Positions 1-64,000 of a stretch of DNA of 64,000 nucleotides are shown here, piece after piece. The DNA lies in NCBI GenBank assembly GCA_946699065.1, contig CAMPDV010000021.1, positions 1,426,001 to 1,490,000 of the forward strand, read 5' to 3'. The translations under genes were made by a program, and so were the position numbers. The first letter of the stretch is position 1, and every line of letters begins with the position of its first letter. Under the pieces are notes generated by a model. The model ran no database searches and was not told the origin of the DNA. It saw nothing but the letters and a program-made list of their open reading frames with translations. Source of the stretch: Loxodes magnus. Taxonomy: Eukaryota; Ciliophora; Karyorelictea; Loxodida; Loxodidae.

Positions 1-240
1 AGCAAAAAACGAAATAAGAATATTAAAATAGTTCAATGATGAAAATATCAAGGAATTTCAATTAGAAGAATCATTAGATTCACTTTAAAAATATAATACA
101 TTTTTTATTTTAAGTTATGTTTTATGAAAATTAATAAAAATTAACTAAAAAATTTATTAAATAACCTGTTGTCAAAATTTTAGCTTAACTTTATAAAAAT
201 AATATTTAGTTATTAAAAAAAATACTTATATAATTTTAAG

Positions 241-306
241 ACAAAGCATGGTCTAGTGGCATGAAAATGTTTTGCGAATAGTCGTGTGTTAATCCCTGCT
301 GCTGTC
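241..306 (+). pseudogene. tRNA-Val relic (arm A)
   Basis: The 5' half keeps the CATGGTCTAGTGGC D-arm/A-box of the tRNA-Val genes elsewhere in the window. The anticodon arm and T-arm have decayed: GTTAATCCCTGC stands where the others have GTTCGATCCCCGC, and the acceptor stem no longer pairs well. It is probably a dead copy of the tRNA-Val gene. An identical copy lies in arm B. Confidence 0.6.
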
Positions 307-2200
307 AAGTTGATCCACAGTAATAATATATCTTTATAGTATTTTTCGCCTTCTTAAATTAATAATTTTTATTTAAAATCAATCAAAATCTCAGATTCAT
401 TTACTTACTATAGTTTACTCTGAATAATCTCATTTTAATTTTGATTCAGGACTTTTTTCAATAGAAATTATTTTTTTATTTTGCTAGTTATAACTAGAAT
501 TAAATGTCGTTTTTTATAAATTCAATTTGCTCTAACATCCATTCAAATTACTCAATAAACTTAAAGATCACTTTCTTAATTCACGTACTTATCTTTTAAG
601 TTTTAGAATATGACATAAGCATTTCATTCTCTTCTTTTAATTAGCAAAATAATTCTTTCACCGCAAATAATAATCTAATTATGCAAAACTATTTGCTCTT
701 CAGTCTTCTTTAATTATTGCAATTTTTATTATGCGAAAAATTGTTCTAGTTTTATAAGCTTTATAAATTTTTGTTTTTTTAATTTTCCTTTAAGAAAAAA
801 GGATAAAAATTGAATTTATAGTCTAAGAAGAGAACTTCACAGCTAATCTCTATTTGAAATCGTTCTCTCCCAAACTAAAGTACTACGTAAGACTTCGTGA
901 ATCTGCCATCCTTATCTCTCCCTAGATTCATTTATCCTTATGGTTTCTTCTTCAATTGTTATTCTATTCTTATATTTTGAGTTATAAGCTTTCTTTCTTT
1001 ATATTAGTCATATCCTTGTTGGTCAAAAGCAGAAAAGTTCATCTAATATTTATTTCTTATTAATTCTTTCAATTTCTATTTTCTTTCAGCATCTTTTTCA
1101 GCAATAATTCTTCTAGCATATATAGTATTGAATCTTTCTACTATAGAAGTTAATCTTAATTACATTCTATTATTATTCAGATTCAATGGAATGTTTGATT
1201 ACTAATCTTTTTATTTTTAAATTCTGCTTTTTATTATTCTTACCTTTCTAAAAGTTGCTTTATTTGATATTAAAATTAAGAAAATTGTAAATAAAACATT
1301 TTAGTAGCATCATTTAATTATTTATCAATATATTCCAATTTAATTGCTATTTACGATTAAATTTTGTCGAATATTTCTTCCACAGATGAGAATTATAGCC
1401 TAGTTATTTAATTTTTTTCTAGTTTTTCTATCCTTTATCTTTTTATTTTAATTCATAATTTATTTAATTATTCCTTGCTACATTTCTAATGCGTAAGCTT
1501 TCTTAGATTATTTTCCTTATGTTTACTAAAGTATTTATTCTGATTGGCTATTCTTTTTGCTTTTTATTAAATGAGCCAAGAGAGAACTATTTCTTAGGTG
1601 TCTTTTTTCCTTTTACGAAATTATTTCTTTGCTAAATCAAAAGTAGGTAATATTTTAAATATTTTTCAAATACTTAAAATATAATAATTATTCTGAAAGA
1701 TACTAATATCTAATTATACATTTTATGTTGATGCGGATATCCAAAATGTAATTTCTACTTTCTTTTTATTTTTAATTACAAAATTTTATTTTAAATTTAT
1801 ATTTAATATTTTAGTAAAAACTTTAAAATTTATTTAGCTTAAATTATTTTTTAATTAAAAATAATTTTTATGCTTTTAATCATATTTAATTTTGATTTTA
1901 AATAAATTGTATTTATAATTTTTTTAAATTTAACGTTTGCTATTTCTTGTAATTTAAAATATGCAAATCTTCCAATTTAATAACATAATTAACATAATTT
2001 ATTAAAGTGATTTCGCCTTTTGTTGGTTAATCACAAATTTAGAGTTTCCAAAAGTATTTCTTTTAAAGAAATCTTCGATGTCATATTCATCTGGTTTTTC
2101 CAGATTGTAAATTCTTATAAATTAGGCAATTCTGTCCTCTTGCTACTGCTTGGAAATCAAATCCTACTTATAAATTCTCAAATTGTCTCATTACATATGT
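307..2200. other. AT-rich stretch, no gene seen
   Basis: Very AT-rich with long A/T runs. I see no convincing reading frame, tRNA or tandem repeat. It is mirrored in 15,250-17,145. Confidence 0.5.
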
Positions 2201-2202
2201 AA

Positions 2203-2699
2203 TCTTTGTAGCTTTTAAGTAAGGTTACAATTTTTTTTTAATATATTCTTCCGTTTGGTGTGCAATAGATCTTAAATAAATCTATAGCATTGGTTTACCT
2301 TATGTCCGTGTATTTTACAGTATCAACATATTTTTACTATTTTCTAATAGAAGAAGGAATGATTCTGCTCCTCTTGATTCTGGATCCGATCATAAATTAA
2401 GTTGATTTTGCTCAAGTTAAATGAATTCTCTGGTCAAACTTTTGTCTTAAATTCAATTCGATTTGATTAATTTATTTTTACACCTCTTAAGAAGATGTTA
2501 GCTAATTTTATTGTTTCTAAGGATTTTATTCATTTAACGAATTGATAATTGCTAGTATTAGAGATTTAGTTATTTATTTAAGGTCTTAAACTTCTTTTGT
2601 TAGCTTTTAATCGTTCAATTGTATCAGATAAAAGTCGTTAGAAAGATTTGCTTAATTATTAGGATTTGTTGAAGAAGTTTATTGTTTCTTAGGTGCCAT
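2203..2699 (-). pseudogene. Zinc-knuckle (gag/ORF1-like) ORF, arm A copy
   Basis: Mirror copy of the ORF at 14,753-15,249. It starts at an ATG a few bases beyond the LINE tail. The N-terminal part is Gln/Asn/Lys-rich and coiled-coil-like, followed by a C-x2-C-x4-H-x4-C zinc knuckle. I class it as a fossil of a gag-like or LINE-ORF1-like gene. No polymerase follows it. It looks broken, with about one break. Element family and age are not determinable by eye. Because the two arms match closely, both copies carry the same state. Confidence 0.5.
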
Positions 2700-2702
2700 T
2701 TT

Positions 2703-5700
2703 ATATATATAAATAAATAAATAAATAATAAATAAATTTTATTATAGAATGCGTAGCGCCTAGTTGGTGCCCAGCTCTTTCCATATCTCAATATAAATAT
2801 CCATTTCTTCAAGTAAGCCTTCAGGTAATAAGAATTCTTCTCTTATTAGTTACATATCTTCCTCATTTTCCTCTATATTATCTCTTGTTCTTCTGTCTTC
2901 TATCTATCTATTCTTTATTAGATCTTTATTTCAAGCTTAATTTATTTTTTCTTACATATCTTACTAATTTTAATTTCTAATTCTTTTCTTCTTGATCAAG
3001 CTTTTATACACTCATAAAAATTATCCTTTTGCTGCTCTTTTCCTATTTATTTTTTCATTCAATTTTCTTTTCTATATATCCTCTTTTCCTTTTTTCTAAT
3101 ATATCTTTGATATAATCTTTTATTATCAAGTCAGCTTTAGCTCTTTTTCACTCTTCTTAGGTTCTAATGAATTTCTTGAATTTGGCCGTACCTCATATTA
3201 TATCAAATTGTTTCATTCCTTATCTCTCTACTCCCATTGCTCTAAGATTTCAGATACATTATTATCTTCCTTCTTTGTATTCTGAGCAGTTTTCTATAAT
3301 ATGCCTTTCATTTTCTCTTGCATTGTTACAGAAAGGACATTGACTTGTCATTACTAGGTGACTTTCTTTTAAGAAATACTAGCTCCCATTACATCTCATT
3401 CTTATTCTAAATAGGTAACATATTTCTTCCTTTCTATTTTTATTATCTCAGGTAGTTGGGTGGTCCTACTACATATTCATCAAATAATGTTTTTCTATAT
3501 TGTAATTTTGTTATCATTTACTCCATTCTTTCTCTATCTTCTACGTTTACTCTATATTCTCATATTGTACTATTAATGCTTTTCTTTCCTTTTAATTGTT
3601 ATTGTCCATCATCTATAAATATATTTTTGTCTTCAATTTTTAATTCTATCTTTATTGCTGTGCAATATTATTCAAATATAAAGCTCTCTTCTTTACTTAG
3701 ATCGAGCAATAATCCTTCTACTGTTTTTCTTTAGTTTCCTACTAATTTGCCTCCTAATCTCAACGTTTTTTGTCATAGGTAATGTTTACATTTCATAAGC
3801 TGCATTTCGTGTTCTAATATCTCATTTTGCACTTAAAAAGGGGCATCTATGATTGTTCGTAAAGATCTTCTCTATATTATTTCTAGTTGCTCCATCATTT
3901 ATTTTCCTACAAATTATTCACGATATGGGATCACTTCTGTCCCATAACTGAAAATTGAGGTTATGAAGTTTTTTTCATTATTCCTGTATTGTATGGTGTT
4001 AATCCCTTATTCATTGTTATTTTTCCCATTATTATGATTGCATTTTTTATGCTGCTTCAATTCTATTCTCCATGTGTTTTTCAAAACTGATGTTCTCTTC
4101 TATTATATGGCCTAGGTACTAAAAGGTCGTTACTCTTTCGATCCTTTAAATTTCCCACTTCGATAATATTTCCAATATTTTTCAGTTACTATTTTCTGCT
4201 GATTTTCATATCATTCATTTTGTTTTATCTGCAATTTACAATTTGTACTTTTCTGAAATTTTCGATTACTCCCTCTAATTATTCTCATTCGCTTATTAAG
4301 GCTAGGTCATCTGCGTATGCAAAACATCCTGCATATATTTCTTATGTTCATTCCTCTTCGTTTTTATAGTCTACTGTGATTCCTAGCTTTTAATCTTCCA
4401 AACTATGGAGAAGTCTTGCTATTATTGAGTTAAATAGTCTTGGCGATGTTATGCTTCCCTTTTTTAGCCCTTTATTTTTCGCGAATAATTTTGCTATTTG
4501 ATCAATGCCTTTCAGTTTAATTTCTTCTTCACAGAAGAAGTTTGCTAGAAGTTTAAATATCTATTCCGGTACTTTTAGATCGTTTAGGATTTATCATATA
4601 TCTTTTCTTTGCACTGAGCCATAAGCTTTCTTAATATCAACAAATATTAAAAATACATCTTTTTTGTTCCACATTGACCATTCCTATACTATTCTTAGAT
4701 GAAGATTTGTAGTGCGCATGATTTTCCTTTTTTGAAACTATATTAATATTCGCTTTCATCATTATGAAGATATCCTTAAATTGCTAGAAAATTCATGTGT
4801 CTACAATTTCTAAAGCATGATTTAATAAATAGATTGGTCGATAGTTCATCGGATTCATCTATCTTCCTTTTTTGTATATTAGTATTATGTATTGTTGTTT
4901 CATCTCATAAGGTATTACTCCCTCTTAAATCATCTTAGCTATCATTTTTAAAGTTACTTATGTTAATTTTTTCCCACCAGCTAAAATTGTTCCTACTTAA
5001 ATTTCATCAGGTCCTGCTGCTTTTCATTTCGCAAATTAATTAATGTTTTCTCAAATTTCATATTCGTTTACCACTATTTGTCACTTGTTTAAGAATTTAG
5101 TTGGTATCATATTATCAGTATCTTCATATAACTGCTATCATTCGTTCCTGAAAGTCTTAACTTCTTCTTTTGATAAGGGTACTCATTAATTATTTTTTCT
5201 ATTAAGTAGCTTTTTTAGTTTCTTCCCCATTTTTTTAAGTTTCCTTTATTTACATTGTCCATAAATAGGTTAAGTTATTTTTTAATATTTTTTTCTTGAT
5301 TAAAAATATTCTTGTCTTACTCTTTAGTATTCTCTATATTTCTCGTTTTGTTGATTTTCATTTATTTCTTCGTTGTTCTTTATCCTTTATTTTAATTTTT
5401 TGATGCATTTTCTGATAATTTTATTACACTATTTTGTTGTTTCTGAGTACTTATATATCTAAAAGTTTTATGTTTTAACTGTTCCACATACCATTTGAGC
5501 TCCTTCTTATATCTTTTTCTTTAATCATTTATAAGTCTACGTACCGTTTAGGCTTTCAATTTCTTCTTCTTAGATATTTTCTTGCATAAATCTTTCAAAT
5601 TTTTCTTAGATTTCTTTTTTTCTTTAATAGTAGTTAATTTATTTTTGCTATCTTTTATGGTTTTCTAACTTCTTTAAAAATCTTTATCTATATAATACCA

Positions 5701-8050
5701 GTTCTATGGGCCCCTATTATGTTTAATTAATAAAAATCACTTTTTATCACCTTTTCTCTCGTTATCTCTTTAATTAAAAAGTAATCTATTTTATATTCAT
5801 TGTTTTAGTGAACAAAATAACCTATTTCAATTTGATCAAGGCATATTAAATTATTCTGTTCCATGAACTGTAGCATTCTCTTACCAGTTAAGTTTCTTTC
5901 TTTGGTAGTTATTACTCTATGTGCACATTTCAATCTCCTATGATCATTACATTAAGTCCTTTTTCTGTTGCTTATAGTTTAAATTTGTTCACTAAGTTAT
6001 AGAATAGCTCATATTATTAGTTGTCATTTGCACAGGTACGTATATATTTATTACTGCCGGTTTTTCCTTATTTCAATGGCCGTCACTCGCGCTCCTCCAA
6101 AAAGCGTCATTTGGTTACTTCATTCTATATTTATTTGATCTCCTTACATATGTAGTTTCTAATATAGAATGCTACCTCTTTCCCTTTTTTTACCCCACAT
6201 TTATTAAGTTTTTATATCCTGCTATATTACACATATCTTTTTAGTCTTCAATCTAAATCTCTTATATTGCCATTATGTGGATATTTTTTTGAGTCATGAA
6301 TTTGGCTAGTGCTTCTTTTACACTTCTTACTCTCTAACATTTGCTGTCCCTATTTTTATGACTTATTCTTAATCTTTTTTTACACTCATTCCCTCTACTT
6401 CCTCTTCATCACTTACTTCTTTTTATTCATCTCATCTTCCTTCTCCATCTTTCTGCATTTTATTTATCATTCTCTGTTTTCATATTCTCTTCATTATTAG
6501 TTATTTCCCTTTTTTTATATTTTTCATCTTATTATCTACCTTTTCCTTCTTCTTATCTATTCTAATCTTCTTCTTTTTCCTTTTCCTATTAATTGTTTTT
6601 GGGTAATTGCTCATTTTTGTTTATCGGTTTCTTAGCATAGTAAATTCTAATTTAAATTTGTTTCGGTTTGCTTCTTGCTTCTCACTTTTATCTTGCATTT
6701 TATTCTTTAACTTCTTGAGCTTGTTCTATTTCTTTTTGTTTTATTCCTTTATTTACGTTTTTCCTTACATACTCCATTATACTATTTTGCTTATTTCTTA
6801 TTTCTTTTGTTAGGATTTAGCGTTTTTACCATCACTTATCCTATCCTTTTCTCTAATTTGCTTTATATTATATCTCATTATATAATTGTTTGTTTTCTAT
6901 TTTATTTAGTTCTATGAACATTTCTCTATCCCTCTGCCTTACATATGTTCAATTACATTTTAATAAAAAATAATTCTTATTTATTCATTTAGCATAAAAG
7001 ACTTTTTATTATTTAATTGTTTGGTTGTTTTAATTATTTTTCTATTCTCCTCGTTTTATTTCTTTCTCTTCTTCCCTTGCTTCCTTTAAAATAATTTACT
7101 CTTCTTCTTCAATTATCCTCTTATTTGCTTGATTTGCTTTTAATTCTGGTTTGTTTATTGTTAATTTAACTTCTCCTTCAAGTATTTCTAATTCTCTTGT
7201 ATGCAGTTTTTTCCATTTTGCTGCTTCCATCCTTCTGCATTGTGATCTGTGTGCCCTTTCAATATGCATAGACAGCAGATAAAATTTACTGAGAGCTGTA
7301 TTCTAATTTTGTTTCCGTTCAGGTCTATTACTTCTGTTATCCTCTTTGCTTAGTCTATATCCTTTAAATCTATGTACACTACACTGCTACCTGTTAGCAT
7401 TGTGGTGTTTGGATATGTATGCTACACCTCTCCTCTAGATTTTCCATATTGTCTCATTACTTCCATTATTTCCTTCATGTTTGAGTATTTGTTTATTATG
7501 ATGTAAACTGGATAGTTATAAATGTCAAAGTATTCTAATTAGTTTCTTGCTTAGATAGGAATTCTAACGCCTTTGAATATTCATTCCCTGAATTAAGCGA
7601 ATTGTTAGTATCTTTCTTCATTGTTGATTATTAAATATACTATTCCGTTTTATTTGACGATGAATTTGACCGATACATTTCCGTATCTGCTGTGGCTATA
7701 TCCAGTGATTCAAAGCTCATAGTATCGTAAGTCATGATAATACGGTGAGACTATGGGGCGTCAAGACAGGTACTTGTAAGACCATGAGTGGTCACACTAG
7801 TTATTTATCTACTGTGGCAATATCCAGTGATTTAGAGTTCATCGTATCGAGAAGTGATGATAAGACGGTGAGATCAGTGAAAATGGTTCCGTGTAGTCTG
7901 AGAGCTTGGGTTATAAGTCTTGTTTCCATTCGTAATAAAGAAAGTTGGACTAATTAAAGCGAAGACGTGGTAGAAGAAAGTGCTTCATGTTTTTCTCTTT
8001 TACATTGATGAGGTTGTGTAAAAGCCCTTCTTGAAGCAAACCATTTTTTT
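2703..8050 (-). mobile_element. LINE (APE-type non-LTR retrotransposon), near full length, copy 1
   Basis: Read on the minus strand, this is the same element as 44,983-50,489. From its 5' end at about 8,050 it has a leader (TTCAAGAAGGG, then CACGTCTTCG), ORF1 remnants (7,080-7,670 and 7,886-7,990) interrupted by a WD40-coding fragment, then ORF2. ORF2 has an AP-endonuclease domain (GDWN-type motif with TGA for Trp at 5,930-5,932) and a reverse transcriptase with a YADD-type site. A C-x2-C-x8-H-x4-C zinc motif follows at about 3,310-3,345. The 3' end is the GAGC...GCTC-type region followed by an (A/T)-tetranucleotide tail (2,703-2,738). Only its 3' 3.1 kb is inside the inverted-repeat arm. The hairpin is degenerate in this copy. 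Confidence 0.88.
7671..7885 (+). pseudogene. WD40-repeat fragment inside LINE ORF1
   Basis: The plus strand encodes about one and a half WD40 blades: a VAISSD...IVS...DDNTVRLWGVKTGTC-type repeat, then SGHTSY..., then a second VAISSD...IVS...SDDKTVR. The GH, SDD and RLW landmarks of WD40 repeats are clear. It runs opposite to the LINE and replaces about 0.3 kb of ORF1, which is present in the 45-kb copy. LINE sequence resumes on both sides. The fragment has no plausible start or full propeller, so I read it as a captured piece of a host WD40 gene. How it entered is inference. Confidence 0.75.
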
Positions 8051-8117
8051 AATATATAAATAAATAAATTCGATTATAGAGCGCGTAGCACTCTCGTTGG
8101 TGCGCAGCTCTTTAACT
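8051..8117 (-). mobile_element. 3' end of a second LINE, or of a LINE-tailed element
   Basis: On the minus strand this reads GAGCTGCGCACCAACGAG...GCTACGCGCTC, then a TTTATTTATTTA tail. It matches the last ~65 bases of the LINE at 50,428-50,489. The tail runs directly into the 5' end of the LINE at 8,050, giving a head-to-tail junction. No upstream LINE coding sequence is attached; the satellite at 8,149 lies about 30 bases before it. It is either a severely 5'-truncated LINE or the 3' tail of a non-autonomous element. Confidence 0.8.
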
Positions 8118-8148
8118 AATTTTATTTGATGTCGCGCATTTTTTATAG

Positions 8149-8940
8149 GTCTCTCTTTTCTCTCTTTTCTCTCTTTTCTCTTCTTTTCTCTCTTTTCTCT
8201 CTCTTTTCTCTCTTTCTCTCTTTTCTCTCTTTTCTCTCTTTTCTCTCTTTTCTCTCTTTTCTCTCTTTTTCTCTCTTTTCTCTCTCTTTTCTCTCTTTTT
8301 CTCTCTTTTCTCTCTTTTCTCCTCTTTTCTCTCTTTTCTCTTCTTCTTCTCTTCTTTTCTCTCTTTTCTCTCTTTTCTCCTCTTTTCTTCCTCTTTTCTC
8401 TCTTTTCTCCTCTTTTCTCTCTTTTCCTCATCTTTTCTCTCTTTTCTCTCTTTTCTCTCTTTTCTCTCTTTTCTCTCTTTTCTCTCTTTTCTCTCTTTTC
8501 TCTTTTTCTCTTTTCTCTCTTTTCTCTCTTTTCTCTCTTTTCTCTCTTTTCTCTCTTTTCTCTCTTTTCTCTCTTTTCTCTCTTTTCTCTCTTTTCTCTC
8601 TTTTCTCTCTTTTCTCTCTTTTCTCTCTTTTTCTCTTTTTCTCTCTCTCTTTCTCTCTTTTTCTCTCTTTTCTCTCTTTTCTCTCTTTTTCTCTCTTTTC
8701 TCTCTTTCTCTCTCTTTTCTCTCTTTTCTCTCTTTTCTCTCTTTCTCTCTTTTTCTCTCTTTTCTCTCTTTTCCTCATCTTTTCTCTCTTTTCTCTCTTT
8801 TCTCTTCTCTCTTTTCTCTCTTTTCTCTCTTTTCTCTCTTTTCTCTCTTTTCTCTCTTTTCTCTCTTTTCTCTCTTTTCTCTCTTTTCTCTCTTTTCTCT
8901 CTTTTTCTCGTCTTTTCTCTCTTTTCTCTCTTTTCTCTTC
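8149..8940. repeat. 9-bp satellite (CTCTCTTTT)n
   Basis: About 790 bp of CTCTCTTTT units with scattered 1-base variants. One strand is almost pure pyrimidine and the other pure purine. The 9-bp period is a multiple of three and the unit contains no stop, so long open frames appear on both strands (Lys-Arg-Glu repeats on minus, Leu-Phe-Ser repeats on plus). These are a by-product of the repeat and I do not annotate them as genes. Homopurine/homopyrimidine mirror tracts of this type can form triplex (H-DNA) structure. Confidence 0.97.
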
Positions 8941-9185
8941 CTGCGATACGTCCCTGTAATTTTTCCTTCCAAAGCATAGAATGTAATATGCGATTACGGG
9001 TACATCTTTCTCCGACCTATGATGAAAAAAGTTTCCTCTTGGCATTCAGAGTTCTCCAGCTTGTCACATCTTCCTTCTCTTGTTATTGGTTTCTCTTCTT
9101 CCGATTTATCCTCCGTCCGCGCTCATTTTTTTGTTGCCTTGCTGTACCTCCAAGCAGCATCTGAAAGAGAGGGCTTTCCACCTAT
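8941..9185. other. Unidentified, GC-richer segment
   Basis: This stretch is visibly richer in G and C than anything nearby (CCTCCGTCCGCGCTC; CTGTACCTCCAAGCAGCATC) and is not seen elsewhere in the window. Together with the satellite and the LINE tail it could be the 5' part of one ~1.1-kb minus-strand unit. I do not recognise a product. Confidence 0.4.
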
Positions 9186-9637
9186 TTAAATTAAGAAATA
9201 TATAATATAATAATAATGGTACTCATTTAAAAAAAATAAATATCATTATAAATTCCAATAATTTTCTTTCATATTTTTAATTATAAAAAAGCAATATCGA
9301 AACAAATATTTGTTTCATTAATAGGATAAAATAAATTTTTTTTAAATTTCTTATAATTTTAGTAATAGGTATACAATGATATTCTTCATTACTGATCTTA
9401 GATATTCTTGAATTTTGAGATTCTTGGACAATTTCAAAGTTTAACAATTTCCTTAACATACCTCTTAATATATCAAAAAAAATTTACATCTCTAGAATTA
9501 TTTATGGTTGATTTAAATAAATTGCAAATCTTTTACATTATATTTATATAATAAAGTTTTCATTAATTTTTCTATCTACTCAAATCTTAATTTAAAAAAG
9601 CTAAAATTTTATTTTTCTTAAATAAAAAAAAGACATA
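9186..9637. other. AT-rich, no gene seen
   Basis: A/T-rich with short homopolymer runs. No supported gene or RNA. The homology to 20.7-21.7 kb begins at its right end. Confidence 0.45.
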
Positions 9638-10039
9638 GTACACTTAAAGTAACTCTTATTTATACCTACAATTCTATGTTTAGATTGTTCTTCTTTTTGA
9701 TAGATATTTGAATAAAATTAATTTTATAACTATAATAAATTCAAAATAGAGCTAAAATCATTAAAATATCTTAATTATAAGTAATTTTACCTTTGATCAC
9801 AATATTACTTCCTAAACACATTAAAGATAAATACAAATCATTAAATGACTACAATCTTTATTAAAACAAAATTAAATTATATATTTCTAAAAATACTTGC
9901 TATAGCAATGCTTGTATGCATTAAATTATAAAAATTTAACAACAAAGAAACTTATCTCTATAAGATATATCTTATTTAAATGTATAAATGTAAAATTAAT
10001 AATCAATTGGCTTTCCTACTTCAACTAGAAATTGTTTGC

Positions 10040-10047
10040 TGATAATT
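10040..10047. repeat. Target-site duplication TGATAATT, left
   Basis: TGATAATT occurs here and again at 10,967-10,974, flanking the insertion. The empty site in the inverted copy (about 21,265-21,280) has a single ATTATCA. This fixes both insertion ends. Confidence 0.85.
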
Positions 10048-10966
10048 CGAATTTATACGAATACAAAATTAGGTTTTTGGTGTTCTTGGAGGTTATTCAA
10101 CCTCTTTCCCGCCAGCTTCTAGATTGCTCTAGAGACTTATTATAAAAGTCTGAAAATCTCTACAACTCTTCTCCTTGCCATGCATGTTGTCCTTTAATTC
10201 TTCTTTCACCTAGATGCTAGATGTCTTTTTCCTTATAAATTTCCCCAAATTTGCTACAGTATAATCTTTCTCTTTCTCTTGATAGCTTTATTTGTTATTG
10301 CTTCTTCCTTTTGTTCTCCAACTACTTCTAATAGTTTCAATATTCTTACTTTAAATTGAGAAATTTCTAGCATCTTTTCCACAGATGTTATTGAGAGTTA
10401 CAATAGTAACATCTTTTCGCTTGTCGTTTAGGTTTAAATCTTGAGTTATTTTCACCTTCAATTCTCATTGAATCATTCCTTTATTCTTTCGATTCCATTT
10501 AAAACTGCAATTTGTACTGATTTTCTTCTGTTTTTCTAATTTGTTGATCAATTCTTTCTGCTTCTATTGTTAGTTTTGAGATAAACTGCTCTAGTTTTGT
10601 GATATATTTCAAAATGCGTTAAAGTCTCTTTCTTAGGTCATGAGTCTAGATTCTATTTCCTCGGCAAATTTTTTCATTAACTTCTTATTACCTTTCTTTC
10701 AACTTTTTTACCTCTTCCTGGAGGTCTAGCACCACTTTAATCAGCTAATCATAGCTTATTTACTATTAAGTGGTGAGATTCGAGACTTCCGAGTACATAA
10801 AATTCTTAGCCTATTTCCTAGGCTTTTCTTCAGAAGTGGGAAATTCATCCTGATGGGTGATCTTTTTGTTACCCTATTCCTGGTCCTAGCCTTTCTAGGA
10901 TGCCGCTAACTCCTTCTATTTAGGAACCGAGAAGAATCTTTGTATGAATCCTGACATCTTATTTTT
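10048..10966 (-). mobile_element. ~0.92-kb insertion carrying a zinc-knuckle ORF
   Basis: Absent from the otherwise matching block at 20.7-21.7 kb and bounded by an 8-bp direct repeat. It has no visible terminal inverted repeats, no long terminal repeats and no poly(A) or TTTA tail. Nearly the whole length is one minus-strand ORF, whose ATG lies only about 10 bases inside the insertion edge. The class is uncertain: a gag-like or ORF1-only element, possibly mobilised in trans. It is young relative to the block duplication, because one copy is empty. Confidence 0.8.
10097..10957 (-). CDS. Gag/ORF1-like zinc-knuckle protein (fossil element)
   Basis: A frame of 287 codons, 861 bases from ATG to the closing TGA. 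In order it has a basic, Gln-rich N-terminus, an acidic patch around DEFPTSEEKP, and a predicted coiled coil (VVLDLQEEVKKLKERQQEVNE, about residues 95-115). A second helical segment follows, then a C-x2-C-x4-H-x4-C zinc knuckle (CYYCNSQQHLWKRC, about residue 190) and a charged C-terminus. Coiled coil plus zinc knuckle is the architecture of nucleic-acid-binding Gag and LINE ORF1 proteins. No protease, integrase or polymerase accompanies it. The element looks essentially whole as a single-ORF unit. Family assignment is inference. Confidence 0.6.
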
Positions 10967-10974
10967 TGATAATT
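10967..10974. repeat. Target-site duplication TGATAATT, right
   Basis: Second copy of the 8-bp direct repeat that bounds the insertion. Confidence 0.85.
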
Positions 10975-11069
10975 AGAATTTATTTAAAACTATATAATTA
11001 AAAGGTATTTAGCTAAGTGAATAACTAAGATTTACATAATTTAAGAAAGAGAAGAGTAGATTTATAAGA

Positions 11070-11141
11070 GGTTGTTTGGTCTAGTGGTATGATTCTCGCT
11101 TAGGGTGCGAGAGGTCCCGGGTTCAATTCCCGGAACAGCCC
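11070..11141 (+). tRNA. tRNA-Pro(AGG)
   Basis: A 72-nt cloverleaf. The acceptor stem pairs GGTTGTT with AACAGCC (one G-U). The anticodon arm is CTCGC-TTAGGGT-GCGAG with anticodon AGG, and the T-arm is CCGGG-TTCAATT-CCCGG. The D-arm holds the TGGTCTAGTGG A-box. A T-run (CTTTTTT) follows at once as a Pol III terminator. The inverted duplicate is at 21,101-21,172. Confidence 0.95.
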
Positions 11142-11471
11142 TTTTTTAACCTAGAAACTAATAACATTTTAAGAAGTTAAGATGATTAAATTAAAATACG
11201 ATTTTATACAAAAGAAATAATAGCAAAAATAACTTTAGCATTATTTAATTAAATAGATATAAAACAATCCTAAGCTTGCACTTATCTAATTTTAAAGTTA
11301 TACAGTTTAATTTATTTTAACTACTAACTTAAATTTAGAAATAATAAAATCAAATTAGATTTATTTTTATATTAAGTAACAGACTATTCTTTTTAGATAA
11401 TCCTATTTTTATAAAGAATGCTATGCTTTATTCTTGAATTAAGTTATAATATTTGTATTTAATTAAAAATA

Positions 11472-11544
11472 TACAGACAGCGGGGATCGAACCCGCGACC
11501 TACTGCGTGTAAAGCAGTCGTCATAGCCACTAGACCATGTCTGC
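11472..11544 (-). tRNA. tRNA-Val(UAC)
   Basis: A 73-nt cloverleaf on minus. Acceptor GCAGACA pairs with TGTCTGT, discriminator A. The anticodon arm is ACTGC-TTTACAC-GCAGT (anticodon UAC), and the T-arm is GCGGG-TTCGATC-CCCGC. A T-run follows its 3' end. Its 3' flank matches the 20.7-kb copy, while its 5' flank (11,545-11,653) matches the flank of the 22.5-kb copy, so the gene sits on a crossover point. Confidence 0.95.
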
Positions 11545-11653
11545 CGTTAAAAAGAATATTAGAGTTTCTATAAAAGCTCGATTTTCTTTATAGAATAGAT
11601 ACATTTAAAATATAATCCTTAAAGTTTTATTTTCTTATCTCTTTATATAAAGT
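11545..11653. repeat. 5' flank of tRNA-Val shared with 22,566-22,674 and 62,577-62,685
   Basis: About 109 bases (CCGTTAAAAAGAATATTAGAG onward) match the tRNA-Val 5' flank at 22.5 kb almost base for base, and its inverted copy before 62,686. The match ends at TTTATATAAAGT. From there this copy jumps into LINE sequence at 11,654, while the others continue AAGAGAAAAC. Confidence 0.9.
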
Positions 11654-14600
11654 CAATGAATATAAAATAGATTACTTTTTAATTAAAGAGATAACGAGAG
11701 AAAAGGTGATAAAAAGTGATTTTTATTAATTAAACATAATAGGGGCCCATAGAACTGGTATTATATAGATAAAGATTTTTAAAGAAGTTAGAAAACCATA
11801 AAAGATAGCAAAAATAAATTAACTACTATTAAAGAAAAAAAGAAATCTAAGAAAAATTTGAAAGATTTATGCAAGAAAATATCTAAGAAGAAGAAATTGA
11901 AAGCCTAAACGGTACGTAGACTTATAAATGATTAAAGAAAAAGATATAAGAAGGAGCTCAAATGGTATGTGGAACAGTTAAAACATAAAACTTTTAGATA
12001 TATAAGTACTCAGAAACAACAAAATAGTGTAATAAAATTATCAGAAAATGCATCAAAAAATTAAAATAAAGGATAAAGAACAACGAAGAAATAAATGAAA
12101 ATCAACAAAACGAGAAATATAGAGAATACTAAAGAGTAAGACAAGAATATTTTTAATCAAGAAAAAAATATTAAAAAATAACTTAACCTATTTATGGACA
12201 ATGTAAATAAAGGAAACTTAAAAAAATGGGGAAGAAACTAAAAAAGCTACTTAATAGAAAAAATAATTAATGAGTACCCTTATCAAAAGAAGAAGTTAAG
12301 ACTTTCAGGAACGAATGATAGCAGTTATATGAAGATACTGATAATATGATACCAACTAAATTCTTAAACAAGTGACAAATAGTGGTAAACGAATATGAAA
12401 TTTGAGAAAACATTAATTAATTTGCGAAATGAAAAGCAGCAGGACCTGATGAAATTTAAGTAGGAACAATTTTAGCTGGTGGGAAAAAATTAACATAAGT
12501 AACTTTAAAAATGATAGCTAAGATGATTTAAGAGGGAGTAATACCTTATGAGATGAAACAACAATACATAATACTAATATACAAAAAAGGAAGATAGATG
12601 AATCCGATGAACTATCGACCAATCTATTTATTAAATCATGCTTTAGAAATTGTAGACACATGAATTTTCTAGCAATTTAAGGATATCTTCATAATGATGA
12701 AAGCGAATATTAATATAGTTTCAAAAAAGGAAAATCATGCGCACTACAAATCTTCATCTAAGAATAGTATAGGAATGGTCAATGTGGAACAAAAAAGATG
12801 TATTTTTAATATTTGTTGATATTAAGAAAGCTTATGGCTCAGTGCAAAGAAAAGATATATGATAAATCCTAAACGATCTAAAAGTACCGGAATAGATATT
12901 TAAACTTCTAGCAAACTTCTTCTGTGAAGAAGAAATTAAACTGAAAGGCATTGATCAAATAGCAAAATTATTCGCGAAAAATAAAGGGCTAAAAAAGGGA
13001 AGCATAACATCGCCAAGACTATTTAACTCAATAATAGCAAGACTTCTCCATAGTTTGGAAGATTAAAAGCTAGGAATCACAGTAGACTATAAAAACGAAG
13101 AGGAATGAACATAAGAAATATATGCAGGATGTTTTGCATACGCAGATGACCTAGCCTTAATAAGCGAATGAGAATAATTAGAGGGAGTAATCGAAAATTT
13201 CAGAAAAGTACAAATTGTAAATTGCAGATAAAACAAAATGAATGATATGAAAATCAGCAGAAAATAGTAACTGAAAAATATTGGAAATATTATCGAAGTG
13301 GGAAATTTAAAGGATCGAAAGAGTAACGACCTTTTAGTACCTAGGCCATATAATAGAAGAGAACATCAGTTTTGAAAAACACATGGAGAATAGAATTGAA
13401 GCAGCATAAAAAATGCAATCATAATAATGGGAAAAATAACAATGAATAAGGGATTAACACCATACAATACAGGAATAATGAAAAAAACTTCATAACCTCA
13501 ATTTTCAGTTATGGGACAGAAGTGATCCCATATCGTGAATAATTTGTAGGAAAATAAATGATGGAGCAACTAGAAATAATATAGAGAAGATCTTTACGAA
13601 CAATCATAGATGCCCCTTTTTAAGTGCAAAATGAGATATTAGAACACGAAATGCAGCTTATGAAATGTAAACATTACCTATGACAAAAAACGTTGAGATT
13701 AGGAGGCAAATTAGTAGGAAACTAAAGAAAAACAGTAGAAGGATTATTGCTCGATCTAAGTAAAGAAGAGAGCTTTATATTTGAATAATATTGCACAGCA
13801 ATAAAGATAGAATTAAAAATTGAAGACAAAAATATATTTATAGATGATGGACAATAACAATTAAAAGGAAAGAAAAGCATTAATAGTACAATATGAGAAT
13901 ATAGAGTAAACGTAGAAGATAGAGAAAGAATGGAGTAAATGATAACAAAATTACAATATAGAAAAACATTATTTGATGAATATGTAGTAGGACCACCCAA
14001 CTACCTGAGATAATAAAAATAGAAAGGAAGAAATATGTTACCTATTTAGAATAAGAATGAGATGTAATGGGAGCTAGTATTTCTTAAAAGAAAGTCACCT
14101 AGTAATGACAAGTCAATGTCCTTTCTGTAACAATGCAAGAGAAAATGAAAGGCATATTATAGAAAACTGCTCAGAATACAAAGAAGGAAGATAATAATGT
14201 ATCTGAAATCTTAGAGCAATGGGAGTAGAGAGATAAGGAATGAAACAATTTGATATAATATGAGGTACGGCCAAATTCAAGAAATTCATTAGAACCTAAG
14301 AAGAGTGAAAAAGAGCTAAAGCTGACTTGATAATAAAAGATTATATCAAAGATATATTAGAAAAAAGGAAAAGAGGATATATAGAAAAGAAAATTGAATG
14401 AAAAAATAAATAGGAAAAGAGCAGCAAAAGGATAATTTTTATGAGTGTATAAAAGCTTGATCAAGAAGAAAAGAATTAGAAATTAAAATTAGTAAGATAT
14501 GTAAGAAAAAATAAATTAAGCTTGAAATAAAGATCTAATAAAGAATAGATAGATAGAAGACAGAAGAACAAGAGATAATATAGAGGAAAATGAGGAAGAT

Positions 14601-14749
14601 ATGTAACTAATAAGAGAAGAATTCTTATTACCTGAAGGCTTACTTGAAGAAATGGATATTTATATTGAGATATGGAAAGAGCTGGGCACCAACTAGGCGC
14701 TACGCATTCTATAATAAAATTTATTTATTATTTATTTATTTATATATAT
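11654..14749 (+). mobile_element. LINE, 3' part, copy 2 (arm B)
   Basis: Holds the end of the endonuclease domain, the reverse transcriptase (KWKAAGPDEI with TGA for Trp at 12,430-12,432; KKGRQMNPMNYRPI; DIKKAY; YADDLA), the zinc motif CPFCN...H...C and the TTTA-type tail. The 5' end is a rearrangement breakpoint, not a normal reverse-transcription truncation, because the same bases continue into a full LINE in arm A. A short internal deletion near 13,200 distinguishes arms A and B from the 45-kb copy. Confidence 0.88.
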
Positions 14750-14752
14750 AAA

Positions 14753-15249
14753 ATGGCACCTAAGAAACAATAAACTTCTTCAACAAATCCTAATAATTAA
14801 GCAAATCTTTCTAACGACTTTTATCTGATACAATTGAACGATTAAAAGCTAACAAAAGAAGTTTAAGACCTTAAATAAATAACTTAATCTCTAATACTAG
14901 CAATTATCAATTCGTTAAATGAATAAAATCCTTAGAAACAATAAAATTAGCTAACATCTTCTTAAGAGGTGTAAAAATAAATTAATCAAATCGAATTGAA
15001 TTTAAGACAAAAGTTTGACCAGAGAATTCATTTAACTTGAGCAAAATCAACTTAATTTATGATCGGATCCAGAATCAAGAGGAGCAGAATCATTCCTTCT
15101 TCTATTAGAAAATAGTAAAAATATGTTGATACTGTAAAATACACGGACATAAGGTAAACCAATGCTATAGATTTATTTAAGATCTATTGCACACCAAACG
15201 GAAGAATATATTAAAAAAAAATTGTAACCTTACTTAAAAGCTACAAAGA
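14753..15249 (+). pseudogene. Zinc-knuckle (gag/ORF1-like) ORF, arm B copy
   Basis: It begins MAPKKQQTSSTN, a few bases after the LINE tail, and is Gln/Asn-rich. Heptad-like Leu/Ile spacing (LTKEVQDLKQITQ) suggests a coiled coil. A C-x2-C-x4-H-x4-C knuckle with KIHGHKVNQC lies at about 15,124-15,165. It is a fossil with about one break and no downstream pol. It could be a LINE ORF1 of another family whose body is lost, or a gag-only unit like the one at 10 kb. Confidence 0.5.
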
Positions 15250-17145
15250 TTACATATGTAATGAGACAATTTGAGAATTTATAAGTAGGATTTGATTTCC
15301 AAGCAGTAGCAAGAGGACAGAATTGCCTAATTTATAAGAATTTACAATCTGGAAAAACCAGATGAATATGACATCGAAGATTTCTTTAAAAGAAATACTT
15401 TTGGAAACTCTAAATTTGTGATTAACCAACAAAAGGCGAAATCACTTTAATAAATTATGTTAATTATGTTATTAAATTGGAAGATTTGCATATTTTAAAT
15501 TACAAGAAATAGCAAACGTTAAATTTAAAAAAATTATAAATACAATTTATTTAAAATCAAAATTAAATATGATTAAAAGCATAAAAATTATTTTTAATTA
15601 AAAAATAATTTAAGCTAAATAAATTTTAAAGTTTTTACTAAAATATTAAATATAAATTTAAAATAAAATTTTGTAATTAAAAATAAAAAGAAAGTAGAAA
15701 TTACATTTTGGATATCCGCATCAACATAAAATGTATAATTAGATATTAGTATCTTTCAGAATAATTATTATATTTTAAGTATTTGAAAAATATTTAAAAT
15801 ATTACCTACTTTTGATTTAGCAAAGAAATAATTTCGTAAAAGGAAAAAAGACACCTAAGAAATAGTTCTCTCTTGGCTCATTTAATAAAAAGCAAAAAGA
15901 ATAGCCAATCAGAATAAATACTTTAGTAAACATAAGGAAAATAATCTAAGAAAGCTTACGCATTAGAAATGTAGCAAGGAATAATTAAATAAATTATGAA
16001 TTAAAATAAAAAGATAAAGGATAGAAAAACTAGAAAAAAATTAAATAACTAGGCTATAATTCTCATCTGTGGAAGAAATATTCGACAAAATTTAATCGTA
16101 AATAGCAATTAAATTGGAATATATTGATAAATAATTAAATGATGCTACTAAAATGTTTTATTTACAATTTTCTTAATTTTAATATCAAATAAAGCAACTT
16201 TTAGAAAGGTAAGAATAATAAAAAGCAGAATTTAAAAATAAAAAGATTAGTAATCAAACATTCCATTGAATCTGAATAATAATAGAATGTAATTAAGATT
16301 AACTTCTATAGTAGAAAGATTCAATACTATATATGCTAGAAGAATTATTGCTGAAAAAGATGCTGAAAGAAAATAGAAATTGAAAGAATTAATAAGAAAT
16401 AAATATTAGATGAACTTTTCTGCTTTTGACCAACAAGGATATGACTAATATAAAGAAAGAAAGCTTATAACTCAAAATATAAGAATAGAATAACAATTGA
16501 AGAAGAAACCATAAGGATAAATGAATCTAGGGAGAGATAAGGATGGCAGATTCACGAAGTCTTACGTAGTACTTTAGTTTGGGAGAGAACGATTTCAAAT
16601 AGAGATTAGCTGTGAAGTTCTCTTCTTAGACTATAAATTCAATTTTTATCCTTTTTTCTTAAAGGAAAATTAAAAAAACAAAAATTTATAAAGCTTATAA
16701 AACTAGAACAATTTTTCGCATAATAAAAATTGCAATAATTAAAGAAGACTGAAGAGCAAATAGTTTTGCATAATTAGATTATTATTTGCGGTGAAAGAAT
16801 TATTTTGCTAATTAAAAGAAGAGAATGAAATGCTTATGTCATATTCTAAAACTTAAAAGATAAGTACGTGAATTAAGAAAGTGATCTTTAAGTTTATTGA
16901 GTAATTTGAATGGATGTTAGAGCAAATTGAATTTATAAAAAACGACATTTAATTCTAGTTATAACTAGCAAAATAAAAAAATAATTTCTATTGAAAAAAG
17001 TCCTGAATCAAAATTAAAATGAGATTATTCAGAGTAAACTATAGTAAGTAAATGAATCTGAGATTTTGATTGATTTTAAATAAAAATTATTAATTTAAGA
17101 AGGCGAAAAATACTATAAAGATATATTATTACTGTGGATCAACTT
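15250..17145. other. AT-rich stretch, no gene seen
   Basis: Mirror of 307-2,200. Nothing supported. Confidence 0.5.
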
Positions 17146-17211
17146 GACAGCAGCAGGGATTAACACACGACTATTCGCAAAACATTTTCATGCCACTAGA
17201 CCATGCTTTGT
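17146..17211 (-). pseudogene. tRNA-Val relic (arm B)
   Basis: Base-for-base mirror of the relic at 241-306, with an intact A-box-like D-arm and decayed anticodon and T-arms. Confidence 0.6.
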
Positions 17212-17451
17212 CTTAAAATTATATAAGTATTTTTTTTAATAACTAAATATTATTTTTATAAAGTTAAGCTAAAATTTTGACAACAGGTTATTTAATAAAT
17301 TTTTTAGTTAATTTTTATTAATTTTCATAAAACATAACTTAAAATAAAAAATGTATTATATTTTTAAAGTGAATCTAATGATTCTTCTAATTGAAATTCC
17401 TTGATATTTTCATCATTGAACTATTTTAATATTCTTATTTCGTTTTTTGCT

Positions 17452-18019
17452 TTAAAAAATTTCGATTTTTTTCTGAAATACTCCTTTAACAATTTCTTAC
17501 CTTTAAATGTCTATATTTAATTGAATATTCTATTATTTTTTATTATGTCTTTTTATTATTTTATGGCCTTATTTTTAAATTTTTTGATTTTATTTTTCTA
17601 TAAAATTAGTTATTTTTCCTTATTTTTTTAAATTTTCCTTTTTAAGCAATTTCATTTATATAGTAATAGATTTAATTTTAAACTTTTTTTAATTTTATTA
17701 TTCTATCTTACTTTCTATATATTAATAAAAGTTAGAAATTTATCTTTTACACTTGGTTTCTTACATTTAAAATCTTTCGTTTTTCTTCTTTTTATAAAAA
17801 TATTAAATAATAAGAAACAGAATATAAATTCTCAGCATAAAAGGGTTATTATTTAATTTTAATCCTTAAACATATAAGAAAAATTGCAAGAATTTTTAGC
17901 TTGCTCTTGTTTCAAAAAATTATCAAATATAGATTTTTTATAAATTAAATAAAACTAGAAATCTATCTAAATTTCACAATAAATTCTTATAAAAGTAAAG
18001 TTAAAAGTTAAAAAGCTTT
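17452..18019. other. AT-rich, no gene seen
   Basis: A/T-rich; nothing supported. Confidence 0.45.
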
Positions 18020-19522
18020 GTTAAAGCCTTAGTAGTCAGCCATCTGACTTATTCTATCAGCTTGTCTCCATTAGTTTGTCTTGAATTTCTACTAGGCTTA
18101 GTTAGGCGATATAGTACTTCATTAGTGCACCATCCTTTAATATTCTGAATAGTTGTGATCTTGCACGTAGCGTTCCTAATTATTTATCCAAGGATTAAGA
18201 TTTGAATTAAAGAATTTTTTTCTATCAATTTTTCCGCTTTATGTTGGATATATCCTAAATAGTTTTCTAAAAATATCTTATTTATTCTTTCTTTAAATTT
18301 CGCTTAGTTAGTAGCAGTATTTTAATTGGTGTTATTTATTGCACACGTAACATTTTATTCCTATTTTAGACTTTTATTCCTGTAATACTTATTTAATTTA
18401 AATTTACTAGTTATTTTAAATTAATTTTTACTGCTTATTTTAATTTGAAGCTTCATTTTCTATTTCCATAGGATCTGATTGATTCTGTTAAAACGAAAAT
18501 GGCGTTACCTGAATTTATTATTAAATTTAAAGAATTCTTTGTTCCAGTCTGTTTTCTATTTCTTATGATGATTAATATTGTTTCCCAAGCAAAGACGCTA
18601 TTAATTTTTCTACTTTATCAGTGAGGTATCTATTTTTTAACATAAAATCTTTTAATGACTTAGATAGTACTTCTATTTGAGTTTGTATCGGAATTTTTTT
18701 ATAATAATAATATACTTAAAGTTATTAAGGTTTTGCATTTCCTCGAATTTCGACCAGTTCCTGCGGACATTTTTTTAAACGTAGGTGTGTTCCACGACCT
18801 TTTTTGAAAATGGGAGGTTACCACTATAGATTTCCAAGTGGTCTTGTGAAGAGTTTTTATTTATAAATCCCAGTTTGCGTTATCCATAGTTTGTTAAGTT
18901 GTCTTCATATTCTTTTCTGCTCTTAAACGTTTATTCTTTTTCATTATCAGCAGTTTCTTAATAAATGATTATTTTATTTGGAATATCAGCACAGTTTATT
19001 TTCTCGTTTTTATTTCGTTCTTTTTATCGATAGTTTATTTTCTATTTTTTCTAGTCTTTAAATGAAGTTCATATCGATCATTTCTTTTCCTGGATTTATT
19101 CTACTTTTGAGTATATTGGTGTTTTTTCTATTTCCATTTTCGTGTCATATTTAAAGTTTTATTGTGACTAAGTTCAGAGTTGTTCTTCCGTTATCAAATT
19201 GCTTTGAATGAGCTGTCTTCTGAGTATTAATAATTCTTTTTTAATCCTTTATGCTATTCATTAATTCCCTTATTTTTTCTCCTTAGTTATAAGCTGCTTC
19301 TTCATACTTTGAAATTAATTTTTGCATTTGACCTAATTAAATTTAAAGTTTTTGATCAACTTCGTTCTTAGGTTATCTTATCTCTATAGGATCTACCAAC
19401 ACTTTATCTTCTGATGACGAACTTGACTCCTCTCGTTGCTATTGTTTTTTCTAAATTTCTTTTGCCGCTTTTCTCTTTAAGTTTTTAAGTTAATTCTTTG
19501 AGAGTCGAAGAGATTAATCCAT
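18020..19522 (-). pseudogene. Gag-like zinc-knuckle element (fossil)
   Basis: A minus-strand coding trace starting at an ATG (19,522; MDQSLRLSKNQLKNLKRK). It has a Ser-rich acidic patch, long helical Gln/Lys/Glu segments, a DPMEIEN-type segment typical of Gag linkers, and near the end a cysteine/histidine knuckle of C-x2-C-x3-H-x4-C spacing. The layout is that of a Gag or ORF1 protein. The element is broken, with about two or three breaks, and no polymerase, integrase or LTR is visible nearby. LTR-type or LINE-type origin cannot be decided by eye. Confidence 0.5.
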
Positions 19523-19544
19523 TTTTTTTCTATATCAAAATTTT

Positions 19545-20696
19545 TTTAAATTCTGGATTTCCAAGTGGTTAATATTCGTCATATCAAACATACTTCCCTC
19601 TTTAACTCATTTCAATTATTTCGCTTTTTTATTTTTAGAGATTTTACTGTTTAAGTGTTTTGTTCAAATTTCTTTTATTTCTAAGAAACCATGCTATAAT
19701 ATAATTTCTCACTCAACTTCTAAATGAAGTTTTCTAAGAAAAGGTAAAAAATTGATTAATTATATTATCGAGTTGAATAAATATCAGAAAATAATTTCAA
19801 TAAATAAGGAAGTTGAAACTCTTATAATAATAAACTCTTTATAATTTATTAATAATCAGAAGCCAACAAATTTTCAATGACACTAAAAATATCATCATAA
19901 ACTAACTTGGACAAATTAAATTTAGTTTATATAATTAGGCTATAATTATGAAAATTTAAGCTAAAAATTTAGGAGAATGTAAATTATTTACTTTTAACTT
20001 TTTTTTATCATATATTTAAGTATCTAATAATTATTTATTTCCTCATATAGTAAAGCTATTCATAAATCTATAAAATTACTTAAATTAGTGATTTTTATAT
20101 CAATTTTTCATTACTTATATTTCACTAATTTTTTTCATATATCTAAATAATAAATTAAAAGGATCATTAATGATAATTAATCCACCAAATGCATAAATTT
20201 CTTACATATTTTATCTTATCTAAATATATTAGAAGGATTTAAATTTTGATCTATATCAACCATTTTTTAAGCATTTAATTAAGAAATATGTTTAAATTTG
20301 AAATATATTACGACTTTACCTAACCATTTAAAGTGGAAGAGCGTAAGGTAATACAACTAGAAAAATAATTTGCTTGATTAAGAAATGAGAAGAGGAAAAT
20401 GAATGAAATACAAAAATTGAATAATCCATTTATAAAATTTTAATAACTTTAACCTTTTCATTAATCTAAAATTTTAAAATTTTAAATTATATAAAAGTAA
20501 ATTAGAAGTAAAAAATAATAAAATGATTTAATTTATATAAAAATAAGAGAATATTTACAAGATTTAATTTAAATATCTAATGCTTTCATAAGATTTAAAT
20601 AAATTAAAAATAAACAGAGTTTATATTCTTAATGAATAATTGATTTAACTTCTAAAAATATATATCTTAAGTATAAAGTAGTTACATAATTATAAG
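19545..20696. other. AT-rich, no gene seen
   Basis: No supported ORF, RNA gene or tandem repeat. It ends at the tRNA-Val breakpoint. Confidence 0.45.
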
Positions 20697-20769
20697 GCAG
20701 ACATGGTCTAGTGGCTATGACGACTGCTTTACACGCAGTAGGTCGTGGGTTCGATCCCCGCTGTCTGTA
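20697..20769 (+). tRNA. tRNA-Val(UAC)
   Basis: Same cloverleaf as 11,472-11,544 with one change in the T-stem (GTGGG instead of GCGGG, still pairing by G-U). A T-rich tract follows (TATATTTTTTAA). Block homology begins exactly at its first base. Confidence 0.95.
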
Positions 20770-21100
20770 TATTTTTTAATTAAATACAAATATTATAACT
20801 TAATTCAAGAATAAAGCATAGCATTCTTTATAAAAATAGGATTATCTAAAAAGAATAGTCTGTTACTTAATATAAAAATAAATCTAATTTGATTTTATTA
20901 TTTCTAAATTTAAGTTAGTAGTTAAAATAAATTAAACTGTATAACTTTAAAATTAGATAAGTGCAAGCTTAGGATTGTTTTATATCTATTTAATTAAATA
21001 ATGCTAAAGTTATTTTTGCTATTATTTCTTTTGTATAAAATCGTATTTTAATTTAATCATCTTAACTTCTTAAAATGTTATTAGTTTTTAGGTTAAAAAA

Positions 21101-21172
21101 GGGCTGTTCCGGGAATTGAACCCGGGACCTCTCGCACCCTAAGCGAGAATCATACCACTAGACCAAACAACC
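21101..21172 (-). tRNA. tRNA-Pro(AGG)
   Basis: Identical in all visible stems and loops to the gene at 11,070-11,141, in opposite orientation. Anticodon AGG. Confidence 0.95.
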
Positions 21173-21677
21173 TCTTATAAATCTACTCTTCTCTTTCTTA
21201 AATTATGTAAATCTTAGTTATTCACTTAGCTAAATACCTTTTAATTATATAGTTTTAAATAAATTCTAATTATCAGCAAACAATTTCTAGTTGAAGTATG
21301 AAAGCTATTTGATTATTAATTTTACATTTATATACTAAATAAGATTCATTACATAGGGATAAGTCCCACTGTTGTTATATTTTTATAATTTAATACATAC
21401 AAGCATTGCTATAGCAAGTATTTTTAGAAATATATAATTTAATTTTGTTTTAATAAAGATTGTAGTCATTTAATGATTTGTATTTATCTTTAATGTGTTT
21501 AGGAAGTAATATTGAGATAAAAGGTAAAATTACTTATAATTAAGATATTTTAATGATTTTAGCTCTACTTTGAATTTATTATAGTTATAAAATTAATTTT
21601 ATTCAAATATCTATCAAAAAGAAGAATAGTTTAAACATAGAATTGCAGGTATAAATAAGAGTTACTTTAAGTGTACT

Positions 21678-22492
21678 GTTTTTTTGTAAGATGATACAGA
21701 TCATAAAGTATACAAAAATTTAGTAAATACAAACATGAAATTTTTTCAAATCTTAAAAATAGTTTTGAGAGAAAAAATAGTGAAAAAGACAAAAAATTAG
21801 CTTTATTTAAAAATAATAAATTTTTTAAACTATGAAATTTTTGATTTTTTTTAATAAGAGAATGTCTTTTATCAAGATTTCGAAATACTGCTTAAAAGAT
21901 ATAAAAATAATAAAATATTTTTAGCTTTTTTTAATTAATTTTTTTAATTTTGACAAAGTACAAAAATTTGTAAGAAAAATCAACATATTATTCTTCATTT
22001 TGAAAATAATCTTAAATGTTTAAAACAAAATTTATATTCTTTGTAATTTTTAATATTATGCAAAATTATTAAAAAATTATTAGATATTTAAGATATAAAA
22101 ATTTTTATCTTATAGAAAAAATTAATTTTTTAAAGAAAAATCTTGAAATACTTTTCTTACAGAAAAATATTTTAAGCTTGCTGACTTTATTAGATAAAAT
22201 TTGCTATAAACAAATATTTAGTAAAAAATTATTGTTATTATTAAAAAAGTATATATTTTAATAAGTAAATTACTAAAAATTTTTAATTTTGCTTTAAAAT
22301 AGAATAAAAAATTTAATTTTAAGTTATCCTAATTTAAATATTTAAATATATTTTTTTTGAAATATTTTTGTTAAAATAATTGTTTAAAAAATAAAAAATT
22401 ATTTGCTCTAATAGAGTTTAAATTATTTTAAACGCTTTGAAAAAAATTTGATATAAAATCTTTAAAAATTTAAATAATATAAGGGAAAAATA
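21678..22492. other. Extremely AT-rich spacer
   Basis: Long A/T runs with almost no G or C and no gene. It is duplicated, with small differences, at 62,759-63,573. Confidence 0.5.
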
Positions 22493-22565
22493 TACAGACA
22501 GCGGGGATCGAACCCGCGACCTACTGCGTGTAAAGCAGTCGTCATAGCCACTAGACCATGTCTGC
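22493..22565 (-). tRNA. tRNA-Val(UAC)
   Basis: Same 73-nt cloverleaf as 11,472-11,544, anticodon UAC. It is the mirror partner of 62,686-62,758. Confidence 0.95.
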
Positions 22566-23441
22566 CGTTAAAAAGAATATTAGAGTTTCTATAAAAGCTC
22601 GATTTTCTTTATAGAATAAATACATTTAAAATATAATCCTTAAAGTCTTATTTTCTTACCTCTTTATATAAAGTAAGAGAAAACTAGATTTATTTTAATT
22701 TATTTACATCAGTTAAACTTTATAAATAAATTAAAATGTTAATTTTTAAAGTTATAAAATAACTAAAAAGTTAAGCTAAAAATTCTATTTTTATTATATT
22801 TATACTTGTTGGTAGTATTTTAATATCTGTATTTTCTTACATCTATCTACATTTAATGAAATAGTGAAATTAAATAATTAAATCTTAATCTAAATTTTTA
22901 TAGTGATTTATTATTAGTGCTTATTTGAAATGATAATGGGATAAATACAAAATAGATAATTTATGAATAAAGAAAACGTAAAATAAATAAAGAAGATTTA
23001 ATTTTATAATCCTTTGCAGAACGTTTAGAAATTATTATTACTAGTTATCTATTTATGAACCTCTTTCAAGATCTTTAAGACTAAATCACAATTTAATTCA
23101 TAAATTTAATTTTTGCTTCTATTTAAAAATTAAAACTAACTTTAGATATTTTAATCTAATTTTATACTTAAAAGTAAGGATATGTCAATAGAATATTTCT
23201 TATATGATTAATTTTAACTATAAAGTCCTTTTATTATTTAGATTTTATTATTTAAGCAAACATATTTTAAAGAGCCAGATAAAAATTAATATAAAGCTTT
23301 AATTATTTTCAATTTCATTAAAGTTATTTTAGAATTTAATAAAATTTTATTTAAACTAAAGATTAAGGATAAGTTTTTTTAATTAAATAAAATAATTTAA
23401 ACTATCATCTTTAATAAGAGTCTAGTGCTGATGCTTCATTC
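22566..23441. other. AT-rich flank, no gene seen
   Basis: Downstream region of the truncated coiled-coil copy; mirror of 61,810-62,685. Nothing further supported. Confidence 0.45.
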
Positions 23442-24604
23442 TCAATCACTTTTTTTTAAGTTTATTTTCTCGTTTTTGTTTATCTAATTGCTTGATTCAG
23501 AGATATACGCTTACAATTTTACTTTTAATGATTCTAACTGCTAAACTTATTAAACCAGTTGTTACTTCCCCTTTAGTAAATTATTTATTTAAGTTTATTG
23601 ATTTTATACTTATAAATTGGTCTATTTAAAATCCACTTTTAGAGCTCGCTTTTTTGCCTTTATTTTAAGATATTGTTACTACGAATCTTCCATTTCACTC
23701 TACAATTTAATATTTTCCTACCTCAGTTACTCATTTTCTACTTAAAGGTTAGATATTTGCTCATTTAAAGTTTCTATTTCTTATTTTAACTTTTCATTCT
23801 CTTTATTAATTTCTTAAATTTATTAATTTAGGATTGCATTTTCTCTATTCAACTTATCATTTTCATCATTTTTACTAGTCAATTAAGTTAGCATTATTTG
23901 ATTTTACTAGAGTTCCTTTTAGATAGAAGCTCTTTCTTATGCATCTTTTATTTGTTTTTTTTAATTTTCTACTAGCTAAAATTTAAGACTTTTTATATTT
24001 TACTACTGTGCTTATAACTTAGAATTAAGCCGCTCATTTATATTTTCTTTTTATTTAATTTATTCTAAAGATTCGTTCCAATTTTATTCTAGTGATTCCT
24101 TTTAATAAGATAACTACTGAAGTTATTTTTCTAAACTTTCAAGTTAAGACGCTAACTCTTTGCTATCTTTTTCATACTGAGATATAGTTTAAAACATTTA
24201 GGCTTTTTCTTTTTCTAATTTTTTGTTTTCTTTTTCAAGTTTTTATATTTACTCTTCTGAGTCAGATTTTATACTCTCAAGTTGCTCCAGATATTTTTAT
24301 TTCCAATCTTGCTTTTTCTTTTTAAATTTATCAATCTATTCTTGGAAATTCTTTCTTTCCTTTTCCATTTCTAAACTAGTTTCCTTTATTTTTTATTGCA
24401 TTTATTTTTATGAGAGCTTATCACTTTCCAATTTCTTTTTGGCTTAAGTTAAATGTTGTTATAGTTTTTATTCATTGTCTTGTATCTCTGACATTCTTTG
24501 AATTTCCTTCTTCATTAGTTAAATCTATTCCAGTTGTTAAGTCACTTCTTCCTTGAGCTTTTATTTTTTATACTTTAGTGAATTTATTTTATCTTCTTAA
24601 ATTT
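23442..24604 (-). pseudogene. 5'-truncated duplicate of the RING/coiled-coil gene
   Basis: The minus strand encodes the last ~385 residues of the protein at 58,987-61,809 with very few visible differences, down to the same TGA-ended C-terminus. The first 1.66 kb, including the zinc finger, is missing. The break at 24,604 joins the fragment to the end of the REJ/GPS gene in a different frame. It has no promoter of its own that I can see and is probably not functional. Codon use is Gln-rich with TAA/TAG, as in the parent gene. Confidence 0.85.
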
Positions 24605-24636
24605 ATATTGATTCAGTTTAATATATATTGTGATAT
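24603..24636. repeat. 33-bp motif at the duplication breakpoint
   Basis: TTATATTGATTCAG...TTAATATATATTGTGATAT here matches 51,629-51,660 with a 1-base difference in length. It lies exactly where the coiled-coil duplicate stops. Confidence 0.7.
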
Positions 24637-27600
24637 ATCGAAAGATAGTTAGATAAAATAAGGCTATTAAATTTTTTATTAAGGTGTGCTATATGAATAG
24701 ATAATAATGATTAAATATCTACTTTGATTAGCTTTTTATATACCTTTTCTATTTATTATTTTAAGATGCAACTTAATAATTAATTTTAGCCAATAAGCTT
24801 TTACAGTATTGATTGATGAAATTGGTAAAGGCACAACTTTGCGTTTAGTTTGATACTGATAAGCTTACTACTTAACTTAAAATGTTATTAGACATCATTT
24901 ATTTATAAGAATCTTTTAATATTTATCTAACTCTTAGTTTATGCCTGTGAAGTTTTAATTTACAAGTCTTAGTATTGCAAAAACCCAACAATAAGCGATG
25001 CTTGAATTGATTAAGAGATTAATAATTAGTTTAGTTAGATATAACTTTAAGGTATTTACCATATAATTTAGAGATTATATTACTAAAGTTAGGATATATA
25101 ACTGCTTGCTCAATACTTCCTTTCGTCTGCTTAGTCTAATCCTCCCTTTCTCTTGAAGCAAGCTATTATTACAGATTTAATAGGATCCACTATTAATAAA
25201 AAGTTTAGTAAGCTGAGAATAAAAATCCAAGTTCATAAGTTGTTAACACTTAACCTATATAAATGGATCAGTATATGGAAAAAGTTAAACTATCTAAAAT
25301 AGTTATAATGATTAGTTAAACTCCAAGGAATATTCTTAATGCTAAACATTTTTCATCTACCAACTAAAATTTAAAAGCTTACCTTTTATATTTAAAATAG
25401 ATAAACAGATAAAAGATTAAATGGTAATCACGCAACACTGGAAATAGCAAAAGTTATGAAGTCTTTAAATTATAATTTACCTTTAATGTCTAGTTACTAA
25501 AATACTTACAATAAATTCTTTCGATGTTATTCGTAGTTATTTCTCATGTAGCAAACATAAATGCCATTAAATAATATAATTAAGGACAGACAAGACATCA
25601 AAATGGAAAATCTTGTAAATCTTGATGGAAGATTAACGTTTGAATATGTTAAATTTATTAATAAATTCTCTTGCTAAAAATGAAAAATTACCTGATAAAT
25701 TGTGCAAAAGCTTTAATGCTTCTTGCTAATATTTATATCTGTTTTTTAAGAAACATTGGAGATCTTTCTATATAGTTGCTCCACAAATCTTTTAGAATTA
25801 CTTTCGTTTTCTTAGGAGAAAAATATGTACTAAATTCCTTGTTGCTTCGCTTGCTAAAATTATTATGCTAATTAACTCTTTTATATATTTTATAAATACT
25901 AAAAAGGTCTTCTCAGCTTTTTATACTTATTAGAATCATTAGTTTGAGAGTGATTGTAAAATGCTATTACTTAAATTTTAGCTTTCATTCTAAGTAAAAT
26001 TTAATGAAAAATGTTTAATCCTAATTACATCTGAACTATCTGATACCTTTGATTTACTATTATTATTGCTTTAAGAATAATCTTTTAAATTCTCCTAATA
26101 GTTAGGAAGCTTCTCTATTCTAAACTTCAGTGTCTTTTGAACTTCTTATTGTATCTTAATTAATTGATTTTATGTTAAAGTTAGAATTAAAAATATTTTG
26201 ATTCTGATTTTTTCATTTAATATTGCTACCAAACGTTTATTGCTTGACTACATTCTCTTCCTTAATAAAATGGTCCTCGTCTAATATAATATTTTGGATC
26301 TAATATTTTTATATCTTTTAGTCCTTCCTGACTGTTTTAACTTTTGGCATATTATCTTAAATTTTTCTAAGAGCGCTGCTTTTGATATTTGGATAGTTAC
26401 TTGCAGCTGCTTAGCTAAATGTAGATTTTTCAGTACTAATGAAAAATACTCCAGTTACAATATAAACTATAAACATAAATGCGGCAACACTCGCAATCAA
26501 ATAATTTCTTTCCTAGTTACTTTAAGTAATTATTATATCTTTCTATTCTTAGCTCTTTTTACTAAGTACAAGGTTTGTTGTGAATTCAGAAAGATGAGTA
26601 CAATTGCAAGAAACGGTATTTGCTTCATTATCATATATAGCTCCACAACCTTGTATATTTCAGTCAATCAATTTATTTTCTCTTGAAAAGCAACGAAATT
26701 CTAAGGTTTCATTTCTGACAAGACTCTTCAACTAATCATTTAGGACAACAGGAAAAAATATTATTATATCTTCTGAGATATTAGCTACTTAATATATTTC
26801 ATTCTTATTAGCTTTATTTAGATCTATCAGTCCAGATTATTCAAAGACCACTGTTTGAAATTAAAATTCTGAAATAGATATTTATTTCTTCTTTTTAATA
26901 TTGACTATAATTAAATGCTAGAGGGATCTTCTAATCGAGCATCTGCTAGCAAGAAAGAGTAAATCAACACAGTCAGGATTTATTTCCAAAATCTGCTACA
27001 AACTTTATGTTGGAAAAGAAATTTAAAGCTTTCTCTTTCTAAAGTTTGGGTCCTAAAGGTTAATAACACTTTCAAAGTATTTCCAATCGCATACTTGCTA
27101 GAGGTAAGTAGAAAAATACTTCTGTGATATTTCTGTTCCAGCTATATTGGAACTGCTTGCAGAAAGACTTGATTGGTTAAATCTTAAATTTCTTAGTTTA
27201 AGATTTCCAAAATATCATCAGGCATATTTTCTTAGGATTAGCTGTAATCTTAAATTTATTCTATTATCTGTAGAGCTTTTTGCATATTACCTTGACTTTT
27301 AATTTAATTCAAGACTTCCTCTATTAAAAATCAATACTACTTCAGGATGGTTTTAGAATAATCCATATTATTTATATTTTAGCGAACTTCAAAAGTAGGT
27401 CTAAAATAATTTAAAGATCTTGCTGAGAAGATAGCTGAAACTGACTTTTCCAAAGTCGATTCAAAATAGAAATGTTTCGCTAAATGCTTGATCTGCTTCA
27501 GCTGACAAAATTTAGTATCATAGTTAAATTCATCTATTAGCTGCTTGACAATTGAAAGTTAAAAACTAAAGAGATATGAATCAGAGCTATTATTTATAAA

Positions 27601-28350
27601 TTCTAGTTCTTTGATTAAACTTTGAATGTCACTTTTTAGCTATGGATTTTTGTATACTGATTAAACTAAAGTAGTGTTGTGTACAACTGAACTATTTCCT
27701 AACGCGTCTATAACTTTTAACCTAATTGAAATATCTAAATTTTTATCAGAGTATATTTTAGTAACTAGTGTCTCTGAATTTGATTGTAAACTTAGAGATT
27801 AATCACTTTTATAAAATTGATAAATTAGTGGAAATTATTCATCGATTCAGTCTACTGCTTAGAGAATAAATTAAGTTTCTAAACTAAGTCCAGAAGATGG
27901 AGTTATTAAAAGATAGCCATATTCAGGAGGGCTATTTGCTTAGCATTAGATTTCACACTGTTTGATTTTAGCATTAAAATACTTGTGGCTGTGAAGGTGA
28001 AAGTGTAAAGTGCCTTTGAAGTTAGTTATTCTCCTGAAAAAATAATTGTAGGAGATAAAAAAGAGACTAATGAAGAAGTATTTCATTCATACTAGAGATG
28101 ATTACTTCCAATTTCTTAAACTTCTACTGAAAGTATGTTAACTGATTGTAATTTCAATATCTAATTCTAAGGATTTTTTATTTAAACTGGATTACTCACA
28201 TTTTGGAAAACGAAATCTTAAGTTGTGCTTCGCATTTCTTTGATGCAATTTAAAGAAAGTCTGAGGCTTTATTTATATATCTTTATTTATGTTTCATGCT
28301 TAAATATTAAAAAATTAAATAAGAGCTATTTTTAAGTTTTAGTTACATGT
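24605..28350 (-). CDS. REJ/PKD-like, GPS-containing multi-pass membrane protein (TGA read as Trp)
   Basis: Minus-strand coding trace, approximate ends. A REJ-type region (about 27,790-28,210) has a YE-W-N motif, then NSPPEYGYLLITPSSG and AVD-W-IDEQFPLIYQF. A GPS motif follows at 26,583-26,670 (W-NIQGCG...CNCTHLSEF), then a transmembrane helix (IASVAAFMFIVYIVTGVFF). Further hydrophobic segments lie downstream. REJ plus GPS plus transmembrane segments is the layout of polycystin-1-like proteins, which self-cleave at the GPS; ciliates carry many. The conserved Trp codons at 28,083-28,085, 27,847-27,849 and 26,664-26,666 are TGA; two other Trp are TGG. One apparent frame change near 27,940 could be a real lesion, an intron or an error. 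The start codon was not determined. Confidence 0.65.
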
Positions 28351-30119
28351 AGATCTTAACTTTTAGTGATTTTAAATAAGAAATTAGCTATTAAGTATGA
28401 AATTTAGTAAAGTTATAGCAATTTGTTCAAAATTTAGGAAAAGTGAGTCTGGATTTGAATTAGTTAATTTTAATGAACTTTAATTATTTTTAAGTATTTA
28501 AATTAATTTATTTTTAGATTAAAATAAAACTTTTTTACCACTACTACTCATCCAACCTTTATCAACATTAAAAATAAAAGACTGCATAAAGCAGAGAAAA
28601 TACTCATTAAGGAAAAGGAAATGAGGCTAGCATAAACAAATTAATTTTATATTTAATTTAATAGAATATTTGCTTATAATTATATTTTTACAATCCTTGC
28701 TTCTATAAATATTTATTTATTCTTACTATTTTTGCTGCATATTTTGCTAGTAATATTTTGGTAGCTAGTTATTTTTTATTTTTTATCTAGCTCATTCTAT
28801 ATAAAAATAGGAGTAATTGCTGATATAAGTGATATAATGATTTTCTAACTTTGTGCTGATTAAATATTTTATAATATTTTGATTCTTTTTAAAAATGTTC
28901 TTATTATTCTAGTTCAATCAATCTAAGAATTATTGGCTTTAATTTATCTAAAATATAATTGTTTAGCTTTATTACTTAAATCATTATATAAATTTTAGGA
29001 ATAAGAATAGCGTAATTCTGTTATTTTGATTCTTCAAGATTCTTTCTTAATGATAGCATGATTTTATATGTATTGAAACTAATATAAGTAACTTAAATTT
29101 ATTTATTGTGATCATAAAATATTGGAATTAAGAAATTAAAGCCAGCTATAATAAACTTTTGCTGCTTTATATAGATATCTTATGTTTTAAAGGATTTATT
29201 TTATGTAATTTTTATTTGTTTTATTTACTAATTTGCTATTATGTGGCATTGTTAATGGATTTATCAATAAAATAAAATTAATTTTTCAATTATCAGACTT
29301 ACCGAAGGAATTTATCTTACTTATTTATTTGTTGCTTTTCTCTCTTATTGCCTTTATGCTTCGAGCTATAAAAAGTTAAAAAAATGTATTTTAGCTTATT
29401 ACATAGAAATTTGATAAATATATAAACCAAGAAGGATAAATTTATCGATATTAGAGATAATAAATAAATGCTTTTCTACTTTATCTTTATGTTTTATCAA
29501 TTTAATTAAAAACTATGCCAAATTTACTATTTTCTCAATTTATTCTAAGAAATTTACGCATTTTAGACTTAATTAACTACTTACATAGTTTATTACAGTT
29601 GCAGAAAAGAAATACTAAATCTAATTTATTGGAAGCAGTATAACTAAATAACTAGCCTAGGAACTTGATAAATAAAGAATTCTTTTTATAAAAATATTTT
29701 TCTATGCTTATATTATATTAGATATAGTTAGTTGCTATTCTTTAATTTTCATCCTTTAGACTTGTAAATAGATCATAGTTATCTATTTTAAAATTATTAC
29801 TAAAACTTTTTATATGAAAATGCTTTACTGTTTTAATAATAATTTAACTAGATGCTTACTTTTGGTTAAGAATGATAACTTTGCTTCTTTTGCTTTTGTA
29901 ATTTTAATAATTGTTTAACTAGCTAAATTATTTCTTAGGTATATTTGTCTTTTGTTTAAGCTAGACTATGCATTTTAATTATTTGCTTTTATTTTAAATT
30001 AGAAAATTCTTTATGCGATATTTCTAAAACTAGTAAAGCCACTAATATTTTAGATGATAAGCTAGGATAAAAAACTAGGAAAAATAATAAATAAGACACA
30101 AGTCTAATTTAATACACTC
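28351..30119. other. Gene-poor AT-rich region
   Basis: No supported coding region or RNA. The upstream end of the REJ/GPS gene may reach into its first few hundred bases. Confidence 0.4.
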
Positions 30120-30457
30120 TCAGCAAGCTTGGCTTTATCTCTGCTTACTCTTTTTCGTGTTATACATTTTGAGATAGCATAACTAACAAACTCCCATTGC
30201 ATAATGCGCTCTGTCTTTGTGCTCACATTTAGAAGCAGGTCTTCCTACACCAAGTTTAATATAACAGTTTTTACACAAATTCTTAGCATAATACTTTCGA
30301 AAATAATGCTAGCAATCTGTTATTTGCATAAACTTCCTAGCTTTCCATGTTGAGTTATTTTAGCAGACTCCACCTTAGAAAATGGTTTTGGAAGGTTTAA
30401 AAGCTTAGGCCAGTCTTTATCAAATTGTAAGGATAAATTTTGAAGTAAGGATGGCAT
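30120..30457 (-). pseudogene. Small cysteine-rich protein, copy 1, frameshifted
   Basis: Same gene as 33,510-33,845 and 42,095-42,439: MPSLLQNLSLQFDKDWPKLLNLP at the start and CKNCYIKLGVGRPASKCEH...CQLCYLKMYN at the end. A 1-base deletion near 30,340 (CAACATGGAAAGC, compared with one base more in the others) puts the two halves out of frame. The ATG-to-TGA span is 338 bases, not divisible by three. It is probably inactive, unless the deletion is a sequencing error. The upstream box is intact. Confidence 0.8.
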
Positions 30458-30515
30458 TCCTTGTAGAACATTGGTTGTATCTATCTTCATACTTTTTATA
30501 ATTTGAATAAAGATA

Positions 30516-30544
30516 ATCCTTATAAAGGGACTATTAAACTAAAA
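30516..30544 (-). promoter_or_regulatory. Conserved upstream box, copy 1
   Basis: TATAAAGGGACTATTAAAC and its edges are conserved at all three paralogues, 50-90 bases before the ATG. On the gene strand it contains TTTATAAGG. It is a promoter candidate by conservation only. Confidence 0.55.
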
Positions 30545-33509
30545 GAGTAAGTAAAGCATTTAGTTTAATCTACTTTAATACTTATTTAATATCATGTTAC
30601 ATTTGCTTTAATAGGTATTTAGGAATATCTATTTTATAATTTTGATATTAAAAGTCTATTTAAGGAATTCTAGCCAGCTTACTTTAGTTTATTATACATT
30701 ATGGTTTATTAATTATAATCTATAAAATTTTAATTGTTATATAAAGATAGAAATGAGTAGCTAGTTAGAGTAAAAGGGAGAAATAATAATTACATTTAAT
30801 AGTGTAAAAAATAACTTAATTGAGTACTTGACTAATATAAAATTAAGATTCCAGAGTAGCACTTAAATACTTCTTATTTAAAAGTTTGAAATAATTGATA
30901 TAAAAAGCTTTAGAGTTTTACTATTTACTAATTAATCTTTAACTTTCTGCTATTTTTGCAATGAATAGAATAAGTATGCCTCTTAACTATGCTTATTTAA
31001 TTTATAAGAGAAATGATTAAAAATAGATGGTTTTTTAATTTGAGCTAAATTAATAAAAATATAAAATAGAATAGATATTCCTTTTATTTTTCTAAGGTAA
31101 GCATGCTTAAATTTATGTATTTATATTTAAATTAAATTATATTAATGCATATTATTTGTATAGTGGAAATAAACTATTGCTAGAGATATTGAATGAATAC
31201 TTTATAATACCTAGCTTATAAATTTAATTAAGCTACTTAATTGTATAGAGTAAATTAAAGGTAGAGCATAAATTAATACTTCTTATATCTTGATTGGTAT
31301 TTTTAATAGCATCAACAATTACGCTTATTCTAGTTAAACTTTATTTTAAGTAATAAATGTAATGCTTCATTTAATCCTTTAAATAGAGTAATTTATTATT
31401 TTAGTTTCATCTTCTAAATAATAATTAAGATTGGTTATGTTTTAATATGCTACTATAGCCTCATTGGCTACACAAATAATAATAGTAGGTTTCTTTAATC
31501 TATTATATAAGATTTTGAAAGATCTGTTTTAATAATTAGTATTAAAGTTAAACCTTTTAACAATATTTATTCTTTAAGCTAGCTAGAAAAACATAATTAA
31601 CTGGATCCAATTTACTACAAGTGTTCTAGCTTAGCAAAAGCTACATTTAAGTCTAACATCTTACATTAAATTTATTTTTATTTTATTAGTAAATTAATAA
31701 AGAAATTATCGAAAGTCATAAGATTAAAACTGCAAGCATTGTAATAATCATCCTTAAGTTGAATTTTAAGATAAATTAGCACCTTTACTATGAAATTTTA
31801 AATGGTTAGATTTGAAGAAAAAAAGTAAACAAGTTAGCTTTAATTAAATAAATTATTAGGATTATCGAAAATTTCTTTTTATTTTAATCTATATTTGATT
31901 AAGGATGACTATAGAGGATTTTTAATATAGTGTGTTAATATCATTTTGTATAAAGAAATATAATTAAAATCTAATAATAAGGTTTTTTAATTTACTCAAT
32001 AACTGTTAATACTCTTTAATATGAAATGAAAGTTATTTCATATTGCTAGTGTTAAAATATTGAAAACTAAATACAAGGCTCATTATACTTTTTATACTCA
32101 TAAATGAAAAATTAAATATCTTAAAAATAAATTTATTCATATGATATTTAAATTTTCTATCCCACTAGCTTTATAAACTTAAATAAAGTAATTATTAAAA
32201 TTGAATTATCAGAACTTGGAAATAGTCTATAGAGAATAAAAGCTTTATAACTAAAATACCAAATAAATATAATTTTATACTTAGAAAATGTTAAATCTTT
32301 CCTTAATAATTGTATGAAAATATTTGTAATTTACTCTCTTGAATGATATATAATTCTCCTTTTTTAATGTTTTAGAAATTTAAAATTAAATTTACTAATT
32401 ATTTAATGTAATTTTATCATCAATTATTATCCTAGCTATTTTTCATTTTACACTATAAATAGTAAGGATTCTATAATCCAATAGCTAAATTTCAAAGTAG
32501 CCTCTTTATTTATTTTAAAATTTTACTAAAATGAGAAAAAGTATTGGCATATTTAGATGAATATGCAATAGGATAAATAGAAATAATAATGAAAATTATG
32601 TATATATAAGAGTACCTAAAGCAAACTTTAAACTAAACTTTAATTAATAACTTAATATGCTAGATTTTTTTAATGTAATGGTATATATTTTTATTATAGT
32701 CCATTTACTATTTACTCTCTAGTAATTATTTAAAATAGGAAAATAATAATTTAGATAGCTAAATAATGATTATACATCCTATTTCTTTATTTTAAGATGC
32801 TTACATTACTATTGTTTATTCTAATTAATTTTAATAAATATTTGATATATAATCCTATGATACTATATTAATATTCTTTATGCTAATGCTTTATGAACTT
32901 CCTCTCTTATTTTAATCATACTTAGATCTAAATAAATCTCATTGTCTTGTAACTTTAATCTATTTTCTTTATTTTTTAATTCAATAAAATATTAGAATAG
33001 CACTAGCACAGGCTAAAACAGAGTAAAATAGAATTAATGCCATCTATTAGATAGCTAAATAGTTAGATAATTGATGTTATTTAAGAAAGCTAACTTATTA
33101 TCACTATAATTACATGCTATTTTTATTATATTTCATTCATTTTACTCTTTAAGTATATTTGATCTATTTCACTATTACTCTTTATACTTTATTATAAATT
33201 AGATAAAATGATACCTTTTTTATTTGTCTTAGCCTTAATCATAATCTTTACAAATATTAGCTTTTTATACTTCATTATAGTTAGAATGCTATTCTTAATT
33301 AGATGGAATTTGGTATCTTTCAGAATTTGTATACAGGTTTTAGTAAATGATTAATGATTATGTTTCCTTAAATGATTTTAGAATTTTTCTTTATTTTTAA
33401 TTTAAAATACTAAAATAACTTAAAGTATATGATAAGTTCTAAAACTAGTAAGAAAGATATTTTACCTGGGATCAAAATAACAATAAATAAACCATAGTTC
33501 TATTTTCAT
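30545..33509. other. Gene-poor AT-rich region
   Basis: About 3 kb with no supported gene, RNA or tandem repeat. AGCT-containing hexamers (TAGCTA, AAGCTT) recur by eye. Confidence 0.4.
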
Positions 33510-33845
33510 TCACTCTTTCCATACTTCGACCATTCTCTTTTTCATGTTGTATATTCTGAGGTAGCATAACTAACAAATTCCCATTGCATAATGCGCTCTG
33601 TCAGTGTGCTCGCATTTATAAGCAGGTCTTCCTATTCCAAGTTTAATATAACAGTTTCTACACAAATTCTTAGCATAATGCTTTCGAAAATAATGCTAGC
33701 AATCTGTTATTTACATAAGCTTCCTAGCTTTTCCAGGTTGAATTATTTTACCACCTTTTTCCTTAGGAAATGGCTTTGGAAGGTTTAAAACTCTAGGCCA
33801 GTCTTGATAAAATTGTAAGGATAGATTTCGAAGTAAGGAGGGCAT
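33510..33845 (-). CDS. Small cysteine-rich (putative zinc-binding) protein, copy 2, intact
   Basis: 111 codons from ATG to TGA. The N-terminus is MPSLLRNLSLQFYQDWPRVLNLPKPF. The core has TDCQHYFRKHYAKNLCRNCY, then GRPAYKCEH, DRAHYAMGICQLCYLRIY, and a basic tail. Cysteines and histidines fall in two similar half-repeats (C-x-H...YAKNLC-x2-CY and C-x-H...YAMGIC-x2-CY), which is what a pair of zinc sites would look like. I know similar CxH...YAkG-C-x2-CY repeats in unnamed ciliate and plant proteins, but no function. Gln at several sites is TAA or TAG; both Trp are TGG; stop is TGA. Copies flank it at 30.1 and 42.1 kb. The start is set by conservation of the first residues in all copies. Confidence 0.85.
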
Positions 33846-33895
33846 TCCTTACATTCTTAGAATCTAGGTTGATAGTTAATTTTAAATTAAAGATA

Positions 33896-33924
33896 ATCCT
33901 TATAAAGGGACTATTAAACTAAAA
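33896..33924 (-). promoter_or_regulatory. Conserved upstream box, copy 2
   Basis: Same box as at 30,516 and 42,499, starting 51 bases before the ATG. Sequence further upstream no longer matches the other copies, which narrows the conserved part to this box. Confidence 0.6.
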
Positions 33925-35896
33925 TATACAGTATACGTTTATTTATTAAATAAGCTACCTTTACATAGGTTTGCTTACTGTTTTAATTATCATATATATA
34001 ATTTTATTAATTATGTCTTAATACAACTATGATCTTTATTAAGTTGTTAGTGTCTTTAATCCATAAGATTTATTATAGACTGGAGTTAAGTAATGAGGAT
34101 ATTGTATTTAACATATAAAATAATTAGAAAATAGATTAAGGGAAAGATATATAGTTAGAGAATTAAAGTGATAAGGTTGGTAAGATTATAAGGAATTTAC
34201 TAATGTAAAAAAGAAAAAACTAGAGTGTAAAATACACTATTAATATCTGATTTGTATAAAAGAGCTTTAATTTAGTATCCATACATATAGTTAGAAGAAC
34301 TAGTAAGCTATTTAAACTTCTTAACATTAGTTAATATATAAGCATTATCAGCTAAAATAAATTAGATAACTAGCACTCATTAGCCAGTTTATTAAATGCT
34401 AAAATAAATATTCTAGAAAGTAAACTGAAGAGCAAAATGAATAAAAAGGTTTATAAATAGATTTATTTATTAAAATAAGAATATGCTAATAAGCTTATGT
34501 TAGATTGTATTGCTTGGACTTAGTGTTTGAAGATAATAACCTAGTTTATTATATGAATAAAAGATATATTAATATGACTGTATGACTTATATCTGAGTAT
34601 GTTTATATAATCTTAAAATAAATAGCTAAATTAGCTGCTTAATAATACAAGTATTAAGCGAGATTGAGAGAATAAAGGATTTAAGTAAACTCTTAAGGTT
34701 AAGTGGTTGTTTTACTAATTATGTTGATTATTGTAAAATGAATTTAAATAGTTAGCAAAGTATGAAACTAGCAGCTAATTTAATATATTGTATAATCTTT
34801 TGAAGTATGAGTATTAATAACTATTCTTAAAGAAAAGGATTATTAGAATTTAAAATAGCAGCACTTTATTAAATTAGTCATAACTAAATTTATTCCAAAC
34901 GATGCTAAACTAAGAGTTAGTATTCTTTACATTTGCTTTGTTAGATTTGCTAGAGTCTTCAAAATAAATAAATAGCTTAGTTATATAATTCTAAGCAATG
35001 CTTGTAAGTAAACTTATTGCTTATATGATATCGTAAGAAATGTTTATTCCTTGCTGCAATTAAATTAGATCAATCATTTAAATTCCAAACAAATCAAATT
35101 TATATTCTCTTTAGTATTTTTCAATTTACCTAGCTTATTAAGAGTTTCATATATTAGTCCATTATTATATCTGCTATTCAGTCTTATAAACCATTCAACT
35201 AGAATCATTTAAGCAAACCATTTAACTTATCCCACTACTAAGCAATACCAATTAAGCATCTTAAGTATACCTATTTTATTTTAGCGAATACAAAGAAAAC
35301 TTATTTAAGTCTAAATTGCTTTAGAATACTACCAAACAAAAAGAACTATTGTACTAGTAAGAATTAGAACTTTAAATAGGAATTCTGCAGTTAAATATAA
35401 AAGTACCAAGCAGATTAAGAAACTCTTTAGTAACTAAATTAATAAGCAAAACTAAATTTAATGAAGAACATTTTAACTACTTACTAATTCTAAAGCAAAT
35501 CCTTCAAATTCAATCTAACTACAAGTAAGCTACAAAACAACAATCAAACTATTATCTAGAAACATTTAATTACCAGAACTATCTTTTGAAAAGAAGACCT
35601 TAGTTAACTATTAGAACAAATCAATTATTAAAATTGTCTAACAAATAAAAGGGCTAGTATAGAAAAGGCATTATAATACCATAAATAAATCAAAGAGCAG
35701 CAAGAGATAAAGTTGAATAAGTATAAATACAAAATCTTTGGAAAAAATAGAACAATAACTCAATAAAATAATAGCTAGGGATAAACCTCAAATATTTAAA
35801 AGTGCTTTTAAACAAAAGAATAAGCCTTTGAAAATATTTACAATAAAAAGCAGGGCTTCAATAAGAGTATATATCTCTTATTGGACAGAGCTGAAA
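33925..35896. other. Gene-poor AT-rich region
   Basis: No supported gene; Gln/Lys-type coding composition only begins near 35,900. Confidence 0.4.
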
Positions 35897-38800
35897 TGAA
35901 AAAAAGATTTAAATTCTTATAAATTGCAGTTAAGCTATGTAGAATAAGAAATATAAAAGCTTAAAAATTAGAGTTAGGAATATTAAAAGATAAAGAAAAA
36001 TAAATTTTGAGAAATAAGAAAATAAAATTAAATTAAGATCTAAAGAGCTAAAAAAAGACAGAATTTTAGGTATACAAACAATAAGCTGAAGGATTATAAT
36101 AAAATAAATAGAATAAAATAAATGAAAAAATAAATTATTTTCAGTTATAAAAGCAAATAGAAGAATTATAATCTTAAAACGAAAAAATTTAAGAGTGAAA
36201 TTAAGCGAATATAAGATAAAAATATAAGCAATTAAAATGAAACTAATAAATTATGGAAACAACTTTAAGAAATCTAGAAGGAAGTGAAAGGGGCAGAGTA
36301 AATATAATAATAAAAATTGAGTTAAGTAAAGATTTGATTAGGAATTTAGGTTATAATACTTGAAAGTAATCTTAGAAGTATTATTTGGGGTAAATTAAAA
36401 AATGATGAAATAAAATGGGCAATAATTAGAATTTAATGTCTGAGCTTAAAATAAGAAAAATTAACGTAATACCATAAAGGAGATTATATTACAAAAAGAT
36501 AAAATCTAGTAAAGCGAAATTTAAAATTAAGCCAATAAATTAAGTTTTTAAAAAGTAAGACCAAGTATCTAGCAGCCTAAATAGATGTGTAAACCAAAAA
36601 TATAGAAGAGAAAGAAGTCTAAGAAAGGAAAAAAAAAAGATGAGAATAGTTAATTAAAACCAGAGTTAGAAATTTTCTTTCACTTATAGTAGTAAATTTA
36701 TTATGAGTAGAAGTAAAAAATTTAACTCTAGGAAAACCTTGATTAACTTCATTAAGATTAAAAATATTAAGAAAGAAATGGAAAAAAAGGAAGAAAGATT
36801 AAAGAAAATCTTAAAGCATTAAAATAACAAAAAGAAATACTGCTAAAATAAATGCAAGAAAAAGAGTAATATCAGTCTTAGAAAAAGTACGAAATCAATA
36901 GAAAAATTTAAGGAAAATTTTGAAGATAAAGAGGAAAATAAAGTCCTATTACAATCATAAACTCTGAATTATATTATTAAAACAAAGAACTAAAAGGTTA
37001 AAACAATAAAACTTAATAAAAATATTTTTTTCTAAATAAATAGCTAAGTAAAGAAATAGAAAACTTTAAGACTTTGAATTAATAAAAAGAAGCAGAATAT
37101 TAGAAGTAGAAATAATAAATATTACAATTATAGTAAGAAAAAATAATCTAGAAGCATAAATAAATAAAATTAAAATTATTTAAGGTATAAATTGAAGAAA
37201 TTAGATTGGAAAAAATTGAATTAGAAAAGTAGACATAAATATAATGGGATAAAGAGAAGTAGGTAAAAGGAATAAACAGCAAATCAGCTCTAGATAAAGA
37301 GCAGTTATAAAGAAAAGGCACTGAAAGATTAAATAAATAAACTTAAGACTTATAAAAATAAAAAGGAAATTAGCAAACTAGATGTAAGGAATATAAGAGT
37401 AAATTAAAAAAAAATTTACTTGCTTTAACAGCTAACTTAAAGTTAAAGCACAAGAGAAGATCAGAAATAAAATAAAGAAAAGCAGCTCAATTAATAAAAA
37501 AGCAACATAAAGAAATAGTATGAAGAATAATATTAATATTTCAATCAAAAGGTCTATCTCTATAAAAAAGCTAAATAATGAGAACTTAAGTTAAATAACT
37601 TAGAGAAAAGAAAGCAAAATCAATGGTACCAGCTTTCTTTCATCTAAGAATAAAAATATACTAAGAGAACAGACATAATAGCTGATACAAGTAAGCAGAG
37701 AACTAAAAGAGCAAGTATCAGATATTTAAAAACAATTCTAAGATTAAAAATAAGCGATGAAGTAATCTAGTAGGAAAAATTGCAGCTAGGCAATAAGGCA
37801 TAAAAGTTATAAAGTGACATAATTGAAGAATAAAAAAAGATATTTATCAACAGGAAAAAATTGATATGCGGCATTAAAAAAGCATTCGTTTGCAGCAACA
37901 ATTAGATAAAAGAAAAAAAGCTTTTGATTAAAGTCGTAAATTATAAAATAAGCACGATTAATAGATTAAGAAATGAAGGAAAATAATCAGAGACTTGAAA
38001 AATAAATTCTAAAATTATCCTAAATAAAAGCCAATCAGAGATAAAAAACTGTAATTACAAAGAGTAAACTAAAAATTCAAAAAAAGATGAAGCCTTTAGC
38101 AGATGAAAACAAATAGAATAAAGTGAAGCAAAATAGTTTTTAAAAAATCTAAATGAAAATTTAAAGTTAATATAAGCTCTAAAGAAGAAAAATAAACTCT
38201 ATAAAATGAATCAATTATCTAATATCTAAATTATTTATATATTTGAATAAATAAAAGGAAAATAATTCAGAAAGATTGCTATAAAATAAAAAGAGCAAAC
38301 TAGCCCAAAAAAAATAAAGAAAATGAAAAGACGGAGAAGATAATCAAAATTCTTAGCCTCATTAAATTAATTAGAAACAACATCATTTTTAAAATAGAAG
38401 AGCTATACACTTAAGTGGCTTAGTATAATTAAGAAAATATATTATTAGATTAAAAATCTAGAAACTAATATCTAAAAAATTAACATTGAAGCAGAAAAAA
38501 AAATAGAGGAAGAAAATTAGCCTTTTAAAATCTTAAATAAAGTTATAAGAAAAATATAATATTTATAGATCTAAATATAGAATCTAAAATTCCTTTAAAA
38601 TAAAACAAAGGAAACAAAGTAAGAAACTGATTAAGTACTTAAAAGAGTGATAATAAAGCATAATAATACAATCCTAAATTAGCAAAAATATAAACTAGAT
38701 ATATAAAGATAAGAATATTTTAGACTAATAGGAACTCACAAATGTTCTAAACTAGATAATTGAATAACGAAAAGTATAGCATCATAATTTTTAGGAAGAA

Positions 38801-38950
38801 GACTTTGCTTTAATAAAATAAAAGATAACTTATTTAAGAGATAATATTAATAAAGGAAGAAAAATAAAAACTTGAAAAAATAAAAAAGTTTGGTGAGATG
38901 ATGCAGAAAAATGAAAATTATTAAAAAAATACGAAAAAGTAATAAAAATT
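35897..38950 (+). pseudogene. Degraded coiled-coil coding region
   Basis: The plus strand shows long Gln/Lys/Glu/Leu-rich open stretches using TAA/TAG for Gln, for example LQKQIEELQSQNEKIQE (about 36,140-36,190) and EEIRLEKIELEKQTQIQWDKEK (about 37,195-37,260). Heptad-like spacing suggests a long coiled coil, in style like the protein at 58,987. The frame changes several times, and TGA appears at places where Trp is not obviously expected, so I read it as a decaying gene. A multi-exon gene with very short introns is possible. No zinc finger or motor domain was seen. Function unknown. Confidence 0.45.
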
Positions 38951-39570
38951 TACAGTGAAATATTAAACTTAAAACATAATTAGAGATATAATTTAAAAAT
39001 TAATTTTTTATATAATTAAAAATAAATCAGATCTTTTAAAAGAAGCATCCAATGCGTTTTAACTTAAATTTAAACTTTTTATTTAAAAATTTAACTCTAA
39101 AATAAAATTTTTATATTTATTAAGTTTTGGTTTTAAATAAGCTTAAATTTAATATAAGATAAACAATTATTAAAATATGAATATACATGTATAAAAATCT
39201 ATAGCTGCAAGCTTTATTTAATTTAAAAACCTTAGCAAGAGATTAATTAAAAATAATTAATTTTTTTTATTACTGTTATATTTATCAAAATTAGAATATT
39301 TGAGTTATTGTTGTCTGATCTTATGAGATATTGATTTTAACGAAAGTAAAAATAGAAAAAATAAAAAATAAGATATTGAGAAAAAACAAAATAAACGTAA
39401 TTATAAATATCACTAAATCTTTATAAAACTCTGAGAACTTTTTTAACTTAATTTTCTAACTAAAAAATCTAAATTACTAATCCAATTCTAGTTTAAATTT
39501 TATATAGAGATTAATATATTTTAAGAGGGTTAAGCATATAAAGACTAACTCTTTAATAAGTATGAGAATA
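38951..39570. other. AT-rich, no gene seen
   Basis: Spacer between two converging coding traces; nothing supported. Confidence 0.4.
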
Positions 39571-40461
39571 TCAGAAAACTTTTAAATAAAATGAAACTAA
39601 ATATTCTTTAATTTCTTCAAATTAAACCACGAATTGTCTAATAATCTCCGTATACAATGCACCCTGTTGGTTTTTCTCCTCCCACTTTTCTAACTTTTCT
39701 CATTTAAAGAGTAAATTAATTTATCTAAATCATTTGCAATAAATCTAGTTAGTATCTTGACTAATTATTTAAAAACTTAAAAAATAAGCTCCCTTTTCAT
39801 AAGCTTTGCTTATTTGATTCTGTAAATAGGGATCATAATCTTTTCAGATGTTTTAATCTTATCATTACCATTGAGCAATATTCACTCCATATAATGGAAT
39901 TCATTGGATTTTTCTTGTTTGATTAGATTAAATATTAATTTGCTACCATTGCAATGTATCAATTAGATATTAATTCCCATTTATATTGACAATAAATTGT
40001 TAAACTTATAAATTTTTAGCTATGTCGATTATAGCGATAATTTCATTATCATACCTTTCAAGTTATCCATAATCATTCTGCCATTAAAATACTCCATCAA
40101 TTTATGAATTGTTTCTTACTCTCGGAAATGTCTTTTCTTGTTTCTCTATTTCCATTGGAGTTTCTTATGAAGGCTTCATCAGGTTTTCTTCTATTAATTT
40201 GAGTCTAGAATCTAATTTTACTCAGTTATTCTTGTCTTGATCTTGCATTACTCAAATATCATTCTCTAAACTTGTCATTTGCTCATAAACTCCGACTTTA
40301 GCTCTTCGGTCTACCATATGGGCTTCATCATCATCTTCATGATTTATCAAATCCTGACTTAATACAAACTTCTCTTCTTTCTGGGAGTTTAATTCCTCTT
40401 CGAGTTTTTTTATGTTTCTAATAAACTGGTGGATCAGCTGTTTCATCTACTATGAGTCCAT
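39571..40461 (-). CDS. Two-WWE-domain protein with coiled-coil N-terminus (TGA read as Trp)
   Basis: 297 codons from the first ATG of this frame (40,461) to TGA at 39,571; the frame stays open for more than 100 bases upstream, so the start is uncertain. The N-terminus has a helical segment (IRNIKKLEEELNSQKEEK). The first WWE domain runs from FQWQNDYGQLERYDNE through VNINGNQYLIDTLQWQQIN to the RKI end. A second begins QWQWQDQNIWKDYDPYLQNQ with SKAYEKG. WWE domains bind ADP-ribose chains or ubiquitin-pathway partners in other eukaryotes. In the second domain the last two tryptophans of the W-x-W...W signature are TGA (39,862-39,864 and 39,844-39,846). The upstream leader resembles the LINE 5' end, so it may be a LINE-associated ORF rather than a plain host gene. 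Confidence 0.65.
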
Positions 40462-40870
40462 TTGTTCTATTTCGGTATTGTCTAAATCAAAGGTAATAGG
40501 ATCTATATTGAATTATCGTACTTTACCTTCTTCGTTTATTTTTTTCTTTATTATTTTTCTTTATTATTTTTATTAATTATTTGAATGGTCTCTTTTTCGG
40601 TTTTCAATGGAGGTCTTGAGTGCTGGTTAACTTTTCTGTTCTGAATTTTTATCTCAGTTCTTATTTGTCTTTTGATAGAAGGGATCCACTTTATTTTAAT
40701 TTATAGGAGTTAGTATTTTTTATAAGTTCTTTAATCTATTAGATAGTTCTGGTTATTTATTAAGAAGAGGGTTAAGTTGAAGAAGACGTGGTGAGAATAT
40801 GAACTTCTGGTTTCTCTCCTGTTTTGAGGAGGTGGTAAAAAAAGGGTTCTTGAAACCAGGCATTTTATAT
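40462..40870 (-). mobile_element. LINE-like 5' leader of the WWE ORF
   Basis: On minus, from about 40,865: TTTCAAGAACCCTTTTTT, then ACCACCTCCTCAAAAC, AGGAGAGAAA and CACGTCTTC. The LINE 5' end at 44,985-45,075 has the same elements in the same order (TTCAAGAAGGG, ACCACCTCCTCAGAG, AGGAGAGAAA, CACGTCTTTG). No LINE ORF2 follows downstream, so this is either the 5' part of a related LINE or a leader captured by another gene. Confidence 0.7.
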
Positions 40871-42094
40871 TATATAATTAGAATATAATTATTTAAGGAT
40901 ATAATAATCTCTTAATGTAAGTTATTTAAAATTCTTACTTAAATAGCTATACTTAATTGGTTTGCTTATAGTTATTTTATTGATATTTCTAAATATTTTA
41001 ATATTCTTCCTAATTTAGCTAGCTAATAATTCTCCTTTGGTAAATCTCTTTTTGCTAAGGTATTTTGAATTTTATATATAAAGAAATAATAAAAACCTTA
41101 TTTGATCGTTTATTTATTGGAAAAGCAGAGATTTGAAAGCTTTAATATTCTAAATAATTTAAGCCTAAGTAGTTAGATAATTTACAATCTAATATCTTAT
41201 AGTTCTAATAATGTAAAGTAGAAATAAGAAATTAGATATATAGATCATTAAATAAATAGCACTTAGTCAAAATTAAGGGTAATTAAATAGACTCTTAGAT
41301 AGATACAGTACCATAATATGCTTAGAAGGAAAAATAGCCTTATTAGTATTTAATTAATTAATTTACTATTTAGTCTCTTTTAAGTTGCTTAATATAGGAA
41401 ATAATAATCTATATGTCTTCTTAAAATAAGCCAATTAAGTATTATTTTACTCTTAAATATCTTTAGCTTGTAGCTGAATTTAATAACTATGGTTCTATTT
41501 AAATAATTGTAATAAACAATTTATATAAGAATCAACTATAACCTATAATGTATTTATCCTCCTTTATTTTAAGATTTAGCTTCATTCTACTCTTATTTCC
41601 ATTGCTTTAACATACTTAGCTTTAAATTAAATAACTAACTAGTAATTCAAATCTTCTTTCTTAATAAGGATTCATTTTATCCTACAAATATTTACAAATT
41701 ATAAGCTTAGAATAGAGAAGGAGAAAATCATTAAGTCAAAACCACTTAAATAAATAAAGCATTGCTAAATGTTTATCCTTTGAGTGTTATTTTATAATTA
41801 TATATCTACTTGTTTGATACTTATAGAATATCTTAAATCAATTTATTTCATTTATGTTCTCTATGTACTTTTAATACTTTTTAAGGTTTTAACTATCAAA
41901 ATTATCTATTAGGTATATTTATCTTTGTTTAAGTTAGGCTATACTTTTTAATTCTTTATTTTTATTTCAGAATAGAAAATTCTTTATGTCTATGATATCT
42001 CTTAAACTAGTAAGAATAATTATGATATTTTAGATGATATAGCCAGGATAAAAAATTAGAAATAAGAATAAATAAAGCATAGTTCTATTTTCAT
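40871..42094. other. Gene-poor AT-rich region
   Basis: No supported gene or RNA. Confidence 0.4.
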
Positions 42095-42439
42095 TCACTC
42101 TTTGCATGCTTGACTTTTTCTCTGCTTACTCTTTTTCGTGTTGTACATTTTGAGATAGCATAACTAACAAACTCCCATTGCATAATGCGCTCTGTCTTTG
42201 TGCTCACATTTAGAAGCAGGTCTTCCTATTCCAAGTTTTATATAGCAGTTTTTACACAAATTCTTAGCATAGTGCTTGCGAAAATAATGCTAGCAATCTG
42301 TTATTTACATAAACTTCCTAGCTTTTTTAGGCTGAGTTGTTTTATTTCCTTTTGTCTTGGAAAAGGGGCTTGGAAGGTTTAAAACTCTAGGCCAGTCTTT
42401 TTAAAATTGTAGCGATAGATTTCGAAGTAAGGAGGGCAT
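42095..42439 (-). CDS. Small cysteine-rich (putative zinc-binding) protein, copy 3, intact
   Basis: 115 codons from ATG (42,439) to TGA. MPSLLRNLSLQFQKDWPRVLN opens it. Then come TDCQHYFRKHYAKNLCKNCY, GRPASKCEHKDRAHYAMG, VCQLCYLKMY and a basic tail (KKSKQRKSQACKE). All cysteines and histidines of copy 2 are kept while the linker around residues 25-40 differs, which argues for selection on the zinc sites. Gln is TAA/TAG at four or more sites, Trp is TGG, stop is TGA. The upstream 100 bases resemble copy 1 more than copy 2. Function unknown; a DNA- or RNA-binding role is only a guess. Confidence 0.85.
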
Positions 42440-42498
42440 TCCTTGTAGAACATTGGTTGTATCTATCTTCATACTTTTTATAATTTGAATAAAGATGA

Positions 42499-42527
42499 AT
42501 CCTTATAAAGGGACTATTAAACTAAAA
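42499..42527 (-). promoter_or_regulatory. Conserved upstream box, copy 3
   Basis: Same core (TATAAAGGGACTATTAAAC) 60 bases before the ATG. The further upstream sequence (AGTTTAATCTACTTTAATAC) is also shared with copy 1. Confidence 0.6.
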
Positions 42528-44982
42528 GAGTAATATAAGTATAATGCTTAGTTTAATCTACTTTAATACTTATTAAGAGTCATATTTACTTGTTTAGTTA
42601 TGTTTAACCATATCATTTTATTAATTAAGTCCTAAAGCTTAGACGAAACATTCAAGAAATTATTTAGTTACCTTTTTATTCGTAAGGTTGAATATAGGTT
42701 TGACTTAGCTAATAAAAACTCAATATAATAAACATATAGAAGCCTAATAAAAAGATTAAGTAGAGAATGGAAGTTAAAAGGATGGGAAGGTTTAAAGAGA
42801 TTTACTAATATAAAATAGAAATAATTAGAGAGTAAAATACACTTATTAATATCTGATTTGTATAAAAGTGTTTAAATTAAGCATTCCATTATAAATAGCT
42901 AGACTAGCATTATTTTTAAACTTATTAGCCTTTGCTAGTTTAACCTAATTTATAAAATACCATAAGCTTAATTGTTACTATTTAGTTATTTGGCTGACTA
43001 AGGAATTCTTTTTAGTCTACTTAGTAGACTTAGATATGATAAGCATGAAAATATAAATATGATATATTATTAAATTAAGATATGCATGGAATCATAATAA
43101 GTAGATTAGCTTCTTTCTAATTAAGATTTTAGTATTTAACTTAAGTTTAGCTAAATGCAATGAAGAGAAAATTAGTTTTATGGTTATAGACTGTCGGTAA
43201 GATTTGTAGGGTAATTTATAAACTTAATTACTAAAGATAAATAAAGAACTCTTATTTGAATAGCATCTTTAGCTCTTATTATAAAAGAAATGCCTTTACT
43301 ATTAATTATATGATTTAAAGGTTTAAATAATCTAGTTGTGTTTGCTTTATTCAATACATAAGCTTATATTATTATGCTAAAGCATGCTATAGATAAATTA
43401 CTAATGCATTAGTTATTAAGTTAATTTAGGAGTTATGGAAGTATCCATTAATGAATTATTATTGTAAAACTAATTCCTGTATTAGACTTTAATAATTATG
43501 GTAGCTTGCAAAATATTAGGTTCATAACTAACTAAAATTTACTTTAATAAATCTTAAAGTATTTATTTCTTTACTGGGGCAAAGTTTTTAAATTAAAATC
43601 CCTAAAATTAGAAAGAGTAGAGCAACTAGACTTTATTTATAATTATAAAGCTTTATCTTTAATGATTGATATACCTTTAATTTAATTAGCTTTTATTAAT
43701 ACTATGATTGTATTTTAATTTTTATGTTCTTAATTAGATTTACTATTTCAGATATATTCTAGTAAAAGTATCTAAATGTATTAGCTTGATGTTTATAAAA
43801 CTTGTACTTTCTTATAGTTTAATAAGCAACTTACTTTAGGGTTACTAATAAGCTTTTTCTAAGAACATTCTTATGTCTGTTGCTAGATAATAGATTAAGT
43901 CTTAAATAATTAAAGAGTTCTAATTAGAACTCCGCTAATTTCACATTGATAGCTAATTAAGTACAACTTGCTTATATGACTAACATTTATCCAATTCAAA
44001 CATAAGGAAGATTGAAGAGAAGATTAGAAATGTTCAAGCTGAATAATGAAAGATCACAAAGAAAAGAAGATGCTAAAGTACCTTTATAAAAAGAAATAGA
44101 GCAAGGAGAATAATTTTACGCTTGAAGAAATTAAAAATGTACTTAGCATATTACATTCAACGTAATTATAAAATTATGTTCTAATATTAAGAATTCTGGA
44201 ACTTTTATATCTATTATTATTCTTATTTAGTATATTTAGAATCCTTTACATTCTCATTAACTTTAATCATATATCCTTATAGAAATATTATAACTTAAAA
44301 ATTTAATTCTTAGAGATAAGCATAAAGGAAAGAATAAGTAGCTACTTAAATATTAACCTAAATTTTAACTTTATATCAGATATTCTCCTGTTTTTTATAA
44401 ATTCAATACTTTAAATATTCTTTGCACATGATTTCTTATATATTTACATATCTAAATAAACTTAGATTCATAATCGATATATCTAAATTATAGAAAAGTC
44501 TATTTTGCTCTTCTTAATCTCTTTCACTAAAGTAAAATAAACTTAAATTTTCTAGTAACTATAAAATGCTTTTTTCTAAAGCTTTAACCTTAAACCTGCA
44601 ATAGTTATTAAATTTCTAAAAGCATTTTAAAGGATAAATAAAAGCATTGTAATTAAGATTTTAAAAGCTAACTTTATTCATTTAGATTCCATAAAATATT
44701 TCTAAAAGCCTTATATAGTTATTAATTAATCTAAGCTATAACTAATTAATAAACTTATGATATTTAGACTGGAACTAGAACTTTTCTTAGTGTAACTAAG
44801 TTAAATTCTACTTGTTAAGGAAAGTTATTTTTTATTTGAAATAATTGAAATAAGGTGTTTGATAGCATTTCTTTTAACTAACTTAATATAAGAGATAGTT
44901 AATAAATTTAAATTAGCTAAGCATTTGATTAAGTTTATAAATTCTATTTAAAGAACAAAATACATATATTAAATATATATTA
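42528..44982. other. Gene-poor AT-rich region
   Basis: No supported gene or RNA. Confidence 0.4.
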
Positions 44983-45329
44983 AAAAATGGTTAGCTTCAA
45001 GAAGGGTTTTTATACCACCTCCTCAGAGTAGGAGAGAAAACTGAAGCGCTTTCTTTTACCACGTCTTTGCTTTAATTATTCCAACCTTCTTTATTATGCA
45101 TGGAAACCAGACTAATAATGCAAGACCTCAGACTACGCAGGACCAAACTAACTGACCGAACGAACACGAAATAATAGAACGAATAATAGAAAAAAATAGC
45201 AATATACCCATGATTGGTCGAACTGTACTAAAAGGAGGAGCACAAAATAAGAAAGGAATGTAGCAAAAAAAGTAAACAACCTAAGTAATAATTTAACAAA
45301 ATAATGAACAACTCATTTCAACCAACGTC

Positions 45330-46080
45330 CCTGAAGAATAAATGTAAAGGGTCTACTAAAATGCCTATGATGATTTATCAGAAATGGTGGCCGCAATTTA
45401 CTTTAACCATTACTTGGAAAACACTGATTTAGTAGAGAAAAAGGCCAAAGACTAAGAAGTTATACAAGTGTTTAGAAATCAAATATGGAAGTACGGACAA
45501 GCAGTGGCGAAGTTCATAGTGAAATAAAACGGAATTGTATACGTGGTATTTAACAATGAAGAAAGATACTAACATTTCACTTAATTCAGGGAATGAACAT
45601 TCAGAGGAGTTAGAATTCCTATCTAAGCTAGAAACTAATTGGAATATTTTGACATTCATAACTACCCAATTTACTTCATAATTAACGAATACTCAAATAT
45701 GAAGGAAGTAATGGAAATAATAAGATAATATGGAAAATCAAGAGGAGAGATATAGCATACATATCCAAACAAACAATGCTAACAGGGAGCAGTGTAGTGT
45801 ACTTAAATTTAAAGGACATAGACGAAGCAAAGAGGATAACAGAAGTAAAGATCTGAACGGAAACAACATGAGAATGCAGCACTCAGTAAATTTTATCTGC
45901 TGCCTATGTAAATTGAAAGGGCACACAGACCAGCAATGCAGAAGGGTAGAAGCAGCAAAAAGGAAAAAGCTACATACAAGAGAATTAGAAATACTTGAAG
46001 GAGAAGTTAAATTAACAATAAACAAACCAGAATTAAAAGCAAATAAAGCAAATAAGAGGATAATTGAAGAAGAAGAGTAA
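45330..46080 (+). pseudogene. LINE ORF1: nucleic-acid-binding protein with CCHC knuckle
   Basis: The first part encodes a folded-looking segment (NGIVYVVFNNEERYQHF, then RE-W-TFRGVRIPI with TGA at 45,594-45,596, then YPIYFIINEY) that resembles RRM-like folds of LINE ORF1 proteins. The second part has a C-x2-C-x4-H-x4-C zinc knuckle (CCLCKLKGHTDQQC, about 45,897-45,938) and a Lys/Glu-rich tail ending EEEE. The two parts are in different frames, with a shift between about 45,740 and 45,880. ORF1 proteins coat LINE RNA and act as chaperones. The start was not fixed. Confidence 0.7.
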
Positions 46081-46149
46081 ATTATTATAAAGGAAGCAAG
46101 GGAAGAAGAGAAAGAAATAAAACGAGGAGAATAGAAAAATAATTAAAAC

Positions 46150-49100
46150 AACTAAACAATTAAATAATAAAAAGTTTTTTATGCTAAAAGAATAAATAAG
46201 AATTATTTTTCATCAAAATGGAATTGGACATATGTAAGACAGAGGGATAGAGAAATGTTCAAATAATTAAATAAAATAGAAAACTATCAACTAAATAATA
46301 AGATATACCATAAAGCAAATTAGAGAAAAGGATAGGATAGGTGATGGTAAAAACGCTAAATCCTAACAAAAGAAATAAGAAATAAACAAAATAGTATAAT
46401 GGAGTATGTAAGGAAAAACGTAAATAAAGGAATAAAACAAAAAGAAATAGAACAAACTCAAGAAGAAAAAGAATAACATGCAAGATAAAAGTGAGAAGAA
46501 AGAAGTAAATTGAAGCAAACTTCAATGAGAATGTACTATGCTAAGAAACCGATAAACAAAAATGAACAATTATCCAACTTCAACTAATAGGAAAAGGAAA
46601 AAGAAGAAGATTAGAATAGATAAGAAGAAGGAAAAGGTAGATAATAAGATGAAAAAGACAAAAAAGGGGAAAGAACTAATAAAGAAAATAATATGGAAGC
46701 ATAGAATGATAGATAAGAAGAAGAAAAGGTGGAGAAGGAAGATGAATAAAAAGAAGAATAAGGTGAAGAGGAAGTAGAGGGAATGAGTGTAAAAAAAGAT
46801 TAAGAATAAGTCATAAAAATAGGGACAGCAAATGTTAGAGAGTAAGAAGTGCAAAAGAAGCACTAGCCAAATTCATGACTCAAAAAAGTATCCACATAAT
46901 GGCAATATAAGAAATTTAGATTGAAGACTAAAAAGATATGTGTAATATAGCAGGATATAAAAACTTAATAAAAGTGGGATCAAAATTAGGAAAAGGAGTA
47001 GCATTCTATATTAGAAACGATATATGTATGGAGATCAGAGAGATATAGAATGAAGTAAACCAAATGACGCTCTTTGGAGGAGCGAGAGTAATGGCAATAG
47101 AAATAATGAAATAATTAGCAGCAATAAATGTCTACGCTCCTGTTGCAAATAACAACGAACAGTATGAGCCTTTCTATAATTTAGTGAATGAATTTAAATT
47201 TAAACTATAAGCAATAGAAAAAGGACTTAATATAATGATAATAGGAGACTGAAATGCCCACATAGAAAAATGACTGCCAAAGAAAATAAACTCAGCAGGA
47301 AAGAGAATGACACAGTTTATGGAACAGAATAATTTAATATGCCTAGACCCAACTGAAATAGGTAACTTTATTCACTAAAGCAATGAGTATAAAATAGATT
47401 ACTTTTTAATTGAAGAGAGAATGAGAGAAAAGGTGTTAAAAAGTGATTTTTATTACTCATACGTAATAGGTGACCATAGGCCTGGTATTATATAGGTAAA
47501 GATGGGTAAAGAAGTAAGAAAGCCACAAAAGATAGCAAAAATAAACTACCTACTATTAAAGAAAAAAGAGATATAAGAAATATTTGAAAGATTTATACAA
47601 GAAAATCTCTAAGAAGAAGAAATTGATAACCTAAACGGCACATAGACTTATAAATGATGAAAGAAAAAGATATAAGAAGGAGTTTAAATGGTATGTGGAA
47701 AATTCAAAACATAAAACTCTAAGATATATAAATATTCAGAAACAACAAAATAGTATAATAAAATCTTTAGAAAATGCAGCAAACAATTAAAATAAAGGGT
47801 AAAGAACAGAGAACAAATAAATGAAAATCAATAAATTGAGAATCAAAGAGAATACCAAAGAGTAAGATAAGAATATATTTAATCAAGAAAAAAAGATAAA
47901 AGAAACTAACTAAACCTATTTATGGACAATGTAAATAAAGGAAGTCTAACAGATATGTGGAAGAAACTAAAAAGCTTACTTAATAGAAAAAATAATTAAT
48001 GAGTACCCTTATTAAAAGAAGATGTTAATACTTTCAGAAACGAATGATAGCAGTTATATGAAGATACTGATAATACGCTACCAACTAAATTCTTAAACAA
48101 GAGACAAATAGTGGTAAACGAATATGAAATTTGAGAAAACATTAATTAATTTGCAAAATGAAAAGCAGCAGGACCTGATGAAATTTAAGTAGGAACAATT
48201 TTAGCTGGTGGGAAAAATTAATATAAGTAACTTTCAAAATGATAGCTAAGATGATTTAAGAGGGAGTAATACCTTATGAGATGAAACAACAATACATAAT
48301 ACTAATATACAAAAAAGGAAGATAGATGAACCCGATGAACTATCGACCAATCTCTTTATTGAATCATGCTTTAAAAATTGTAGACATATGAATTTTCTAG
48401 CAACTATAAGGATATCTGTATAATGATGAAAGGGAATATTAATATGGCTTTAAAAAAGGAAAATCATGCTCACTATAAATTTTCAACCTAAGAACAGTAT
48501 AGGAATGATAAATACGGAACAAAAAAGATGTTTTCGTAATATTTGCTGATATTAAAAAAGCGTACGACTCGGTGCAAAGAAAAGATATATGATAAATCCT
48601 AAACGATCTAAAAGTACCGGAATAGATAATTAAACTTCTAGCAAACTTCTACTGTGAAGAAGAAATTAAACTGAAAGGCAATTATCAAATAGCAAAATCA
48701 TTCGCGACAAATAAAGGACTAAAACAGGGAAGCATAACGTTGCCAAGACTATTTAACTTAATAATAGCAAGACTTCTCCATAGCTTGGAAGATTAAGAGC
48801 TAGGAATTACGATAGACTTTAAAAACTAAGAGGGATGAACACAAGAAATATATGCAAGATGTTTTTCATACGCAGATGACCTAGCCTTAATAAGTGGATG
48901 AGAATAATTAGAGGAAGTAATCAAAAATTTAACCTCATGGGCAGAAAAATACAAACTGAAAATTGCAGATAAAACAAAATGAATGATATGAAAAGCAACA
49001 GAAAATAGAAACTGAGAAAATATAGGCAATACTATTGAGGTGGGAAACTTAAGAATCGAAAGAGTAACGTCCTTTTAGTACCTAGGGCATATAATAGAAG

Positions 49101-50420
49101 AGACCATCAGCTTTGAAAAACACATGGAGAACAGACTAGAAGCAGCATAAAAGATGTAAGCATGAATACTGGGTAAAATAACAATGAATAAGGGATTAAC
49201 ACCATATAACGCAGGAATAATGATAAAAACTTCATAACCTCAATTTTCAGCTATGGGACAGAAGTTATCCCATATCGTGAATAATTTGTAGGAAAATAAG
49301 TGATGAAACAATTAGAAATAATATAGAGAAGATCTTTACGAGCAATCATAGATGCCCCTTTCTAAGTGTAAAATGAGATGCTAGAATACGAGTTACAGTT
49401 TATGAAATTTAAACATTACCTATGGCAGAAAATGCTGAGATTAAGAGGCAGACTAATAGGTAACTAAGGAAAAACAGTATATGGATTAATGTTCGACCTA
49501 AGTAAAGAAGGGAACTTTATTTTTGAACAATACTGCACGACAATAAAATTAGAATTAAAAATTGAAGACAAAAATATTTTTATAGATGATGGTAATAATA
49601 ATCAAAAAGGGAAGAAAAACATTAATCGTGCAATTTGAGAGCATAGAGTATACATAGAAGATAGAGAAAGAATGGAGTAAATGATAACAACTCTACAGTA
49701 TAGAAAAACATGATTTGATGAATATGTAGTAGGACCACCCAACTACCTGAGATACAATAAAAATAGAAAAGAAGAAATATGCTACATATTTAGAATAAGA
49801 ACGAGATGTAATGGGAGCCAGGATTGTTTAAAAGAAAGACACCTAGTTGCGACAAGCAAATGCCCTTTCTGTAATGATGCAAGAGAAAACGAAAGGCATA
49901 TCATAGAAAAATGCTCAGAATACAAAGAAAGTAGATAAATATGTATTAGAAAGTTAGAAAAATAGGAGTAGAAAGACAAGGAATGGAACTATTTTATATA
50001 ATATGAGGTACGGCAAAATTCGAAAAATTCATTAGAACCTAAGAAGAGTAAAAAAGAGCTAAAACTGACTTGATAATAAAGGATTATATCAAAAACATAT
50101 TAGAAAAAAGAAAAAAAGGATACTTAGAAAAGAAAATTGAATGAAAAAAAGAAATAGGAAAATATTATAGAGCAGGAAAAAGATAGTTTTTATGAGTTTA
50201 TAAAAGCTTGATTAAGAAGAAAAGAATTAGAAAAGAAAATTAGCAAAGTATGTAAAAAAAATAATGGACACTTGTAACAAAGAATCAATAAAACGTAGAT
50301 AGATAGAAGACAGAAGAACAAGAGATATTGAAGAAGAAAATGATGAAGATATGGAACTAATAAGAGAAGAATTTTTATTACCTGAAGGCTTACTTGAAGA
50401 AATAGACATGTATTGAAACA
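46150..50420 (+). pseudogene. LINE ORF2: AP-endonuclease / reverse transcriptase
   Basis: Endonuclease: AIQEIQIED (catalytic Glu region), NVYAPV, GD-W-NAH with Trp as TGA (47,250-47,252), YKIDYFL and GDHRP. Reverse transcriptase: K-W-KAAGPDEI (TGA at 48,159-48,161), MNYRPISLLNHA, FADIKKAYDSV, GLKQGSI and SYADDLAL. C-terminus: KCPFCND...ERHIIEKCSEY, a C-x2-C-x8-H-x4-C motif, then a charged tail ending LLPEGLLEEIDMY. Frame changes are visible near 46,845 (also present in copy 1) and near 48,215 (a 1-base deletion in a run of A, not in the palindrome copies). Read with TAA/TAG = Gln and TGA = Trp, the rest stays open for long stretches. Confidence 0.85.
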
Positions 50421-50429
50421 TTTATTAAA

Positions 50430-50460
50430 GAGCTGCGCACCAACGAGATGCTACGCGCTC
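50430..50460 (+). other. LINE 3' stem-loop
   Basis: GAGC pairs with GCTC at 50,457-50,460, and inside it GCG (50,435-50,437) with CGC (50,454-50,456), around a loop with CACCAACGAGATGCTA. It sits directly before the tail and recurs at 8,051-8,117 with both stems kept. A 3' RNA hairpin is what some LINE reverse transcriptases recognise. Confidence 0.65.
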
Positions 50461-50463
50461 TAT

Positions 50464-50489
50464 AATCAAATTTATTTATTTATTTATTT
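50464..50489 (+). repeat. LINE (TTTA)n 3' tail
   Basis: ATCAAATTTATTTATTTATT-type tail instead of poly(A). The same tail closes the other LINE copies. Confidence 0.85.
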
Positions 50490-53400
50490 GACAGTTAGAA
50501 GCAAAAGAGAAAAAGTTAATATCCATTCTCTTTTATAGTTTAATTATATAATTTGGATAACTATAAATAGCTTTATGATTAGTAAGGTTATAATTTAAGT
50601 CTTTATATTTTAAATTCCTTTTCTTTATTATTAATAGAGTCTAAGAAGATTAGATAATATCAAGTTATTGTTGTTTTATGATCATTTCTAAAATATTGCT
50701 GAGTGTTTAAATTAAAATAAAATGTTTTAAATATTAATTAAAATAGCTTTAGTCAAGATAAGCCTCTTCATATATAATGCTAATAAACCATTGTAAGTTT
50801 CTCTGAGTTATAATGAAAAATGCTTTATCATCTTAATATTTATTTAAATCTATTTTATTAAATATATTTACTCAAAAAATGTCAATAAAATAAAGATGGA
50901 ATATTCTAGAAATTTCCTAACTTTTCTTTTATCTTAGTTAGATTTAATTTTTATTATTTCCTTAAAATATATTCCTTTTTATCTTTTTATCTTTTTATGC
51001 TTTTATAGTTTTCTTAAAATAATTATTAAATATGATTCTTAGTACTAAAATTGTAAAAGCTAAACTTAATTTCTACTATTAACTTATAGCAATAGTTAGA
51101 TTTTTAGTTTTTCTCTTTATACTTTTAATAAGATACTTTAATTTATTATTTCATATAGCATGCTTATATGAGAAAATCTAGCTTTATGCTTTTAGCTATA
51201 AAAATAGTGTTTACTATTACACATTTTGCTTTTTTAAACAGCTCAAATATCTTAATTGATTACCATATTATATACTTAATCATATCTTACAAGTAGCAAT
51301 ATAATAGATATCTATTCTCTCCTTTTTAATATAATAAATTCTCTTTTTATTTGCAAACATTTTATAATTATTTACTTGCTTACATTCCTCCTTTCTAAAC
51401 TTTATTATGAAAATGCTATATTTTTCATATTAGAAGCTTTTTATTCTACGTTTTATACTGAATAATTATAAATATTTGGCTTAAATGAATAGCAGTATAA
51501 AGAATTGGATATTGCTAATAAGCTACTAAACTAAGTTTTATTTTCTTAATATGATTTCAAGTATTTAATAAATTATAGCCAATTATTATTTCTACTTATA
51601 TCTTATGGACTAACAGACTCTATTTCTTTATATTGATTCAGTTAATATATATTGTGATATTAGTTAAACACTAATGATTTAGATATGATTTAAATTAAAT
51701 ATTGCTTATTAATAACTCTACCTTTTATATAATTAAATTTAGATAGTAATAATTAAAGGTTTGATAGAATGGTTCTTAATACTAGGTGCTCTATAATGTA
51801 GGTATTAGATTGATTATAAAGTAAATATATGCACTATTTAGTAGTATTAGTTCCTAAATCAATTAATCATTATTTAATATCTCTATACCATATACTTTTA
51901 GGGCTTTCATCTTCTACTCTATAAATAGGATTAAGTTATATTTAATTTTATTTAATAGTTTTTGAAGATAAAAATTAAAAATTAGAGATTAAATATGAAA
52001 TAATAGAAAGTACTTGAATAGACTTAAGAAAAGGATAATGTTATAATAGTAAATCACTATAAATTATCAAAGCTTATAAATAACTTAGAGAGTTATTTTC
52101 CATTTAAATAACTTAAGGCAAACTAAGCTTATAAAGCTTAATTAAAATCTTCCTAATGCATATGAACACAATTTTTACTATTTAACTTCTAAGTATTTAA
52201 TTAATCTGAACCTAGTCTTCAAATTCATTAAATATAATAAATATAATAAAATACAATTTTAGAGTTTACTAAGTGTACTCCAACTCATTTTAAATAATGT
52301 ATGAATTTGAAGTTGCAAAGCAAAATTCCATCAAATTATCAGAGAGTAAGAGATTACATGCAAATTGATTAATTATTAGATAGTTAGATTTAAGATAATT
52401 AGATTCCTTATAAATAATTTTCATTATTAATAATCATAATAGCTAAAGCTTATCTTATTGATTCTAATTATTAGGAGATAAGCTTAAGATAGTAAAATAT
52501 AAAGGAATTATTTATTTAAGTTAAAATTTTAATTTAGAAATTCTATTATATTCCTAAATTTTGAACAGACTTAGAAAAATCTTAGTATGTTTTACTTGTT
52601 TCTTTGGATATATAAACTCCAAGATTTTATTTAAAATGAGAAATAATAAAAAATATTTATTAGGAAATGTAGTTTTTATTTAAGGTAGCAAAGTAGCTTA
52701 TAAATAATTTAATAATAGCTAAAGCAAAAGGAGTATATAAGTAATTAAATTATAACTACCTAAAATAAGTTCTTTAAATCTAAATAACTTTTACTCATTT
52801 AATTTAGAACTAAATCTCTTATTTAATAATTTTAAGTATTTAGCTATGAAATATTTAGCTTTTTTCTTTATATCATAAAATTAGATATAATTCATATATA
52901 TTTTAAATACTTTACTCTTAAATGATAAAGCAACACTAAAGAACTTATAAAAATTATAATTAACTAAAATAGCTTGTGTAGTTAGCTATTTAAGCTAGAT
53001 TTTAAATAAATTACTAAAATAGTAAAAAATAAATAATTTCACACTATTTTTATAATTAAAGTAGAACATATCAGTATAATAATAATCATTAGCTATTTAA
53101 TTAAATAGGCATACAGAAAATGATTTATCATATTAATTTCTATTTTAAGCTTATTGCTTATATAAGGGTAATAAATTTTTTAGAAACATTTTTAAAATGC
53201 TAAAGACAATAGATATGAAATGAAGGGATTACTATTATGATTATTTATTAATAGTTGCTTTATTATTTTTATTAATTATCTATATATTTAGCATTTATAA
53301 TATAATTAACTATCATACCTTTATTTAATTTTAAACCTTATGATATATCAAAATACAGCTAAGTTAGATTAAATTTAAAAATTCCTATTTCATATTTTAA

Positions 53401-55309
53401 CATTAATACATGCTTTGTAGAAAAAAGCAAAGAAAGAAGTAGTTAATAATTATAAAAAGGCATTTACTAAATGTAGATAAATTAAAAGCTTAATTTAACT
53501 ATTACTATTTCTGATTTCTAAATAACTTAAATAGCTTTATAATATAAATAATAATAATATTATAAGAGATAAGCTTACCTTATTAATAAAATGCTCTATT
53601 ACTCTATAGAAGTTAATTAGATATAATTAAATAGTTTATCATTTAAAATCTTAATACAATTAATTAGTAAATATTAAGAAATATCTTTATCAGTTCTATC
53701 TAATACTTTACTAACCTTATTATTAAAGCTTATAAATTAATTAATTATGAAATAGTTAAAAATATAATAAATCAGAGATTTAATTAAGAATTTATACTTT
53801 TATTTACTATTTCTCTAATTTATTTAAATTTTTTATAGCAAGCTCTATTTTTTATCATATTTGGCCCAATCTTATTAATTAAGTTAAGAAAATATTTATT
53901 TGAAAAAGAAAGGGTGAAAAATTAAAGTAGTGCTGCTATAGTTATAAAAAGCATCTTTATGAAAAATAAAGATTTTCTTTTGTCAATCTAAGTAAAACTA
54001 ATAATAAATTTAATTTATTAATTAATTCCAACTTTAATATTAAATGCTTTATTCATGAATAGTTTTGGTTTCACATATAACTTTAGAATTTTCTAATAAA
54101 ATGTATCTTTTATAAATATATCTTATATGATTATTAATTTTAAATTAATAATACAATATATATAAGTGGTTATTCGCATAATAAGATAAAAACTAAAAAT
54201 GTATCTGTATTTTATAGAAATATCTTAGATTTACCTTGACTTAAAGAGATTTATTTTGCATTATTGATATAAGCAACATATTAAGATATTTTATTTAAAA
54301 TTATTAAATTTTGCTTTATTTTTATAGTTTGGATTGATTTAATTTTTCCTAATTGTATAACAATAATTTTACTCTCCAACACAGATCTATATTCATAATT
54401 GAAATTAGTAAGTAAAATAAGTTTATTTGGTATGAAAGATTTTATTTAAAAGAGTGTTTTTGATTTAATTTATAATTTAAATTTAGGATATTTATAGTAC
54501 TATTCTTTATTATTTGTTTTAAAATTAATTAAGCTTAAGTTTAAGAAATGTTCTTATATTAAATAAAATAATCTCAGTATTTAAAATTTTCTATTAATTT
54601 TGATTCTTTTATTGCTAACTTTAGTCATCTTTTGGAATAAGTTGATATTATTAGGCTAAAGAACTTAATAACTATTTGAAGTTATTTTATAAATATGATT
54701 TTAGATTTAAAATATTACTTTAAAGCATTAGAAACTGAAAAGAAGAAAATGATTTAGTTAGTTATAAGTAAAGCTTAATAATAAGAACATAATGAGGTCC
54801 TAGTAAACAATAAAGTTAATACTTGAATTGGTATAAATTCTATTATTTTAATATTATAAACGCAAGCAGTATATTTAAATACTTTCTTATTAATTTAAGA
54901 TTTATTTAGTTTCTCTTTCCCTAACTAAGAGATACATAGCCTCTACAAATAACTAAATAGCATAGCTATTAGTTTATGTGCCAACATTTTAGTTAAGAAT
55001 CTAAAAATGAACAAAATGAGAATATTAATAGATTTAGTAATTTATTTAAAAAAGTTATATTATTAAGGAATAAAATAATTAGCAATTCATAAGAAATAGA
55101 AGTTAAAGCATAGCTTTAATATCTTTAATAATTAAAGTTCATTAGTTTATTATTTTTACCATCAACATTATAAAGCTTTAGTAACCTAAAAACTTATGAG
55201 TATTATATCATATTAAATAGCATCTACTTTATTAAATTAAAGCTTAAGTTTAAGTAAATTTATAAATTTATCCAATTAAAAGATTTTCTTTATTCAAAAT
55301 TTTATAAAA
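50490..55309. other. Large gene-poor AT-rich region
   Basis: About 4.8 kb without a supported gene or RNA. The only feature noted is the 32-bp motif at 51,629-51,660 shared with the breakpoint at 24,603. Confidence 0.4.
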
Positions 55310-56062
55310 ATGGATCTCATCAAAGAAGAAAAGACTGAGGTTAAATTGAAATAGTATAAAATAAATGTGATTCCTTCGACTGACTATAAATTCATTCAAC
55401 CACTTTAAGAGCCTTTAGACGAATACATTAATTACTCCTTTCATTGCAAATCTGCTAGTCAATCTCTTCAAAATGCAAGTGACTTAACTTTAGATTAATA
55501 AAATATAGCTAAAAGTTTCGAATTTTTGTATCTGGAATAGAAATAAAGTTAAATATTCTAAAAGTACTCAGCTGGATCCTTTAATTTATCCTAAGACTAA
55601 AGTCAAATATAAAGCAAGTAATAATAAAAATAAAGATTGATTAAGAGGAAGTTCCACAATACAAATAACTAAGACAAAAGTAAAACATTCTAGCTAAAAA
55701 TTTAAGGAATAGTAGATTAAGGAAAAGATGGAATAGGTAAATACAATGCAAATATTGAAGATAAGAAAAACTTTTTGCATCCTAATTCATATTAAAATAT
55801 GAAGATTTAAAACTACCATCAGTTTAATTAAGTTAAATAGATCGAAAAGCCAAAAAAATAAAGAAATAATTTAGAAGATAAAATAGAAAATTTGAACAAA
55901 ATTTAAAGAGAAAAGTAAACTAAAATAATAAAAGATTAGAGTGAAAGAGAAAAGGAAATTTATAAAATGATAGTAATCAGAAGATTAATAGTAAAGGCAA
56001 TTTTAGCAGTTATTTTACTGTTAATTAGTATCTTCTTGGATAGATATCTTAAGCTTATTTGA
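55310..56062 (+). CDS. Gln-rich protein with C-terminal transmembrane helix
   Basis: 251 codons from ATG to TGA, uninterrupted apart from TAA/TAG Gln codons. It starts MDLIKEEKTEVKLKQYK. The middle is polar and Gln/Asn/Ser-rich (QSKQQQKQRLIKRKFHN). A helical stretch (EDKIENLNKIQREKQTK) precedes one hydrophobic helix near the C-terminus (LIVKAILAVILLLISIFLD), with Arg-Arg before it and Arg-Tyr-Leu-Lys after. A single C-terminal helix behind a coiled segment is the layout of tail-anchored proteins such as SNAREs, but I see no diagnostic SNARE motif. There is no signal peptide and there are no Trp codons. Flanks are gene-poor on both sides. Function unknown. Confidence 0.75.
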
Positions 56063-58629
56063 GACTGAATCTTAAGATGAGTAGCAAAATACTTAATATT
56101 TAAGTAAATGTTTTTATTTTATAATGTATGTATCTGCTTGCTTTTATTTATTTTATATGTGTAAGATTATTTTAAATTGGTATACTCTGTCCATTTATGA
56201 TTTATAATTGAAATATCTCCAATATTTACATTTAATAGCACTCTATTTAGCCTAAAGGTTATAATTGAATATGTTATCTTGGTATTAGATTTGATATCTT
56301 TCAGCTTTATGAAGTTGTTCTTAGACTTGATATATTAAGCTACTTCATAAGATAATAGTTTGAATTCCTTAAAATAATAAAGAATTAAGGATTTTACATA
56401 TAATGTTCTTATTGTAATGATTTATCTAATGTAATTTTAAAATATAGGACTATATAATTATGGTACTTCTAATATATTGTAGTTCTTAGAGTTCTATAAG
56501 CTTAATTATTAATGTAAGGAAAGGTAGTTTAATATTTTACTATTTGTATTAATTTAGAAATTGTATAGCCATATCAACTACTTATGCTAGTTTGCTATTG
56601 GATGGTTATTTTTAGTTGAATACATTTGGAATATTTATTAATGAAATGCATAATAATTGATAATAAAAATGGTATAAGTTTACTATATATAGAAGTATTA
56701 GATTTGAGTTATATTAAACTAAGCTATTTGATTAAAGGATTATATTCTAAATAATATCTCTTTTAGAACTTTATATTTAAACTTATTTCCATAAATACTA
56801 TAAAATACTAAAACATAAAGGAAAAGAAACTTCTATAAACTACAATTAATTAAAAACTTAATTGTAAATTACTATTTTATGAGAGATTAAATAGAATAAC
56901 AGGATAATCAAGCACCATTAAAAGGAAGATTTAGCAATAGCTAGAATCATACTTAGCTAAATATTAAGAGATAAATTCAATTATCAAATATTAAATGTAA
57001 AAAGAAATCACTACCAATACTTTTAAATTAATAAGTTGCATAAGGTATGTCAAATCCTTGTAGCTTATATTGCTAAATCAGATAAAGTCAAACTTACTAT
57101 TTTTTAATTATATAACCATAAAAATTAAGAATCAAACTAATGAGAGAAATTGCTTAGTGCAATGCTAAATGCAAGCAGGATAGAAGATATTTAATTAATC
57201 CAAGCAGATAAATTTGAGTGTTTTAAGTAAAAATAGGATAGAAACTAGATATGAAGCAAACTTATTAGAATCACGCAAAAACATAAAGTTTTTATTTGAT
57301 TGAATGTATTTAGTTATTATATAATAAGATGCAGATGCTAGTAAAAGAGTGAGAATTTAAAATTTTATCAAAAAGGATAAAATTAAATAAATATTCAGTG
57401 AGGAAAAAACTTATTCCTTTATTCTAAAAACTAGATCACTAAATTATTTTTTAATTGTTTAAACAAATTTTAAAACTTAGGAAATAATATACTCTTAAAG
57501 TTTCAAAGAAATTAAAATAATTAAATTCTAGTTTTAATTATAAAATTAAGAATCATTTTAATACTTTAAAGCATACAATCAAATGATTAAATGTTTAGAA
57601 AAATTTAATTCTATAATATATAAGAAGAACATAACTTGCTTAGAACAATGAGTATAAATAAGCATTGTTAGTATGAGATTAACAATTTAAATATAAAGAT
57701 TGGTTATCCTTTATAATGATTGAATAAAGGTTTGCAAAATGATTTGGTAAGCTTATAAGTAATATTTTAATATTAAATTGTAATTATTGCTATCTAAATA
57801 TTTAATTATTCTTTTATAAAATCTACAACTTATTGTAAGAAAAAAATAATTCTTATTTTTCTAAATTTGAGCAGTTGTATGTGTAATTTATTAAATTAGC
57901 TTTCACTTGATAGAAAAAACTAATTGAACAATTTAAAAATATTAAATTAAGTTTTGCTTATCTAAATTTAAGTCAAAAATTGAATTAAAATTAAATAAAT
58001 AATAGCCGAAAATATTAGATGTATACTCTTTATGCTATTTATTTAGTTAAAAGCAGGCTATTTGTTTATTAACAAATATAAAAGACTTTATAGACGAATA
58101 TATATGTCTTTTACACTATTATAATTTATGATTACTTGAATATTTAAAACTATTAAAGCAGCTGAATTAATAAAGCTTTATTGCTTTAGTTATTTAGTAA
58201 AAATGACTTTAGTTAATATTTAGCTTATACATTTAATTTTAAATACTTATAAATTATTTAGGTAAAAGCTAATTATCTCTTTCAAATCTAATGCTTTTAA
58301 AGTTTTAATCCTTTAATAGAGTCTAAATATGCTCTTTATTATAAAAGCCATTTAAGTGAATAATAAAGCTTCTTAAAGAGTTAGTTAAACTATTTATATC
58401 TATAAATTTTAACTTTAGTAGCTTATATTTGTTATGCTTTATCATCTATAATACAATAATGACTTATCTTAATATTAATGTCTTATATTTCTTAATTTAA
58501 GTGAAAAGATAAATAGTAAGTTATAAGAATTAAATTAAAAGACTGGAATAAATAAAAACTATAAACAGTAACTTAGATTCTATTTTATGCTATTTCACTA
58601 TTTAATTACATGCTAATAGTAATACTAAG
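56063..58629. other. Gene-poor AT-rich region
   Basis: No supported gene before the tRNA at 58,630. Confidence 0.4.
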
Positions 58630-58702
58630 GCAGACATGGTCTAGTGGCTATGACGACTGCTTCACACGCAGTAGGTCGCGGGTTCGATCCCCGCTGTCTG
58701 TA
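58630..58702 (+). tRNA. tRNA-Val(CAC)
   Basis: Same backbone as the tRNA-Val(UAC) genes, with a single change in the anticodon loop (TTCACAC instead of TTTACAC) giving anticodon CAC. It reads GUG. Acceptor GCAGACA/TGTCTGT and T-arm GCGGG/CCCGC are intact. A TATATTTTT terminator follows. Its flanks differ from those of the UAC genes. Confidence 0.95.
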
Positions 58703-58986
58703 TATTTTTGGTTATTTGGTATATAAAATTAGATTACCATTATATCTTAAATAATGAAGTACTTTAAGACTTAAGTTAATAAATAGTTATCATTTGAATT
58801 TATTCTTAGTTGATTGATTATTAAAGCAAGCTGAGATTTATATTTAAATGAATGTTTCTTTCAAGCATCTAAATTAGGATATATAAAAAGTGTCTAACCT
58901 TAATTATTAAAATAATAGCTTATAATAGTTAGATATTAACTTATCATAGCTTACTAGCTCTTTTAAATTATTTTCATATTATAATA

Positions 58987-61809
58987 ATGCAGTCCAAATA
59001 TAACCTTTCTAAGTATGATAGCTGTAGTAAATGTGGATCATTCTCTGTTTATAAAAACCAGACTCTTAAGTGTAATCACTAGTTTTGTCTGCTTTGTCTT
59101 TATCAGTTTTACATTTCCTTATAAAAAGAATCCAGCAAAGACAATTTTGTGTTTTACTGCTATGTTTGTCATGCTAAAACTGTAATTTAGGGAATAGAAT
59201 TTGTTAAGTAACTCAAACTTTAAACAAACGTCTAGGTGAATAAGGATTTAGCTTATAAGAAAGAGTAATTATAAGCCTGATACGATCGAAGGAAATTGAA
59301 ACTATCGAATTTATACGAAAGCATCGATTCTTATACCAAATAAAGAAGCTAATCCTAAACTGCTCGTTCAGATCTTAAAAGCGAAGCCATTAAAGGATTT
59401 AGATAATCAGATTACTGGAATAAAACTTCTCCTAACTTTTCTTTTGATGATAAACTAAAAGAAAAGTCATTTATGAGCTACTCCAGCAAAAACTCTCGTG
59501 GCTTATAGTAAAATAACAAAATTAATTAGCTAGGAAATTAACTATGGCAATCATAATAAATTAATGCTCAAGATAGTGTAAAGCATGAGTAATAGCAGAA
59601 AATTAAAGATACCTAATAACAGCATGGACATAATACAACTTAGTTAAGCTATAAACCATTTACTAATTTCTATAAGGAATCAGATCAAAATTAACATAGA
59701 TATTAAAGCACAAGAGAAAAAAGCTAAGAATTTGAAACTTTAAACTAGGAATAATTCGATCAATCAGAGTAAATTAAATATAAAAACTAAAACCTAGCTG
59801 AATAAATTTAATCTGAGATGTTCAACTAAAGAGATTTAGCTCACTCGTTAAATATAAAAGAATAAGAAAATTATGAATGAAGAAAAAAATATGAAATGCT
59901 CTAGTTAAAGCAAAACGATCTTATTTCATCAACATAAAAAGTATTAGAACTTGAGTAAGGATATGCCTGCTTATAAGATGAGAATTATAAAGTAAAGTAT
60001 GAAAGTTAATAATTACAAAAAAGGTATGAAGATTCATAAATTTAACTAGCTTAACAATAAAAAAACAATCAAGAGTTATAAAAGTAAATTAGCTAGCTAT
60101 ATTAGCATAACAATCTGACTTTAGACTAACTAAACAAAGTTAAAAATTAATCTGTAATTCTGTGTTAAACTTAGAGGATATCTTAGGAATAAAACGTAGA
60201 GAACTGCAAATAATTACTTATGAACATTTAACTTTCATAAGACGTAGAAATATAAAAGTAGTAAATAAAAGAATTGGAAAAAGAAAATTAAAATTAGGTG
60301 CAAGAATTAGAAATGCAAAAAATATAAAACTCTAAACACTTAAATTAAATAAAAATCCTAGAAAAAGAAAAACATAATTTAAGCGAAGAAATAAAGGAAT
60401 TCTAATTCTAGTTTGACACAATCAAAGAGTAGTTAGAAGCAAGTGATTAAAAAGAAAAGCAAAAAGATAAATTAGTAATCTATAATAAATAATTAGAAGA
60501 TAAAATTAAAACTTTTAAACATTAGACATAGGAGAAGTAAAATGAAGTCGAAGAATTAAATAATAAAATTTTAAAACTTCAAAGTCAAAAATCGTAGTGG
60601 AAGTAAAAATACGAAGAATTATTTAAAAAACACAAATAAGAAAAAGAAATTTAAGAAGATAAAATAAATTCGCTAAAGTATAAAAAATAAAAGCTCAAGG
60701 AAGAAGTGACTTAACAACTGGAATAGATTTAACTAATGAAGAAGGAAATTCAAAGAATGTCAGAGATACAAGACAATGAATAAAAACTATAACAACATTT
60801 AACTTAAGCCAAAAAGTAATTGGAAAGTGATAAGCTCTCATAAAAATAAATGCAATAAAAAATAAAGGAAATTAGTTTAGAAATGGAAAAGGAAAGAAAG
60901 AATTTCCAAGAATAGATTGATAAATTTAAAAAGAAAAAGCAAGATTGGAAATAAAAATATCTGGAGCAACTTGAGAGTATAAAATCTGACTCAGAAGAGT
61001 AAATATAAAAACTTGAAAAAGAAAACAAAAAATTAGAAAAAGAAAAAGCCTAAATGTTTTAAACTATATCTCAGTATGAAAAAGATAGCAAAGAGTTAGC
61101 GTCTTAACTTGAAAGTTTAGAAAAATAACTTCAGTAGTTATCTTATTAAAAGGAATCACTAGAACAAAATTGGAACGAATCTTTAGAATAAATTAAATAA
61201 AAAGAAAATATAAATGAGCAGCTTAATTCTAAGTTATAAGCACAGTAGTAAAATATAAAAAGTCTTAAATTTTAGCTAGTAGAAAATTAAAAAAAACAAA
61301 TAAAAGATGCATAAGAAAGAGCTTCTATCTAAAAGGAACTCTAGTAAAATCAAATAATGCTAACTTAATTGACTAGTAAAAATGATGAAAATGATAAGTT
61401 GAATAGAGAAAATGCAATCCTAAATTAATAAATTTAAGAAATTAATAAAGAGAATGAAAAGTTAAAATAAGAAATAGAAACTTTAAATGAGCAAATATCT
61501 AACCTTTAAGTAGAAAATGAGTAACTGAGGTAGGAAAATATTAAATTGTAGAGTGAAATGGAAGATTCGTAGTAACAATATCTTAAAATAAAGGCAAAAA
61601 AGCGAGCTCTAAAAGTAGATTTTAAATAGACCAATTTATAAGTATAAAATCAATAAACTTAAATAAATAATTTACTAAAGGGGAAGTAACAACTGGTTTA
61701 ATAAGTTTAGCAGTTAGAATCATTAAAAGTAAAATTGTAAGCGTATATCTCTGAATCAAGCAATTAGATAAACAAAAACGAGAAAATAAACTTTAAAAAA
61801 AGTGATTGA
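58987..61809 (+). CDS. RING-type zinc finger protein with very long coiled coil
   Basis: 940 residues from ATG to TGA in one frame, with no introns seen. The N-terminus is a C3HC4 RING-like finger: C13-x2-C16, C29-x-H31, C34-x2-C37 (KCNHQFCLLC), C58-x2-C61. Residues 70-300 are polar and Ser/Gln-rich. From about residue 300 to 920 it is almost pure coiled coil (for example LEKEKHNLSEEIKEF and LNREN-type heptads). RING fingers usually act as E3 ubiquitin ligases with the coiled coil for assembly; that role here is inference. All five Trp are TGG and there is no internal TGA. Gln is mostly TAA/TAG. The end has TGA twice in three codons. It lies between tRNA-Val(CAC) and tRNA-Val(UAC); its 3' 1.16 kb is duplicated at 23,442-24,604. 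Confidence 0.88.
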
Positions 61810-62685
61810 GAATGAAGCATCAGCACTAGACTCTTATTAAAGATGATAGTTTAAATTATTTTATTTAATTAAAAAAACTTATCCTTAATCTTTAGTTTAA
61901 ATAAAATTTTATTAAATTCTAAAATAACTTTAATGAAATTGAAAATAATTAAAGCTTTATATTAATTTTTATCTGGCTCTTTAAAATATGTTTGCTTAAA
62001 TAATAAAATCTAAATAATAAAAGGACTTTATAGTTAAAATTAATCATATAAGAAATATTCTATTGACATATCCTTACTTTTAAGTATAAAATTAGATTAA
62101 AATATCTAAAGTTAGTTTTAATTTTTAAATAGAAGCAAAAATTAAATTTATGAATTAAATTGTGATTTAGTCTTAAAGATCTTGAAAGAGGTTCATAAAT
62201 AGATAACTAGTAATAATAATTTCTAAACGTTCTGCAAAGGATTATAAAATTAAATCTTCTTTATTTATTTTACGTTTTCTTTATTCATAAATTATCTATT
62301 TTGTATTTATCCCATTATCATTTCAAATAAGCACTAATAATAAATCACTATCAAAATTTAGATTAAGATTTAATTATTTAATTTCACTATTTCATTAAAT
62401 GTAGATAGATGTAAGAAAATACAGATATTAAAATACTACCAACAAGTATAAATATAATAAAAATAGAATTTTTAGCTTAACTTTTTAGTTATTTTATAAC
62501 TTTAAAAATTAACATTTTAATTTATTTATAAAGTTTAACTGATGTAAATAAATTAAAATAAATCTAGTTTTCTCTTACTTTATATAAAGAGGTAAGAAAA
62601 TAAGACTTTAAGGATTATATTTTAAATGTATTTATTCTATAAAGAAAATCGAGCTTTTATAGAAACTCTAATATTCTTTTTAACG
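61810..62685. other. AT-rich flank, no gene seen
   Basis: 3' region of the RING/coiled-coil gene; mirror of 22,566-23,441. Nothing further supported. Confidence 0.45.
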
Positions 62686-62758
62686 GCAGACATGGTCTAG
62701 TGGCTATGACGACTGCTTTACACGCAGTAGGTCGCGGGTTCGATCCCCGCTGTCTGTA
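62686..62758 (+). tRNA. tRNA-Val(UAC)
   Basis: 73-nt cloverleaf, anticodon UAC, identical in all stems to 22,493-22,565 on the other arm. Followed by TATATTTTCCCC. Confidence 0.95.
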
Positions 62759-64000
62759 TATTTTCCCCTTATATTATTTAAATTTTTAAAGATTTTATAT
62801 CAAATTTTTTTCAAAGCGTTTAAAATAATTTAAACTCTATTAGAGCAAATAATTTTTTATTTTTTAAACAATTATTTTAACAAAAATATTTCAAAAAAAA
62901 TATATTTAAATATTTAAATTAGGATAACTTAAAATTAAAATTTTTTATTCTATTTTAAAGCAAAATTAAAAATTTTTAGTAATTTACTTATTAAAATATA
63001 TACTTTTTTAATAATAACAATAATTTTTTACTAAATATTTGTTTATAGCAAATATTATCTAATAAAGTCAGCAAGCTTAAAATATTTTTCTGTAAAAGTA
63101 TTTTAAGATTTTTCTTTAAAAAATTTATTTTTTTATTATTTTATTTATTGAAATTTTATCTTAAAAAGTAAAAAATTAATTTTTTCTATAAGATAAAAAT
63201 TTTTATACCTTAAATATCTAATATTTTTTTAATAATTTTGCATAATATTAAAAAATACAAAGAATATAAATTTTGTTTTAAACATTTAAGATTATTTTCA
63301 AAATGAAGAATAACATGTTGATTTTCCTTAAAAATTTTTGTATTTTGTCAAAATTATAAAAAGCTAAAAATATTTTATTATTTTTATATTTTTTAAGCAG
63401 TATTTCGAAATCTTGATAAAAGATTTTTTAGTAAAAAAAAATCAAACATTTCATAGTTAAAAAAATTTATTATTTTTAAATAAAGCTAATTTTTTGTCTT
63501 TTTCATTATTTTTTCTCTCAAAACTTATTTTTAAGATTTGAAAAAATTTCATGTCTGTATTTACTAAATTTTTGTATACTTTATGATCTGTATCATCTTA
63601 CAAAAAAATAGTACAATTAAAGTAGCTCTTATTTATAACTGCAATTCAATGTTTAGATTGTTCTTCTTTTTGATAGATATTTAAATTAAATTAATTTTAT
63701 AACTATAATAAATTCAAAGTAGAGCTAAAATCATTAAAATATCTTAACTATAAGTAATTTTACCTTTTATCGCAATATTACTTCCTAAACACATTAAAGA
63801 TAATACAATCATTAAATGACTTCAATCTTTATTAAAACAAAATTAAATTATATATTTCTAAAAATACTTACTATAGCAATGCTTGTATGCATTAAATTAT
63901 AAAAATATAGCTACAATGAAACTTATCCCTATAAAATGAATCTTATTTAGATATATAAATGTAAAATTAGTAATAAATTGGCTTTCCTACTTCAACAAGA
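62759..64000. other. Extremely AT-rich spacer and tRNA-block edge
   Basis: No gene. From about 63,610 it matches 9,638-10,040 directly and 21,287-21,677 in inverted form. Confidence 0.5.

Follow-up and report, generated by a model that had tools for sequence, protein, structure and literature searches.

In-frame UGA in a 64-kb stretch of Loxodes magnus DNA is accounted for by the ambiguous karyorelict code

The stretch of Loxodes magnus DNA analyzed here (64,000 nucleotides, C21:1426001-1490000; hereafter the window) raises the question of whether the codon that ends genes in this organism can also stand for tryptophan inside them. A first-pass annotation, made from the letters alone, had proposed exactly this double meaning of UGA, together with UAA and UAG as glutamine, and we find that the ambiguous code is real and was correctly named. 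The table 27 code of karyorelicts is said to have been described in Loxodes by Seah 2022. GC content ranges from 19 to 29% per 4-kb step across the window, and the genome that we searched comprises 705,730,643 bases in 7,843 contigs; the published L. magnus macronuclear (MAC) assembly amounts to 706 Mbp and is annotated with table 27 (PMC11441545), and the window is very probably L. magnus MAC DNA from this assembly. We put at roughly 96% the probability that the karyorelict code 27 applies, with UAR read as Gln, internal UGA read as Trp by a loosened tRNA-Trp(CCA) and terminal UGA as stop. The features in which the relevant TGA codons reside are given in Table 1.

Table 1. Protein domains and LINE segments of the window with their in-frame TGA codons
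Feature	Coordinates	Strand	Match and TGA positions
LINE copy A	2719..7685	-	TGA at 5930; 88.7% identity to copy B over 5 kb
Partial mirror arm, LINE copy A	11654..14750	+	100% inverted repeat of 2706-5802; contains TGA 12430
GPS motif	26579..26668	-	Pfam PF01825, 18.8 bits (below the cut-off of 22.5); TGA 26660-26662 in 'LIDwNIQGC'
REJ domain	27622..27960	-	Pfam PF02010, E 8.9e-11; sole in-frame TGA 27847-27849, 'AVD-W' column
Double WWE region	39700..40095	-	Pfam PF02825, E 6.3e-8, two stretches; TGA 39862 and 39844 in second WWE
LINE copy B	45492-50489	+	aligned with copy A
LINE endonuclease, copy B	46854..47483	+	PF14529 (Exo_endo_phos_2), E 1.2e-8; TGA 47250 (GD-W-N), also in copy A
LINE linker	47700..48212	+	TGA 48000, 48045, 48132 and 48159 (K-W-KAAGPD), all also in copy A
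LINE reverse transcriptase (RT) core	48311..49096	+	RVT_1, E 1.1e-29; frame differs from linker

To see which residue each domain prefers at TGA, we scored ten readings of the codon (nine residues and X) for REJ and WWE and five for the LINE endonuclease and RT core. In REJ, where a TGA had been claimed at a conserved Trp (27,847), the codon is indeed in frame and Trp was the best of the ten readings with 47.1 bits, followed by Phe with 44.4, while the others ranged from 38.4 to 43.6 (Tyr 43.6, X 39.7, Gln 39.2, Arg 38.8). The GPS motif lies in another minus-strand frame than REJ, with a short intron presumed between the two, and here the residue proposed earlier was right and the position was not: a TGA does occupy the GPS Trp, but at 26,660-26,662, the 26,664 given before being out of frame. 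Taken over all eight positions named in the first-pass annotation, a TGA is present at each on one or other strand, and seven of them, the GPS position being the exception, are in the frame of their motif. The two WWE positions (39,844 and 39,862) are in frame as well and fall on signature Trp of the second WWE; the original list was selective, since three further TGA in the same frame (39,901, 39,730 and 39,700), presumably off the recognized WWE Trp columns, had been omitted. The WWE score was highest with Phe (37.6 bits) and Trp (37.5), followed by Tyr (36.8) and Cys (36.5), with all remaining readings at 27.7 to 33.2 (X 28.6, Gln 27.7); an aromatic residue or Cys is preferred, with Phe about equal to Trp. 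With the related WWE_5 model, Trp was best at 20.8 bits and the next reading scored 15.1, among the five of the ten readings listed. In REJ, GPS and WWE alike, the reading continues in frame around the TGA.

A less favorable explanation of these codons is decay, in which the domains are those of pseudogenes, UGA serves solely as a stop (table 6) and a single transition from TGG yields the TGA seen at Trp sites. The occurrence of TGA at Trp in unrelated families had been offered as an argument against it; this argument fails, since one G-to-A change converts TGG to TGA and decay, too, would favor Trp sites. Uninterrupted frames around the TGA of REJ, GPS and WWE do speak against decay. The LINE sequences, by comparison, point both ways. 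With position 5,930 in copy A and 12,430 in its mirror arm, there are two distinct LINE copies in the window, in addition to one mirror. Across three coding segments delimited by hand (656 codons), TGA was found in at least one copy at 15 sites: 12 are TGA in both copies and one each faces TGG, TAA and AGA, with endonuclease TGA 47271 of copy B facing a TAA in copy A; TGG in both copies was found at none of the codons compared. The 12 common sites must predate the copies, which argues against decay. Copy B switches frame between linker and RT core. In favor of decay, pairwise alignment of the copies revealed numerous single-base indels, the commonest differences are A/G and C/T, the TGA codons of the RT core do not favor Trp (see below), and the excess of third-position differences is mild at most (codon positions 1, 2 and 3: 23, 26 and 37 in the endonuclease frame, 19, 11 and 18 in the linker, 31, 24 and 41 in the RT frame).

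The domain scores of the LINE are likewise divided. For the endonuclease, the GD-W-N claim (5,930; 47,250) is borne out, as the TGA is in frame and Trp was the best of five readings (Trp 41.3 bits, Phe 39.7, Leu 34.4, X 32.1, Arg 30.3). In the RT core, Trp was the lowest (108.9), below X (110.3), Arg (110.5), Phe (111.2) and Leu (111.8). The K-W-KAAGPD codon (12,430; 48,159), previously ascribed to the RT, is in frame and common to copies A and B, but it is situated in the linker and the RT core itself disfavors Trp. Comparison with outside homologues was supportive in the same partial way: REJ, WWE_5 and endonuclease were best with Trp, whereas the masked (X) columns of the RT were Trp in none of the five printed LINE-1-type chain alignments, as judged by eye at low identity. 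Among solved structures, only the RT found relatives when its TGA codons were masked; the masked WWE and endonuclease sequences found none. In sum, the host domains and the endonuclease favor Trp or an aromatic residue at TGA and the RT core does not. TGA density was also compared by frame. Counts in the coding frame vs. the two other sense frames were 1 vs. 0 and 6 for REJ, 1 vs. 0 and 4 for GPS, 5 vs. 1 and 7 for WWE (not clearly rarer), 8 vs. 6 and 6 for RT (not rarer) and 2 vs. 7 and 9 for the endonuclease, the only clearly depleted stretch of the five; the domain stretches are short, hence clear depletion is visible for the endonuclease only. With these indels and an RT core disfavoring Trp, we regard the LINE copies as weakened evidence for sense UGA; by themselves they cannot separate sense UGA from decay.

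Conserved genes elsewhere in the genome bear on the same distinction. Among 136 kinase domains scored out of 5,592 first-look candidates, 91 contain in-frame TGA, 157 in total or about 1.2 per domain, vs. the 4.3-4.7 expected from base composition without constraint; these counts pertain to the frame and not to the residue column. Long, high-scoring kinase domains with TGA thus furnish the argument against decay that the diversity of families does not, and sense UGA is part of the published genome annotation (PMC11441545). Decay does play a part in the LINE copies but explains the kinases poorly; as a general explanation, we consider it extremely improbable. By the same token, in-frame TGA within conserved domains disagrees with table 6 (Tetrahymena type), under which UGA is never sense. 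Ten large ORFs of the window yielded no clear domain, their weak coiled-coil matches all being under the cut-offs.

If UGA is sense within genes, what ends them? Histone H4 was found at nine loci, each of which matched a pattern made up of the conserved C-terminus and a TRR codon directly after it; the end is TGA in all seven that are readable, even though TAA, TAG and TGG were also permitted. Two loci on contig C196 (L032 and L033) are judged from their motifs to encode eRF1; a third locus, L031, scored highest genome-wide for eRF1_1 but was set aside, as it appears to resemble pelota/Dom34 and not eRF1. Each of the two putative eRF1 copies has a frame of 436 codons up to the first TGA, which falls past the conserved tail, and the next five codons include two further TGA in L032 and one in L033. 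The proposal of a double meaning is upheld by these results, as TGA ends H4 and follows the eRF1 tails and yet is in frame inside conserved domains. Within this small sample (seven readable H4 ends and the eRF1 tails), UGA is the only stop. Internal UGA agrees with Trp in REJ, WWE_5, endonuclease and GPS, with WWE even between Phe and Trp and the RT core to the contrary.

The putative eRF1 copies also bear on UAR. They contain 20 and 21 UAR codons, and the Gln of the GGQ motif is encoded by TAA or TAG in both, in line with the earlier assignment of UAA/UAG to Gln. Most eukaryotic eRF1 proteins carry TASNIKS; here the motif is RAQNIKS, with Phe in place of the Tyr of YxCxxxF, a substitution that reportedly narrows stop recognition to UGA. 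A Condylostoma-like code (table 28), in which UAA and UAG would also act as stops near the mRNA end, shares with table 27 that all three codons are sense, and the depletion of coding UAA ahead of stops in L. magnus (PMC11441545) would suit it. However, UAA or UAG was found at none of the seven readable H4 ends, a small sample, and UGA is named as the only stop, besides its role as Trp, in the genome paper (PMC11441545), so that we give table 28 next to no credence compared with table 27.

Both eRF1 copies use TGG at all four of their Trp. Among 150 tubulin rows the best 30 are without TGA; judged by eye, one to three TGA occur in nearly all of the weaker rows listed. From the eRF1 and tubulin data, it follows that some conserved genes avoid TGA, a point against the code 27 reading. 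We entertained the idea that Loxodes LINEs, as opposed to eRF1, write Trp almost only as UGA (12 shared TGA and no shared TGG), and consider it rather unlikely; if true, this would be a retroelement that relies on inefficient UGA decoding, with low expression as a result or with a need for cellular conditions that favor the reading of UGA. The MAC assembly of L. magnus is reported to contain about 2,700 copies of RVT_1 and about 1,200 of Exo_endo_phos_2 (PMC11441545).

We then turned to the tRNA genes. Genes with UUA or CUA anticodons are plentiful: with as many as three mismatches allowed, a tRNA-Gln pattern gave 620 hits vs. 123 for the backwards control, and the 100 listed were all exact; these tRNAs are probably tRNA-Gln and their presence accords, together with the GGQ codons, with UAA/UAG as Gln. 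For tRNA-Trp, a pattern allowing CCA or UCA gave 348 hits under the same mismatch limit vs. one for the backwards control. At least 100 of these are exact, those listed being all CCA and located on contigs C67 and C148, and the UCA-only search implies at most 125 exact CCA. An excess in tRNA-Trp copy number was considered and dropped, as the Val pattern had 276 matches vs. these 348. The tRNA-Trp(CCA) exhibits an A.C mismatch at the top pair of the anticodon stem above four intact pairs, i.e., a 4-bp stem. Among 18 distinct predicted tRNA-Trp sequences, from fetched loci all belonging to one C67 array, the top pair is A.C in 17 and A.A in one, with the other four pairs kept in all. All five stem pairs are kept in the Ala, Lys, Pro, Val, UUA and CUA tRNAs seen. 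An odd 91-nt 'Glu' prediction breaks the five-pair pattern and seems to sit on Trp sequence.

A search for a tRNA-Trp with a UCA anticodon had been suggested as a check; a genome-wide search with one sequence pattern returned no exact match, the tRNA-Trp found being CCA with the 4-bp stem. Decoding by a cognate tRNA-Trp(UCA), either a divergent nuclear gene or one imported from mitochondria, in place of the 4-bp-stem CCA tRNA is a proposal with some backing, as ciliate mitochondria encode this tRNA (PMC4967479), and a more divergent UCA gene would escape the single pattern used, which at one mismatch gave 126 places, the 100 listed being CCA except for one GCA. Nonetheless, the same pattern retrieved the CCA copies at one mismatch, and the stem mismatch is restricted to Trp among the tRNA families seen, so we hold this proposal to be quite improbable, albeit less so than decay or table 28.

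We surmise that code 27 operates in the following way: 1) UAA and UAG would be read as Gln by the UUA and CUA tRNAs, whose genes were found and whose charging with Gln is presumed; 2) internal UGA would stand for Trp, its most likely decoder being the sole tRNA-Trp found, the CCA form with a 4-bp anticodon stem; 3) the top-pair mismatch may loosen this tRNA enough to pair with the near-cognate UGA, as suggested by published assays of such tRNAs from Blastocrithidia and Condylostoma; 4) at the gene end, ahead of a short 3'UTR and poly-A tail, eRF1 would outcompete the tRNA and UGA would terminate, a poly-A mechanism taken from publications. The TGA at Trp sites of REJ, GPS and WWE would accordingly be sense UGA in this scheme, and those of the LINEs may in part be inherited from the source element and in part lie in decayed sequence. 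The Blastocrithidia code is said to have been reported by Kachale 2023.

The claim that UGA is both Trp and stop with UAR as Gln fits the protein domains, the gene ends and the tRNA genes, and has been published for this organism (PMC11441545). Termination governed by proximity to the poly-A tail has likewise been published for L. magnus (PMC11441545), and two papers credit Swart and colleagues with the 4-bp-stem tRNA-Trp of Loxodes (PMC13092985, PMC12005148). Neither the code nor the tRNA mechanism that probably underlies it is hence new for Loxodes, and little is added here beyond publications on the same organism; what we present is no new discovery, although the code was clearly and independently found again from raw sequence, along with its tRNA genes and its release factor. 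Where any codon may be sense and context sets termination, the notion of a fixed stop codon is called into question. The ambiguous code was described by Swart 2016 in Parduczia and Condylostoma (PMC4967479), and from the table 27 karyorelict code of Parduczia (PMC4967479) and Loxodes (PMC11441545), with UAA/UAG as Gln and UGA as Trp and stop, we found no differences in the features compared. Condylostoma magnum (table 28) resembles Loxodes in that the three codons are also sense and in its 4-bp-stem tRNA-Trp(CCA) (PMC13092985), but its gene ends include UAA and UAG (PMC4967479), whereas only UGA ends were seen here. In Blastocrithidia, UGA is also read as Trp by a tRNA-Trp(CCA) with a broken top anticodon-stem pair, but UAR is Glu and UAA is the stop (PMC12153298). 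The opened stem pair is written as 26C.42U in PMC13092985, compared to A.C in Loxodes here.

At both eRF1 loci on contig C196 of the Loxodes magnus genome, L032 and L033 (from nt 2764), which we judged to be eRF1 from their motifs, one or two extra in-frame TGA codons lie no more than five codons after the stop TGA, as if they had been retained as back-up stops. Tubulin-domain copies on C441 (147748-175110), spaced at 3,342-bp intervals, each carry one in-frame TGA, whereas the best 30 of 150 tubulin rows genome-wide have none. Tandem arrays of tRNA genes occur on C67, C148, C130 and C214; the spacing of Trp tRNA genes is ~188 bp on C67 and ~241 bp on C148, with one gene per 588 bp in the array with anticodon CUA and one per ~275 bp in that with UUA.

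Repeats and tRNA genes in the window
Feature	Position	Details
Inverted-repeat arms	1-5802; 11654-17451	two adjoining pieces; complementarity 100%
(TCTCTCTTT)n array	8150-8938	
Inverted repeat	22275-24609; 60642-62976	99%
tRNA genes	11070-11544; 20697-21172; 22493-22565; 58630-58702; 62686-62758	n=7 (Val 5, Pro 2)

The arms of the first inverted repeat enclose a spacer of ~5.9 kb, which harbors the (TCTCTCTTT)n array, and represent either an assembly join or a young foldback. Each arm of the second overlaps a long ORF, and the coiled-coil matches in both ORFs are weak, every one falling below the Pfam cut-off. Several of the seven tRNA genes lie in duplicated segments of the window.
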